A stretch of 64,000 nucleotides of DNA, from positions 186,001-250,000 of the forward strand of contig CANXME010002011.1 in NCBI GenBank assembly GCA_948144175.1. The letters are read 5' to 3'. The translations under genes and the position numbers were made by a program. The DNA is from Closterium sp. NIES-65 (lineage: Eukaryota; Streptophyta; Zygnematophyceae; Desmidiales; Closteriaceae). Below are positions 1 through 64,000 of this stretch, piece after piece (within the stretch, counting starts at the first letter, position 1; every line of letters begins with the position of its first letter). The notes below the pieces were generated by a model. The model worked only from the letters and a program-made list of their open reading frames with translations, made no database searches and was not told the DNA's origin.

Positions 1-1384
1 TGTGAATGAAGCGGCGTAGTTACAAAAGGATCGAGAAATAAGTTGTACTCGAAAGGAATTTGGCAAGGTAGCAGCGTTGAGCGGAAGTATTATACGCCTG
101 GATCTAAAACAGTAGAGTCGGGTGCCACATCCGTATGGACAGGGATGCGCGGTGATTGCACGCCAATGTCGGTCGGCGATGTGTGAGCAGGGTGATACTG
201 GAGCTGACGGGTCAACTATGGCGAGGTAGCTGGATTAGTAACAGGCTTTGCATGAGGCAGTGGGGGGGAGTATTCACAGTTACATCGGGAAGGTGGTTGA
301 TAGGTGCGAAAACAAGGGAGGGATAGTTGGGGGAGTGAGGAAATTCATGCCGTCGATAGCAAATTGTGCGATGTCGGCTGTTGGGCTGGGGAAACGAGGT
401 GGAGGGGGAATATTGAATTTGCCATGCCCCGCTTTTCATCCCGAACCGCATCCGGCCATCAATGTGAGACCGATTCGCAAACGTCGAGGCGCCTTGAGAT
501 TGTTTGGGAAGCAAAATTGATGGCGCGGGAGGTGGGTGCTGGAGGATGCACGATGACAGATTCTGAAGTGGGCGACGGGAATCGCAAAATATGAACGGCT
601 GAGATAGGTAAAAGGCTCGAAATTCTTCCCGTTTCTTTCGCAAACCAGGCCTGGATTCGTTGAACAAAATTAGCACCATAACTTGTGTGCTGTACCATTA
701 TGAACGTAGGTAGTGGTTTATTGTACTTGTTATAAGCCATTAGCATAAAGCCCAGCCAGCCTTCTTGTCTTCACATAACAGGGATGTGGTGGAGTTTGTG
801 GCATAAGCCCATGCATCACAACGTTTGCACGCCCAGCAGTGTCAGCCATAGGTCCTTGACATCTTGTCCTAGCGAAGGCTGATATTACGATCATTCGATA
901 TTGTTAGACAAACCGTTCAAGAGTTTGTTCAGTACGACGCACCCAATCCTGGTATGGGCAATCCATACCGTGGATATTGCATCGTTGATGATGTAGCAGC
1001 AGGCCAACTGTTGTGAGTATTAGACTGATAGCAATTAATTCGGGTACATATGTGACATCTCTACAAAAGTGTGTACTTGTCAGTGAGATGGCTGTTGCAT
1101 CTGTTTACAACGAGGCACTATACATTGAACAAGGCCACAACGTGCTACAAGGAAAGTGGCACGCCCTGTGACATAAGGGAAAGTAGCACTAGTTACACAG
1201 CCATGGCAGTGACCAGCCAAATAATCTCCAAAAGGAAGCCGAAGAATGGGAAGCAGATGTGTCCATAGAACAAGAAAATCGTAAGCTGCTGTGAGCGTGG
1301 GCAAGTGGGAGCTGCTTCACTGCTGCCTTAAGAGTCGACTCAAGAGTCACCGTGCAGAGGGGGCCTTTGGAGACGTGGCAAGAG
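1..1384. other. No recognisable gene
   Basis: Short open frames exist on both strands (for example 212-679 minus and 248-520 plus), but they overlap one another, show no family motif and have no convincing splice partners. This stretch lies beyond the 3' end of the fasciclin gene and may hold its 3' untranslated region and intergenic DNA. I see no repeat that recurs elsewhere in the window. Confidence 0.5.
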
Positions 1385-4300
1385 TCACTGCGCAGGTGGT
1401 GCTGGCACTGTGGTGTTGGGATCTGAACTGGACAGAGGAGAAGTTGCTGTTGCCACGGCTGGGATTTGCTTATCTGCTGCCACCGCTGGTGGCGGTGGAG
1501 ATGCTATGGGAGGGGCTGACGGTGTGGATGGTGGGGTAGGGGTTGCTGACGGGGATGGCTGGGGAGGTCTTGGAGGAGGGTTTGGAGGAGGGTTTGGACG
1601 AGAGGATATTGTAGGGGATGTTGTTGGAGGGGCGAAGTAGACCGAGTCTGGGATGAGCAGCGAGTCCAGTACATGCACCTGGTGGAGTGGGGTGCGGTGC
1701 GGTGGGGTGGGGTGAGGTGGGGTGGAATGGAGCAGGGTGAGGTGGGGGGTTTGGTGGGTTGGGATCAGGTGGGGCGGGGTGGAGTGGGGTGGGGTGCAGT
1801 AGAGGGTGGGACTGGCCGGATGTGCATGGAATACGGCAGCAAGGACGAGTGGGGAGTGCTAGACCTGCATGCACTCACGTGTGCCGGATATCCCTCAAAC
1901 CCATATCCCACACCTGCATGCTCTCGTCCGTGTATGTGTTGGGCATAATGATGGTGGCACGGTAAGGCACTAGACCTGCATGCTCTCACGTGTGTCCGAG
2001 AGCTCTTATCCCATAGCCCCCTCCCCCATAGCCCTCACCTGCATGCTCTCACGTGTGTCCGAGAGCTCTCGTCCCATAAACCCCCACCTCATAACCCCCA
2101 TCAGTAGGCTCTCGTCCGTATATGCGTTGGGCATGGTGATGGTGGCACGGGAGATCCCTCTGGTTGCACTCGCAGCAGCACCATGAAAGTGAGTCCTTGA
2201 CACACGTGCTTTCGTGTGTCTCCCATACCACAACCCTCACCTGCATGCTCTCGTCCGTGTATGCGTTGGGCATGGTGATGGTGGCACGGGAAGGCCCTTG
2301 GCTCGGCCGCAGCACCACGACAGCAGGTCCTTCTCAAGTGTGCACTCATGCGTATCTCATCCCATAGCCCTCACCTGCATGCTCTCGTCCGTGTACGCGT
2401 TGGGCATGGTGATGGTGGCACGGGAAGGCCCCTGGCTCGGCCGCAGCACCACGTTGAAAAGGAAGCTCGCTGCGTCCTTCACCAGTGGCTCGTGCTGATC
2501 CGTCATGTACTGCAGGAGAGGAGAGGGGGAGGGGTAGGGACAAGGAAAAAGAAGAGGGAGTGAGAGAGAATGAGGCCGCAGCACTACGTTAAAAGAGAAA
2601 GCTCGCTGCGTCCTTCACCAGTGGCTCGTTCGTGCTGATCCGTTTGGTACTGAAGCGGAAGGAGGGCGGAAGGAGGGACAGTGGAAGGGGGGGAGAATGA
2701 AATGGGGAAGAACAGTAGGCGAGAGGGCAGGAAGCCGTAGCACTACGTTGAAAGAGGAAGCTCGCTGCATCCTTCACCAGGGGCTCGTTCGTGCTGATCC
2801 GTTTGGTACTGCAACGGAAGGAGAGGGGGAGAAAGTGGGGAGGGTAGGTCGGGGAGGGCGATGAAGAGCAAACGAGAGAGCATGAAGCCGCAGCACCACA
2901 GCCCCATCCCCCTCCCTCCCATCCCCCTCCCACCCCCCTGAACCCCACTCACCATGGTTCCAGTGGCGGCTTGAGTCAACTCCGTGTAAGTGACCTGCCT
3001 GCCCCGCACCACATGGAAATTGACCACTGCCGTGGCGATGGCCGGGTCGTTGATGAGGGGGGAGTCGTCGGGCAGGTCCTTGATGGTGTCGGGATCCGGT
3101 ACGAAGAATGTGACTTTCTCTGTTGAGTTGAGTGCCTTCCCCATGAGAGTGAGGAGACCTGGATCCAGGAGGGGATGAGAGGGGGCAGTGGGAAGGGCGA
3201 GTCGTCGGGCAGGTCCTTGATGGTGTCGTGGTCGGGCACGAAGAAGGTGACTTTCTCCGTTGAGTTGAGTGCCTTGCCCATGAGGGTCAGGAGACCTGGG
3301 GGGTGAGAGGGGAGGGGATGCGAGGGGAGGGGATGCGAGGGGACAATGATGAGCGGCGAATCGTCGGGCAGGTCCTTTATGGTGTCGGGGTCGGGTACAA
3401 AGAAGGTGACTTTCTCCGTGGAATTGAGGGCCTTACCCATGAGGGTCAGGAGACCTGAAAGAGGGGTTGGGTTGTGGGATAGGATAAGAGTAATAATCGG
3501 GGACGAGGTGGGAACGTCCTTGATGATGTCGGGGTTTGGCACCTCCCTTATAGAAGGTAAGCGTAATGAGGTTATTTTTGAGACGTCTCAAAGATAACCT
3601 CATTACACGTCCTTGATGATGTCGGGGTTTGGCACCTCCCTTATAGAAGGTGACTTTCTCTGTCGAGTTGAGTGCCTTGCCCAAGAAAATGAGCAGGCCC
3701 GCGGGAGGATGGCAAATTGGGAGGGGACTACGGAGGGGGCCATGCCACCATACCATGAACTTTAGGTAGGGAGGGAATGGGGGGTGATGGTTGACAGGGG
3801 AGATGGGAAACACTTTACAATATTTAAGGAGCGCCTTACCTCAGCTGATCGTGAACATCATAAGCTGCGGGTCGTTTAGGTACGCCTAAAGCATCGTCAG
3901 CACCTCCCGTAGGTCAGGACCTCCCGAATGGAACAGTTCAAGCGCCTTACGGAATCCTGAAAGTCCTGAAGAGCTTCATGAAGCCCAAAGAAAAAAGCCT
4001 TACCTCCGTTGATCGCGAACATCATGAACTGCGGGTCGTCGAAGTACGGCTGTAGCATCTTCAGCACCTTCTGCGCGTTCCCCAGGTCCACTCCGCCGCT
4101 CCCCGTGGGCGGAGACGGCGGGGGCGGAGGCGGAGACTTCTGCGCTGAAGAAGGCTTGCGCCGCCTCGGGGGAGAAGCAGGCGGGGGGGACTTCGGGGGA
4201 GACGGTTTAGGGGGAGACCGCTTAGACGGAGACCGTTTAGCGGGGGGCGGTTGCTTGGGGGATTTTTGCTTAGGCGGGGAGGAGGAATGCGGCGGGGGGG

Positions 4301-5126
4301 GACGCTTCTTGGGGAGGATCGGCGAGCGCTTCTTCGGAGGGGAAGTTCCCCGCTTCGGCGGGGAAACTCCGCGCTTAGGCGGGGACGTATTAGATGCGCT
4401 TGCAGGACTTTTCGTGGGGACCTTCGGCGAATGATTAGCCGTTTTCTTCGGCGGCGAGGGCGTCTTTCTCTTAGGTGGCGGGGACGCTCTGATCATAACG
4501 CTAATTAATCTGCTGCCAAGCTTAGGACTCTTCTTGGTCGAACCGGGCCGCGGAACCGCCAGCGGCGGCAGCGGCGGCGACGGACGCGCTCGTTTCAGCA
4601 GCTCGGTGTAGAGCAGCGATATGGTCTCTCTGGATCGCGCGGCGCTCGCCGCCGTAGGTAACGGCGGCTCTGGCGGCGGGTTTTCCGCGAAGTTCTCCTC
4701 TACGTTCCGGGGCTTGAAGAAATTCGGCGCGTTTGACGGCGATTTCGACGCCGAGTTTACGGGATTCCCGCTGCTACTCATGAAACTGCTACGCTTCTCG
4801 GCGCTAGTATGGATGCCTACTAGTTTAGAATCCGGTGACGCTGCTAATACGCGCGGATATCCTCTCCCGTTGAGGGCGCCAATCGCAACGGATCGAGCGC
4901 TCATGGCAGCGGCATCTGCGCCAGCTACGGCGGCGGTAGTTGCGGCGGCAGCTGCGGCGGTGATTGAGCTTCCGCTGGGGGACGGAGCTGACGCGGGAAG
5001 GGCGGAGAGAACGAGTAAAAATAACACGAAAGCTAGAGAAAACGCTACCATGGACAATGGCGATGCTGATGGCGCTGGCGACTCGAAACAATTCCGCAGT
5101 TGATCCCTCCGCCGACAATCCGCCAT
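1385..5126 (-). CDS. Fasciclin-like (FAS1) proline-rich cell-surface protein, 4 exons
   Basis: Exons on the minus strand are 5126-4004, 3158-2953, 2509-2375 and 1678-1385. Donors GTAAGG, GTGAGT and GTGAGG pair with AG acceptors, and phases 1, 0, 0 close to 585 codons plus stop. A hydrophobic segment around residues 27-47 looks like a signal peptide, so the in-frame Met26 (position 5051) is a likely alternative start. Residues of about 190-340 form a Pro/Lys/Ser-rich extensin-like region with repeated SPPK units. A single FAS1 domain then runs across the exon 1/2 junction through KVTFFVPDPDTIKDLPDDSP and the conserved H in NFHVV to VHVLDSLLIP, followed by a Pro-rich tail. Family knowledge: FAS1 proteins are secreted or wall/membrane-associated adhesion proteins. 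I see no clear GPI-anchor signal at the C-terminus. All three introns hold duplicated exon edges. Confidence 0.85.
1868..2374 (-). repeat. Intron 3 copies of the 3' edge of fasciclin exon 3
   Basis: The end of exon 3 (coding ATITMPNAYTDESMQ plus its GTGAGG donor, 2369-2460) recurs in degraded form at about 2235-2320, 2101-2186 and 1914-1965. Shorter fragments lie near 1868, 1976 and 2039. The best copy keeps the donor (CCTCAC on the plus strand). From 1680 to 1805 the intron is a GGGGT-rich run, which is an expanded pyrimidine tract before the exon 4 acceptor when read on the minus strand. Confidence 0.8.
2588..2815 (-). repeat. Intron 2 copies of the 5' edge of fasciclin exon 3
   Basis: Two copies (about 2588-2655 and 2750-2815) of the first ~60 bases of exon 3 sit upstream of it, each near its own acceptor. 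Both carry a 4-base insertion in the CACGAGCC segment that shifts the frame. Only the copy at 2375-2509 can be the true exon. Confidence 0.8.
3196..3925 (-). repeat. Intron 1 copies of the exon 2 5' edge and exon 1 3' edge
   Basis: Four copies of the start of exon 2 (coding GLLTLMGKALNSTEKVTFF) lie at about 3196-3302, 3352-3455, 3500-3556 (partial) and 3607-3706. The first two retain a CAG/GTCTCCTG acceptor. In the last, the acceptor AG has become GG and the reading frame is broken. One copy of the exon 1 3' edge, with a GTAAGG donor, lies at about 3836-3925. None of the copies has an intact far-side splice site. Confidence 0.82.
3563..3606. repeat. 44-bp near-perfect palindrome
   Basis: GTAATGAGGTTAT and its complement ATAACCTCATTAC bracket a centre of GAGACGTCTC. 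The two 22-base arms differ at one position. It sits exactly between two partial copies of the exon 2 edge that share GATGTCGGGGTTTGGCACC, so it may mark a fold-back event during the duplication. Confidence 0.9.
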
Positions 5127-6144
5127 GACGGATTGTCTAGGTCGCCTTGATCCTACAGGTCGGTTCAGGAAACAACCGAAGCTTATCCAAATCAGGTCGT
5201 GAGGTAGCTAGGAGGGAAAAAAGCTGATTGAAGATCTAACATTAAAGGCGTAGGGTAGCGAGGAAGGAACGAGGGCAGCGCGGTTGCGGGTGTGTGATCC
5301 TAATGGACAGCGTACTATTCTCTTACGGAGACCAAACACATTCTAACTAAGATATTGGCACGAGAGGAGTACGTGCTCATGTAGTCGCGGAAACGGAAAG
5401 CCACTGCGGCTCGATGTCGGTAGGTTTCATCCGGGACAAAGTCCTGAGATCCAAGTTCTAGTTGAATAGAAAACCGCCAGCTCACGCTATGCTAAAGGCC
5501 TTTTACGATAGCCGTCCACTACAACTGTAACTGTACCACCGCGTTGCGACATGATCGGTAGAAAAGAAGCATACCGTGGAAGAAGTGAAGAGGACGTGCC
5601 AATATGTCGTGCGGCACCCTATTTCGCTCTTTTTTTTTGGTAGTTTGCTTGTGAAACCGACGGCCAAAGCCGCTGTTTGTCGGTTGGTAAGATCGGTGCA
5701 ACTGGCGCCCGCTCTTCCCTGTTTCAGCATCCCACATTCTGACGAGTCAACGCGAGGACTTCCCGTGAATAACTAAGAGTGAGAGAGTGGGTAGCAGCAG
5801 GGCTGTGTGAGTGGGAGACGCGGCCAGCCATGCTAGGTCGAATACAAACGGGGAATACGGAACGGAAATATTCAGATTGAAGAAACATGAGGGGAGGAAA
5901 CAACGACAGGTTGATTGGAACGCTGAGGAAAAATGCGGGAAGAATTTGAAGGAAATTGTTTTGTACTGAAGACATTTCGCGAGGACGACTCGGTAGGCGC
6001 CCCGTGCGATGCCGACACGATCGCTGACAGAATCTGGTCACCACGTGGCTGGTGGAGGGTACACTATGGTGTGAGTTCTCGAAGTGTTACAGATTCACAT
6101 TTTCAAGCTCTTTCTTCATAAGCATTTTGAATTTACTGTGTTAG
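5127..6144. other. Intergenic region upstream of the fasciclin gene
   Basis: Presumed promoter region of the minus-strand fasciclin gene. The open frames seen here (for example 5724-6044 minus) have no family features. A T-run lies at about 5628-5637. The right end, 6140-6144, is the GTTAG target duplication of gypsy element A. Confidence 0.5.
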
Positions 6145-6487
6145 TGCAAGGAAAATCCCTTTTCCTTACTTCGCATCCCTGCTCAACGCGTACATCACTG
6201 TAGCACCACATTCAGCACCGTTACCACTCGCAATCCTCGCATCGACAATCCGCCCGCCACCTTCGCACGTCGCACCCCGACCTCACGGCTTGGTGGGTAA
6301 CCCGCGCTACGGGCCTCGGCTTCGACACTTTTTCCCAACCTCACTCCCAGGCTCGTCGCGCGACAACCACAGTCCATTACCGTTACCACTGTAGTTTCGC
6401 TATATATTCTTCGCTCATGCCTTCGCTCATTGTACGGTTGCTTCGATAGTGCAATTCTCGTTCATTCACTAAATTGCACTCGTAACA
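6145..6487 (+). repeat. 5' LTR of gypsy A
   Basis: Starts TGCAAGG (canonical TGTAAGG in its partner) and ends CGTAACA. It contains a TATA-like CTATATATT near 6398, the likely promoter of the element. Its length matches the 3' LTR exactly. Confidence 0.92.
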
Positions 6488-6669
6488 CTAAGTATTCAGA
6501 GCCTACGATCTCCTCTCGGACTGCACCCACACCTTCGCTTCCCCACTATCTCAATTTTTGGAGGGGGTAGACGTCTCTCAGCGACACAGCACCGCCACTC
6601 TTAGTGCTCTCTCGTAAGCACGCACGGCCACGACCGAGGCTCTCGCTGAGCTCGCCCGACACCCCCGCC

Positions 6670-8522
6670 ATGGCCGAATTCACACTCGCCACATTGACGC
6701 AGGAGCAGCTCAACCGTCTGGTGCGCCAACTTGAAGATTCAGCCCTCGAAATTGCGACGCTCACGGCGGAATAACTCTCCGCGCGTCAGCAATTAACGAT
6801 GAACACTCCAGCGCCACCACACGCACCGACAAATGCATCTGCACAATCGGACGAGCCGATCGTCATCTCGCCCGGCACACCAACACAAAATTGCAGCGTG
6901 GGACAGCGCTCAGGCGTAGCCAGCGATGGCGCCGCCCAGCCGATGCCTGGCATGGGAGGAAACAAGGTCGCACCAAGCCCGCGGGAGCCTCGCGAAGCCC
7001 GTCAGCACGTGGAGTTCGCGGGGACAAGTGGCGAACAGGCCATTATGGCACCAATGCCACTCAAGCCGCAACGCCCGCCCTGCTTCGACCCGAGCCAGCG
7101 TGGAGGTACGACAGTTCAATCGTGGGTCTTCACGATGAACATCTTCTTCGACGCGAATTACGTCGAGTCGGACGCAGCGAAGATTCGGTATGTTGTTTCG
7201 CTGCTAAGGGGCCCCGCCATGGACTGGTTGCGAGTCATCGTGACGTCGCCACGCGCCTACGAGCCACCGTTCTCAGAACCCCAGCCACTAGACCACTGGG
7301 ATAAAAGGGCTTGTTTAAATAGCGGGTCAGTGCGCCCATAACCCCCCAGGCAACCGTGCCTGTAACCCTTCCCTAGGATCAATCGGGGATCACTAGTGGA
7401 CCTCTGACACCCCCCCTCACTGGGATGCCCGAAGTGCACACACCGGGATTCGAACCCAAGACCTTCGCTCTGATACCATCTCAGAACCCCAGCCACTAGA
7501 CCACTGGGATAAAAGGGCTTGTTTAAATAGCGGGTCAGTGCGCCCATAACCCCCCAGGCAACCGTGCCTGTAACCCTTCCCTAGGATCAATCGGGGATCA
7601 CTAGTGGACCTCTGACAACCGTCGCAAGAGGAAGGGCCCACGGGTCCAGCTGTCACCTGGAGTTCATTCTGCGAGACTGCCCAATACAGCACGCGAGATG
7701 CGTGGTGCGCAGGGCTTTGGGCGCGCTTCGAGCCGATCGCGGCTTCTATTTCGGCGCGCAAGAGATTGCGCACTTGGTGGCAGCTCTGATCGGTTCCAGA
7801 CTATACGAGTGGTTTTCTCGCATTATGAGAGCAGGTCGGCTACATGCACGAAGCGGAGCGGGTGGACCGTTACGTTGGAGGGCTGAAGCCGGACATCTCG
7901 CACGAAATCATGCTACGCGGGCTCTCCAACTTCAACGAGATTCTCGCGCTCGCCGAGAAAATCAACATTTTACGCCGTCCGAGACCGGGTCCTACTATGG
8001 ACATCGTCCTCAGGGACCGATCGAGTACGCCACTGTACACGCTGTTGCGACGAATGCAGCTGCCGCGCCGTTTAAGGGGCGCTGCTTTGCTTGCAACAGG
8101 CCGGGCCAACGCAAGAGCGTATGCCCAGAGGAGCTAAGGCGCCGCGGAGCAGAGCAGGGGAGGGAGTCTCCAAGGCAGGGAAACGCCAGCAGTCAGTAGG
8201 AATCGGACCAACTACTGACGAGACTGCCTGCTCGCCCAAACCCACCGACCCTCACCGAGTCACAGTACCGATTCACGCTATCGATCGGACTCGGACGAAT
8301 AAGGAGGGTACAGCGAAGGATTGCCCAGTACTGATCCACGGGAAAATACAGGGAGCAGCAGTGAAGATTTTTATCTACGGAGGAGCAAGCCACAGTTTAG
8401 TTAATACCGCAACCGCACGAAAACTACAGCTGACACTTAGCCGTTGCTTACCGGAGATAGACGCACGCTTAGTCGACGGCACGCCACTGGCCATACGGGA
8501 AAAGGTAGAGAGAGTCAAAGTC
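6670..8522 (+). pseudogene. gag and protease start of gypsy A (broken)
   Basis: The frame opens at ATG 6670 (MAEFTLATLTQEQL) and meets a TAA within about 35 codons. It continues as a Pro-rich gag with a retrotransposon gag core (FDANYVESDAAKIRYVVSLL, about 7147-7206). It is then split by the SMART insertion and shifts frame. A CCHC-like knuckle (CFACNRPGQRKSVC) lies near 8080-8125. The protease N-terminal part near 8370 reads IYGGASHS where the family has an Asp before the Gly pair, so the catalytic Asp is lost. The copia insertion at 8528 cuts the protease; its remainder resumes at 15536. Confidence 0.85.
7271..7617 (-). mobile_element. SMART/TRIM-type miniature LTR retrotransposon
   Basis: Two identical 139-bp terminal repeats (7271-7409 and 7479-7617) flank a 69-bp interior, with a perfect target duplication ACCGT (7266-7270, 7618-7622). 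On the minus strand the order is LTR, TGGTATCAGAGC primer site (7478-7467), a short interior, a G-run polypurine tract, LTR. It codes for nothing. The minus strand also contains a TGGTCTAGTGG A-box-like and a GGTTCGAATCC B-box-like sequence. Confidence 0.9.
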
Positions 8523-8527
8523 CGCTG

Positions 8528-8649
8528 TGTCAGAACATTATATAGCTTATACATTTGTGTAGGCTGTAGTGGGGTATCCCATAGGGGGTACAACCCAATT
8601 AGGGTTAGTACTTGTACCCACTTCATTCATTCTCGCTCTATTTTCCACA
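8528..8649 (+). repeat. 5' LTR of copia A
   Basis: TGTCAGAACATTATATAG...TTTTCCACA, 122 bp. It differs from the 3' LTR by an 11-base deletion and one transition, so the insertion is not very recent. Confidence 0.93.
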
Positions 8650-8661
8650 TGGTATCAGAGC
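8650..8661 (+). promoter_or_regulatory. Primer-binding site of copia A
   Basis: TGGTATCAGAGC directly abuts the LTR. It is the standard complement of the initiator methionine tRNA 3' end used by plant copia elements. Confidence 0.85.
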
Positions 8662-8765
8662 AGGTTCCCCCGTGGGAACTGTGCTTAGGGCCCACCACTT
8701 TTAAACTTTTTTTTTCTGCCCGTAGCGCGCTCCGGGCCCTCGCTCTCACTCTTTCGGCCTGCCCT

Positions 8766-9790
8766 GCAGGCCCCTAGCCGCCCGCGCGCCGCCTGTCCCG
8801 GCCCCTAGCCGCCCGCGCGCCGCCCGTTCAGGCCCCTAGCCGCCCGCGCGCCGCCCGTCCCGGCCCTAAGCCGCCCGCGCGCCGCCCGTCCCGGCCCCTA
8901 GCCGCTCGCGCGCCGCCCGTTCAGGCCCCTAGCCGCCCGCGCGCCGCCCGTCCCGGCCCCTAGCCGGTCGCGCGCCGCCCGTTCAGGCCCCTAGCCGCTC
9001 GCGCGCCGCCCGTTCAGGCCCCTAGCCGCCCGCGCGCCGCCCGTCCCGGCCCCTAGCCGCTCGCGCGCCGCCTGTTCAGGCCCCTAGCCGCCCGCGCGCC
9101 GCCCATCCCGGCCCCTAGCCACCCGCGCGCGCCCGTCCCGGCCCCTAGCCACCCGCGGGCGCCCGTCCCGGCCCCTAGCCGCCCGCGCGCGCCCGTTCCG
9201 GCCTCACACCGCCCGTGCGCCGCCCGTCCCTGCTGCACGCCGCCGTCCTGGCCCCCCACGCCGCCCGTTAGCCGCCGTGCAGCCTGAGCCGCCCGAGCCG
9301 TCTGCGCAGCTGAGGAGCCGAGCCGCCCGAGTCGCCTGTGCCGCTGACTGCCCGAGCTGCCCGAGCCGCCTGAGCCGCCCGAGCCGCCCGAGCCGCCTCC
9401 CCCCCCCCCCCCTTTTTCCGTCGCCTGTCGAGGCGACCTGAGGGGGCCGCTTGCGGGGTGGCAGGTGTGTGGTCTCCCCTACTTCTCCTCCTCCTTCGTC
9501 TCGAGCCGCCCTGCAGCCGAGCCGCCTCGCTGCCGAGCCGCTTTACACCCGAGCCTCCCAGCAGCCGAGCCGCCCTGCAGCCGAGCCGCTCTACACCCGA
9601 GCCTCCCAGCAGCCGAGCCGCCCTACAGCCGCGCCGCCGGGTCGCCGAGCTGCCGAGCTGCAGTTGCTGCCGAGCCGCCCTGCCGCCGAGCCGCCCGAGT
9701 CGCCCGAGCCGCAGAGCCGCCGTGCTGCCGAGCCTCTGAGTCGCCGAGCCTACTCTACCCACCACTGGTGAGCCCCTGCCCTGCTAGCAC
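8766..9790 (+). repeat. GC-rich minisatellite leader of copia A
   Basis: From 8766 to about 9220 a unit of roughly 30 bases (CCCTAGCCGCCCGCGCGCCG core, ending CCCGTCCCGG or CCCGTTCAGG) repeats some 14 times. Beyond it lie runs of GCCGAGCCGCC-type units to about 9760. No plausible protein is encoded. Copia C carries a typical gag start between its own leader and the zinc-finger region; here that segment is missing. Confidence 0.85.
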
Positions 9791-9831
9791 GCTGCGCGTC
9801 GCCTGCTTGCCTGCCTGCCTCCCTTTTTGGC

Positions 9832-12800
9832 TTGCCTGGCTGCTTGCCTTACTGCTGCTACTCCTGCTCCTGCCTCTACTGGTGGAGCCAGATGCGGCCC
9901 CATCGACGTCTGCGTGAGTCCCTCACGCCCCAGCAGCTGCGTGAGTGGTACGCTGGTTGGGGCTGTAGGGGTGGTGGCGCTACTACTGCTACCACTCCTG
10001 CTGCTTCTACTACTGGTGGCGGCCAGATGCAGCTCCCGCGACCCCCCCGCGCGTCTCTCACGCCTCAGCAGCTTCGTGAGTGGTACGCTCAGAGTGGAGG
10101 GTCTCTCAGTTCTGTTCGCTGCTCTTACGTGATTCTCACTGGTGCTCGGACTGGTCAGCCTTGTGGGACACCTAGTCATACACAGTCCCGCTGCTTCGCC
10201 CGTCTGAGCGACGCCTGGCGTACCGTGTTTGGCGACAAGGCTGAGCTCCCCGACTGGGTGGAGTTGCTTAGGCAGAGGGTAGATATATTTGCTCTTGACT
10301 ATGATGCTATTCTCACTGCCATGTATGCATTGCCTACTAGTGCTGACCGTACCGGTCACCTGTGCGTACCGCCTGACCCGAGTATAGGACCTGCTGCTCT
10401 AGCTACTGGTGGGGCTGCTGCTGCTCTGGGTGCTAGTGAGTCTCCTGCTCCAGGTACAGGTGCGGCTGCTGCTCTAGGTGCTAGTGAGTCTGCTTCCTCA
10501 GGTGCGGGTGAGGCTGCGCTCTCAGGTACCACGTTGGCTTCGGCCTCCCTCACCTTTACACTTGACTCTGGGGCTTCTCGCTCCTTCTTTCGGGACCGCA
10601 CCACATTTATGCCGCTTGGTCGGCCTGTTGCAGTCTCCCTGGCTGACCCCTCTGGGGGTCCTGTCCTCTCTCACTTTTCCACTGTCCTCCCGTGTCCGGC
10701 TGCCCCCTCGGGCACCCTGTATGGCCTGTACCTCCCCTCGTTCTTGACGAACTTGGTGAGTGGTGCAGACCTGCAGGATGTGGGGGTTCACCAGTTCACT
10801 CCTGCGAGTCAGCGGGTGACCCACTGCACGGACGCACGCACACGCCGGCACCTGGCCACGTTCTCGCGTCGGCCGGGGTCGAGCCTCTACACCCTGACCA
10901 CTGAGTCTCCTCCTGTCCCTGCGTCCGGTCAGGTAGCAGCGTCAGGTCAGGTGTTTGCTGCTGCGTCCAGGTCTGGTCCTGAGTCTGCCCCCTGCTCGTG
11001 TCGCCTCTTGTCTCACGAGACTCTCCTGTGGCACCACCGTCTTGGCCACCCCTCCTTGCCCCGTCTTCGGGGCATGGCTTCCCGTGTCCTTGTCTCTGGT
11101 CTTCCCCAGTCTCTCCCTCCCCTTCCTTCGGGACCAGGACCTTCCTGTGTCCCCTGTGTCGAGGGGCGCCTCAGGGCTGCTCCTCACTCCTCCCAGTTTC
11201 CCCCGACAGAGGCTCCTCTGCAGACGCTTCACATGGACGTGTGGGGCCCGGCCCCCGTCCGTGGGCAGGGTCACGAGCGCTACTTCCTGTTGGTGGTTGA
11301 CGACTACTCGCGTTACACCACAGTCTTCCCCTTGCGCCGCAAGGGTGCTGTCACTGAGGTGCTGATCGACTGGATCCGCGAGGCTCGTCTCCAGCTCAGG
11401 AGGAGCTTCGGCTCGGACTTTCCTGTTCTGCGTCTGCACTCTGACCGAGGTGGGGAGTTCTCCTCTCGCCTTCTGCGAGACTACTGTCGTGCACGGGGGA
11501 TCTGCCAGACCTTTACGCTTCTGGACTCTCCACAGCAAAATAGGATTGCTGAGCGCCGCATTGGCATGGTCATGGATGTCGCTCGTACGTCCATGATGCA
11601 TGCGGCTGCCCCCCATTTTCTGTGGCCGTTTGCGGTTCGGTACGCGGCGCATCAGCTCAACCTTCACCCCAGGGTCTCTCGGCCCGATATGTCCCCAGTG
11701 TTACTGTGGACGGGGAAGGTCGGCGATGCGTCTACGTTCCGTGTCTGGGGATCTCGGGCGTTTGTCCGCGACTTGTCTACGGACAAGCTGTCCCCCCGTG
11801 CTGCTCCCTGTGTCTTCCTTGGCTTCCCCCCTGACGCTCCAGGGTGGCAGTTCTACCACCCCTCCTCTCGTCGTGTTCTGTCCTCCCAGGACGTCACGTT
11901 CGACGAGTCAGTCCCCTTCTACCGCCTCTTCCCCTACCGTACTCCTTCCCTCCCCCCCCCACCGGACTTCCTGGTGCCAGTTCCCCCCCCGGTAGACCCC
12001 CTCCCCCCTCAGGTTCCTGCCCCTTCAGGTGTGTCCCAGGTAGACACAGTCGAGCCAGTTGAGGTTGCTGCTGAGTCTGGTCCTGCTGCGGGTGCAGAGT
12101 CTGGGGGTGCTACGCCTGCGGGTGCTGAGCTTGGGGGTGCTGCTGCTGGGGGTGCTGAGCCTGGGGGTGCGAGGCCGGGGGGTGCTGAGCTTGGGGGTGC
12201 TGCTGCTGGGGGTGCTGAGCCGGGAGGTGCTACGTCAGGAGCTGCTGAGCCTGGGGGTGCTGAGCCTGGAGGTGCGGAGCCTGCGACTGCTGGACCTGGG
12301 GGCTCTCCGGTTGCTCCGTCTCGGCGGGAGCTGCTCTCTCCACAGGAGCTGCGCGAGTGGTTTGCTCGCCGCTGGAGGCGTGCTGCTGGAGCTGGAGCTC
12401 CTTCGACTGCTGAGGGTGCTGGTGCTGCCGGTCCCGGAGCTGCTGGGCCTGCGGGTCCTACTGGAGCTGGAGCTGCTGAGCCTGGGGGTGCTGAGTCTGA
12501 AGCTGCTGAGCCTGGGGGTGCTGAGTCTGGAGCTGCTGAGCCTGGGGGTGTTGAGTCTGGGGCTGTTGAGCCTGGGGGTGCTACGTTTGGAGCCACTGAG
12601 CCTGGGGTTTCTCCTGGTGCTGCGTCTCGGCGGGAGCCCCTCTCTCCACAGGAGCTGCGCGAGTGGTTTGCTCGCCGCTGGAGGCGTACTGCTGGAGCTG
12701 GATCTTCTTCGATCGTCGAGGGTACTGGTGCCGCCGGTCCCGGAGGTGCTACGCGTGCGGATCCTACTGGAGCTGGGGCTGCTGAGGGCGTTGGTGCTGA

Positions 12801-15180
12801 GTCTACTGCTGTCTGTCTTGACGGTGGTTCTGCTGCTGGTGCTGCTGGAGGTCCTGCCGCTGGAGGTGTTGGTGGCGCTGGTGCTGCCGCTGAGGGTGCT
12901 GGTGCTGTCCCTGCAGAGTCTGGAGCTGCCGCGCAGCCTCGGCCGTACTTCGTTCCGCTTCTGCAGCAGGTTCTTGGTCTTTCTCCTCCGGTAGAGTGTC
13001 CACAGCCTGTCGAGTCGCAGTCACTGTTGGAGCCTACCTCCCCACTGCCTGCTCCCTCTCCTTACACTGGTCCTACTGGAGGTCTTGCTGAGCGTCGTGA
13101 GCCTGCGTCTCGTCCCGCGTCGCCTGTTCGTGCTGCCCGCGCTAGTGGTCGTGGTTCGCGTTCCCGTCCTCCTCCTGTCCCTGGCACGCACCAGATGTCT
13201 CTGCGTCCTTCCACTGCTCCTCTGCGTGCCCTTTTGCCTTCTCCTCTTTAGTCCTCCCATCCTGTGCTTACCGACCCAGAGTCGGACTCCCTTCGTGCTG
13301 CCAGTCCTACTGTCAAGTGTCTGCTTGCTACTGTCGTCATTGACCCCTCTTTTGAGTCCGCTGCTGCGTCTGCTCTTGTCGCTGAGCTCGTCGACTTTGC
13401 TGCTCCCTGTCGTCTAGACTACGCTGCTAGTCTTGTTGCTGAGTCTGCGTCTGTCTGTCCTCCGTCCGTCGGGGGTGAGTGTGCTCTTGGCACGGACGTC
13501 CTAGAGGACAGGCAGGAGGAGTTCCAGTGTCTGGCTGCTGCTTCACCTCATCTCGCGTCTGTACTGCTTGCTCCTGAGGGAGACCCGGATGCACTAGACA
13601 TCCCGACTCCGCGCTCTTACGCGGAGGCCGTAGAGGGTCCCTACTCCTCTCAGTGGCAGGCAGCTATGGATGCAGAGATGGCTTCCTGGAAGTCCACAGG
13701 CACCTACGTTGACACGGTTCCCCCTCCTGGGGCGAACATCGTAAGTGCCATGTGGATCTTCAGGGTGAAGCGGCCGCCGGGCTCTCCACCTGTCTTCAAG
13801 GCGCGGTACGTCGCTCGTGGCTTTAGTCAGCGGCAGGGAGTTGACTACTTTCAGACCTTCTCTCCCACCCCGAAGATGACCACTCTTTGGGTGCTGCTGC
13901 ACATAGCCGCTCAGCGCGACTACAAGCTTCACTCTCTCGACTTCAGTACTGCGTTCTTGCAGGGGAGCCTGCACGAGAAGATGTGGCTGCGCCGTCCACC
14001 TGGCTTCACTGGGACTTTCCCTCCTGGCACCCAGTGGAGCCTCCGACGGCCAGTCTACGGTCTTCGCCAGGCACCACGTGAGTGGCACGACACACTGAGG
14101 ACTACACTTGCGGCCCTTGGGTTTGCTCCTTCTACTGCTGACCTGTCGCTGTTTCTGCGCACCGACACTTCACTGCCGCCGTTCTACATCCTCGTGTACG
14201 TCGACGACTTGGTCTTTGCCACAGCGGACACTGCTGGACTCGCCTACGTGAAGTCCGAGCTGCAGAAGAGACACACGTGCACAGACCTGGGTGATCTGCG
14301 CAGCTACCTTGGCTTGCAGATCACTCGGGACAGAGCACGCCGCACCATTACCTTGACTCAGTCACACATGGTGTAGCAGGTCCTTCAGCGCTTCGGCTTC
14401 ACGTACTCCTCGCCTTAGGCCACTCCTTTGTCTACTCACCACTCGCTCTCAACTCTGCCTTCGGATGAGTCCGTAGAGTCGAGTGGCCCGTACCCAGAGC
14501 TTGTTGGTTGCCTCATGTACCTGATGACCTGCACACGACCTGACCTTGCATACCCTCTTAGCATTCTTGCACGCTATGTTGCTCCTGGGAGACACCGACC
14601 AGAGCACATGGCTACAGCGAAGAGGGTGTTGCGCTACTTGTGCAGTACGTCGGGCATGGGGCTAGTGCTTGGAGGGCGCAGTCCAGTGGTCCTCACTTGG
14701 CACGCAGACGCTTCTTGGGCTGACGACCAGGCTACTCAGTGGTCGTCACAGGGTTACACCTTCAGTCTTGGTTCCGGCTCTGTCTCGTGGCGGGCTACTC
14801 GCTCGTCTTCTGTCCTTGGCTCCAGTTGTGAGGCTGAGATCTACGCGGGGGCCATGGCTGCACAGGAGCTTCGCTGGCTCACCTACCTGCTGACCGACCT
14901 TGGAGAGCCGCCTCGTTCTCCTCCAGTTCTGTACGTAGACAATAAGGCCACGCTGGCCTTGTGTCGAGAGCAGCGACTGGAGCACAGAACGAAGCACATT
15001 GCTCTCCGCTACTTCCTTGCTCGTGAGCTACAGCAGCGTGGACAGTTGCAGCTTGTGTACGTGACCTCTGAGGCCAACACTGCTGATGTTTTCACCAAGG
15101 CACTTGCGCTTTGTGATCATCAGCGCTTCTGCACTTTGCTGGGTCTTGTGCCTGTCTTGCCTCACTTGCTCACCTCTTGA
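9832..15180 (+). pseudogene. Copia A gag remnant-pol polyprotein with three in-frame stops
   Basis: One frame runs from the gag C-terminal remnant (two LTPQQLREWYA motifs and a Cys/His cluster at about 10126-10200), through protease (DSGAS, ~10564), integrase (H-H-C-C zinc site ~11027-11160; HMDVWGP and HSDRGGEF catalytic blocks), a Gly/Ala/Glu-rich linker with two more PQELREWFARRW motifs, and reverse transcriptase (LVYVDDLVFA, ~14190) to RNase H. TAG stops fall at 13249, 14374 and 14416. The last two replace CAG codons present in copia B. The integrase PQQN motif is followed by Arg instead of Gly. The linker is typical of this family only. Confidence 0.9.
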
Positions 15181-15392
15181 CCTTGCTTGTACTGTTACAT
15201 ATATATATATACGTGCTCTTGCTTGTCTAGGCTTATATATATATGTACTCCTGCATGTGAGCTGGCCTTATGGCCTTGAACTTGTGCTCGGAATGTGTGG
15301 TGACTTTGTGATCCACCCTGAGCTTACTTTGCTTTCCTTTGCTTGACTGGTCTTGTGACCCCTTGTTCTCCCCCACTTTGCCTATGGGGGTG

Positions 15393-15535
15393 TGTCAGAA
15401 CATTATATAGCTTATACATTTGTGTAGGCTGTAGTGGGGTATCCCACAGGGGGTACAACCCAATTAGGGTTAGTACTTGTACCCACTTCATTCATAGTTC
15501 ATTCGTTCTCGCTCTATTTTCCACACGCTGCGGGG
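15393..15535 (+). repeat. 3' LTR of copia A
   Basis: Homologous to 8528-8649 with an 11-base insertion. A polypurine tract (TATGGGGGTG) immediately precedes it. Confidence 0.93.
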
Positions 15536-18448
15536 GGAATTTCGGGTTTACACGGAAATGCTCGCAACGACACTGGATGGGCACGATATTTTACTGGGGC
15601 GCATTTGGCTGCGACGGTATGACCCGCGAATTGACTGGACGACGGGTAGCTGCACCGTGCGAAGTAGCGGTAAGTGGGTCAAACTACCTCGCTGGTAGTC
15701 GCTCGAGTCTTCAACGGTACACGTCAACGCCATCACAATGAAATAGGCTGTCGCTGCTGGAGCTGACGTGTACGCAGTAGATATCGCAGTAGTAGAGGAA
15801 GCAGAGCAGGCGAGTGATTTCAAGAAACTGTTGGCAGCTGTACCGCCCGAATTACAGGAACTGTTGAAACGGTACCCCGGGATTTTTCCCGACGACTTAC
15901 CGGAAGGACTGCCACCTCAGCGAGCACATGACCACCGAATCGAATTAGAACTGGGGGCACAGCCAACCGTACAGCACCAGTTTAGACTGACACAACTCGA
16001 GCTTGACGAACGAAGGAAGCAGTTAGACTACCTGTTAGAAAAAAAAATCATCTGACCGAGCTCGTCACCATTCGCCGCACCTATACTGTTCACACCGAAA
16101 AAAGACAGGGGTTTTCGCATGTGTATCGACTACAGAGCACTGAACAGGGTAACAATCAAGTCGCGGTACCCCATTCCTCGCGCCGACGAACTGATCGACC
16201 AATTGCGAACAGCACGGGTTTTTTTCGAAAATCGATTTACGGGGAGGTTACCACCAGATTAGGGTCGAACCATCGGACTACGCCAAAACAGCCTTCAGGA
16301 CTAGGTACGGGTCGTTCGAGTACACTGTGATGCCATTCGGGCTGACCAACGCACCGGCGACTTTTCATATGACAATGAACGAGGCATTTAGGTCGCTCTT
16401 AGATACATGTGTCATCGTTTACCTCGATGACATCCTAGTTTACAGTCGGGATAAGCAGCAGCACTTAGTAGATCTGGAAGCAGTATTTAAGATCTTAGAC
16501 GAACACAGATTACTGACCAAGGGTTCCAAGGGCGAGTTCTTCCAGGATAGGTTAGAATTTTTTGGGCACGTTATTTTGGAGGTTGGAGTAGAAATCGACC
16601 CAAAGAAGCCGGAAACGGTAAAAGCGTGGCGTCCCCCGACGAATATCACGGAACTGCGGAGTTTTTTAGGGTTCGTTAATTATGTGCGTCGGTTCGTCCC
16701 CGATATGGCACGGTTAACTGCCCCACTGACGGACTTATTAAGGAAAGGGGTCGCTTTTACGTGGGGGGAGAAAGAGCATGCTGCCTTCTCTGCCCTGAAA
16801 AATGTTCCCTGTTCACCGCCTGTCCTGCGTATCGCTGACCCACACCGCCCATTCGAAGTAGTTACTGACGCAAGCGATATCGCCATCAGAGCCGTACTGC
16901 TACAAGATTTCGGCAATGGCCTACAGCCTATCGCATACGAGTCACGAAAACTGCATCCGCCCGAGGAAAAATACCCGATACACGACCGCAAAATGCTTGC
17001 GATCGTGCACGCGTTCAAAGTATGGCGCTGTTACTTGACCGGCGCCGACGTGACAGTACGGACAGACCATAAATCACTATAGTACCTTCGCGCACAGCCA
17101 CACCTCAACCCACGACAGATTCGCTGGCTCGATTTCCTCGAGTCCAACTTTCATTATACGTTCACTTACAAAAAGGCAGCCTCGAACATCGCCGACGCAC
17201 TGACCCGCCCCACTGCCCAGATCCACGCAATACTACTCGCCCAAACAAGCCCGCTACTGACAGGCCTATTCACCCACGGGTACCAAGCGGATCCATTCTT
17301 CATAGGAGGAAATTCGTAGCAGTTCGCAGCAGCAAAGGGAGTCTATTCCGTAAAAACCGGGACTGGCTGCATTTGGGTGCCTGGGTATACACTGCTACGG
17401 GAATTACTGTTACAGGAGGCACACGACGGAGTTACCTCGGGGCATTTCCGAGTAGAAAAAACACGGCAGCAGCTACAGCGGTATTATTCCTGGCCCGAAA
17501 TGTTGACCGACGTACAACGACACGTGGCATCGTGTCCCACTTGTCAGCTCATGAAATCATCACGAAAGCGGTCGGCGGGACAGTTGCAGCCGATACCACC
17601 CCCAGAGCGTGCTTGGCAGCAGGTGACGATGGACTTCGTCACGGGGTTACCAGCCGAGGCGAGTGGGAACGAAGCGATCCTGGTCGTCGTCGATCGACTG
17701 GCGAAAATGGCACATTTCGCAGCCTGCAAAAAATCAATCACAGCCGAAGAAACAGCACGCCTCTTCATCTCCACCGTCGTTCGACTGCACGGGATACGAG
17801 CCGCGATCATCAGCGACCGCGACACGAAATTCACCAGCAACTTCTGGCGAAACCTGTGGCAGCAGTTCGGCACACGGTTGCAGTTCGGTTCATCATACCA
17901 CCCCAAAACTGACGGACAGACAGAACAGACAAATCAGACCATGGAACAGCTCATCAGGGCCACGTGTGACGACCCGACCACGTAGGAACAACAGCTGCCA
18001 CTAATCGAATTCGCGTACAACAACTCGCCATCCGCCACGACTGCCCATCACCCCGAAACTCCGCCCCCGATACTGCGGGCCATTTCGCATAAGCCACATG
18101 CTTACACCCATCACCGCCCACCTCTTCCTCCCTGCTGATTGGTACGTCAGCCCCTCATTCCACGTCAGCCTACTTCGCCCTTACGTCCCGTCCACAAGCC
18201 AACTGCCACGCAATCTCCCAGCCAGCATGACAAGACCACCAACTGAACCAATCATCACCCCCGAGAAAATCCTGAGTCACAGAGTTCGCGACCCTCGAGG
18301 AGCCCGAAGGATCGAGTTCTTACTCCGCTGGAAGGACTGTACACCCACCGAAGACAATTGGGTTCCCCTGGACAGAATCGAAAACCACCTCGTCCTCACC
18401 GAGTATCTGCGCAGCCGAGATTTATGGGATGTACACGCACTTTCGTAA
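15536..18448 (+). pseudogene. pol of gypsy A (protease end, RT, RNase H, integrase, chromodomain), broken
   Basis: It resumes the protease (GRIWLRRYDPRIDW, ~15598-15640). RT shows YLDDILVYS (~16420), RNase H starts at VVTDASDIA (~16855), integrase has an HHCC site (~17415-17545) and ISDRDTKFTS (~17808). A chromodomain ([20 protein letters not shown]) ends the frame near 18440. Compared with gypsy C it has a TGA at 16053, a frameshift near 16220, TAG at 17080 and 17983, and a deletion of about 85 codons near 18030. Confidence 0.9.
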
Positions 18449-18462
18449 GGAGGACCTCCTTA
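18446..18462. repeat. TAAGGAGG/CCTCCTTA inverted repeat at the pol stop of gypsy A
   Basis: A perfect palindrome with one central base starts at the pol TAA stop and lies just before the G-rich polypurine tract. Equivalent inverted repeats occur at 56117-56131 (gypsy B) and 57036-57052 (gypsy C), each with a different centre base. Confidence 0.85.
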
Positions 18463-18478
18463 GGGGGGGGGGGGGTAG

Positions 18479-18821
18479 TGTAAGGAAAATCCCTTTTCCT
18501 TACTTCGCATCCCTGCTCAACGCGTACATCACTGTAGCACCAGAGTCAGCACCGTTACCATTCGCAATCCTCGCATCGACAATCCGTCCGCCACCTTCGC
18601 ACGTCGCACCCCGACCTCACGACTCGGCGGGTAACCCGCGCTCCGGGCCTCCGCTTCGACACTTTTTCCCAACCTCAGTCCCAGGCTCGTTGCGCGACAA
18701 CCACAGTCCATTACCGTTACCACTGTAGTTTCGCTATATATTCTTCGCTCATGCCTTCGCTCATTGTACGCTTGCTTAGATAGTGCTATTCTCGTTCATT
18801 CACTCAATTGCACTCGTAACA
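18479..18821 (+). repeat. 3' LTR of gypsy A
   Basis: TGTAAGGAAAATCCC...CTCGTAACA, 343 bp, followed by the GTTAG target duplication. Confidence 0.93.
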
Positions 18822-18826
18822 GTTAG

Positions 18827-19807
18827 CAAACATCTCGTGAATCAGTCGACAAGGGGTTATTACGGTTTGGCCGAACCTCCAGCGACCGATGAACCAATCG
18901 ATGTGGCATGGGTAGCATCCAGCGTGTCAGGGATCATCAATTAGCACCCACGAACCTGGTCGTGAGCTCGACCATTGGCTGGCTCCTCTTGTCTTGGGGT
19001 CCATACACTTTAGCAAAAGGCCGAAACAGTTCTCTTGCCACCCATGGTTGCTCCTCCTGTCTCTTGTGGGTGCTATTATTTTTGGCCAGCTCGATGATGG
19101 GCCGTTGGATAAGCGATTCACCCATCCAACGATGAGGATGGAGCAATATACAAGATTTCCCGCCGAGATTTTCGAGCCCACAAGCCAACCCGTACAAACT
19201 GTTCCACGAATGATCATCCTCGATAGTGTGAACAGATCGCCCTTCATTTCCCAAGAGATATTCTCTGAACTTGAGAACTCTTGAATGAAAAGCTTTGGAG
19301 ACTGGAGATTGGAGAGTAATTGAAGCAGCACAAGCAGCTCCAGGAGCAGCACGCTTGTAAGGCTAGCTAACCTAGGGAGTGACGAGTGACGAAGCTTACA
19401 TTACAGCAACAGCACACACCTTCTCTTCATTCGAAGAGTTGACACGCGGGAACTAAACTTAGTGTTAACAACAAAGCTCAAATCATTGGCGTCGTAGACT
19501 GGTTTGATGAGCTCCACGTACGATCTCCATTGCCGCGGCTGTAGCAAAAACGTTCACCGATGAAGCAGGCGTTTCATCAGCCTCCGTTTCACCCTGATTC
19601 GAATCCGTTTTCGTCAGCACGCCAAGGATATTGGGGAGGAATGGACAATGCAGCCTATCAGTCAAGCTACACGGTAATCTTCATTAGCCAACCAGGAATA
19701 GAAATGTCTTTCTCGCTAATATGAAGTTATCGCGAGTGCAAAACACCTGGTTTAGCTCACACTGAATCTGCCACCCACCGGATCTCTCTTGACAGCGAAG
19801 GCTTGCA
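18827..19807. other. Upstream region of the E2F gene
   Basis: No convincing coding frame; the minus frames at 18927-19352 show no family features. The region lies between the gypsy A target duplication and the first E2F exon and presumably holds the E2F promoter, including the E2F-type site at 19156. Confidence 0.5.
19156..19163 (+). promoter_or_regulatory. Candidate E2F binding site
   Basis: TTTCCCGC matches the E2F consensus TTTSSCGC and lies about 650 bases before the E2F start codon. E2F genes are known to regulate themselves in plants and animals. Its use here is inference; an 8-base match can occur by chance. Confidence 0.4.
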
Positions 19808-22800
19808 ATGCAGGCTGTATCTGATTCTCTCGTTTCAAAACCTGTTCTCGTTTGCCCTTTTTCTTCGCTTAAGCAGCGTGACTCGCAATGGAGGAGCGCT
19901 ACCACTATCCCTAACGGAAGGACGGGGAGCGTGGTCGGATTGGGTGACGCTGCGATTGGAGCAGCTATCAACGCAACGGCCGTGCTGGCAACGGAAGCGC
20001 AGCATTCCGCCGCAGCGGTCCCTTACCACGTCCAGGACAGGACCCCAGGTGAATCCGACGTCTCACTTGCTTCGTGATTCAACTCAGTGAGCAATGCAGC
20101 ATTCTGCACCCATTCGTTACCCCGACCAGGACAGGACCGCAGGTAGATCCGATGTCTCACTCGCTTCGTGATCCAGTGAGTAATGCAGCATTCTGTACCC
20201 ATTCGTTATTCCGTCCGGGTCAGGACATCAGGCGAGTCCGGCGTTTGAGTCGCTTTTTTGTTTCATTCAGTGAGCAATGCAGCATTTCGCAGCCATCACT
20301 AACCGCGTCCAGCGCAGTACAGCATGTGAATCCGATGTCTGAGTCGTTTTAAGCAGCAATGCAGCATTCAGCAAGCATCTCATACCACGTCTGGCGCAAA
20401 ATAGCAGGTGCATTCGCGACTTGATAAACCAGGCTGCGGATCTGGAGGTCCGGATCGTTCCGACTTTTTGGGTTCGTTCCATTGCGTGAGGCTGAATCTT
20501 GATGGTGGTATTAACGTGGCTTCCTGCAGAGATTTCAGTGCTACAAGCGGATCACGATTTCTGGCATGTCACCTTATGTAATCGGCTTTCCTTTTTTTTT
20601 TTTTGTTTCTTGCGTGCTTTGGCTCCGTACAGGTGGGTGGTCTCAGGCGGAAATATCCATCCCTTATTCCCAGGCCTATCCCACTTCCACTGCTGCTGCT
20701 GCTGCTACGTCGAGGATGCACCACCAGCTAGCGTACCAACAACCGCCGCAGAAGGGTCACCACCATTTGCCGTCGCACCAGCAGCATGTGCAGTTTCCAT
20801 CACAGCACCAGCCCCACCAGCAGAACCTGCACCAGCAGCAACACCAACAGCACCAACAGCACCAGCAGCAGCTGCAGCAGCATTTTCCGTTTCAGCAGGA
20901 ACTTCAACTGCAGCAACAGCAACCAGTGCAGCCATACCAGCAGCAACAGCATCCCCTCGAGTATCATCATCAGCAACAGCAGCAACCGCTGCAACTGCAA
21001 CAAGAGCAACAAGAGCTACCTCATCAGAAGACAAACACAAGATTCCTGCAGCCACATCCGAAGCAGCAACCTTCATGCAGATTCGACAATTCTCTCGGTA
21101 AAGAGTATGGGGAGACGGAAGGCCAGAGGTCAATCAGAAAGTCGAGTGTGTGATTCGAGTTCCGGTGTCCTCCCTTTGCATTCAACCCCACCTTCGTCTC
21201 GTTCTATCCCGCCTCTTTCCTCTCGCATCACACAATTGCCGCCAACCAATCTCATGGTTCTAACTCATTCATAGTCAGAGCTCAGTCACATGCTGCCGTC
21301 CTTTCCACCCTGCTGTTGCCACCCTGCTGCTGTTGCCACCATGCTGTTGCCACCCTGCTGTTTGCCACCATGCTGTTGCCACCCTGCTGTTGCCACCATG
21401 CTGTTGCCCCCCTGCTGTTGCCACCATGCTGCTGCCACCCTGCTGCTGCCACCCTGCTGTTGCCACCCTGCTGTTGCCACCCTGCTGTTGCCACCCTGCT
21501 GCTGCCACCCTGCTGTTGCCACCCTGCTGCTGTTGCCACCATGCTGTTGCCACCGTTGCTGCTCGTCATCTCCAGGGCTGTTGACTCGGAAGTTCATCGA
21601 TCTCATCAAGGCCAGTCCCGACCGCTCCGTGGATCTCAACGCCGCTGCTGCCTCCCTCAGCGTGCGTTCCCCTTCCCTGATGTGAACACCCATTGTCACA
21701 TTGCTCCGAGTGTTCTGTACCCTCTACGAAGTTCATCGATCTCATCAAGGCCAGACCCGACTGCTCCGTCGGTCTCAACGCCGCTGCTGCCTCCCTCAGT
21801 CTGCGTTTCCTGACACCCATTATGCCATTGCTCCGAACGTTCCGTGCTCTCTCCACCTGGAAAGTTCTTAAGGGTCAGTCCGGACTGCTCCCCGTGCCCC
21901 ACCCCTTGCTCGTTACCCCAACCCCAACCACCTGCTTTTTTGTCGGCAGGTGCAGAAGCGACGGATCTACGACATCACCAACGTACTCGAGGGTATCGGT
22001 CTGATTAAGTGTGCTCCCCGCATAACCCTCCCCTGCTCCCACCCCCCCCCCCCCGCCCCCTCCCCCACCCCCACCTTAACCCCCAATCCTGCTGTGGTCA
22101 CTGCAGGTGCAGAAGCGGCGGATCTACGACATCACGAACGTGCTTGAAGGCATTGGGCTGATTGAGAAGAGGGGCAAGAACATTGTGCGATGGGCGTGAG
22201 TGCACGGGAGGGTGGGGCGGGTGGGGTGAGTGCAGGGGGATGAGGAAGGCGTAGTAAGATGGGGATAAAGGACTGATTGAGAAGAAGGGCAAGAACACTG
22301 TGCGATGGGCGTGAGTGCATGGGGGGTTGGGGGTGAGTGCATGGGGGGGGGGCGGGTGAGTGCATGGGGGGGGGGGGGCGGGTGAGTGCATGGGGAGGGG
22401 GGGGCGGGTGAGTGCATGGGGGGTTGGGGACGGGTGAGTGCATGGGGGGTTGGGGGTGAGTGCATGAGGGGGTGGGGGTGAGTGCAGTGCGTGGGGTGGT
22501 GGGGGTGAGTGTATGCGAGGAGGGGAAATGATTGCTTGGGGCGGGATGGGAATGGTGAGCCTGCGAGGGGTTGGGACTCTGCTTGGGTTCAGGACTGTGT
22601 GAGGTAGAGCTCTGAGTCAGATTCCTGAGACGTATCAAAACTGTGTGCTCCGATCCCCCTCCCTGTGCTATGGTAGACAGAGAGGTTGGGGCTTCCTTCA
22701 TACTATCTTCTCGAACCCCACTCTCTGTGCTGTGCTTGTTTGAGACAGGGGGATGAACCTGCAAGGGGAGGGAGCATCACGCATGCAACACGACGTGACC

Positions 22801-25800
22801 AGTGCCCAGGTGCGGTGCTGTGCGGTGCTGTGCTTGGTGGGGGGGCAGAGGGGGGTGGGTGGGAAGGGGGAGGGGGGGGGAGTGAGGGGTATGGGAGGGT
22901 GAAGCAGGGTTGGGGAGGGTTGGGTGCGGGATGTTATGGATTCGACCTGGCATGTTGTCTAGTTCTCTTTTCCCACCTTCGCCCCTGTCCTGCGCTTCCT
23001 CCCTTCCCACCCTTCCCCTCCTTCTCCCCCTTCCCAACCTTCTTCCTTCCCCTTCCTGCCATTCACCCCCTTTCCTTTCCCCCCCGTTCCCCCTTTCTAT
23101 CCTTGCCGACCCTCCCCCCCCCCCCCTCCTCCCCGCCATATCATTGCATTTCCAATCCAAACACTGGCACGCCTTTTGCTATTTCTTTTTGTTTGTTCTT
23201 TCTGTTCTCGTGAAATCAGTCCATCCACTATTTTCCGCTTCCATCACGCCCGTTTTCCATGTCCCACACGACTTCAATCAATAGCTACTTTTCTTCTTTT
23301 CCTCGCTCCTCTGCCTCTCTGCCTCCTCCACCTCTCCTCCTCGTCCGCCCCTCTCTATCCCTCTCTCCTTTTCTTCCTCGTTCCTCCTCCCTGTGCTGAC
23401 ACCAGGCTCAGCTAGACGAGTTGAGGCAGCAAGACGGGCAGCTGGACAAAGACATCAAGTATGCACTCCCTCTCCCTCCTCTCCTCTCCTCTTCCTCTTC
23501 CTCTCCTTACCGTCCTCTCCTCTCCTTGACCAGTTTATCTTCATCATTTGATAAAATCCTGATATGATCGGATCTGGAGCGTGAGACAAGGAGAACAGAT
23601 TTCTGGTGCCGTTTCTTTGTGCAGTCGCTTTTTCAGACATAATGAGTGGCTGCAGCTGTCTTTCTCAGGCGCATTGATGGTTGAGGCTGCCTTTCTCAGA
23701 CATGAGGAGATGAAGCTGCAGCTGCAGCTGTAGCTGTAAGATGTCATGAGACACACAAGTTCTGAGGCGTGTCATAGTAATTTGTCTCCCCTTTCTGCTA
23801 CCTTCCCCTCTTCTGCCACCTTCCCCCCTTCTGCTACCTCCCCCCTTCTGCTACCTCCCCCCTTCTGCTACCTCCCCCCTTCTGCTACCTCCCCTCTTCT
23901 GCCACCTCCCCCCTTCTGCCACCTCCCCCCTTCTGCCACCTCCCCCCTTCTGCTACCTCCCCCCTTCTGCCACCTCCCCCCTTCTGCCACCTCCCCCCTT
24001 CTGCCACCTCCCCCCTTCTGCCACCTCCCCCCTTCTGCCACCTCCCCCCTTCTGCCACCTCCCCCCTTCTGCTACCTCCACAGGGCCATGCAGGAGCGGC
24101 TACGGTTGTCGGGCAACGACGGGGAGAAGAAGCAGTGGATGTTCGTCACAGAAGATGATATCAAGGGCCTTCCGTGTTTCCAGGTAGACCGTGTCTTGTA
24201 ACTGTTGCTGTTATAACATCCATCCTGAAATTTTGTGGAAATTCTGGCATCCCTGTTAATGCATGCATTGGCCCATTGGTTGATTTCACTTGGGCACCTT
24301 TTCGTTATATCTTCCTTCTCTTGCCCCATCCACCCACGCTTGCTCCATGGTTCCTTTCTTGCCTCATCCCCCTTCATTTGACCCATCCTCCCTCCCTTGC
24401 CCCATTCCCCTTCTGCTGCCTCATCCGGCCTCCATTCTCCATTCCCCCTCCCTTGCCAATCGTCCATTCTTCCCCCTTCTCCTTCTTTTGCCCGATCCCC
24501 CGTTCTTTCCCCTTTCCCCCTCCTTTTCCCCGCCCCCCCTCCCTTTTCCATCCCCCCCTCCCTTTTCCACCCCCCCCTCCCTTTTCCATCCCCCCCTCCC
24601 TTTTCCATCCCCCCCCTTCTTCCCCATTCCCCCACCCTTCATCCTCGCTCCCTTGCATCCCAGAATGAGACGCTCATCGCCATCCGTGCTCCGCATGGAA
24701 CCATGCTGGAAGTTCCTGATCCTGACGAGGTGAGTCCCGATAGAGTGAGTGCTGACGTGGTGAGTCCTGAATGAGTGAGAGCTGACGTCGTCAGTGCTGA
24801 CGAGGTGAGTTGATAGGGTGGGTGCTGACGTGGTCAGTGCGGACGTGGCAATTCCTGATGGGGTGATTTCTGATGGGGTGATTTCTGATGGGGTGAATCC
24901 TGCTGATGTGATTCCTGCTGGTGGTGCTCTGTGCCGCCTTATCAAAGTATGGGTACCATCCACATCATGTGCCACTATCCCATCCGCATCATCATACCTA
25001 ACGACCCCTCATTACGCTCACACCTCCGATGCCCCCTCTCCCCTCTCCCCACATCCGCCCAACTCCTCCCCTTTTTCCTGCAGCAACCAGTACCAGATCC
25101 TGCTGCAAGTCTCAACCCTCCTCTCTCCTGTCTCTCTCCCCCCTCCACCCAACTCCCCCCCCCCTTCCCATGCCCAATCTCCCCTCTCCACCCGTCCATG
25201 TGAGTCACACAGGCAGGCAGGGCGCACAGCAGCCCATCGCCATTCAGCAAGCGCTATCAGATCCTGCTTCGCAGCTCAACCCTCCCCCCTCCTTCCTCTC
25301 CCTCCCACCACCCATGCTCCATCCCCGCTGTCTTCCCGTCCTCATGTGTCACACAGGCAGGCAGGGCACACAGCGGCCCTTCGCCATGCAGCAAGCGGTA
25401 CCAGATCCTGCTGCGCAGCGCCAATGGCCCCATTGATGTCTACCTTGTCAGGTATGACCACACCATCCTTACTCTGCCTTGTACCCTGTCTTTTCCCCCC
25501 TTCCACTCCTCCCCCATCTCCTCCCTGCTTTCCTCCCACCTCTTTCCCCTCCCCCCACCCCTGTATCCTTCTCTATCCTTCTCTAATCCCGCTCTATCCT
25601 TTCCGTCCCCCAGAGTATACCTCTTTCCTGCCTTCCCTCCCCACCCCCCGGGCTCCCAAACTCCCTGTTTCTCACTCGGTCTCCACTCAGCTGCATTCTG
25701 CGATCCCTCATTCTTAAGGTCCTTTCTCTGACCTCTTGTGGTTTTATTCAGCTGCACTGTTCTCTTTCATTTCTGAGATGCCCTGGAGCTAAGCTCTCTC

Positions 25801-28800
25801 TCTCTCTCTCTCAAACGGTCCTTTGTATTAATTCAGCAGGGGTACAAACATGCGGTGCTATCCATGATAACCTCCATCCCTTAAGCCCCAAAACTTACCA
25901 CTCTTCACCCCCCCCTGAGTGACCCTCTAGCCCTCCAGCGTGTGGAGGATGTCCCCCAGGTGCAGCGGCCAGGGGTCCGCTGCCATCTGGGGGTGCGCTG
26001 CCTCGATCCCAGCCCTGGCCTTGGTGTGCAGGGCATTCGCATGGGAGCGCTGGAGGGCCACTGATCAGCGCTGGCTGAAGTGGCAGGCCATCTTCTCGGC
26101 CGATTTCGCCAGGGGGTTGGCCCTGAACCGGTTCCTAGCTGCTGCTGTGGCCAGCAGCTTCAGGAACGCAGTCGTGGTGGGCGCGTTTGCCCCGTAGGTC
26201 TCGACGGCTAGGGCGCAGAACACCACGTGTTCCGTGTGTCGGTAGTACTCCCTCTCCTTCCGCCTCTGTGCCTCTCTAGCAGCCCAGCCTGGGGGTTTGC
26301 GGGCTGTGGGGTCCCGGTTCTGCAGCACAGGGTCGGTGATAGTCGTGTCTGTGATCCAAGTCTCTCCACTGTCCGGGTCGCGTACAATCACATCGGCTTT
26401 CTTCGGGTCATCCGGCGGTGAGTACATGGCGTTCTCTAGGTATACCACCAGCTCTGCCTCCCTTGCCATTTTAGCCACGGCAAAAGCTAGCTGGTTGTGT
26501 GTGCGTATCCTGTCGGGGCTGCAGCGGAGTAGGTGGTTGGGTAGGCTGCAGTCGGCTACGAGTTCTCCACACTCGCACACAGTGGGTACATTCTGGCGGA
26601 TGCCCATGCGGAAGGCCAGGGCTGCTCGAAATTGTCCTGGTGAGAAGCAAAGGTCCGGGGTCAAAGGTAGGGCCTGCAGCCATGCTCCCGCTCCCTCCCC
26701 TCTCAGGCTGATGAGGCGGAGTGAGTGACCCATCTCGAGGGCTGACAGGATGGTGCGTGACTCCTCTGTCAAGGCGTCGGCCTTTGCCGCGTGCACCTCG
26801 TGAGAGAGGGCGCGTTGCAGCTGGTCTTAGGACGGGGTTTGCTGCTCCTCCCGGAGGTATTGTAGCGCCAGCGGTGGCAGGCGCCCCTCCATGTCCTAGA
26901 TGGTTACCGAGTGCGCTGCGGACGGCTGCAGGGTGTTGTTGTTGGCTCCCAGTGCCGCGGTTGCTGGTAGGTAAAGGGAGCGGAGCAGTCGTAGCGCCTC
27001 CGTCGTTGATGCCAGGTAGGCCGGTGCTGCTTCTGTTGTGGGGTCTGTAAGTCCCAGTCCGCCCAGGGCGACTGGAAGGGTTGCTTGTCGGAGCAAGAAG
27101 TTGAACTCGACTTCTCGGCGTGGCGGTTGAATGCTGACGGAATTGAAACTGAACTGATTGATTAAGAAAGAAGGCACTAGGCCTTAAGTACAAACGAGGT
27201 TGTGATGGGCAAGGCTAGGGAAAGGATGGGATGGGAATCCTAGCAAATCTCCAATTGGTGAGTTGGCAGATTTGCAGGATTACGAAGGAATCCCAACCAG
27301 ATAGGGCTGGGATCACAAACTACCCCAAACCCACAAATAACCTACGCGATATAGAATATAGTACACAAAGTGTTGACAGCCTAATTCTAACACACCCCCT
27401 AGGCTGCAACACATCAGCCACAAGGAGGCCCAACACCCATGGCCGAGAGGAGGCGGTAATGATCCTCGCGAACAAGCGACTTGGTAAACAAGTCAGCAAG
27501 GTTGCAGTCGGAGGCAATGTGTTCAGCCTTCAGCTGCTCGCGCTGCACCAGCTCCCGAAGAAAGTAGTGACGGACTTCAATGTGCTTGGTGCGGCCATGG
27601 AAAACGGGGTCTTTGGTGAGATGAATGGTGCTCTCGTTGTCACACCAAAGCGTTGGGGTTGGTTGGGGATACCCCAGTTCTGTCAGCAGGAAGGAGAGCC
27701 AACGAGCCTCCTGTGCAGCCATGGTCCCGGCATACAGCTCTGCCTCACAGGTCGACAGTGAGACGGAGGACGACCGAGTGGAGCGCCAACTTACAACCCC
27801 AGTGCCAAGGGTAAAGCAATACCCTTGGGACGAGCGCCGATCACTCTGGTCATCAGCATAGGATGAGTCACTGTACCCCTCAAGGCGAACCGAGGAAGTG
27901 CCGCCAAGTGCGAGCACATAATCCTGTGTGCCTTTGAGATAGCGAAGAACCCGCTTGGCGGCAGACCAGTGGTGGCGAGTGAAGCGACCAGGTGCAACGT
28001 AGCGGGACAGTACACTGACTGGATAGGCTAAGTCTGGTCGAGTGCACATCATCGCGTACATGAGGGATCCCACAAGCTCGGGGTAAGGCTCGTCACAGGG
28101 CTCAGGTGAGGGAACGGAGGGTGCAGTGAGTTGGTGTTGCAGAGAGAGTGGGGTGGGCATTGATGCTGCTTCCTGCATCTGGAACCTCGTCAGAACGTTG
28201 TTGATGTAAAACTTCTGCGAAAGGGTGATGGTGCGGGCTGTGCGATCACGTGTGATTTCCATTCCCAAATAGTTCGTCAGCTTCCCAAGGTCCTTCATGG
28301 CCAGCTTCTCACCAAGTGCGGTTTTGACTGCTGCCAGCTGTGTCTGATCCTTGGTGACAAGGATCATGCCATCGACATAAACGAGGATGAAGAACCGGGA
28401 GGGTGTTGCTCGGATGAAGAGGTTGGGGTCAGAGGTGGATGGGTGAAAGTCGAGGGACCCTAAGGTGCTCTTTAGCTTGTTGTGCCATTCCCGGGGAGCT
28501 TGCTTGAGGCTATACACTGGCCGATTCAGCTTCCATACAGTGCCTGGTGGAAAAGGAGTTGGAAATCCTTCGGGCCGCTCCATATAGATTTCCTCTCGAA
28601 GGATCCCTTGCAGGAACGCAGAAGACACATCCATGCAGTCAACCTCCATGTCATCTCGAGCAGCGACATCGAGTAGAGGGCGCAGTGTGGGAGGTTTGGC
28701 GGTGGGAGAGAATGTCTCAAAGAAGTCCAGTCCACGCTTTTGGGTAAATCCCTTGGCACAGTACCGGGCTTTGAAGACAGGAAATTCGTCTGGAAGTTGT

Positions 28801-31800
28801 TTCACCCGAAAGACCAATTTTCCCTTAACAATGTTAACGCCGGAGGGAGGAAAGACGCCTGTGAAAGTTCCTGTGTGAATGAAGGCCTCACATTCTGCGA
28901 CAATGGCCCCCATCCACTGAGCGGCGTGAGGACCAGAGACTGCTTCAGCATAGGTGAGAGGTGTGGGGATGGAAAGGTTGTCGGAGAAATTGAGGGTGGG
29001 AGAGTCTGCGATGTCTGGAAAGAGGGAGCATAGTGCGTGGATGGCTGAGTCGATATCAATCAACTCCTCATGTCTGTCTTCAAGGAGGGATGACATGAGA
29101 GAATAATCACCCCCGACAGGAGGAGAATTGAGAGAGACGCGAACGGAAAGGGAGAACGGTTGTGGAGGTGTGCGAGAGCGGGTGCGAGAAGCGATGGGTG
29201 AGGGAGGCGGGGCCGGAGTAGGCGTAGCGGAAGGGGAGGTGGGGGTGGGAGGGAGAGTGGAGACAGGATCGGGATCAGGGGTGGGAGCAGGAGGAGGAGG
29301 AGCTGGGTGACGGTGCTGGTAGGTTTTGAGAGGAACGGGCTCGGTAGGAGGAGATGCGAGAGGAGATGGAGGATGGGTAGCGGAGGAGGGAGGGAGCGAG
29401 GGAGACTGTGTGGTACTGGAGGGGGAAGCGGGTGATGGGGGATCAGAAATGGTGGAGGGAGCGGGAAGAGGAGGAGATGGAGTGTCGGGAAGAGGGAGAC
29501 TGTCAAAGTCTGCCCAAGTAAGAGAGGGAGGCGGAGGAGAGGGGGAAGCCTTGGAGGAGGGGTAGAATGGGTGGGACTCATCAAAGTAAACGTCTCGGCT
29601 GCGATAGAGCTTGTTGGTGGAAGGATGGAGGAAGAGATAGTCTGGCGAGTCTAAGTTGTGCCCGAGGTATACGCACGTGATCGTTTTGGGAGCAAGTTTG
29701 CCGCCAGCCGCATGACGGGCTTGGGAGTTGAGGAGGACATAAGAAGTGCACCCCCATACACGAAGAGGGCGGACGGATGGCTTTTGACCCGTCCATAGCT
29801 CAGCGGGGATGGTGTGGGTGTGATGAGGATGGGGATGGAGATTGTGGAGGGCGGCAGCATGAAGCATGGCGTACCCCCAGAGAGAGGGAGGGGCGGAGGC
29901 GTGCGTGAGGAGGGAGCGAGCAATCTGCACCAATGTACGGTTCCGGCTTTCGGCAATACCGTTCTGTTGGGGACTGTCTGGGAGAGTGAAGGTCTGACGG
30001 ATACCCTCAGTGGAGCAGTAAGCTTTGAGAGTGTTGTTGCGGAATTCACCGCCGCCGTAAGAGTGAAGGACCTTGATGGTGGTTTTGAAGTGTTTATGAG
30101 CCTGCTTCGCCCATTCAATGATTACGCCTTGGGCTTCGGATTTGGAGGAGAGAAGGTGGACAGACACATAGCGGGAGTAGTCATCAATAATGACAAGGAA
30201 GTAAAAGTGTCCACCGCGAGAGCGAACAGGAGCTGGGCCCAAAAGGTCCATGTGCACGCGATCGAGAGGTGCAGCGGAGATGGACTCAATGGGGGGATGG
30301 GGCTGCTCACGAAGCTTGCTCTGTACACAGTCAAGGCAAGGCGGCCCGAGGGTGGAGGTAGGAGAGGGAAGTGAGGTTGGAAGCCCGTGGAGGAGTTGTT
30401 TTGTGGCAAGGTCTGAAAGCGCGCGAAAGTTGATGTGGCCAAGGCGGTGATGAAAGAGCATGGTTTTGTCGGAAAGGAGGCGGCAGTGACAGGTGGAGGA
30501 GTCAAGGGAAGGTAACGGGAGGTTTGTGAGGGAGCACGTTTGAATGGGAGGTACTACGAGCGTGTATAGGTTGTTGGAATTGAGAGTGAAGCGGGCTAGA
30601 TGAATGCCGGTTTTGGCGACAAAGAGGTCAGAGTAGTCGACATCATTGGGAAAGATGGTAATGACTCCTGCTTGTTGGATTTCACTTTGTGCCAGGAGGT
30701 TGTGGCAGAGGGTGGGGGCACAGATGCCAGTGACTGTGCCCGATGGAAATGCTGGACAAGGAAGTGTGGAGGACCCATGGCATTGGATGGAGAAGCTAGA
30801 GTCGGCTCCGAAGAGTGGGATGGGAGCCTGGTAAGGAACGAACGCGGTTTGGTCTTTGAGCACTGTGTGGGTGGCATCACTGTCTAGTATGAACTCGATC
30901 CCTTGTGTGTTTGAAACCCCGATGTACTGTGACCCCTTCGCATTAATAAGACCAGCACCTGAGAACAACAGGCTGAGGCGAATATCAGATGGGGTGCTAT
31001 CAACTGAGGGACTAGGCACCTCCACTGCCTCGACATAGTTCACGCGACGGGGTGGGGACCAGTTGGGAGGGCGCTTGTTGGTGGAGACACCATGGACGTC
31101 GTACCACTCATCATCTCGCTTCTTGAAACAAGTTGCCTCAGGGTGGTTGGTGCCTCCGCATTTCTGCCCCGCACGTGGGCCTTTCCTAATGATGTAGGGG
31201 CATGGGAGAAAGGAGTTGCGCCTTGGTCCTTGTTGGGAGCGGAATGGGATTCCAGGGGTGTAGCGCACAGCATTGACGGATGCTTGGGCTGCAAGGTCCT
31301 TTTCGGCGGAAAGGAGAGCTGATGCGACTTTTTCGAAGGTGAGTTCCTTGGTGGGAAGTTGCTTGAGCATGGAGCTGGTGCCATTGTAGGTCGGGGTCAG
31401 TCCTACAAGTAGGCCAGCTTCAGGTGCTTGCTCGGGGAAAATGATCCCAATGTCCTTGAGTTCCTCATGGATGTTGCGGATTTCAGAGATGTAATCTGCC
31501 ATGCCAGGGCATTCCTCAAGGCGGACCTGGAACATTCGAGGGATGAGGATGGCAATACCCACTGCTGTCTTGTCATGAAAACGGTCCTGGAGGTACTTCC
31601 AAATCGCATGAGCGGAATGAAAGGTGCGGTAGGATTTGACGAGCTCAACCAGAGTGGTGGTGATGAAAACCCTAATAACTGCTGCATCTGCCTGCTCCCA
31701 CACACTGAAATCAGTCTCGTACTTGGTGGTCTGAGCGTCAAAAGCGGCCTTCTCTGCGGCAGTGGCGCCTTCGCCAAGGGGATCGGGAGGGAGAGGCATA

Positions 31801-34800
31801 TTTCCCTTGCCGCGGTTGAGGAGGATGTCTTTAAGGCAAATCCCTTTCAGTTCCGTGCTAAGGAGGTGCTTCTCCACCCCATAGCACCATTCTCCAAAGT
31901 TGGTGCTCGTGCCGTTGGGAGCGAGGTTGAGAATGATGAGGTTTCCGACGAGGGTAGAAGTTGAAGTCGCCATTCGCGCGGAGCGCAGCGCTAAAGTCAA
32001 CGATACGAAGCGGAGCGAAGTTCGGTGACTAAAGCGGCTGCGCGCAGCGCGGCAATTTTGAAAATTGATGAAGTCTGAAATGCGGAAAGGTGCGATTTTG
32101 CCAAATAAGATTGCGATTGCTGTTCTGCTTCTCTGCTTCGCCGATGACCCCTTTTCTGCTGCGCCAATGACCTGTTCCGCTGCGCCGCTGACTTGTGCTG
32201 CTGCGCCGCTGAACCTGCTCTGCTGCGCCGCTGAACCTGCTCTGCTGCGCCGTTGAACCTGCTCTGCTGCGCCGCTGAACCTGCTCTGCTGCGCCGCTGA
32301 ACCTGCTCTGCTGCGCCGCTGAACCTGCTCTGCTGCGCCGCTGAACCTGCTCTGCTGCACCGATGAACCTGTTCCGCTGCGCCGCTGAACCTGCTCTGCT
32401 GCGCCGCTGAACTTGCTTTGCTGCGCCGCTGAACCTGCTCTGCTGCGCCGTTGAACCTGCTCTGCTGCGCCGATGAACCTGTTCCGCTGCGCCGCTGAAC
32501 CTGCTCTACTGCGCCGCTGAACCTGCTCTGCTGCGCCGCTGAACCTGCTCTGCTGCACCGATGAAAACCTGCTGGAAGTTTCGAATGTGAGAAAATTGCC
32601 ACGGAAATTTGTAATTTCAGAGCTTACGATGAAGGAAATCGACGGAGAAATGTGCCGCCGTGGAAATCGAAAATGCACGTAGACGGAGCGGGAAAGCGCC
32701 TTCGACCAGTGCGACGATGTGAAGACGAAAAAATGCTAAGCGAAGAAGGCGTGAACCAAGAACGCCATAGCCGAGAGGAAGAGAATGATCGCGACGCCAA
32801 GGATCGGATTCCCCGTGAGCGGAATGTGCTAGCTCTGATATCATGACGGAATTGAAACTGAACTGATTGATTAAGAAAGAAGGCACTAGGCCTTAAGTAC
32901 AAATGAGGTTGGGATGGGCAAGGCTAGGGAAAGGATGGGATGGGAATCCTAGCAAATCTCCAATTGGTGAGTTGGCAGAGTTGCACGATTACGAGGGAAT
33001 CCCAACCAGATAGGGTTGGGATCACAAACTACACCCAACCCACAAATAATCTACGCGATATAGAATATAGTACACAAAGTGTTGACAGCCTAATTCTAAC
33101 AGTTGTTGGCCCCCAGTGCCGCGGTTGCTGGTAGGTAAAGGGAGCGGAGCAGTCGTAGCGCCTCCGTCGTTGATGCCAGGTAGGCCGGTGCTGCTTCTGT
33201 TGTGGGGTCTGTAAGTCCCAGCCCGCCCAGGGCGACTGGAAGGGTTGCTTGTCGGAGCAAGAAGTTGAACTCGACTTCTCGGCGTGGCGGTCGAATGCTG
33301 GCGGCGGTCAAGGCCGTGTGCGGTAGTTCGGAGCACCATGTGTGCCATTCCGAGAGGGGTAAGACGTCTGCTGGGGTAGTGCGTAGCAGGTAGCCGATTC
33401 TGCGGCTGATGCAACGGGACAGTAGCAGGAGGGCATGTTGTGGGTGGATGGACGCCAGAGAACCCAAGGGGGCTGCCGCGTCTGTTAGGGTACTGCGGAC
33501 AAAGGCAGAGCAGGAGCTCTGCGACCCCACAGGACTTCCCAACACCCGTACCCCCTCGTGGGTGTGGGGGAGGCCTTCGGGGAGCACGACACCTCCAAGC
33601 GGCATGGAGGACCACGCCGACGATTTCATAAAGTTGCAGGTGAGGCCATCCTGTGCTAGTAGCGGTGTGAGCTCCCTTAGCGCGTCTAGCGTCGCCGTCG
33701 CGGGTCCAATCATGGTTATGTCGTCTGCGTACGCGAGGACGGTGACTTCCGGGTGCTCCGCTGCCACGTGCCTGAGGTGCTGCTGGATAGACGCCGCGAA
33801 TAGCAGGGGTCCGAGGGGATCGCCCTGTCTGACTCCTCTTCCGCTGGTGAGTGCTGTGGAAGTAAAGCATGGATCTAGCAGCAACGGTGATGGTGATGCG
33901 TAGAAAGAGCGTGTGAAGGGGATGAGGGGGGCTAGCGGGGAGCCGATAAGTGCGTTGAAGAACGCGCTCCTCTCGACTGAGTTGAACGCGTTCTCAATGT
34001 CGAGTTGGAGGACTAGGCTGGAGGGCTGTACGGTGGTGAGGTCTCTGACTGCATGGATGACGAACTCAGCACCTCCCGGGACTGCCACGCCAAATTGTTG
34101 AGGTAGGAAAAATTTTCGCGTTTCTCCTTGCAGGTCTGAGAGTGCCACTTTCGCCGCCAGCCTAAGCAATGTTTCTCCGATCGCGATTGGGCGTACCCCC
34201 CTCCCTGGTTTGGCGAAGGCTATAAGGCGGGACGGGGCGAGTAGGGCTGCAACCTCGTTGGAAAGGTTTGTCGAGAGAAGGTGTTTAACGGCGGAGTGGA
34301 GGTGCCCTAGTACCTCGATGTTACTTAGCGCTGGATCGCGGTAGTGTTCGAAGGTTGACCCCGATGGGCCAGCCCCAATCCCCCTGGGGCATTCCCCGAG
34401 GACGTCCGAAAAGCTTTCCAGGGTGGTTGAAAATTGTGTGGGTGTCGTGTAGGAGTGGACCCAGTCGGGCAGGTCATTTTGGGGTTGGGGGTGTTTCTAT
34501 TCCAGCTGCTGCAGTGTCGCGAATGTCGCTGGTGCTGATGGCGAGGGTTGAAGGGCCGCTAACGCCTTTCGCAGGTTACCCCTTTTCACCAATCCCTCTG
34601 CACGTGAGCAGATTCCCAGCGGGTCACGTTGGTGCTGAGGTGGTTCAGCCAGGTGCATTGACCCCAAGTATTCAGTGTACAGCTGGGTCCAGTGGCCACA
34701 TCGGAATACATGCATCTGTGCCCGCAGTAGTTTCCACCTAGAGCTGGATCTCCGGCTAAGTCTTAGCGTGAGACGTGGCAGGAACATGAGGACCCGCCAC

Positions 34801-34825
34801 GCTCCCGCGCAATTAGGCAGCTTTG

Positions 34826-34912
<87 letters not shown>

Positions 34913-35069
34913 AAATGGTCTGTTGTATTAATTCAGCAGGGGTACATACATGCAGTTCTATCCATGATAACCTCAATCCCATAAGCCCATCAACTCACCC
35001 CTCTTCCCCTCCCCTCCCCCCTGAGTGACCCTCTAGCCCTCCAGCGTGTGGAGGATGTCCCCCTGGAGC

Positions 35070-35146
<77 letters not shown>

Positions 35147-35833
35147 GTGCCTGTTCTGTCCCTGTGCATCCCCAGCCGGTTTGAGGAGAAGTTTGACTGT
35201 GGCACCGACCAAGCCACTCCTGCTGTTGCGCCTGCTACTGGGAATGCCACCGGGGGAACCGGGAGTGCTGCAACGGAAACAAGACCAGCAGCAGCAGCAG
35301 CAGCAACGACTGCTGGTGAAGTGCTAGCAGCAGCAGCGCCAGCAGAAGAAGGAGGCAGAGGGGGAGTAGAGCAGGAGGGGGCAGCTATGGTATCAGGGGT
35401 GGGAATAGACTCAAGTCCTGGGACCTGGGGATGTGGAGAGGGGAGGGGGAGTGGAGGTGGAGGAGCTATGGCTATGGGGGATGGGGAGGGGGACATGTGG
35501 ATGACAATGCCAGGAATGCCAGGGGACGCGGCTGGACCAATGAGAGTCGTTCCCGCCGAGCCAGTGGTGAGTGCGGCAATACCGTATCAAAATGTTATCT
35601 GCACCACTTACTGGTTTTGCTTTAGGTGATGATTGTTCTTGCTTGTTTATTCGTTCCCTCTATCTGTACGCACATTGGTTGATTGTTCTATATGGTAGCT
35701 TGCACGTGTAACGTAAAGTACTTGCTTTTATTATGTTTCATGTGTCCCCGATCCTCCCATGATGCAGGATTATTGGCTTTTGTCCGACAATCACTTGGGC
35801 TTGACTGATATTTGGCGGACTGATCCTACGTGA
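19808..35833 (+). CDS. E2F: Plant-type E2F transcription factor, 11 exons
   Basis: Exons: 19808-20048, 20633-21097, 21576-21661, 22107-22195, 22749-22809, 23406-23458, 24084-24183, 24664-24729, 25357-25451, 35176-35566, 35768-35833. GT and AG ends and phases agree throughout, giving 570 codons plus stop. Residues ~81-225 are Gln/His-rich. The winged-helix DNA-binding domain (~227-293) includes [13 protein letters not shown] and [19 protein letters not shown] leucine-rich coiled coil (~315-345) would pair with DP, followed by the marked box ([32 protein letters not shown]). The C-terminal [16 protein letters not shown] is the retinoblastoma-binding motif. Function from the family: G1/S control of DNA-replication genes as an E2F-DP dimer restrained by Rb. 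Exon 9's acceptor is the least certain; intron 9 is 9.7 kb of nested transposons. Confidence 0.9.
20094..20420 (+). repeat. Intron 1 copies of the E2F exon 1 3' edge
   Basis: The end of exon 1 and its donor (GCAGCATTC... GACAGGACCCCAG/GTGAATCC) recur about four times with a spacing of about 90 bases. Donor positions read GTAGAT, GCGAGT, GTGAAT and GTGCAT, so the splice site decays from copy to copy. Confidence 0.78.
21296..21560 (+). repeat. 15-bp minisatellite in E2F intron 2
   Basis: CCACCCTGCTGTTG(C) units, some with CTGCTG or ATG variants, repeat about 17 times and end just before the exon 3 acceptor at 21574-21575. Both strands are open for long stretches because of the repeat; I do not treat these frames as coding. 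Confidence 0.9.
21723..22017 (+). repeat. Intron 3 copies of E2F exon 3 and of the exon 4 5' edge
   Basis: 21728-21812 is a diverged copy of nearly all of exon 3 ([24 protein letters not shown]), followed by a copy of the start of intron 3. Its donor GTGCGT has become CTGCGT. 21956-22017 copies the start of exon 4 with a good acceptor (GTCGGCAG/GTGCAGAAGCG) but diverges after EGIGLIK. Confidence 0.85.
22226..22520 (+). repeat. Intron 4 donor-site minisatellite and exon 4 3' edge copy
   Basis: The intron 4 donor GTGAGTGCA is repeated about ten more times through 22226-22513, separated by G-rich spacers (GTGAGTGCATGGGG units of 21-26 bases). 22262-22319 also copies the end of exon 4 ([13 protein letters not shown]) with its donor intact. 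Confidence 0.85.
23790..24080 (+). repeat. Pyrimidine-tract minisatellite at the end of E2F intron 6
   Basis: Units of about 17 bases, CTTCTGCCACCTCCCCC, repeat about 16 times and run straight into the acceptor of exon 7 (CTTCTGCTACCTCCACAG). The acceptor itself is a variant of the repeat unit. Confidence 0.9.
24510..24640 (+). repeat. CCCTCCCTTTTCC repeat in E2F intron 7
   Basis: Pyrimidine-only units CCCCCCTCCCTTTTCCATCC repeat about six times upstream of the exon 8 acceptor at 24661-24663. Confidence 0.85.
24745..25300 (+). repeat. Intron 8 copies of the exon 8 3' edge and exon 9 5' edge
   Basis: After the donor of exon 8 (CTGACGAG/GTGAGT) the same boundary recurs as GCTGACGTGGTGAGT and GCTGACGAGGTGAGT within the next 80 bases. 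The exon 9 start recurs twice, at about 25070-25112 (CTGCAG/CAACCAGTACCAGATC) and 25212-25290, the latter including the upstream CACACAG/GCAGGCAGGG acceptor. Confidence 0.8.
26065..27134 (-). pseudogene. C-terminal part of LINE polyprotein (zinc finger and endonuclease-like)
   Basis: The minus frame has a [19 protein letters not shown] zinc-finger-like cluster (~26510-26580). Downstream, KADVIVRD...[13 protein letters not shown] resembles the PD-(D/E)XK restriction-like endonuclease placed after RT in R2/NeSL-like LINEs. The class assignment is inference. Two stops (~26895 and ~26830) interrupt it between the RT thumb region and the zinc finger. 26938-27134 duplicates 33102-33298. Confidence 0.75.
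27135..27392 (-). repeat. 3' LTR of copia F
   Basis: 258 bp, TGACGGAATTG...CTAATTCTAACA on the plus strand. Confidence 0.92.
27414..31973 (-). CDS. Copia F gag-pol polyprotein, intact frame with altered active sites
   Basis: I chose the start [10 protein letters not shown] at 31973 because gag homology (UBN2-like, [13 protein letters not shown]) begins there; the same frame stays open upstream to 32678 through a 22-bp repeat. 1519 codons cover gag, a CX-rich gag end ([17 protein letters not shown]), protease, integrase (HHRLGH...CLDC zinc site), RT and RNase H up to the stop at 27414. Three active sites are changed. Protease reads LDSDATH, where the family has DSGA or DTGA. Integrase reads HSYGGGEF, where the second catalytic Asp is expected. 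RT reads YVDG instead of YVDD. The frame is therefore intact while all three enzymes look disabled. Confidence 0.9.
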   Translation of the reverse strand: MATSTSTLVGNLIILNLAPNGTSTNFGEWCYGVEKHLLSTELKGICLKDILLNRGKGNMPLPPDPLGEGATAAEKAAFDAQTTKYETDFSVWEQADAAVIRVFITTTLVELVKSYRTFHSAHAIWKYLQDRFHDKTAVGIAILIPRMFQVRLEECPGMADYISEIRNIHEELKDIGIIFPEQAPEAGLLVGLTPTYNGTSSMLKQLPTKELTFEKVASALLSAEKDLAAQASVNAVRYTPGIPFRSQQGPRRNSFLPCPYIIRKGPRAGQKCGGTNHPEATCFKKRDDEWYDVHGVSTNKRPPNWSPPRRVNYVEAVEVPSPSVDSTPSDIRLSLLFSGAGLINAKGSQYIGVSNTQGIEFILDSDATHTVLKDQTAFVPYQAPIPLFGADSSFSIQCHGSSTLPCPAFPSGTVTGICAPTLCHNLLAQSEIQQAGVITIFPNDVDYSDLFVAKTGIHLARFTLNSNNLYTLVVPPIQTCSLTNLPLPSLDSSTCHCRLLSDKTMLFHHRLGHINFRALSDLATKQLLHGLPTSLPSPTSTLGPPCLDCVQSKLREQPHPPIESISAAPLDRVHMDLLGPAPVRSRGGHFYFLVIIDDYSRYVSVHLLSSKSEAQGVIIEWAKQAHKHFKTTIKVLHSYGGGEFRNNTLKAYCSTEGIRQTFTLPDSPQQNGIAESRNRTLVQIARSLLTHASAPPSLWGYAMLHAAALHNLHPHPHHTHTIPAELWTGQKPSVRPLRVWGCTSYVLLNSQARHAAGGKLAPKTITCVYLGHNLDSPDYLFLHPSTNKLYRSRDVYFDESHPFYPSSKASPSPPPPSLTWADFDSLPLPDTPSPPLPAPSTISDPPSPASPSSTTQSPSLPPSSATHPPSPLASPPTEPVPLKTYQHRHPAPPPPAPTPDPDPVSTLPPTPTSPSATPTPAPPPSPIASRTRSRTPPQPFSLSVRVSLNSPPVGGDYSLMSSLLEDRHEELIDIDSAIHALCSLFPDIADSPTLNFSDNLSIPTPLTYAEAVSGPHAAQWMGAIVAECEAFIHTGTFTGVFPPSGVNIVKGKLVFRVKQLPDEFPVFKARYCAKGFTQKRGLDFFETFSPTAKPPTLRPLLDVAARDDMEVDCMDVSSAFLQGILREEIYMERPEGFPTPFPPGTVWKLNRPVYSLKQAPREWHNKLKSTLGSLDFHPSTSDPNLFIRATPSRFFILVYVDGMILVTKDQTQLAAVKTALGEKLAMKDLGKLTNYLGMEITRDRTARTITLSQKFYINNVLTRFQMQEAASMPTPLSLQHQLTAPSVPSPEPCDEPYPELVGSLMYAMMCTRPDLAYPVSVLSRYVAPGRFTRHHWSAAKRVLRYLKGTQDYVLALGGTSSVRLEGYSDSSYADDQSDRRSSQGYCFTLGTGVVSWRSTRSSSVSLSTCEAELYAGTMAAQEARWLSFLLTELGYPQPTPTLWCDNESTIHLTKDPVFHGRTKHIEVRHYFLRELVQREQLKAEHIASDCNLADLFTKSLVREDHYRLLSAMGVGPPCG
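32150..32575 (-). repeat. 22-bp tandem repeat in the copia F leader
   Basis: CTGCTCTGCTGCGCCGCTGAAC units repeat about 19 times with few variants. Because 22 is not a multiple of 3, the open frame cycles through all three phases, giving a 22-residue protein period ([17 protein letters not shown]...). I regard it as untranslated leader, or at most an N-terminal extension. Confidence 0.88.
32832..32843 (-). promoter_or_regulatory. Primer-binding site of copia F
   Basis: TGATATCAGAGC on the minus strand directly abuts the 5' LTR, one base off the usual TGGTATCAGAGC initiator-tRNA site. Confidence 0.8.
32844..33101 (-). repeat. 5' LTR of copia F
   Basis: 258 bp, same length as the 3' LTR. It is followed on the plus strand by GTTGTTGGCCCCC, the start of the duplicated LINE segment. 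Confidence 0.92.
33102..34787 (-). pseudogene. LINE reverse transcriptase (N-terminal part truncated)
   Basis: The minus frame 34169-33102 contains [27 protein letters not shown] and [11 protein letters not shown], the A, B and C blocks of a non-LTR reverse transcriptase. Upstream frames to 34787 ([14 protein letters not shown]) match the region that precedes RT in such elements but are in another frame, so the reading is interrupted. The copy is 5'-truncated at about 34815. Confidence 0.82.
34826..35063 (-). mobile_element. Second, 3'-end-only LINE copy with long (GA)n tail
   Basis: 34829-34909 is an uninterrupted CT run of about 80 bases. 34910-35063 is a diverged copy of the 3' end of the main LINE (compare 25813-25957: TTGTATTAATTCAGCAGGGG and GTGTGGAGGATGTCCCC). 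It is a heavily 5'-truncated copy, and the larger LINE appears to have inserted into its tail. Confidence 0.75.
35073..35144 (+). repeat. (CT)n microsatellite before E2F exon 10
   Basis: About 72 bases of CT, 31 bases before the exon 10 acceptor at 35174-35175. It is probably the original pyrimidine tract of intron 9 and the target of the LINE insertions. Confidence 0.9.
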
Positions 35834-36579
35834 AATTGCTTAAAGTGTAGTACTTCCTAACAACTTGACTGTGGAACCATAGACGTGTGAGGTGTTCGCA
35901 GCTGTTTGAAAGAAAACCGCGTGAAGGCAACAGCGAAGCACTTCAGTCCCATGTTAATTATGTGGGCAACTTGGGCAGCTTCGCCCAAACCAGCAGCACC
36001 GATGGTTGGTGCATTTGTGAGACAGAATCGTTGCGATCGAGGCACGTTGGAGGATCTCCCCATTCGATTTCCCACCACCATACTGTACAGCTGTACAGCA
36101 GTAAATTGCCCGTGGAACTTCGATCAACGGCCTCAGGTTGTTCGATGCCTTCTGGGCTTGTCATATTCCTCGTTCACATGCCCGAGCAGCTGTCATTTGT
36201 TTGGACAGTTTCCGCGTTCTTCTGTAATTTGCACTGTAGGTTTCAAATTGGTCATCCTGAAAGTTGTGGAGCAGGAGCAAACACGAGTTCCCTGAAGTGT
36301 TTGATCCTTCTAGAACCTGGAAACTTCGGGCTGTGTTGTGTGATTCCCATGTTTCCATTGCAGTACAGTGAACGCCAAGCCCGCAATCAAACGGGCAGGT
36401 CGGGTGTACAGTGCGTTGAGGATGTTTGCTCTTGCTTTTTGGGCCAGTCTTTGACTTGGTTCGGTGGTCCAGGACAAGCGAACAAAACAGCGGCTCCGCG
36501 TGCAAGTCGACTGTAGTGACGTGTATCATTAACTCGTCCTTTGACTCAACGAATCAGCGACCGCATAACCACCATCATC
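35834..36579. other. E2F 3' untranslated and intergenic sequence
   Basis: Open frames at 35887-36516 (plus) show no family motif. No repeats or RNA genes are recognised. Confidence 0.5.
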
Positions 36580-37449
36580 ATGTCTGACGGACCTCATCCC
36601 CTCCATGCCAGCTTTCATTCACCCGCCTCCTCCACATCGCCTTCGCACTCCCCTCTCTCACATCATCCTCACACACCTCCCTCTTGCTCCTCTCCACTTC
36701 AGATTTCGTCTCATGGTTTGTCCTTTCACGAATCTCATTCCCAACCAAGCCCTCCAGCGCAGACTCCGCTGTACTTATTTCCCAAGTTGTGTTTGAATAA
36801 CGACTCTTTGCTCTCGACCATTTCAAGTGAACATTCTACATTCACAGCTCCCACTCCGTTTAGTGACTTCTTCGCAGTCCCTCACATTTGATCCTTATTT
36901 CCAGCTGCCTTCATACACCTAATTCGAAACATATCTACGCAAATGTCGATAGTTACTGCGCACAGTCCTCCGCAGTCGATTATTAATGAGCAGCTTACCG
37001 CTTCCAGATTCTCCTCGGCCCCACGTCGTCCGGCTGTCAAACGTCACAACTCCATGCGCAAATCCCTGGAACCGTCGATCTCACTGAGTCGCAACCCCGC
37101 CATTCCATCAAATGACCCTGGAGGAGAGTCTGTTCAACGCCCCTCCATGGAGGAAGAGTGGAATTTCTCAGGTCCTCCCCTCTCAGACTCAAACCCGTCT
37201 CCATATACGGCTGCTCCATTCAGCCGCCACAGCTGGTCGTCAGGATGTGACAGCCGACCGTCAACTGGTGACGGCCGCAGTTCGCCGTCAATGACGGCGT
37301 CACCAGTTCGTTTTTTCCGTCGGCATGCTTTCACGGGAACGCACCTCCAGAGAGCTTGCAGTACTCCTCCACGAGGTCGGTTAGGAGCAGGCGGCCCGTT
37401 CGCAGGAGCTGGGGATATTCTCAAGGAGGAAGTGGCTCATGAAATTTAG
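36580..37449 (+). CDS. Hypothetical Ser/Pro-rich protein, possible single intron
   Basis: Two frames in the same phase (36580-36888 and 36943-37449) are separated by one TGA at 36889. Removing a 78-base GT-AG intron (36827-36904) would skip the stop and keep the frame, giving about 264 residues. Composition is rich in Ser, Pro and His, with no domain I recognise; a basic segment (RFFRRHAFTGTHLQR) lies near the C-terminus. It may be a real gene or chance open frame in intergenic DNA. Confidence 0.3.
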
Positions 37450-38663
37450 CTATTAAATTGCGTTCGGATGAGTTATGGTGGATGTGGTAATGAGAGCAGC
37501 CGACGTGCCCATTTAGGCATGAAAAGTGGTTACTGTTCACTGTTCATTATTCGTCTCTGTGCATAACTTGCTAGTTCAGTAAACGCACTCAACTTGCTGT
37601 AGCTTCAGTTGTACCAGAAATAGACCCTGCCGTTTGAAATTTGCTTCAGAAATGATATTGAATGGAGTGCTTCACCAAGTAGACCAAGCTGTCTAAACAA
37701 CTTGTTAATGGCTGTACCGTCAATGCCTTTTTTCCTTTTTGGAGCGAAGGAGGCTGGAAAATGACTACTTTATTCGCACCATTCCGGAAATATAAGTTAT
37801 TTAGCAATATCACTACAGTGCATGATCAAGCACTGAACGTGTTCCTGCTCGAATCCGTTGTGCGCTTCCCAAGTTCCAGCGCCACGTCCTCATCCCAGAA
37901 AGCATCTTGTTCCCCAGAAACGAACAAGATTCCTCAAAATCATGCACGTGGCGGCCAGGTCAGCCGACGGCGCTAGCTCTCATTGGGCAGCGTCCATTCC
38001 CACAGAGAATCTCCTTCAGATCGGTCACAATTCCCTCGTTACGTCAGAACCGGGGCACCCCGTCCACCATCATTTGGTCTTCCTGTCACGACCATCCTTG
38101 AATGCCTCATGCCGTGCCCCACGGGCTTTCCCGCTAATCGTCCAGTGTGGTTCAGTACGCTTATACACGGTAACATGATTTCACCACTTTTCATCGCAAC
38201 GCACCGGAACAGACCGTGGTTTGGGAACTGATGACACACACGCTTGACTGGATAGTGCGAGACAGTGAGACTGACCATTGCGGTACAGATCAGACCACAG
38301 ACTAAGGTCAGTGACCATTAGAGTAGGCGTAAGTTCTTCTGCACGCGCCGTTACTGCTTTGCTGTTGAATTCCGAAGTAGAAGGATTTTTCCTTCGGCAT
38401 CGCGTCTTCGCAAGGGCATCTAAGCCAAATTGCATGAATCGGTTTTGCATTACACCTGCGAAAGACGTGGTCCTGTTGGACTTAGCTTGTGGCTGTTACA
38501 GACCAGCCATCTCTCAGCTAACCGCGTGTTTGCAACGTCAAGGGATCAGTTAGATAAAACTTTCGGTTGTGTTCTAGAGAAGACCGCTTATTTCTTACCA
38601 AGCCTTATCTCACAAGTGAAATAAAGAATACAAATTGCGTGAAAATATATAGGTGTTTTCGCC
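37450..38663. other. Intergenic region before the carrier gene
   Basis: AT-richer than its surroundings; no convincing gene. Short frames (37858-38178, 38278-38553) lack features. It presumably includes the carrier gene promoter and 5' untranslated region. Confidence 0.5.
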
Positions 38664-41600
38664 ATGGACCCTCCAGCTTCGTCTCAAGGCTTAGCGATCA
38701 GCTCAAAGCCTCAAGAGTCTCGCAGAGTGTCGTTCTCCGAACGCCAACAGCAGCGACGTCGCGGTTCCCGAAGATCCCTCGCCGCTTCTTCGAATGGCGA
38801 TGCATCCGGTTCACCAACGGCTCAAAATGGAAATGGTCCGAATGGAGGAGCTTTCGGCTTCCGTGGACATCGCATGAAGCCGGATAAAGTTACCTTTTCG
38901 GAGCGTCAGCGGTTGAGAAAAGCAGGCGAGCTCGAAGAGGAAGACGCGAAGCCGATCTTTGGAAATCGAATGAAATCCAAGGTGACGTTTTCAGAGCGGC
39001 AACGACAAAAGCTGAGACGAAAAAAGACGCTGGACGAGATGGAAACCCTAGAGTGCGTGGATGGAGAATTCGGATTCAGCTGGTCGGAATACGCGTCGGA
39101 TTCGTCGTCCGAGGCGCCGACGCCGGCAGGTGGTTTGGAGAAGGTCGAGTTTGGCGAAGAGTTGCGAGAGGAAACTGGCGAGGCTGGCGAAGGGACGGTG
39201 GTGGGAACGGCGTGGAAGGAGAATCGTGGCTTCCGAGTGCAGATTCGCCTCGGGGGAGCGGCGAAGAAGCTTGTCAGCGGAGCCATTGCTGGAGGAGTGT
39301 CACGCACAGGTGCGTGTGGCTTCTTCCTTTCCTTTTTGAATATATGTGTTTTCGGTCTTTGAAGCGCCGTATGCGGCGGCACGTTCCTCGTTTGCCGCTA
39401 TTAACAACGCATCGCTCGGAAGTGGTTGATTCAAAGTGCCACATTGACTGCCTGAACGTTTGTCTGGCACTTGGAAAAATATAAAACAAACAAACAATCA
39501 AACAAACGAAACGAAACAGATTAAATCAAATCAACTGGTCATGGAAATGCGCAATGTGGCAGTGGTGGCGCCGCTGGAGACGATCCGCACGCATCTGATG
39601 GTGGGGAGCTCAGGCAACTGATTGTAACATTCAATGTAATACCTGTATTGTTATACACTTGCGCGATGTGGCAGTGGTGGCGCCGTTGGAGACGATTCGC
39701 ACGCATCTGATGGTGGGGAGCTCGGGGCACCGCACGATCGTGGGCGTGTTCCGCTGGATCATGCAGAAGGAGGGGTGGCGCGGGCTGTTCCGCGGCAACG
39801 CCATCAACGTCATCCGCGTGGCTCCCGGCAAGGCCGTGGAGGTGAGAGTCGAGTGAAACGGCGGTGGAGGTGAAAGGTGCACATGTGAGGAGATCAATGG
39901 GCTCTTACCTGAAAGGGTTCAGTTAACCATTGTGGGCTTGCTCACGCTCATAGCTGCTGCATTGACCGCATGCATTGTGACGCTGAGTGATACGTGCCCG
40001 TTCACCCATGCTACATTTCTAGTCCGACCACAACCCATTTGCTAAATAAGAAAGAGAAATAGAGCGTTAAAGGCACGAGACAAGGAAGCACCAACCTGTG
40101 CGATCCCTTTCTGTGCTCTAGCCTCCCCTTCTCACCCTTGCGCCCATACGCGCATTTTTTAGTCGACTCAAAAGTCAACTCGGTCCCTTTCTGTGCTCCA
40201 GCGTCCCCTTCTCACCCTTGCGCCCATACGCGCATTCCTCCTTACCCCTTCTCCCCGCCACCAGCTATTCACGTACGACACGGTCAAGAAGCTGCTCACC
40301 ATGCGCTCATTCCGCCTGCCTTCTTCTTCTTCCTCTGCCCGTCTCCTCCCCCACTGACCTCCACCACCAGCTATTCACGTACGACACGGTCAAGAAGCTG
40401 CTCACCCCGCCGGACGGTGGCAAGCCCATCATTCCCATCCCGCCCTCCTCCATCGCCGGATCGGCTGCTGGCGTGGCCGCCTGCTGCCTCATGTACCCTC
40501 TCGAGCTCGTCAAGACGCGGCTGACCATTCAGGTGAGCTTCTTAGTGTTGATTATGCTGTACAGTGCACTGGTGGCATCTGTGCTGGCGTGGCCGCCTGC
40601 TGCCTCATGTACCCACTCGAGCTCGTGAAGACGCGGCTGACCATCCAGGTGAGAATATCAGTGCTGGTTGGGTTGACGAGTCCACTGCCGGGGTGGCTGC
40701 CAGCGTCACAGCCTGCTGTACCATGTACCCCTTGTAGCTTATCAGTTTTGAGTTGTCGAGCCAGTTGCCAGGTCTGGTCGGCTGCTGACGTGGCAGCGTG
40801 CTGCCTCAGGTACCCCCTCGAGCCCGTCACACCAAGACGCGGCTCCCCATCCAGGTGAGCTTTGTCAGTGTTGAGCCGTTCAGTGCATTGAGGTGTGATT
40901 CGTAACTGGGTCTGGGACATGTGGATAAGCATTGGGGTGTGCGTTGTCACACTTACCAGACTCACTCACAGGCAATGGCATCGTGTTTCGTTTTCATGTC
41001 CTAACCAAACCGTGTCACAGGCTGGCTCCTTCATACTCCAGTTCTCAGTCCAACAGTCTCGAGCACCAAAACGGGGCCAACCCATGCAGATATACCTGTT
41101 TCCCTTTCCTTTTATCTCTCTCCGCTCCGCCACACCACCCCACACCTCCCCCCGCCGACCCCTCCGCCTGCCCCCCTCCTCGCCCCCCTCCCCCTTTCTC
41201 TCCGAGCAGCCGGGTGAGTACCGCTCCATTCTGCATGCATTCTACCGAATCATCACAGAGGAGGGTACTCTCGAGCTCCACCGGCGATTGGGACCCATCC
41301 TCATAGGCACCGTGCTTCGTGCCCTCAACGTGTCCCGCCCATGCCGCTGTGCCACTCCTCTGTGCCTTCTGTCTCTCTCTTCCCCTCCCCCCTCCACCCA
41401 ACCCCCCCACCACCCCACTTCCCTTTCTGTCCATACAGCCGGGCGAGTACCGTTCCATCCTGCATGCATTCTACCGAATCATCACAGAGGAGGGCGCTCA
41501 CGAGCTATACAGGGGACTGGGCCCCAGCCTGATAGGCATTGTGCCGTATGCCGGCTCCAACTACTTTGCATACGACACGCTGCGCACGCTCTACAAGAGG

Positions 41601-42447
41601 CTTGCAAAGAAGGATAAGATCGAGCCGCTGGCGACGCTCATCATTGGGTCGCTTGCTGGTGCTGCTGCTGCCTCAGCCACGTTCCCCTTGGAAGTCGCCC
41701 GCAAACAGGTGTGTGGGGGGGGGGGGGGGGGGAGGGGGGAGTTGGGTGGGGGGAAAGAGGTAGGGAGGTGTGCTCGCTGGGTGGTTTGGGGTGTGGGTGA
41801 TGCTGTTGGGTGTGGTTGATTCTACGGAATGCTCATGCGCTCTACCGGGGACTGGGGCCCGGCCTGATAGGCATCGTGCCATATGCTGGCTCCCTCTACC
41901 TTCAAAGTTGTTCGGAAACCGGTGGAGGGCAGGAGGAGGGGGGAGGAGGAAGGAGGAGGTGGGGGGGATGGGGGTGAGGAGGTGTGCTCGCTGGGCGGCA
42001 GTGTGTTTTTTTTAGCCTCTTGGTGCTGCTTCTGGATTTGCTGGTGCTGCCAGTGCTGCAAGTTCTGCTACTGGTGCCGCCTAAATCAGGAGGTCATACA
42101 TCAGGTGCTTTAAGCTGGTAATGGTTTAGTCTGTGGTTAAAATTCAGGCTTCACCTGTATCAACCTCCTTCGTTCTGTCCATCATGTTAACCTCCTTCCC
42201 CTTCCCATTGGTACACTTGCAGATGCAAGTTGGTGCGCTCAAGGGCCGTGTTGTGTACAAGGGGACATTGGACTGCATTCAGAGGATCGTTCAGGAGCAA
42301 GGAATCCAAGGGCTCTACAGGGGACTCGTGCCGTCGTGCGTCAAGCTAATGCCTGCTGCCGGAATCTCGTTCATGTGCTATGAAGCTCTGAAGCATGTTT
42401 TTGTTGAAGACGATAAGGTTACGGTAGCAAAACCAGGAGGTGCTTAA
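38664..42447 (+). CDS. Brittle1-type mitochondrial carrier family protein (adenine nucleotide transporter), 5 exons
   Basis: Exons: 38664-39309, 39675-39841, 40371-40532, 41439-41708, 42223-42447, with phases 1, 0, 0, 0; 489 codons plus stop. The C-terminal ~290 residues are a three-repeat carrier with the signatures PLETIRTHL, PLELVKTRL and PLEVARKQM, and the membrane segments expected of the family. SGAIAGGVSRT/VVAPLETIRTHLMVGSSGH is typical of plant BT1 proteins, which move adenylates (or ADP-glucose in cereals) across plastid or mitochondrial envelopes. The ~200-residue N-terminus is hydrophilic and holds three VSFSERQ/VTFSERQ repeats with basic residues, unlike a plain transit peptide. 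Substrate and organelle cannot be read from sequence alone. Confidence 0.9.
39553..39620 (+). repeat. Intron 1 copy of the carrier exon 2 5' edge
   Basis: GATGTGGCAG/TGGTGGCGCCG at the true acceptor recurs here as AATGTGGCAG/TGGTGGCGCCG, followed by about 55 bases of exon 2 (LETIRTHLMVGSSG). It ends within the exon with no donor. Confidence 0.88.
40111..40300 (+). repeat. Intron 2 duplications next to carrier exon 3
   Basis: A 45-base intronic segment (CCCTTTCTGTGCTC...ATACGCGCATT) occurs at about 40104-40160 and 40188-40236. At 40262-40300 the exon 3 acceptor and first 38 bases (CACCAG/CTATTCACGTACGACACG) are duplicated 110 bases ahead of the real ones. Confidence 0.88.
40553..40858 (+). 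repeat. Intron 3 copies of the carrier exon 3 3' edge
   Basis: Three decaying copies (about 40580-40655, 40688-40740 and 40783-40858) of AACCLMYPLELVKTRLTIQ with its donor follow the true exon end at 40532. The first and third retain CATCCAG/GTGAG. The second has a stop in the PLELV segment. Confidence 0.88.
41204..41310 (+). repeat. Intron 3 copy of the carrier exon 4 5' edge
   Basis: GAGCAG/CCGGGTGAGTACCG with about 95 further bases copies the start of exon 4 (PGEYRSILHAFYRIITEEG) 225 bases ahead of the true acceptor. The later part is diverged (LHRRLGPILIGT). Confidence 0.88.
41835..41905 (+). repeat. Intron 4 copy of an internal part of carrier exon 4
   Basis: About 65 bases coding LYRGLGPGLIGIVPYAGS, matching 41505-41566 of exon 4, lie in intron 4. 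Unlike the others this copy does not include a splice site. Confidence 0.85.
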
Positions 42448-42736
42448 CACTGCAAGGCTAGGCCTTGATGCTGTCGGGGGAATGCTCTGCTTGGCATATA
42501 ATTCGACATACTTTTGTGACTGGAAGTTCAATATTGGGTCGTGAGCTGAATCGGCATTAGTGGACAGCAAGTCTTAAATTGCAGAATTGGGAAACTTGGG
42601 AATGTTGCAGCTAGTGTTGCACCCCTCAAACCATTTTTTGCCAAGAGAGCACAAAAAATGACAAACGTGTGCAAGATGAGTAACCTTGCAATGCGCTCTC
42701 CATTATCTGTTACTACATGTGTCTTCTCTTGATTTC
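42448..42736. other. 3' untranslated region of the carrier gene
   Basis: No coding frame. It ends at ATTTC (42732-42736), the target duplication of gypsy B, which inserted about 285 bases past the carrier stop codon. Confidence 0.6.
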
Positions 42737-43076
42737 TGTAAGGAAAATTCCTTTCCTTACTTTGCGTCCCTGCTTAGCGCATACACCACTGTAGCACCAC
42801 AGTCAGCACCGTTACCACTCGCAACCCTCGCATCGACAATCCTCCCGCCACCTTCGCACGTCGCACCCCGACCTCACAGCTCGGCGGGTAACCCGCACTC
42901 TGGGACTCCGCCTCGACATTTTCCCAACCTCGGTTCCAGGCCCGTCGCGCGTCAACCACAGTTCATTATCGTTACCACTGTAGTTTCACTATATATTCTT
43001 CGCTCATGCCTACACTCATTGTACTCTTGCTTCAATAGTGCAAATCTCGTTCGATCACTCAATTGCACTCGTAACA
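42737..43076 (+). repeat. 5' LTR of gypsy B
   Basis: TGTAAGGAAAATTCC...CTCGTAACA, followed by a primer-like TTGGTATTCAGAGCC. Confidence 0.92.
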
Positions 43077-43354
43077 CTTGGTATTCAGAGCCTACGATCT
43101 CTTCTCGGACCGCACCCACCCACACCTTCGTTTCCCCACTATCACAGTTTTTTTGGGGGAGGTAGACGTCTCTCAGCGACACAACACCGTCGCTCGTAAT
43201 GCTCTCTCGTAAGCACGCACGGCCACAACAGAGGCTCTCGCTGAGCTTGCCTGACACCCCCACCTTGGCCGAATTCACTCTTGCGACACTAACGCAGAAG
43301 CAACTCCACGGTCTTGTACGCCAAGTTGAGGAGTCGGCGCTCGAAATTGCGACG

Positions 43355-43490
43355 TGTGGAAAATAGAACGAGAATGAATGAACTATGAGTGAAGTGAGTA
43401 CAAATAGCAAAACCCTAATTGGGTTGTACCCCCTATGGTATACCCCACTGTAGCCTACACAACAGCATAAGCTACATATATGTTCTGACA
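43355..43490 (-). repeat. 3' LTR of copia B
   Basis: 136 bp, TGTGGAAAATAG...TGTTCTGACA on the plus strand, identical to 50228-50363. A C-rich tract on the plus strand (polypurine on the minus) follows at 43491. Confidence 0.93.
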
Positions 43491-43698
43491 CACCCCCATA
43501 GGCAAAGTGGGGGAGAACAAGGGGTCACAAGACCAGTCAAGCAAAGCAAAGCAAAGCTCAGGGTGGATCACAAAGTCACCACACAGTCCGAGCACAAGAG
43601 CAAGGCCACAAGGCCAGTTCACATGCAGGAGTACACACATATATATATAAAGCTAGACAAGCAAGAGCAGGTATATATATGTGACAGTACAAGTAAAG

Positions 43699-46600
43699 TC
43701 AAGAGGAGAGCAAGTGAGGCAAGACAGGCACAAGACCCAGTTGGGTGCAGAAGCGCTGATGGTCACAAGGCGCGAGTGCCTTGGTGAACACATCAGCAGT
43801 GTTGGCCTCAGAGGCCACGTACGCAAGCCGCAACTGTCCACGCTGCTGTAGCTCACGAGCAAGGAAGTAGCGAAGAGCAATGTGCTTCGTTCTGTGCTCC
43901 AGACGCTGCTCTCGACACAAGGCCAGCATGGCCTTGTTGACTACGTACAGCACTGGAGGAGAACGAGGCGGCTCTCCAAGGTCAGTCAGCAGGTAGGTGA
44001 GCCAGCGAAGCTCCTGTGCAGCCATGGCCCCTGCGTAGATCTCAGCCTCACAACTCGAGCTGAGAACCGAAGACGAGCGAGTAGCCCGCCACGAGACAGA
44101 GCCGGAGCCAAGGCTGAAGGTGTAACCCTGTGACGACCGCTGCGTAGCCTGGTCGTCAGCCCAAGAAGCGTCCGCGTGACCTGTAAGTACCACTGGACTC
44201 CGCCCTCCAAGCACTAGCCCCATGCCCGACGTACTGCACAGGTAGCGCAATACCCTCTTCGCTGCAGCCATGTGCTCTGGTCGGTGTCTCCCAGGAGCAA
44301 CATAGCGTGCAAGAATGCTAAGAGGGTATGCAAGGTCAGGTCGTGTGCAGGTCATCAGGTACATGAGGCAGCCAACAAGCTCTGGGTACGGGCCACTCGA
44401 CTCTACGGACTCATCCGAAGGCAGAGCTGAGAGCGAGTGGCGAGTAGACAGAGGAGTGGCCTGAGGCGAGGAGTACGTGAAGCCGAAGCGCTGAAGGACC
44501 TGCTGCACCATGTGTGACTGAGTCAAGGTAATGGTGCGGCGTGCTCTGTCCCGAGTGATCTGCAAGCCAAGGTAGCTGCGCAGTTCACCCAGGTCTGTGC
44601 ACGTGTGTCTCTTCAGCAGCTCGGACTTCACGTAGGCGAGTCCAGCAGTGTCCGATGTGGCAAAGACCAAGTCGTCGACGTACACGAGGATGTAGAACGG
44701 CGGCAGTGAAGTGTCGGTGCGCAGAAACAGCGACGGGTCAGCAGTAGAAGGAGCAAACCCAAGGGCCGCAAGTGTAGTCCTCAGTGTGTCGTGCCACTCA
44801 CGTGGTGCCTGGCGGAGACCGTAGACTGGCCGTCGGAGGCTCCACTGGGTGCCAGGAGGGAAAGTCCCAGTGAAGCCAGGTGGACGGCGCAGCCAGATCT
44901 CCTCGTGCAGGCTCCCCTGCAAGAACGCAGTACTGAAGTCGAGAGAGTGAAGCTCGTAGTCGCGCTGAGCGGCTATGTGCAGCAGCATCCGAAGAGTGGT
45001 CATCTTCGGGGTGGGAGAGAAGGTCTGAAAGTAGTCAACTCCCTGCCGCTGACTGAAGCCACGAGCGACGTACCGCGCCTTGAAGACAGGTGGAGAGCCC
45101 GGCGGCCGCTTCACCCTGAAGATCCACATGCCACTGACGATGTTCGCCCCAGGAGGGGGAACCGCGTCAACGTAGGTGCCTGTGGACTTCCAGGAAGCCA
45201 CCTCTGCATCCATAGCTGCCTGCCATTGAGAGGAGTAGGGACCCTCTACGGCCTCCGCGTAAGAGCGCGGAGTCGGGATGTCTAGTGCATCCGGGTCTCC
45301 CTCAGGAGCAAGCAGTACAGACGCGAGATGAGGTGAAGCAGCAGCCAGACACTGTAACTCCTCCTGCCTGTCCTCTAGGACGTCCGTGCCAAGAGCACAC
45401 TCACCCCCGACGGACGGAGGACAGACAGACGCAGACTCAGCAACAAGACTAGCAGTGTAGTCTAGACGACAGCGAGCAGCAAAGTCGACGAGGTCAGTGA
45501 CAAGAGCAGACGCAGCAGCGGACTCAAAAGAGGGGTCAGTGACGACACTAGCAAGGAGACGCGTGACAGTAGGACTGGCAGCACGAAGGGAGTCCGACTC
45601 TGGGTCGGTAAGCACAGGAAGGGAGGATTCAGGAGGAGAAGGCAAAAGGGCACGCAGAGGAGCAGTGGACGGACGCAGAGACATCCGGTGCGTGCCAGGG
45701 ACAGGAGGAGGACGCGGACGCGAACCACGACCACTAGCGCGGGCAGCACGAACAGGCGACGCGGGACGAGACGCAGGCTCACGACGCTCAGCAAGACCTC
45801 CAGTAGGACCAGTGTAAGGAGAGGGAGCAGGCAGTGGGGAGGTAGGCTCCAACAGTGACTGCGACTGGACAGGCTGTGGACACTCTACCGGAGGAGAAAG
45901 ACCAAGAACCTGCTACAGAAGCGGAAACGGCCGAGGCCGCGCGGCAGCTCCAGACTCAGCAGGGACAGCACCAGCACCCTCAGCGGCAGCACCAGCGCCA
46001 CCAACACCTCCAGCGGCAGGACCTCCAGCAGCACCAGCAGCAGAATCACCGTCAGGACAGACAGCAGCAGACTCAGCACCAACGCCCTCAGCAGCCCCAG
46101 CTCCAGTAGGACCCGCAGGCGTAGCACCTCCGGGACCGGCGGCACCAGTACCCTCGACGGTCGAAGAAGCTCCAGCTCTAGCAGTACGCCTCCAGCGGCA
46201 AGCAAACCACTCGCGCAGCTACTGTGGAGAGAGGGGCTCCCGCCGAGACGCAGCACCAGGAGAAACCCCAGGCTCGGCGGCTCCAGACGTAGCACCCCCA
46301 GGCTCAGCAGCTCCAGACTCAGCACCCCTAGGCTCAGCAGCTCCAGACTCAGCACCCCCAGGCTCAGCAGCTCCAGCTCCAGTAGGACCCGCAGGCCCAG
46401 CAGCTCCGGGACCGGCAGCACCAGCACCCTCAGCAGTCGAAGGAGCTCCAGCTCCAGCAGCACGCCTTCAGCGGCGAGCAAACCACTCGCGCAGCTTCTG
46501 TGGAGAGAGCGGCTCCCGCCGAGACGGAGCAACCGGAGAGCCCCCAGGTCCAGCAGTCGCAGGCTCCGCACCTCCAGGCTCAGCACCCCCAGGCTCAGCA

Positions 46601-49011
46601 GCTCCTGACGTAGCACCTCCCGGCTCAGCACCCCCAGCAGCAGCACCCCCAAGCTCAGCACCCCCCGGCCTCGCACCCCCAGGCTCAGCACCCCCAGCAG
46701 CAGCACCCCCAAGCTCAGCACCTGCAGGCGTAGCACCCCCAGACTCTGCACCCGCAGCAGGACCAGACTCAGCAGCAACCTCGACTGGCTCGACTGTGTC
46801 TACCTGGGACACACCTGAAGGGGCAGGAACCTGAGGGGGGAGGGGGTCTACCGGGGGGGGAACTGGCACCAGGAAGTCCGGTGGGGGGGGAAGGGGAGGA
46901 GTACGGTAGGGGAAGAGGCGGTAGAAGGGGACTGACTCGTCGAACGTGACGTCCTGGGAGGACAGAACACGACGAGAGGAGGGGTGGTAGAACTGCCACC
47001 CTGGAGCGTCAGGGGGGAAGCCAAGGAAGACACAGGGAGCAGCACGGGGGGACAGCTTGTCCGCAGACAAGTCGCGGACAAACGCCCGAGATCCCCAGAC
47101 ACGGAACGTAGACGCATCGCCGACCTTCCCCGTCCACAGTAACACTGGGGACATCGCGGGCCGAGAGACCCTGGGGTGAAGGTTGAGCTGATGCGCCGCG
47201 TACCGAACCGCAAACGGCCACAGAAAATGGGGGGCAGCCGCATGCATCATGGACGTACGAGCGACATCCATGACCATGCCAATGCGGCGCTCAGCAATCC
47301 CATTTTGCTGTGGAGAGTCCGGAAGCGTAAAGGTCTGGCGGATCCCCTGTGCACGACAGTAGTCTCGCAGAAGGCGAGAGGAGAACTCCCCACCTCGGTC
47401 AGAGTGCAGACGCAGAACAGGAAAGTCCGAGCCGAAGCTCCTCCTGAGCTGGAGACGAGCCTCGCGGATCCAGTCGATCAGCACCTCAGTGACAGCACCC
47501 TTGCTGCGCAAGGGGAAGACTGTGGTGTAACGCGAGTAGTCGTCAACCACCAACAGGAAGTAGCGCTCGTGACCCTGCCCACGGACGGGGGCCGGGCCCC
47601 ACACGTCCATGTGAAGTGTCTGCAGAGGAGCCTCTGTCGGGGGAAACTGGGAGGAGTGAGGAGCAGCCCTAAGGCGCCCCTCGACACAGGGGACACAGGA
47701 AGGTCCTGGTCCCGAAGGAAGGGGAGGGAGAGACTGGGGAAGACCAGAGACAAGGACACGGGAAGCCATGCCCCGAAGACGGGGCAAGGAGGGGTGGCCA
47801 AGACGGTGGTGCCACAGGAGAGTCTCGTGAGACAAGAGGCGACACGAGCAGGGGGCAGACTCAGGACCAGACCTGGACGCAGCACCAAACACCTGACCTG
47901 ACGCTGCTACCTGACCGGACGCAGGGACAGGAGGAGACTCAGTGGTCAGGGTGTAGAGGCTCGACCCCGGCCGACGCGAGAACGTGGCCAGGTGCCGGCC
48001 TGTGCGTGCGTCCGTGCAGTGGGTCACCCGCTGACTCGCAGGAGTGAACTGGTGAACCCCCGCATCCTGCAGGTCTGCACCACTCACCAAGTTCGTCGAG
48101 AACGAGGGGAGGTACAGGCCAGACAGGGTGCCCGAGGGGGCAGCCGGACACGGGAGGACAGTGGAAAAGTGAGAGAGGACAGGACCCCCAGAGGGGTCAG
48201 CCAGGGAGACTGCAACAGGCCGACCAAGCGGCGTGAGTGTGGTGCGGTCCCGAAAGAAGGAGCGAGAAGCCCCAGAGTCAAGTGTAAAGGTGAGGGAGGC
48301 CGAAGCCAACGTGGTACCTGAGAGCGCAGCCTCACCCGCACCTGAGGAAGCAGACTCACTAGCACCTAGAGCAGCAGCCGCACCTGTACCTGGAGCAGGA
48401 GACTCACTAGCACCCAGAGCAGCAGCAGCCTCACCAGTAGCTAGAGCAGCAGGTCCTATACCCGGGTCAGGCGGTACGCACAGGTGACCGGTACGGTCAG
48501 CACTAGTAGGCAATGCATACATGGCAGTGAGAATAGCATCATAGTCAAGAGCAAATATATCTACCCTCTGCCTAAGCAACTCCACCCAGTCGAGGAGCTC
48601 AGCCTCGTCGCCAAACACGGTACGCCAGGCGCCGCTCAGACGGGCGAAGCAGCGGGACTGTGTATGACCAGGTGTCCCACAAGGCTGACCAGTCCGAGCA
48701 CCAGTGAGAATCACGTAAGAGCAGCGAACAGAACTGAGAGACCCTCCACTCTGAGCGTACCACTCACGAAGCTGTTGAGGCGTGAGAGACGCGCGGGGGG
48801 GTCGCGGGAGCTGCATCTGGCCGCCACCAGTAGTAGAAGCAGCAGGAGTGGTAGCAGTAGTAGCGCCACCACCCCTACAGCCCCAACCAGCGTACCACTC
48901 ACGCAGCTGCTGGGGCGTGAGGGACTCACGCAGACGTCTATGGGGCCGCATCTGGCTCCACCAGTAGAGGCAGGAGCAGGAGTAGCAGCAGTAAGGCAGG
49001 CAGTCAGGCAA
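43699..49011 (-). pseudogene. Copia B gag remnant-pol polyprotein with three stops
   Basis: One frame from 49011 to 43699 with the same domain order as copia A: LTPQQLREWYA motifs, DSGAS protease, HHCC/DDE integrase, repeat-rich linker, YVDD RT, RNase H. Stops lie at 46470-46468 (TGG to TGA), 46221-46219 (GAG to TAG) and 45915-45913 (CAG to TAG), all within the linker, so integrase and RT are separated. In RNase H, LYVDN of copia A reads LYVVN, removing a likely catalytic Asp. Confidence 0.9.
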
Positions 49012-49599
49012 GCCAAAAAGGGAGGCAGGCAGGCAAGCAGGCGACGCGCAGCGTGCTAGCAGGGCAGGGGCTCACCAGTGGTGGGTAGAGTAGGCTCGGC
49101 GACTCAGCGGCTCGGCAGCACGGCGGCTCTGCGGCTCGGGCGACTCGGGCGGCTCGGCGGCAGGGCAGCTCGGCAGCAACTGCAGCTCGGCAGCTCGGCG
49201 ACCCGGCGGCGCGGCTGTAGGGCGGCTCGGCTGCTGGGAGGCTCAGGTGTAGAGCGGCTCGGCTGCAGGGCGGCTCGGCTGCTGGGAGGCTCGGGTGTAA
49301 AGCGGCTCGGCGGCGAGGCGGCTCGGCTGCAGGGCGGCTCGAGACGAAGGAGGAGGAGAAGCAGGGGAGACCACACACCTGCCACCCAAGCGGCCCCCTC
49401 AGGTCGCCTCGACAGGCGACGGGAAAAGGGGGGGGGGGGGGGGGGGGAGGCGGCTCGGGCGGCTCGGGCGGCTCAGGCGGCTCGGGCAGCTCGGGCAGTC
49501 AGCGGCACAGGCGGCTCGGGCGGCTCGGCTCCTCAGCTGCGCAGACGGCTCGGGCGGCTCAGGCTGCACGGCGGCTAACGGGCGGCGTGGGGGGGGGCC

Positions 49600-50110
49600 G
49601 GGACGGCGGCGTGCAGCAGGGACGGGCGGCGCACGGGCGGTGTGAGGCCGGGACGGGCGCGCGCGGGCGGCTAGGAGCCGGGACGGGCGCGCGCGGGTGG
49701 CTAGGGGCCGGGACGGGCGCGCGCGGGTGGCTAGGGGCCTGAACGGGCGGCGCGCGAGCGGCTAGGGGCCGGGACAGGCGGCGCGCGGGCGGCTGAGAGC
49801 CGGGACGGGCGGCGCGCGGGCGGCTAGGGGCCTGAACGGGCGGCGCGCGAGCGGCTAGGGGCCGGGACGGGCGGCGCGCGGGCGGCTAGGGGCCTGAACG
49901 GGTGGCGCGCGAGCGGCTAGGGGCCGGGACAGGCGGCGCGCGGGCGGCTAGGGGCCTGAACGGGCGGCGCGCGAGCGGCTAGGGGCCGGGACAGGCGGCG
50001 CGCGGGCGGCTGAGGGCCAGGACGGGCGGCGCGCGGGCGGCTAGGGGCCTGAACGGGCGGCGCGCGAGCGGCTAGGGGCCGGGACTGGCGGCGCGTGGGT
50101 GGCTAGGGGC
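49600..50110 (-). repeat. GC-rich minisatellite leader of copia B
   Basis: About 14 units of ~30-33 bases (GGGCCTGAACGGGCGGCGCG core) between the primer site and the gag remnant, the same unit as in copia A. Confidence 0.88.
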
Positions 50111-50227
50111 CTGCAGGGCAGGCCGAAAGAGTGAGAGCGAGGGCCCGGAGCGCGCTCCGGGCAGAAAAAAAGGTTAAAAGTGGTGGGCCCTAAGCACAGT
50201 TCCCACGGGGGAACCTGCTCGATACCA

Positions 50228-50363
50228 TGTGGAAAATAGAACGAGAATGAATGAACTATGAGTGAAGTGAGTACAAATAGCAAAACCCTAATTGGGTTGT
50301 ACCCCCTATGGTATACCCCACTGTAGCCTACACAACAGCATAAGCTACATATATGTTCTGACA
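50228..50363 (-). repeat. 5' LTR of copia B
   Basis: Identical to the partner LTR. The adjacent primer site is degenerate (TGGTATCGAGC on the minus strand). Confidence 0.93.
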
Positions 50364-50573
50364 CGACGCTCAAGGCGGAACGTAACTCCACGCGTCAGCA
50401 ATCCACGGTGAATACTCCAGCGCAACTGGAAATGCACCTCCACAATCGGAGGAGCCAATCATCATTTCATCAGGCACACCGACACAGAATGACAGCGTGG
50501 GACAACGCTGAGGCGCAGCCAGTGATGGCGCCGCCCCCTCGATGCCTGGCATGGAAAGGACTAGGGTCGCACC

Positions 50574-50997
50574 TGTTGGGCTGAAAAGCCCTAGGATCTT
50601 TGTAGAGTTAAAGTCTGAGTAAGTGATGTAATAGCGGAAGCGTTGAATAAAGTCCTTGAACCACCTTGCGCTAGTATGTGAGGGCAAAGTAAGTTGATTA
50701 AAGCAAAGAGATACAGGAATAAATATATGAGTACAAAGAATATGAAGAGACATTATGACTACTTTACTGTTGCGGTTCGATATAGTGCGACTCGGGCAAC
50801 TGCTCGATGTCGAGTCAGTTGTGTGTCCTTGTTGTCGCGCTGCGTCAGGTCAAAGGTCGCTGACCTTTGACTTTCTCGTAACCTCCAGCGGTTACGTTAA
50901 CTTCCGAGGGTTGACTCGCGATGCTTCGATTTGAGCTGCTTCGCTTGTGTCTTGAGTTCTGACACGACAGAGGCGCTTAAACTATTTGTTCCCAACA
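50574..50997 (-). repeat. 3' LTR of copia E lineage
   Basis: TGTTGGGCTGAAAAGCC...TTTGTTCCCAACA, 424 bp with 8-base inverted ends. A polypurine tract (GAAGGGGAG on the minus strand) abuts it. No second copy exists in the window. Confidence 0.8.
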
Positions 50998-51907
50998 CTC
51001 CCCTTCGCTTCTGGAGTGTCGCTGATGGTGACGTGGCTTTGTCCAGTCAGCAGCATGCAGTACTCGAACTTCTGTTTTCCGAGCTTCTTGGTCAAGTAGT
51101 CAGCTGCCATCTCGGACGTGGGACAGTAGGATAGTTTAAGTTTCCCTTTCTCGATCTCGTCCTTCACGAAGAAGTATCGCAGGGCGATATGCTTCGTTCT
51201 GTTCGCGAATCCGCTCTTGTTGGAGATGCGAATTGCAGATTGGTTGTCGCAGAACAAAGTGAAGTTGGGTAACTCGGCTAACTTCGCTTCTTCCAGCAGC
51301 TCGCGAAGGTAGAGTCCTTCCTTGGTGGCTGAGCAGAGGGCGATATATTCTGCTTCAGCTGAAGAGAGAGCAATTAGTTCCTGCTTGCTCGATTGCCAGG
51401 AGATAGGTCCGATAGGTTCGAGGCGGTAGATGTAGCCAGTGCGGGAGCGCCTGTTATCTGAGTCGCCGGCGTGATCGGCATCGACGTAGCCGATTAGTTT
51501 CGTCGGCGTAGTTGTGTTTTTGTAGTACGTCAGGCCGATCGTTGCGGTGCTCACGAAATAGTGAAGAGCGCGGTCGAGTTCCGCTAGGTGTTCTGTTTCG
51601 GGCCTCTTGAGATAGGTAGCAAGTTGACTTGCGGAGTAGGACAGGTCTGGCCGACAGGTGACGGCTGCGAAGAGGAGGCAGCCCAGTTTTCGCTGGTAGT
51701 CGCGTATTCCGGCGGTTTTGAGTAAGGCGGAGCTTCCTTTGTCGTTCCCTGCCGTGTAGCGGTATGGCGTGGAGATAGTAGCGGGTGTGAGCGCGAAGCG
51801 TTTGGCGATGGTGTCGGCATACTTTTCGGCGCTGAGGTGGATCGCGTTTTCTTCTTCGCGGATGTTGAGTCCGAGATACGGAGTGACGGTAGTGGAGACG
51901 TAGGACA
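50982..51907 (-). pseudogene. Copia E reverse transcriptase C-terminus and RNase H
   Basis: Open minus frame starting after the catalytic YVDD block (YLGLNIREEENAIHLSAEKY) and running through RNase H blocks GYVDADHAGD, SSAEAEYIAL and CDNQSAIRI to the end of pol. All N-terminal domains are missing because of the chimeric junction. Confidence 0.88.
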
Positions 51908-53708
51908 CGTGCAGTGGGTCACCCGCTGACTCGCAGGAATGAACTGGTCAACCCCCCTATCCTGTAGATCAGCTCCTCTCACCAAGTTCGTAGAGAACGA
52001 GGGGAGGTAGAGACCTGACAAGGTGCCAGAGGGGGCTGCCGGACACGGTAAGACAGTGGAGAAGCGAGCAAGGACAGGACCCCCAGAGGGGTCCGCCAGG
52101 GAGACCGCAACCGGCCGACTGAGCGGCGTAAGTGTGGTGCGGTCCCGAAAGAAGGAGCGGGAAGCACCCGAGTCAAGGGTGAAGGTGTGTAAGGCCTGAG
52201 CCGACGTGGTACCTGAGAGGGCAGACTCGCCAGCACCTGGGGCAGCAGACGCGCTAGCACCTAGAGGAGCAGCCTCACCAGCACCTAGAGCAGTAGTCTC
52301 AATGCCCGGGTCAGGCGGAACACACAGGTAACAGTCACCCTCAACACTATCAGAAACAGCATGCATGGCAGCAAGAATAGCATCAAAATCAAGATCAAAG
52401 ATAGCAACCCCCGCCCTAGACAGCTCTCCCCAGCGAGGGATCTCAGAGGCCACAGGGAACTGGTGACGCCACGCGTCCGTCAGGCGGCCGAAGCAGTGCT
52501 GGGTGGAGTGCGGGCCCCCGCACTGCTCACCAGCGCGGTCACCGGTACGGAGAACGTAGGTGCAGGGACCCGTACCCCCACCGCGCTGACGCGCAGCGTA
52601 CCAGTCACGAAGCTGCTGAGGGGATAGGGTCTCACGACTGCGCTGCTGCTGCTGGCGCGTACCACCACCGGAGCCACTCCTCTGCGGAGAGCCACGACCA
52701 GGTCCACCGCTCCCGCCGCCGCCTCCGCCACCTCCGCCGCCTCCGCCGCCTCCATCACCTCCGCCGCCTCCGCTCCCTCCGCCACCGCCGCCGCCTCCTC
52801 CGCCTCCACTGCTGCCACCGACACCTCCACCCCCGCCACTACTCCCACCACCACCCCCACCCCCTCCAGTGCCTCCACCACCACCTCCACCGCCCCCGCC
52901 AGCCCCTCCAGCGCCGTTGCCCCCCTTGCCCTTGCCGGTGCGGTGTCTCCCGCTCGGGGCAGACGCAGCGCCGACCGACTCGAAACCAACGAGGTCGGCC
53001 GCAGCAGCAGAGGCAACAGAGGGCAAGAGGGGGGAGGGGGAACACCCCTCAAAGACGAGGGTGTGAGGGTCACCACGAGAGGCTCCTACAGCGACTATGC
53101 TCTTCTCTGCTGCTAGGAGGCGCTCCTCAAGGAGATCGACGGTGAGAGTGGTGGGGCAAACTGAGAGGAAGTGGTCCCTGACTAAGCGAAGGGAGTCAGG
53201 GAGGCGGGTGACTATGTAGTAGAGGGTGATGTACATGGGGGGGGGGGGTTCTTGGCACAGAACTCAGCAGGAAGCGCAGCGCGGTAGCGAATGTCACTAG
53301 TGCGAAGGTGAGCTATGAGGTCAGCAATTATGGGAAAGGCAGCAAGGTCAGGGAACATGTACGGCAGCATGAGGCGGCTAAGAGCAGCAGTGGCAGGGGA
53401 GGAGTAGCCTGCAACTACAGCGTCGTACAAGGTCTTAGCACTCTTGTACTGGCTAAAGTGCGCACGCTCAGCGGTCGGTAAGTGGCGACGCACAGCAAGG
53501 CGAGCAGCAGCATCGCGTGTGGCCCACTGTGAGCGAACAGTGCTGTCTGCAGTAGCAGGCAGGGCGGGAGAGACACCAGAGGTGAGATCGAACAGAGAGA
53601 GTCCGTCTGCCCTATCGCACTGGAGAAACAGCTGGAGGTCATTGACCCAGACCTCAAAGTCACGGCACGGCCCTCAGCATCAAAAGTAAGGACACTGGGG
53701 GTATCCAT
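51908..53708 (-). pseudogene. Copia C gag and protease
   Basis: Gag starts at MDTPSVLTFDAEGRAVT (53708), shifts frame near 53660 and again at a 12-G run (53237-53248), then continues with a UBN2-like gag (LRLVRDHFLSVCP, LEERLLAAEKSI). A Gly-rich stretch of about 70 residues follows, then an LSPQQLRDWYA motif, a Cys/His cluster and the protease (DSGASRSFF). It ends at the junction with copia E near 51908. This is the only copy in the window of the lineage's full gag. Confidence 0.85.
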
Positions 53709-53785
53709 GACTGCAGTGGCCTAGTAGGGAGTGAGCTCACTAGTCCGAGGAAGGAGGGCCGGGGCGCACCGGTAGGAACAGCAGC

Positions 53786-54600
53786 GGCTCGACAATAGGG
53801 CGGCTCGGCGGCTCGGCGGCTCGGTGGCTGGGCGGCTCGGCTGCTGGGCGGCTCGGCTGCTGGGCGGCTCGGCGGCTTGGCTGGTGGGCGGCTCGGCTGC
53901 TCGGCGGCTCGGCTGCTGGGCGGCTCGGCTGCTGGGCGGCTCGGCTGCTCGGCAGGTGGGCGGCTCGGCTGTTGGGCGGCGCGGCTGCTGGGCGGCTCAG
54001 CTGCTGGGCTGCTCGGCGGCTCGGTCGCTGGGCGGCTGAGCAGTGACAGGGCCGGTAGAGGCGGTGACGTGGCCGCTAGGGGAGGGCGACGGGGCCGCAG
54101 GTGACGGCGACGGGGCCGCAGGTGGCGGCGAAGGGGCCGCAGGTGGCGGCGGGGCCGCAGGTGGCGGTTGAGTGGCCGTAGTTGGCGGCGACGGGGCCCT
54201 AGGTGGCGGCGACGGGGCCGCAGGTGGCGGCGACGGGGCCGCAGGTGGCGGCGACGGGGTCTCAGAGGGGCTGCAGAGGGGCCGCAAGGGGCCTAGACGG
54301 GGCCGCAGAGGGGCCGCAAGGGGCCTAGACTGGGCCGCAAGGGGCCTAAACGGGGCGGCGACGGGGCCGTAAGGGGCCGGTAAGGGCGCCGCGAGGGGCC
54401 GAAAGGGGCCGCGCGAGGGCCGTAAGGGCGGCGTGAGGGGCCGTAAGGGGCCGTAAGGGGCCGTAAGGGCAGCGCGAGGGGCCGTAAGGGCGGCGCGAGG
54501 GGCCGTAGAGGGCGGCGCGAGGGGCCGTAAGGGCGGCGTAAGGGGCCGTAAGAGGGGCCACTAAGGGCGACGCGAAGGTAGGGAGGGCACACAGAGCGCG
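53786..54600 (-). repeat. GC-rich repeat leader of copia C
   Basis: Three successive arrays: GGCGGCTCGGCTGCTGG units (to ~54040), GGCCGCAGGTGGCGGCGACG units (~54060-54260) and GGGGCCGTAAGGGCGGCGCG units (~54280-54560). Same position as, but different units from, the copia A and B leaders. Confidence 0.85.
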
Positions 54601-54695
54601 ACTCGGGCAGGAGTGAAGCGCGCTCCGGGCAGGAAAAAAAATATATCGTGGTGGGCCCTAGGTAGCGTTCCCACTAGGGAACCTGCTCGATACCA

Positions 54696-54821
54696 TGATA
54701 AGAAAGGAGGAATGAAATGACTAAGGGAGAGTTGGATACAAGTACAAAACCTAGAAATGTGTCGTACCCCATATGTGCTACCCCACTATAGCCATATAGG
54801 CTAAGTCATATAAGCCTGACA
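54696..54821 (-). repeat. 5' LTR of copia C
   Basis: 126 bp, TGTCAGGCTTATATG...TTTCTTATCA on the minus strand, followed by TGGTATCGAGC as primer site. It is related to the LTRs of copia A, B and D. Confidence 0.88.
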
Positions 54822-54858
54822 TACCCATGACCCCAAATCCCGACTATCCGGTGTCACG

Positions 54859-55584
54859 TGTCAGAATCCCAACCACTAAACCATTGGGATAAAAGGGCTT
54901 GTTAAGTAGCGGGTCAGTGCGCTCATAACCCCCTACGACAACGAGCCTGTAAACCTTCCCTAAGATCAATCGGGGATCACCAGTGGACCTCTGACACCCC
55001 CCCGTACTGGGATGCCCGAAGTGCAAACACTGGGATTTGAACCCGAGACCTTCGCTCTGATACCTTGTCAGAATCCCAACCACTAGACGATTGGGATAAA
55101 AGGGCTTGTTAAGTAGCGGGTCAGTGCGCCCATATCCCCCAAGGACAACGAGCCTGTAACCCTTCCCTAGGATCAATCGGGGATCACCAGTGTGTCAGAA
55201 TCCCAACCACTAGACCATTGGGATAAAATGACTTGTTTCAGTAGCGGGTCAGTGCGCCCATAGCCCCCCAAGTAAACGCGCCTGTAGCCCCCCCTAGGAT
55301 CGATCGGGGATCTCACAGTGTAGCTCTACTGACACCCCCCCACACTGGGAGGCCCAGGACTACGCACAGTGGCAACAGCCAACATGTGCATACACCGGGA
55401 TTCGAACCCGAGACCGCTCCGATACCATGTCAGAATCCCAACCACTGGACCATTGGGATAAAAGGGCTTGTTTCAGTAGCGGGTCAGTGCGCCCATAACC
55501 CCCCAGGCAAACGCGCATGTAGCCCCCCTAGGATCGATCGGGGATCTCACAGTATAGCTCTACTGACACAGTGGACCTCTGCCA
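54859..55584 (-). mobile_element. SMART/TRIM element X, host of element Y
   Basis: LTRs 54859-54996 and 55076-55192 plus 55574-55584, with a 79-bp interior and perfect target duplication TCACG (54854-54858, 55585-55589). The interior holds AGGTATCAGAGC and a GGTTCAAATCC sequence on the minus strand. Same family as 7271-7617. Confidence 0.9.
55193..55568 (-). mobile_element. SMART/TRIM element Y, nested in X
   Basis: LTRs 55193-55334 and 55428-55568, a 93-bp interior and perfect target duplication CAGTG (55188-55192, 55569-55573). It is a distinct subfamily: the interior is longer and includes GGATTCGAACCC and GATACCA next to the LTR. Confidence 0.9.
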
Positions 55585-56142
55585 TCACGAGCGCAACAGT
55601 TCGCCGAATTTTTACAAGCAGCACGGACCCGGGCAGCAGGCGCAAATAAAACTTCGAACATCATCGCTAAACGCAACGCCGACCGCCACTGGCGACCTGT
55701 CACTTACCAGCCTGACGACCTAGTCTTACTCGACACCTAGAACCTCCGCCTACTCATTACTCCGAAACTCCGCCCTCGATATTGTGGGCCATTCCGCATC
55801 AGCCACATGATCACACCCGTCACCGCCCATCTCCTCCTCCCTGCTGACTGGTACGTCAGCCCGTCCTTCCATGTCAACTTGCTTCGCCCCTACGTACCAT
55901 CCACCAGCCAACTGCCCCATAACCGCCCAGCTAGCATGACACGAGCTACCGAGTTCGTGACCCACGAGGAGCTCGAAGGATCGAATTCCTCATCCGCTGG
56001 AGAGACCGTACACCCACCGAAGACAACTGGGTTCCTCTGGATAGAATCGAAAACCACCCTGTCCTCACCGAGTATCTGCGCACCCGAAATTTTCGGGATG
56101 TACACGCACTTTCATAAAGGAGGGCCTCCTTAGTGGGGGGGG

Positions 56143-56273
56143 TGTCAGAATATTATCTTATTGTTCTAGCCTGTAGTGGGGTGCTCTATAGCGAGTACAA
56201 CCCTTCTAGGGTTTGCTATTTGTATCCTCATTCTTGCTAGTTCAACCCCCTTTCTTTCTTCTAACTTTTAACA
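56143..56273 (+). mobile_element. Solo LTR of a copia element in the gypsy B polypurine tract
   Basis: TGTCAGAATATTATC...CTTTTAACA, 131 bp, related to the copia A/D LTRs (shared TGTAGTGGGGT block). It is flanked on both sides by GGGGG (56138-56142, 56274-56278), a target duplication taken from the G-run. Confidence 0.82.
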
Positions 56274-56281
56274 GGGGGTAG

Positions 56282-56621
56282 TGTAGGGAAAATTCCTTTC
56301 CATGCTTCGCGTCTTTGCTCAGCGCATACACCACTGTAGCACCACAGTCAGCACCGTTACCACTCGCAAACCTCGCATCGGCAATCCTCCCGCCACCTTC
56401 GCACGTCGCACCCCGACCTCACGGCTCGGTGGGTAACCCGCGTTTCGGGCCTCCGCCTCGACATTTTCCCAAGCTCAATTCCAGGACCGTCGCGCGTCAA
56501 CCACATTTCATTACCGTTACCTCCGTAGTTTCGCTATATATTCTTCGCTCATGCCTTCGCTCGTTGTACTCTTGCTTCGATAGTGCACTTCTCATTCGAT
56601 CACTCAATTGCACTCGTAACA
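56282..56621 (+). repeat. 3' LTR of gypsy B
   Basis: 340 bp, TGTAGGGAAAATTCC...CTCGTAACA, followed by ATTTC. Only 55 bases of host DNA separate it from gypsy C. Confidence 0.92.
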
Positions 56622-56681
56622 ATTTCTAAGGCAAACTTGAATTGCACAACTGCCACTGTACATACTTCATATTAAGATGAC

Positions 56682-57022
56682 TGTTACGAGTGCAATTGAG
56701 TAAATGAACGAGAATTGCACTATCGAAGCAAGAATCCAATGAGCGAAGGCATGAGCAAAGAATATATAGCGAAACTACAGTGGTAACGGTAATGGACTGT
56801 GGTTGTCGCGTGACGGGCCTGGGACTGAGGTTTGGGAAAGTGTCGAAGCGGAGGCCCGGAGCGCGGGTTACCAGCCGAGCTGTGCGGTTGGGGTGCGATG
56901 TGCGAAATTGGCGGGCTGATTGTCAATGCGAGGGTCGCGAGTGGTAACGGTGCTGACTGTGGTGCTATAGTGATGTACGCGTTGAGCAGGGATGCGAAGA
57001 AGGAAAAGTGATTTTCCTTACA
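56682..57022 (-). repeat. 3' LTR of gypsy C
   Basis: 341 bp, TGTTACGAGTGCAATTG...TTTTCCTTACA on the plus strand, the reverse complement of the gypsy A and B LTR type. Confidence 0.92.
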
Positions 57023-57035
57023 CTACCCCACCTCC

Positions 57036-57052
57036 TAAGGAGGTCCTCCTTA
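57036..57052. repeat. Inverted repeat at the pol stop of gypsy C
   Basis: TAAGGAGGTCCTCCTTA, the counterpart of 18446-18462. On the minus strand it begins with the pol stop codon. Confidence 0.85.
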
Positions 57053-59625
57053 CGAAAGTGCGTGGACGTCCCTGAAGTGTCGGCTGCGCAGATATTCGGT
57101 GAGAATAGGGTGGTTTTCGATTCTGTCCAGGGGAACCCAATTGTCTTCGGTGGGTGTACGGTCTTTCCAGCGGATCAGGAACTCGATCTTTAGGGCTCCT
57201 CGTGGGTCACAAACTCTGTGGCTCAGGATTTTGTCGGGGGTGATGATTGGTTCGGTTGGCGGTCGTGCCATGCTGGCTGGGCGATTGCTTGGGAGTTGGC
57301 TTGTGGATGGGACGTAGGGGCGAAGCAGGCTGACGTGGAACGAGGGGCTAACGTACCAGTCAGCAGGGAGGAGGAGGTGGGCAGTGACGGGTGTTATCAT
57401 GTGGCTGATACGAAATGGCCCACAGTATCGGGGGCGGAGTTTGGGTGTGATGGGCGGTCGGAGGTTCTGGGTGTCGAGTAAAACTAGGTCGTCGGGCTGG
57501 TAAGTGGCAGGTCTGCGGTGGCGGTCGGCGTTGCGTTTAGCGATGATGTTCGATTTTTTGATTGCGTCTGCTGCCCTGGTCCGTGCCGCTTGCAGAATTT
57601 CAGCGAACTGTTGCACGCGTGGAACCGGGTTGTCGGGATTCGGGGTCATGGGTACTGTTGGGTCTTGTCCGTAATTCAGGTAAAACGGTGACTGTTGGGT
57701 CGTGACGGATGGGGCGTTGTTGTATGCGAATTCGATGAGTGGTAGTTGTTGCTCCCACGTGTTTGGATCGTCGCACGTGGCCCTGATGAGTTGCTCCATG
57801 GTTTGATTTGTCCGTTCTGTCTGTCCGTCTGTTTCGGGGTGATACGATGAACTAAACTGTAGTCGCGTGCCGAACTGCTGCCACAGGTTCCGCCAGAAGT
57901 TGCTAGTAAACTTCGTGTCTCTGCCGCTGATGATTGATGCTGGTATCCCGTGCAGTCGAACGACGGTAGAGATGAAGAGGCGGGCTGTTTCTTCGGCTGT
58001 GATTGATTTCTTGCAGGCTGCGAAGTGTGCCATTTTCGTCAGTCGATCAACGATGACCAGGATCGCGTCATTCCCACTCGCTCCGGTCGGTAACCCCGTG
58101 ACGAAGTCCATCGTCACCTGCTGCCAAGCACGCTCTGGGGGTGGGATTGGTTGCAACTGTCCCGCCGGCCGCTTCCGGGTTGACTTCATGATCTGGCAAG
58201 TGGGACACGATGCCACGTGTCGCTGTACGTCGGTCAACATTTCGGGCCAATAATAATACCGCTGCAGCTGCTGCCGTGTTTTCTCTACTCCGAAATGTCC
58301 CGAGGTAACTCCGTCATGTGCCTCCTGTAATAGTAATTCCCGTAGCAGTGTGTACCCTGGTACCCAGATGCGTTCGGTCCCAGCTTTTACATAATAGACT
58401 CCCTTGGCTGCTGCGAAATGCTGCGAGTTTCCTCCTGTGAAAAATGGGTCCGTTTGGTATCCGTGGGTAAATAATCCTGTCAGTAGCGGGCTGGTCTGGG
58501 CGAGTAGTATCGCATGGATCAGGGCAGTGGGGCGGGTCAGTGCGTCGGCGATATTCGAGGCTCCTTTTTTATAGGTGACTGTGTAGTGGAAATTTGACTC
58601 GAGGAAATCGAGCCACCGAATCTGTAGTGGGTTGAGGTTGGGCTGTGCGCGGAGGTATTGTAGGGATCGGTGGTCTGTCCGTACTGTCACGTCTGCGACG
58701 GTCAAGTAGCACCGCCACACTTCGAACGCATGCACGATCGCGAGCATTTCGCGGTCGTGTATTGGGTAATTTCGTTCGGACGGATGCAGTTTTCGTGATT
58801 CGTATGCGATGGGCTGTAGGCCGTTGCCAAAGTCCTGCAACAGTACGGCTCCAATGGCGATGTCGCTTGCGTCTGTAACAACTTCGAAGGGGCGATGTGG
58901 GTCAGCGATGCGCAGGACGGGTGGTGAACAGAGAACATTTTTCACGGCAGAGAAGGTAGTATGCTCTTTCTCCCCCCACGTAAAAACGACCCCCTTGCGT
59001 AGTAAGTCTGTCAACGGGGCAGATAATCGTGCCATGTCGGGGACGAACTGACGAACATAATTAACGAACCCTAAAAAACTCTGCAGTTCCGTGATGTTCG
59101 TCGGGGGACGCCACGCTTTGACCGTATCCAGCTTCTTGGGGTCGATTTCAACTCCATCCTCCGAAATAACGTGCCCTAAAAATTCTAGCCTGTCCCGAAA
59201 AAACTCGCACTTAAATCCTTTGGTGAGTAGCCGATGTTCCTTTAAAATTTTAAACACTGCTTCGAGATCCACTAAGTGCTGCTGCTTGTCGCGACTGTAA
59301 ACGAGGATGTCGTCGAGGTAGACTATCACGCATTTATCTAAGAGTGGCCTAAACGCCTCGTTCATGGTCATCTGAAATGTTGCGGGCGCGTTGGTCAGCC
59401 CAAAAGGCATTACCGTGTACTCGAACGACCCGTACCTAGTCCTAAATGGTGTCTTGGCGCAGTCCGACGGTTCGACCCGAATCTGATGGTAACCCCCCTG
59501 TAAGTCTATTTTTGAAAATACCCGTGCTGTTCGCAGTTGGTCGATCAGTTCGTCGGCACGGGGAATGGGGTACCGCGATTTGACTGTTACCCTGTTAAGC
59601 GCTCGGTAATCGATGCACATGCGAA
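57050..59625 (-). CDS. Gypsy C pol: RT, RNase H, integrase, chromodomain (5' end interrupted)
   Basis: Uninterrupted minus frame from [20 protein letters not shown] (just left of the copia D insertion) to the stop at 57050. RT has YLDDILVYS (~59310), RNase H VVTDASDIAIGAVLLQ (~58890-58845), an integrase HHCC site (HDGVTSGHFGVEK...CPTC, ~58310-58200) and a chromodomain ([20 protein letters not shown], ~57190-57130). The second integrase Asp block reads ISGRDTKFTS, where gypsy A has ISDRD, so a catalytic Asp appears replaced. The chromodomain marks this as a chromovirus, a lineage that targets chromatin marks in plants. Confidence 0.9.
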
Positions 59626-59757
59626 TGTCAGAGTAATATAACTGATGCATGTTTGTAGGCTATAGTGGGGTAGCACATATGGGGTACAGCTTTCTAGGGT
59701 TGTATTTGTACCCAACTCTGACTTAGTCATTTCATTCCTGTTCTCTTATCTTTCACA
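59626..59757 (+). repeat. 5' LTR of copia D
   Basis: TGTCAGAGTAATATAAC...CTTATCTTTCACA, 132 bp. The following primer site reads TGGTATAGAGCG, one base short of the usual TGGTATCAGAGC. Confidence 0.88.
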
Positions 59758-59859
59758 TGGTATAGAGCGGGTCCTTCCTAAGGACCGTTTTTTAGGGCCC
59801 ACCAAAGCGCGCCCCGAGGCGCGCATTTTTTTTCGCGACCCTTCGGGTCGCCATTACTC

Positions 59860-60900
59860 TCGCGGCCCCGCTGTCCCTCTGACGCGGCCCCGCCACCCCT
59901 GCTTGACGCGGCCCCGCCGCCTCCTCTGCAGCGGCTCCGCCGCCTCCTCTGACGCGGCCCCGCCGCCCGCTGATCGCGGCCCCGCCGCCGGCTCTGACGC
60001 GGCCCCGCCGCCGGCTCTGACGCGGCCCCGCCGCCCGCTGATCGCGGCCCGCCGCTGGCCCTGACGCGGCCCCGCCGCCGGCTCTTAGCCAGCCTCGCCG
60101 CCGGCTCCAACGCGGCCCCGCCGCCCGCCTCGACGAGGCCCCACCGCCGGCTCTGACGCGGCCCCGCCGCCGCCTCCTGATCGCGGCCCCGCCCCGGCTC
60201 TCTCGCGGCCTCGCCGCCAGCTCTGACGCGGCCCCGCCCCGGCTCTCACGCGGCCCCGCCGCCGGCTCTCTTACGGCCCCGCCGCCGCCCCTGACGCGGC
60301 CCCTGCCTCGGCTCTCAGGCGGCCCAGCCGCCCTGTCGCGGCCCGGTCGCCTCCTGACGGCCCCGCCGTCCCTTCGTGACGCCCCCGCCGTCCCTTCCTG
60401 CCGGCCCCGCCGTCCACTCCTGACGGCCCCGCCGTCCCCTCCTGACGGCTCCTGCCGTCCCCTTCTACCGGCCCCGCAACTGCACCTGCTCGCCCCGCCG
60501 CTGCACCTACCGGCCCCCACCACCCCCCCCCCCCTTTTCCCGTCGCCTGTCGAGGCGACCTGAGAGGCCAGCAGAGGGGTGGCAGGTGTGTGGCCTCTCC
60601 TGCTTCTCCTCCTCCTTCATCTCCCGCTGCAGCAGCCGAGCCGCTCACCTGCAGCAGCCGAGCCGCCCCACCGCCGAGCCGCCCTGCACCCGAGCCGCCC
60701 AGCAGCCGAGTCGCCCTGCCGCCGAGCTGCCGGGTCGCTGAGCTGCTGAGCTACAGTTGCTGCCGAGCCGCCCTGCCGCCGAGCCGCCGAGTCGCCGAGT
60801 TGCTGAGCTGCAGTTGCTGCCGAGCCGCCTTGCCGCCGAGCCGCCCGCGTCGCCCGAGCCGCAGAGCCGCCGAGCTGCCGAGCCTACTCTTCCCACCACT
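59860..60900 (+). repeat. GC-rich repeat leader of copia D
   Basis: GCGGCCCCGCCGCCGGCTCTGAC units from 59860 to about 60300, then GACGGCCCCGCCGTCCC units to 60500. GCCGAGCCGCC units resembling those of copia A run to 60880. Long frames on the minus strand here (59792-60523) are artefacts of the repeat. Confidence 0.85.
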
Positions 60901-61016
60901 GGTGAGCTCTTGCCCTGCTAGCACACTGCGCGTTGCCTGCCTGCCTGCCTTTTGGCTTACCTGGCTGCCTGCCTTCCTGCTGCTAGTCCTGCTCCTGCTT
61001 CTACTTGCGGAGCCAG

Positions 61017-64000
61017 ATGCAGCCCCAGCGACGCCTGCGTGAGTCCCTCACGCCCCAGCAGCTGCGTGAGTGGTACGCTGGTTGGGGCTGTAGGGGTGGC
61101 GGCACTACTCCTACTACCACTCCTGCTGCTTCTACTCGTGGTGGCGGCCAGATGCAGCTCCCGCGACCCTCTCGCGTGTCTCTCACGCCTCGCCAGCTTC
61201 GTGAGTGGTACGCTCAGAGTGGAGGGTCTCTCAGTGCTGTTCGCTGCTCTTACGTGATTCGCACTGGTACTCGGAGTGGTCAGCCTTGTGGGACACCTAG
61301 TCATACACAGTCCCGCTGCTTCGCCCGTCTGAGCGACGCCTGGCGTACCGTGTTTGGCGACGAGGCTGAGCTCCCCGACTGGGTGGAGTTGCTTAGGCAG
61401 AGGGTAGATATATTTGCTCTTGACTATGATGCTATTCTCACTGCCATGTATGCATTGCCTACTAGTGCTGACCGTGCCGGTCACCTGTGCGTACCGCCTG
61501 ACCCGGGTATAGAGCCTGCTGCTCTAGCTGCTGGTGCGGCTGCTGCTCTGGGTGCTAGTGTGTCTCCTGCTCCAGGTACAGGTGCGGCTGCTGCTCTAGG
61601 TGCTAGAGAGTGTGCTTCCTCAGGTGCGGGTGAGGCTGCGCTCTCAGGTACCGCGTTGGCTTCGGCCTCCCTCACCTTTACACTTGACTCTGGGGCTTCT
61701 CGCTCCTTCTTTCGGGACCGCACCACACTCACGCCGCTTGGTCGGCCGGTTGCAGTCTCCCTGGCTGACCCCTCTGGGGGTCCTGTCCTCGCTCACTTTT
61801 CCACTGTCCTCCCGTGTCCGGCTGCCCCCTCGGGCACCCTGTCTGGCCTGTACCTCCCCTTGTTCTCGACGAACTTGGTGAGTGGTGCAGACCTACAGGA
61901 TGCGGGGGTTCACCAGTTCACTCCTGCGAGTCAGCGGGTGACCCACTGCACGGACGCACGCACAGGCCGGCACCTGGCCACGTTCTCGCGTCGGCCGGGG
62001 TCGAGCCTCTACACCCTGACCACTGAGTCTCCTCCTGTCCCCGCGTCCGGTCAGGTAGCAGCGTCGGGTCAGGTGTTTGCTGCTGCGTCCAGGTCTGGTC
62101 CTAAGTCTGCCCCCTGTTCGTGTCGCCTCCTGTCTCACGACACTCTCCTGTGGCACCACCGTCTAGGCCACCCCTCCTTGCCTCGTCTTCGGGGCATGGC
62201 TTCCCGTGTCCTTGTCTCTGGTCTTCCCCTGTCTCTCCCTCCCCTTCCTTCGGGACCAGGACCTTCCTGTGTCCCCTGTGTCGAGGGGCGCCTCAGGGCT
62301 GCTCCTCACTCCTCCCAGTTTCCCCCGACAGAGGCTCCTCTGCAGACGCTTCACATGGACATGTGGGGCCCGGCCCCCGTCCGTGGGCAGGGTCACGAGC
62401 GCTACTTCCTGTTGGTGGTTGACGACTACTCGCGTTACACCTCAGTCTTCCCCTTGCGCAGCAAGGGTGCTGTCACTGAGGTGCTGATCGCCTGGATCCG
62501 CGAGGCTCGTCTCCAGCTCAGGAGGAGCTTCGGCTCGGACTTTCCTGTTCTGCGTCTGCACTCTGACCGAGGTGGGGAGTTCTCCTCTCGCCTTCTGCGA
62601 GACTACTGTCGTGCACAGGGGATCCGCCAGACCTTTACGCTTCCGGACTCTCCACAGCAAAATGGGATTGCTGAGCGCCGCATTGGCATGGTCATGGATG
62701 TCACTCGTACGTCCATGATGCATGCGGCTGCCCCCCATTTTCTGTGGCCGTTTGCGGTTCGGTACGCGGCGCATCAGCTCAACCTTCACCCCAGGGTCTC
62801 TCGGCCCGCGATGTCCCCAGTGTTACTGTGGACGGGGAAGGTCGGCGATGCGTCTGCATTCCGTGTCTTGGGATCTCGGACGTTTGTCCGCGACTTGTCT
62901 GCGGACAAGCTGTCCCCTCGTGCTGCTCCCTGTGTCTTCCTTGGCTTCCCCCCTGACGCTCCAGGGTGGCAGTTCTACCACCCCTCCTCTCGTCGTGTTC
63001 TGTCCTCCCAGGACGTCACGTTCGACGAGTCAGTCCCCTTCTACCGCCTCTTCCCCTACCGTACTCCTTCCCTCCCCCCCCCACCGGACTTCCTGGTACC
63101 AGTTCCCCCCCCGGTAGACCCCCTCCCCCCTCAGGTTCCTGCCCCTTCAGGTGTGTCCCAGGTAGACACAGTCGAGCAAGTCGAGGTTGCTGCTGAGTCT
63201 GGTCCTGCTGTGGGTGCTGAGCCTGGGGGTGCTGCTGCTGGGGGTGCTGAGCCTGGGGGTGCGAGGCCGGGGGGTGCTGAGTCTGGGGGTGCTGGGCCTG
63301 GAGGTCCGGAGCCTGCGCCTGCTGGACCTAGGGGCTCTCCGGTTCTTCCGTCTCGGCGGGAGCCGCTCTCTCCACAGGAGCTGCGCGAGTGGTTTGCTCG
63401 CCGCTGGAGGCGTGCTGCTGGAGCTGGAGCTTCTTCGCCTGCTGAGGGTGCTGGTGTTGTCGGTCCCGGAGCTGCTAGGCCTGCAGGTCCTACTGGAGCT
63501 GGAGCTACTGAGCCTGGGGGTGCTGAGTCTGGAGCTGCTGAGCCTGGAGGTGCTGCGTCTGGAGCTGCTGAGCCTGGGGGTGCTACGTCTGGAGCTGCTG
63601 TGCCTGGGGGTGCTGAGTCTGGAGCTGCTGAGCCTGGGGTTTCTCCTTCTGCTGCGTCTCGCCGAGAGCCCCTCTCTCCACAGGAGCTGCGCGAGTGGTT
63701 TGCTCGCCGTTGGAGGCGTGCTGCTGGAGCTGGAGCTTCGTCGACCGTCGAGGGTGCTGGTGCTGCCGGTCCCGGAGCTGCTGGGCCTGCGGGTCCTACT
63801 GGAGCTGGAGCTGCTAAGGGTGTTGGTGCTGAGACTACTGCTGTCTCTCCTGGCGGTGGTTCTACTGCTGGTGCTGCTGGAGGTCCTGCCGCTGGAGGTG
63901 TTGGTGGCGCTGGTGCTGTCGCTGAGGGTGCTGGTGCTGTCCCTGCTGAGTCTGGAGCTGCCGCGCGGCCTCGGCCGTACTTCGTTCCGCTCCTACAGCA
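61017..64000 (+). CDS. Copia D gag remnant-pol polyprotein, open to window edge
   Basis: The frame starts at ATG 61017 (MQPQRRLRESLTPQQLREWY). The domain anchors I checked along it are all in phase up to 64000, with no stop noticed: Cys/His cluster (~61255-61325), DSGAS protease (~61686), integrase zinc site (HHRLGH ~62155) and catalytic blocks HMDMWGP and HSDRGGEF (~62355, ~62560), PQQNGIAER. Then the Gly/Ala/Glu-rich linker with PQELREWFARRW motifs, ending in PYFVPLLQ. RT and RNase H would follow outside the window. Of the three family members this is the least damaged. The N-terminal gag domain is absent, as in A and B. Confidence 0.85.
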   Translation, partial: MQPQRRLRESLTPQQLREWYAGWGCRGGGTTPTTTPAASTRGGGQMQLPRPSRVSLTPRQLREWYAQSGGSLSAVRCSYVIRTGTRSGQPCGTPSHTQSRCFARLSDAWRTVFGDEAELPDWVELLRQRVDIFALDYDAILTAMYALPTSADRAGHLCVPPDPGIEPAALAAGAAAALGASVSPAPGTGAAAALGARECASSGAGEAALSGTALASASLTFTLDSGASRSFFRDRTTLTPLGRPVAVSLADPSGGPVLAHFSTVLPCPAAPSGTLSGLYLPLFSTNLVSGADLQDAGVHQFTPASQRVTHCTDARTGRHLATFSRRPGSSLYTLTTESPPVPASGQVAASGQVFAAASRSGPKSAPCSCRLLSHDTLLWHHRLGHPSLPRLRGMASRVLVSGLPLSLPPLPSGPGPSCVPCVEGRLRAAPHSSQFPPTEAPLQTLHMDMWGPAPVRGQGHERYFLLVVDDYSRYTSVFPLRSKGAVTEVLIAWIREARLQLRRSFGSDFPVLRLHSDRGGEFSSRLLRDYCRAQGIRQTFTLPDSPQQNGIAERRIGMVMDVTRTSMMHAAAPHFLWPFAVRYAAHQLNLHPRVSRPAMSPVLLWTGKVGDASAFRVLGSRTFVRDLSADKLSPRAAPCVFLGFPPDAPGWQFYHPSSRRVLSSQDVTFDESVPFYRLFPYRTPSLPPPPDFLVPVPPPVDPLPPQVPAPSGVSQVDTVEQVEVAAESGPAVGAEPGGAAAGGAEPGGARPGGAESGGAGPGGPEPAPAGPRGSPVLPSRREPLSPQELREWFARRWRRAAGAGASSPAEGAGVVGPGAARPAGPTGAGATEPGGAESGAAEPGGAASGAAEPGGATSGAAVPGGAESGAAEPGVSPSAASRREPLSPQELREWFARRWRRAAGAGASSTVEGAGAAGPGAAGPAGPTGAGAAKGVGAETTAVSPGGGSTAGAAGGPAAGGVGGAGAVAEGAGAVPAESGAAARPRPYFVPLLQ

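Follow-up and report, generated by a model that had tools for sequence, protein, structure and literature searches.

Introns of a fasciclin-domain gene, an E2F gene and a mitochondrial-carrier-family gene in the 64,000-nucleotide stretch of DNA analysed here (the window) contain copies of the neighbouring exon edges, and these copies are tandem duplications spanning splice junctions. Synonymous differences between exon and copy exceed the expectation for neutral decay, so that, for many copies, divergence seems to have taken place under constraint on the encoded protein. The raw material of intron growth is rarely readable; here it is still legible: each gene has several such introns, the copies are of many ages, and the alga probably belongs to a lineage adjoining the land plants. 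Genes and copies are listed in Table 1.

Table 1. Gene models and exon-edge copies in the window (S, synonymous and N, nonsynonymous differences from the exon).
Feature	Position	Strand	Remarks
Fasciclin-domain gene	1385..5126	-	exons 5126-4004, 3158-2953, 2509-2375, 1678-1385; open frame, GT-AG; PF02469, E 6.5e-7
More copies, 3' edge of fasciclin exon 3	1914..2188 (2188-2108, 1968-1914)	-	63-bp unit between; unit number differs in C1815
Copy c1, 3' edge of fasciclin exon 3	2241..2319	-	donor GTGAGG kept; S2 N0
Copy c1, 5' edge of fasciclin exon 3	2574..2649	-	S3 N3
Copy c2, 5' edge of fasciclin exon 3	2734..2808	-	S4 N3
Copy c1, 5' edge of fasciclin exon 2	3192..3295	-	acceptor AG kept; S9 N2
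Copy c2, 5' edge of fasciclin exon 2	3347..3454	-	acceptor AG kept; S15 N0
Copy c3, 5' edge of fasciclin exon 2	3606..3698	-	decayed; S7 N8, 7 gap positions, AG lost
Copy, 3' edge of fasciclin exon 1	3840..3905	-	donor GTAAGG kept; S2 N10, looks dead
E2F gene, 12 exons	19560..35833	+	GT-AG, open frame; PF02319, PF16421 (E2F_TDP, E2F_CC-MB)
E2F exons 1-6	19560-19673, 19877-20048, 20633-21097, 21576-21661, 22107-22195, 22749-22809	+	
E2F exons 7-12	23406-23458, 24084-24183, 24664-24729, 25357-25451, 35176-35566, 35768-35833	+	
Tandem copies, 3' edge of E2F exon 2	20049..20416	+	period ~94; three copies S3 N14, look dead
Copy, 3' edge of E2F exon 4	21728..21800	+	donor lost; S2 N3
Copy, 5' edge of E2F exon 5	21950..22009	+	AG kept; S8 N1
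Copy, 3' edge of E2F exon 5	22270..22310	+	GTGAGT kept; S1 N2
Copy, 5' edge of E2F exon 10	25213..25275	+	AG kept; S5 N2; shorter piece 25079-25106
Mitochondrial-carrier-family gene, 5 exons	38664..42447	+	38664-39309, 39675-39841, 40371-40532, 41439-41708, 42223-42447; PF00153 (Mito_carr), three stretches
Copy, 5' edge of carrier exon 2	39563..39614	+	AG kept; S3 N0
Copy, 5' edge of carrier exon 3	40265..40300	+	AG kept; identical, 36/36
Tandem copies, 3' edge of carrier exon 3	40582..40854	+	40582-40648 (S3 N0) and 40778-40854 (S5 N4) with donor; 40681-40730 without junction
Copy, 5' edge of carrier exon 4	41210..41315	+	AG kept; S10 N6
Copy, interior piece of carrier exon 4, in intron 4	41844..41902	+	no splice junction

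The sequence analysed comprised 204 kb from a single contig, 70 kb from the duplicate of that contig and, from four others, 32.7 kb in all. All introns of the three gene models are GT-AG, the frames are open, and the expected Pfam domains (Fasciclin, E2F_TDP with E2F_CC-MB, and Mito_carr) are present. Exon edges of 70 nt, or entire exons where these were shorter, were compared with the adjacent intron, 36 in all, and each had to outscore all of 100 dinucleotide-shuffled versions of that intron and 100 of the edge itself; the 9.7 kb intron 10 of the E2F gene was represented by 1.5 kb from each end. This was achieved by 14 edges, one of which, the 3' side of carrier exon 4, was left out as a weak CTG-rich match (score 28 against a shuffle maximum of 25) at a distance of 37 nt from the junction, so that a junction copy in the neighbouring intron is counted for 13 of the 36 edges. 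The exon-edge copies described in the initial annotation of this DNA are thus real against shuffled controls, and its coordinates were right. Junction copies occupy 10 of the 18 introns; its wording "most introns" holds for the fasciclin (3/3) and carrier (3/4) genes and fails for E2F (4/11).

When edges of up to 200 nt were used, 23 copies scored at least 30, and 19 of them come as close as 6 nt or less to the junction; the remaining four, at 40681, 41844, 3510 and 25079, have no junction contact. All 19 junction copies break off within the exon, retaining one junction and lacking the opposite one, as had been claimed for the opposite splice site. The copies are in register with the source edge, in some cases with homology extending on into the intron, and they stand head to tail next to their source, as in tandem genomic duplication of gene segments, with periods of 94, 116 and 134 within arrays. 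A duplication of the same type that involves intron sequence only is found at 40101/40181. Among hand-listed local-duplication families (pairs 24722/24797 and 1974/2037 not counted), 13 of 17 touch an exon edge against 4.2 expected (0/20000), an enrichment that is inflated because duplicates in intron interiors fade faster.

Splice sites are mostly retained: among 30 copies, drawn from the three genes and also from the flanks, 13 of the 18 on the donor side have kept GT and 11 of the 12 on the acceptor side have kept AG. Splicing at the copy's site would disrupt the reading frame for 20 of the 21 window copies, the exception being the E2F exon 10 copy at 25213. The earlier statement that each gene has a single consistent exon path is therefore nearly right, and the suggestions that the decoy sites feed alternative splicing or absorb mis-splicing find no support. 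The decay with distance that had been proposed is weakly seen, with dN of 0.048 in the nearest and 0.066 in farther copies at a nearly equal dN/dS (0.16 and 0.17).

The synonymous excess was tested mainly on the window genes alone, using 21 junction copies, namely the 23 without the four that lack a junction and with two E2F exon 2 copies (20233 and 20327) added by hand. These copies, which were not chosen for the excess, differ from the exon by S86 N63, where neutral decay predicts 40% synonymous changes (P 3e-6; reached in 0 of 400 simulations). All 23 copies, without that selection, give S99 N69, with 38, 30 and 100 differences at the three codon positions. When the flanks are included (30 copies), dN is 0.056 and dS 0.33, with 176/785 for the intron parts; the S:N of the flank genes is biased upward, because these genes were picked among signature-scan passes. 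A dead copy should not differ mainly by silent changes, and this synonymous divergence, in sequence expected to decay freely, poses the greatest difficulty for any explanation; the initial annotation had not noted it. The pattern of a decayed pseudo-exon, with changes spread over the codon positions, fits some copies and is rejected for the whole set.

Between copies, the excess is weaker (S64 N59). In the nine groups with at least two copies, private changes number S33 N5 on the used edge, S14 N8 on c1 and S24 N15 on c2, and in the five window groups S10 N3, S4 N3 and S15 N8, respectively; these counts are unrooted, and those on the used edge may therefore include the stem of the copies. Because of these private counts, the copies appear partly constrained and partly free.

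The same arrays are present on the duplicate locus (contig C1815), and an assembly accident was rejected as their origin on that basis. The number of 63-bp units differs between the two assembled versions, indicating that the arrays are still changing. The two versions (C1713 and C1815) differ at 37 of 14,565 aligned bases, with no sign of very diverse alleles, and also in the alignment of window 6.8-17.4 kb. Recent changes are found at 5/1669 positions in copies and 17/7516 in introns, a comparison of little power, and the 13 exon changes fall on the codon positions as 4, 5 and 4, too few for power. No diverged version of carrier exon 3 was found in the genome, where its four matches are itself and C1815, nor of fasciclin exon 2, for which four of 106 matches cover exon copies, at the locus or its duplicate, and the other 102 lie in or adjoin a pyrimidine-rich spacer. 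The nearest carrier paralogues share 55-65% protein identity. That the copies derive from diverged paralogues which the genome still contains was thus rejected for these two arrays.

The explanation that we prefer combines two steps and is given, as a whole, a probability of roughly 0.45. Segments of about 90-230 bp straddling a splice junction have been duplicated in tandem, repeatedly, a step that the sequence shows and that we rate as highly probable. Since only the edge joined to the exon body yields the right mRNA, the other copy, with its donor or acceptor, becomes intron, and the intron grows; that splicing takes place at the body-joined edge we infer from the frame. Many edges and copies have synonymous changes on both branches, which suggests that in those arrays two functional versions had already diverged from each other before they were juxtaposed. 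The likely course would be a break inside the exon whose repair uses a diverged version of the gene as template, with copying that runs beyond the splice site as far as the intron and ends by end joining; the new copied edge would then be used, and the former edge, cut short where the break occurred, would stay in the intron and begin to decay. Such a template would have to be supplied by another strain or by a hybrid partner, because no such version was found in the genome for the two arrays searched. Taken alone, this replacement of the used edge is doubtful. Against the explanation stand the missing template for two arrays, the near-identity of the two versions (37/14,565), several neutral copies and the S64 N59 between copies.

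Ordinary local tandem duplication followed by neutral decay, in which junction-spanning duplicates survive since splicing ignores the extra copy and are noticed because selection holds the exon side constant, would account for the tandem geometry, the intron-only duplication at 40101/40181, the copies with neutral S:N (fasciclin exon 1, S2 N10; the three of E2F exon 2, S3 N14), the lost donors and gaps in some copies, and the S64 N59 between copies. It leaves the synonymous excess unexplained (P 3e-6 for the 21 window copies, 0/400 simulations), as well as the private copy changes of S38 N23 in nine groups and S19 N11 in the five window groups, where about three N per S are expected, and we consider it rather unlikely. 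The coding-like divergence on the copy branches, the mostly retained splice sites and the similar synonymous branch lengths of edge and copy (fasciclin exon 2 c2, histidine kinase) are also what would be seen if the copies were under coding selection in place, either through occasional use as alternative edges or through service as templates for recombination back into the exon that is frequent enough to make a broken copy costly. This is less likely still: 20 of the 21 window copies break the frame if the site is used, N is higher on copies than on the used edge, recent changes are as frequent in copies as in introns (with the little power noted above), and, by a rough reckoning, recombination strong enough to select on the copies would also erase synonymous differences. 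The related idea that introns store spare working exon ends, kept under coding selection through recombinational exchange with the used edge, is improbable to a slightly greater degree.

Pasting of exon ends from other gene copies by assembly or scaffolding error is very improbable. Carrier-family genes do form near-identical contig pairs that could confuse assemblers, but these arrays are shared by two contigs with point differences and a differing alignment of window 6.8-17.4 kb, the search for a source elsewhere was negative for both arrays examined, and the repeated exon start occurs in both members of the C84/C1617 pair. Hybrid templates, exon recombination or hidden use would each inform on gene repair or splicing.

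According to Gao and Lynch (2009), duplications inside genes reportedly carry splice sites along and alter introns. Our case shares intragenic duplications with splice sites that alter introns, but here existing introns are enlarged, several per gene; the copies number as many as three or four and show a synonymous excess. Tandemly duplicated alternative exons likewise repeat exon sequence beside its source; here, however, the copies are truncated, have one junction and in 20 of 21 cases break the frame, unlike mutually exclusive exons, which are complete with both splice sites. In intron gain, tandem duplication also supplies splice sites, and in the potato case an intron-exon stretch with the 3' splice site was duplicated (PMC3443670, PMC4974935). 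Unlike in the AGGT model, where duplicated exon sequence yields a new intron, no new intron seems to be created here: the copies sit within introns flanked by exons that, at the inferred sites, are joined in frame, and these introns keep their place and gain length. Introners are likewise a process shaping introns in many genes (PMC9860276); the exon part of the one array searched here (fasciclin exon 2) is local, matching itself and C1815, with no dispersed family or same element in many unrelated genes. Among the literature matches listed, none describes such introns in these algae.

The proposal that introns grow through duplications crossing exon-intron boundaries is supported, also by the flanks, where the same pattern is found at three exon edges of a globin gene and at a histidine-kinase exon (only the exons concerned were modelled); a genome-wide process, as the initial annotation had it, is an extrapolation. 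No codon-like local pair at the scan threshold was found in the 32.7 kb of four other contigs, which by eye resemble repeats. The carrier paralogues C84/C1617 have a repeated exon start in both members and probably show the same pattern. A signature scan of the 204 kb passed 9 of 266 pairs, two in the window and seven in the flanks, one of them at window -45486. A further coding array lies 7 kb beyond the histidine-kinase exon on the same strand (window 95.6-95.9 kb) and may, as a guess, belong to that gene.

The genome searched comprised 874,075,685 bases in 2400 contigs, with the window at C1713:186001-250000. The fasciclin gene (four exons, minus strand; Pfam Fasciclin), the E2F gene (12 exons; E2F_TDP and E2F_CC-MB) and the carrier gene (five exons; Mito_carr) were all modelled with an open frame and GT-AG introns. 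A match in the adjacent intron outscored all 100 shuffles of either partner at 14 of the 36 exon edges, from which the carrier exon 4 match was dropped as weak, CTG-rich and off the junction, leaving 13/36. This upholds the initial annotation in that introns of all three genes carry duplicated neighbouring exon edges, while its statement that most introns do so holds for the fasciclin (3/3) and carrier (3/4) genes and fails for E2F (4/11). When longer edges were tested, 23 copies (truncated duplicates of an exon edge, mostly with its splice site) scored at least 30, and 19 of them approach the splice junction to 6 nt or less. The homology of several copies extends past the junction into the intron in alignments across it, and the tandem repeats have periods of 94, 116 and 134, indicating that the copies are tandem duplications straddling the splice junction.

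Outside transposons, 25 of the 36 local duplicate pairs in the window involve an exon; nine of the remaining 11 lie inside exon-edge arrays (an edge plus its tandem copies) and two elsewhere in introns. An exon edge is touched by 13 of the 17 hand-listed duplicate families, where random placement predicts 4.2 (0/20000); the enrichment is partly a matter of detection, because in a pair that includes exon sequence one member alone fades. Motifs resembling the palindrome beside a decayed exon-2 copy (see table) also adjoin copies in the flanks, and are perhaps the footprint of a small mobile element. According to previous studies, tandem duplication is an established source of introns (PMC3443670, PMC4974935); in the cases described there new introns arise, whereas in the Closterium arrays an existing intron lengthens. 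Search listings of the literature on these algae gave nothing comparable.

The window locus recurs on another contig, C1815. Identity is 97.9-99.7% in the aligned pieces that span the three genes; the stretch at window 6.8-17.4 kb, which consists largely of retrotransposon, gives only a fragmented alignment. Base by base, the gene regions differ at 37/14,565 positions (introns 17/7516, exons 13/4977, copies 5/1669, outside 2/403). No copy is absent from C1815 in these alignments, which confirms that the arrays are real and not assembly errors. Fasciclin intron 3 has an additional 63-bp unit on C1815, and two E2F intron minisatellites are longer there by 182 and 70 bases. By codon position the 13 exon changes number 4, 5 and 4, and the comparison is therefore too young to bear on selection. 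Carrier-family loci also occur in contig pairs with near-same match rows (C1713/C1815, C84/C1617, C117/C1829, C376/C1855, C202/C106), as if much of the genome had recently doubled or two haplotypes had been assembled.

Compared with their exons, all 23 copies carry 99 synonymous (S) and 69 nonsynonymous (N) differences, distributed 38, 30 and 100 over the codon positions. For the 21 junction copies (S86 N63) the S fraction is 0.577, while 400 simulations of a neutral copy beside an exon changing synonymously only, with 40% S expected, gave a mean of 0.401 (sd 0.038, maximum 0.517; binomial P for the excess 3e-6). Including flank genes, themselves found through their codon-like signature, 30 copies show S163 N87 (dS 0.33, dN 0.056). 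The strongest single copies are fasciclin exon 2 c2 (S15 N0), E2F exon 5 (S8 N1) and histidine kinase (S14 N2); those of fasciclin exon 1 (S2 N10) and E2F exon 2 (S3 N14 over three copies) look dead. In nine groups with at least two copies, private changes were S33 N5 in the used edge (the end joined to the exon body), S14 N8 in the first copy and S24 N15 in the second (S10 N3, S4 N3 and S15 N8 in the five window groups), and the excess is weaker between copies (sum S64 N59), so that the copies seem to have spent some of the time since they separated under constraint and the remainder free of it.

As the source of this excess, use of the copies in place is unlikely, because the splice sites of 20 of the 21 copies would break the frame if used; the claim of only one consistent exon path stands but for the remaining copy. 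Diverged paralogues were the first choice as copy source, and searches with two of the arrays turned up none: in the genome, carrier exon 3 matched itself and C1815 only, and so did fasciclin exon 2, with 102/106 matches of its search in or beside a pyrimidine-rich spacer, such absence being no proof of rarity. The nearest carrier paralogues share 55-65% protein identity. Two possibilities remain: crossing between strains, which would supply a template foreign to the present genome, or selection on copies through recombination. One strain of the Closterium peracerosum-strigosum-littorale complex has been reported to be of hybrid origin, with recombination between sequences of differing descent (PMC10407611), which makes a template from another strain possible, yet the two versions of the locus are almost identical (37/14,565). 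On this balance, replacement of the used edge by a diverged version, the old edge being left in the intron, is kept as the preferred but unproven step.

Codon-like local duplicates were scanned over 204 kb of C1713, and nine of 266 pairs passed, seven of them in the flanks. A flank globin gene (Pfam globin) has copies at three exon edges, and a histidine-kinase exon (Pfam HisKA) has two downstream copies; another coding array 7 kb beyond it perhaps belongs to the same gene. In the carrier paralogue pair C84/C1617, which came from a protein search, the last exon matched (query 414-482) has a second match, to 414-455, ~80 nt ahead of it. No pair reached the scan threshold in 32.7 kb from four other contigs once length and complexity filters were applied. 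These findings support a common process; the genome-wide reach suggested by the initial annotation is an extrapolation, short of a genome-wide count.

Further features of the window and its flanks (window coordinates; negative values lie in the upstream flank)
Position	Feature	Remark
-45486 to -45141	Flank pair passing the codon-like scan	S19 N18
-16750 to -16570	15-bp run (GGGAAGGAGTGGTTT) grown to a minisatellite	Within globin exon 4 copy
-5184 to -4247	Second fasciclin-like gene, minus strand	Just upstream; identified by eye
-1588/-1471 (near)	Repeated coding stretch	May be part of the second fasciclin-like gene or a neighbour
3514-3558, 3607-3651	45-bp identical piece of decayed exon-2 copy	Flanks short palindrome (GAGACGTCTC)
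22311-22515	Minisatellite of donor-like unit (GTGAGTGCATGGGG)	Directly after E2F exon 5 copy; 182 bases longer in C1815
9772-15180	Long retrotransposon-like frame	Integrase and reverse-transcriptase-like by eye
27414-32735	Long retrotransposon-like frame	As preceding; within E2F intron 10
43699-49071	Long retrotransposon-like frame	As preceding, by eye
57050-59659	Long retrotransposon-like frame	As preceding, by eye
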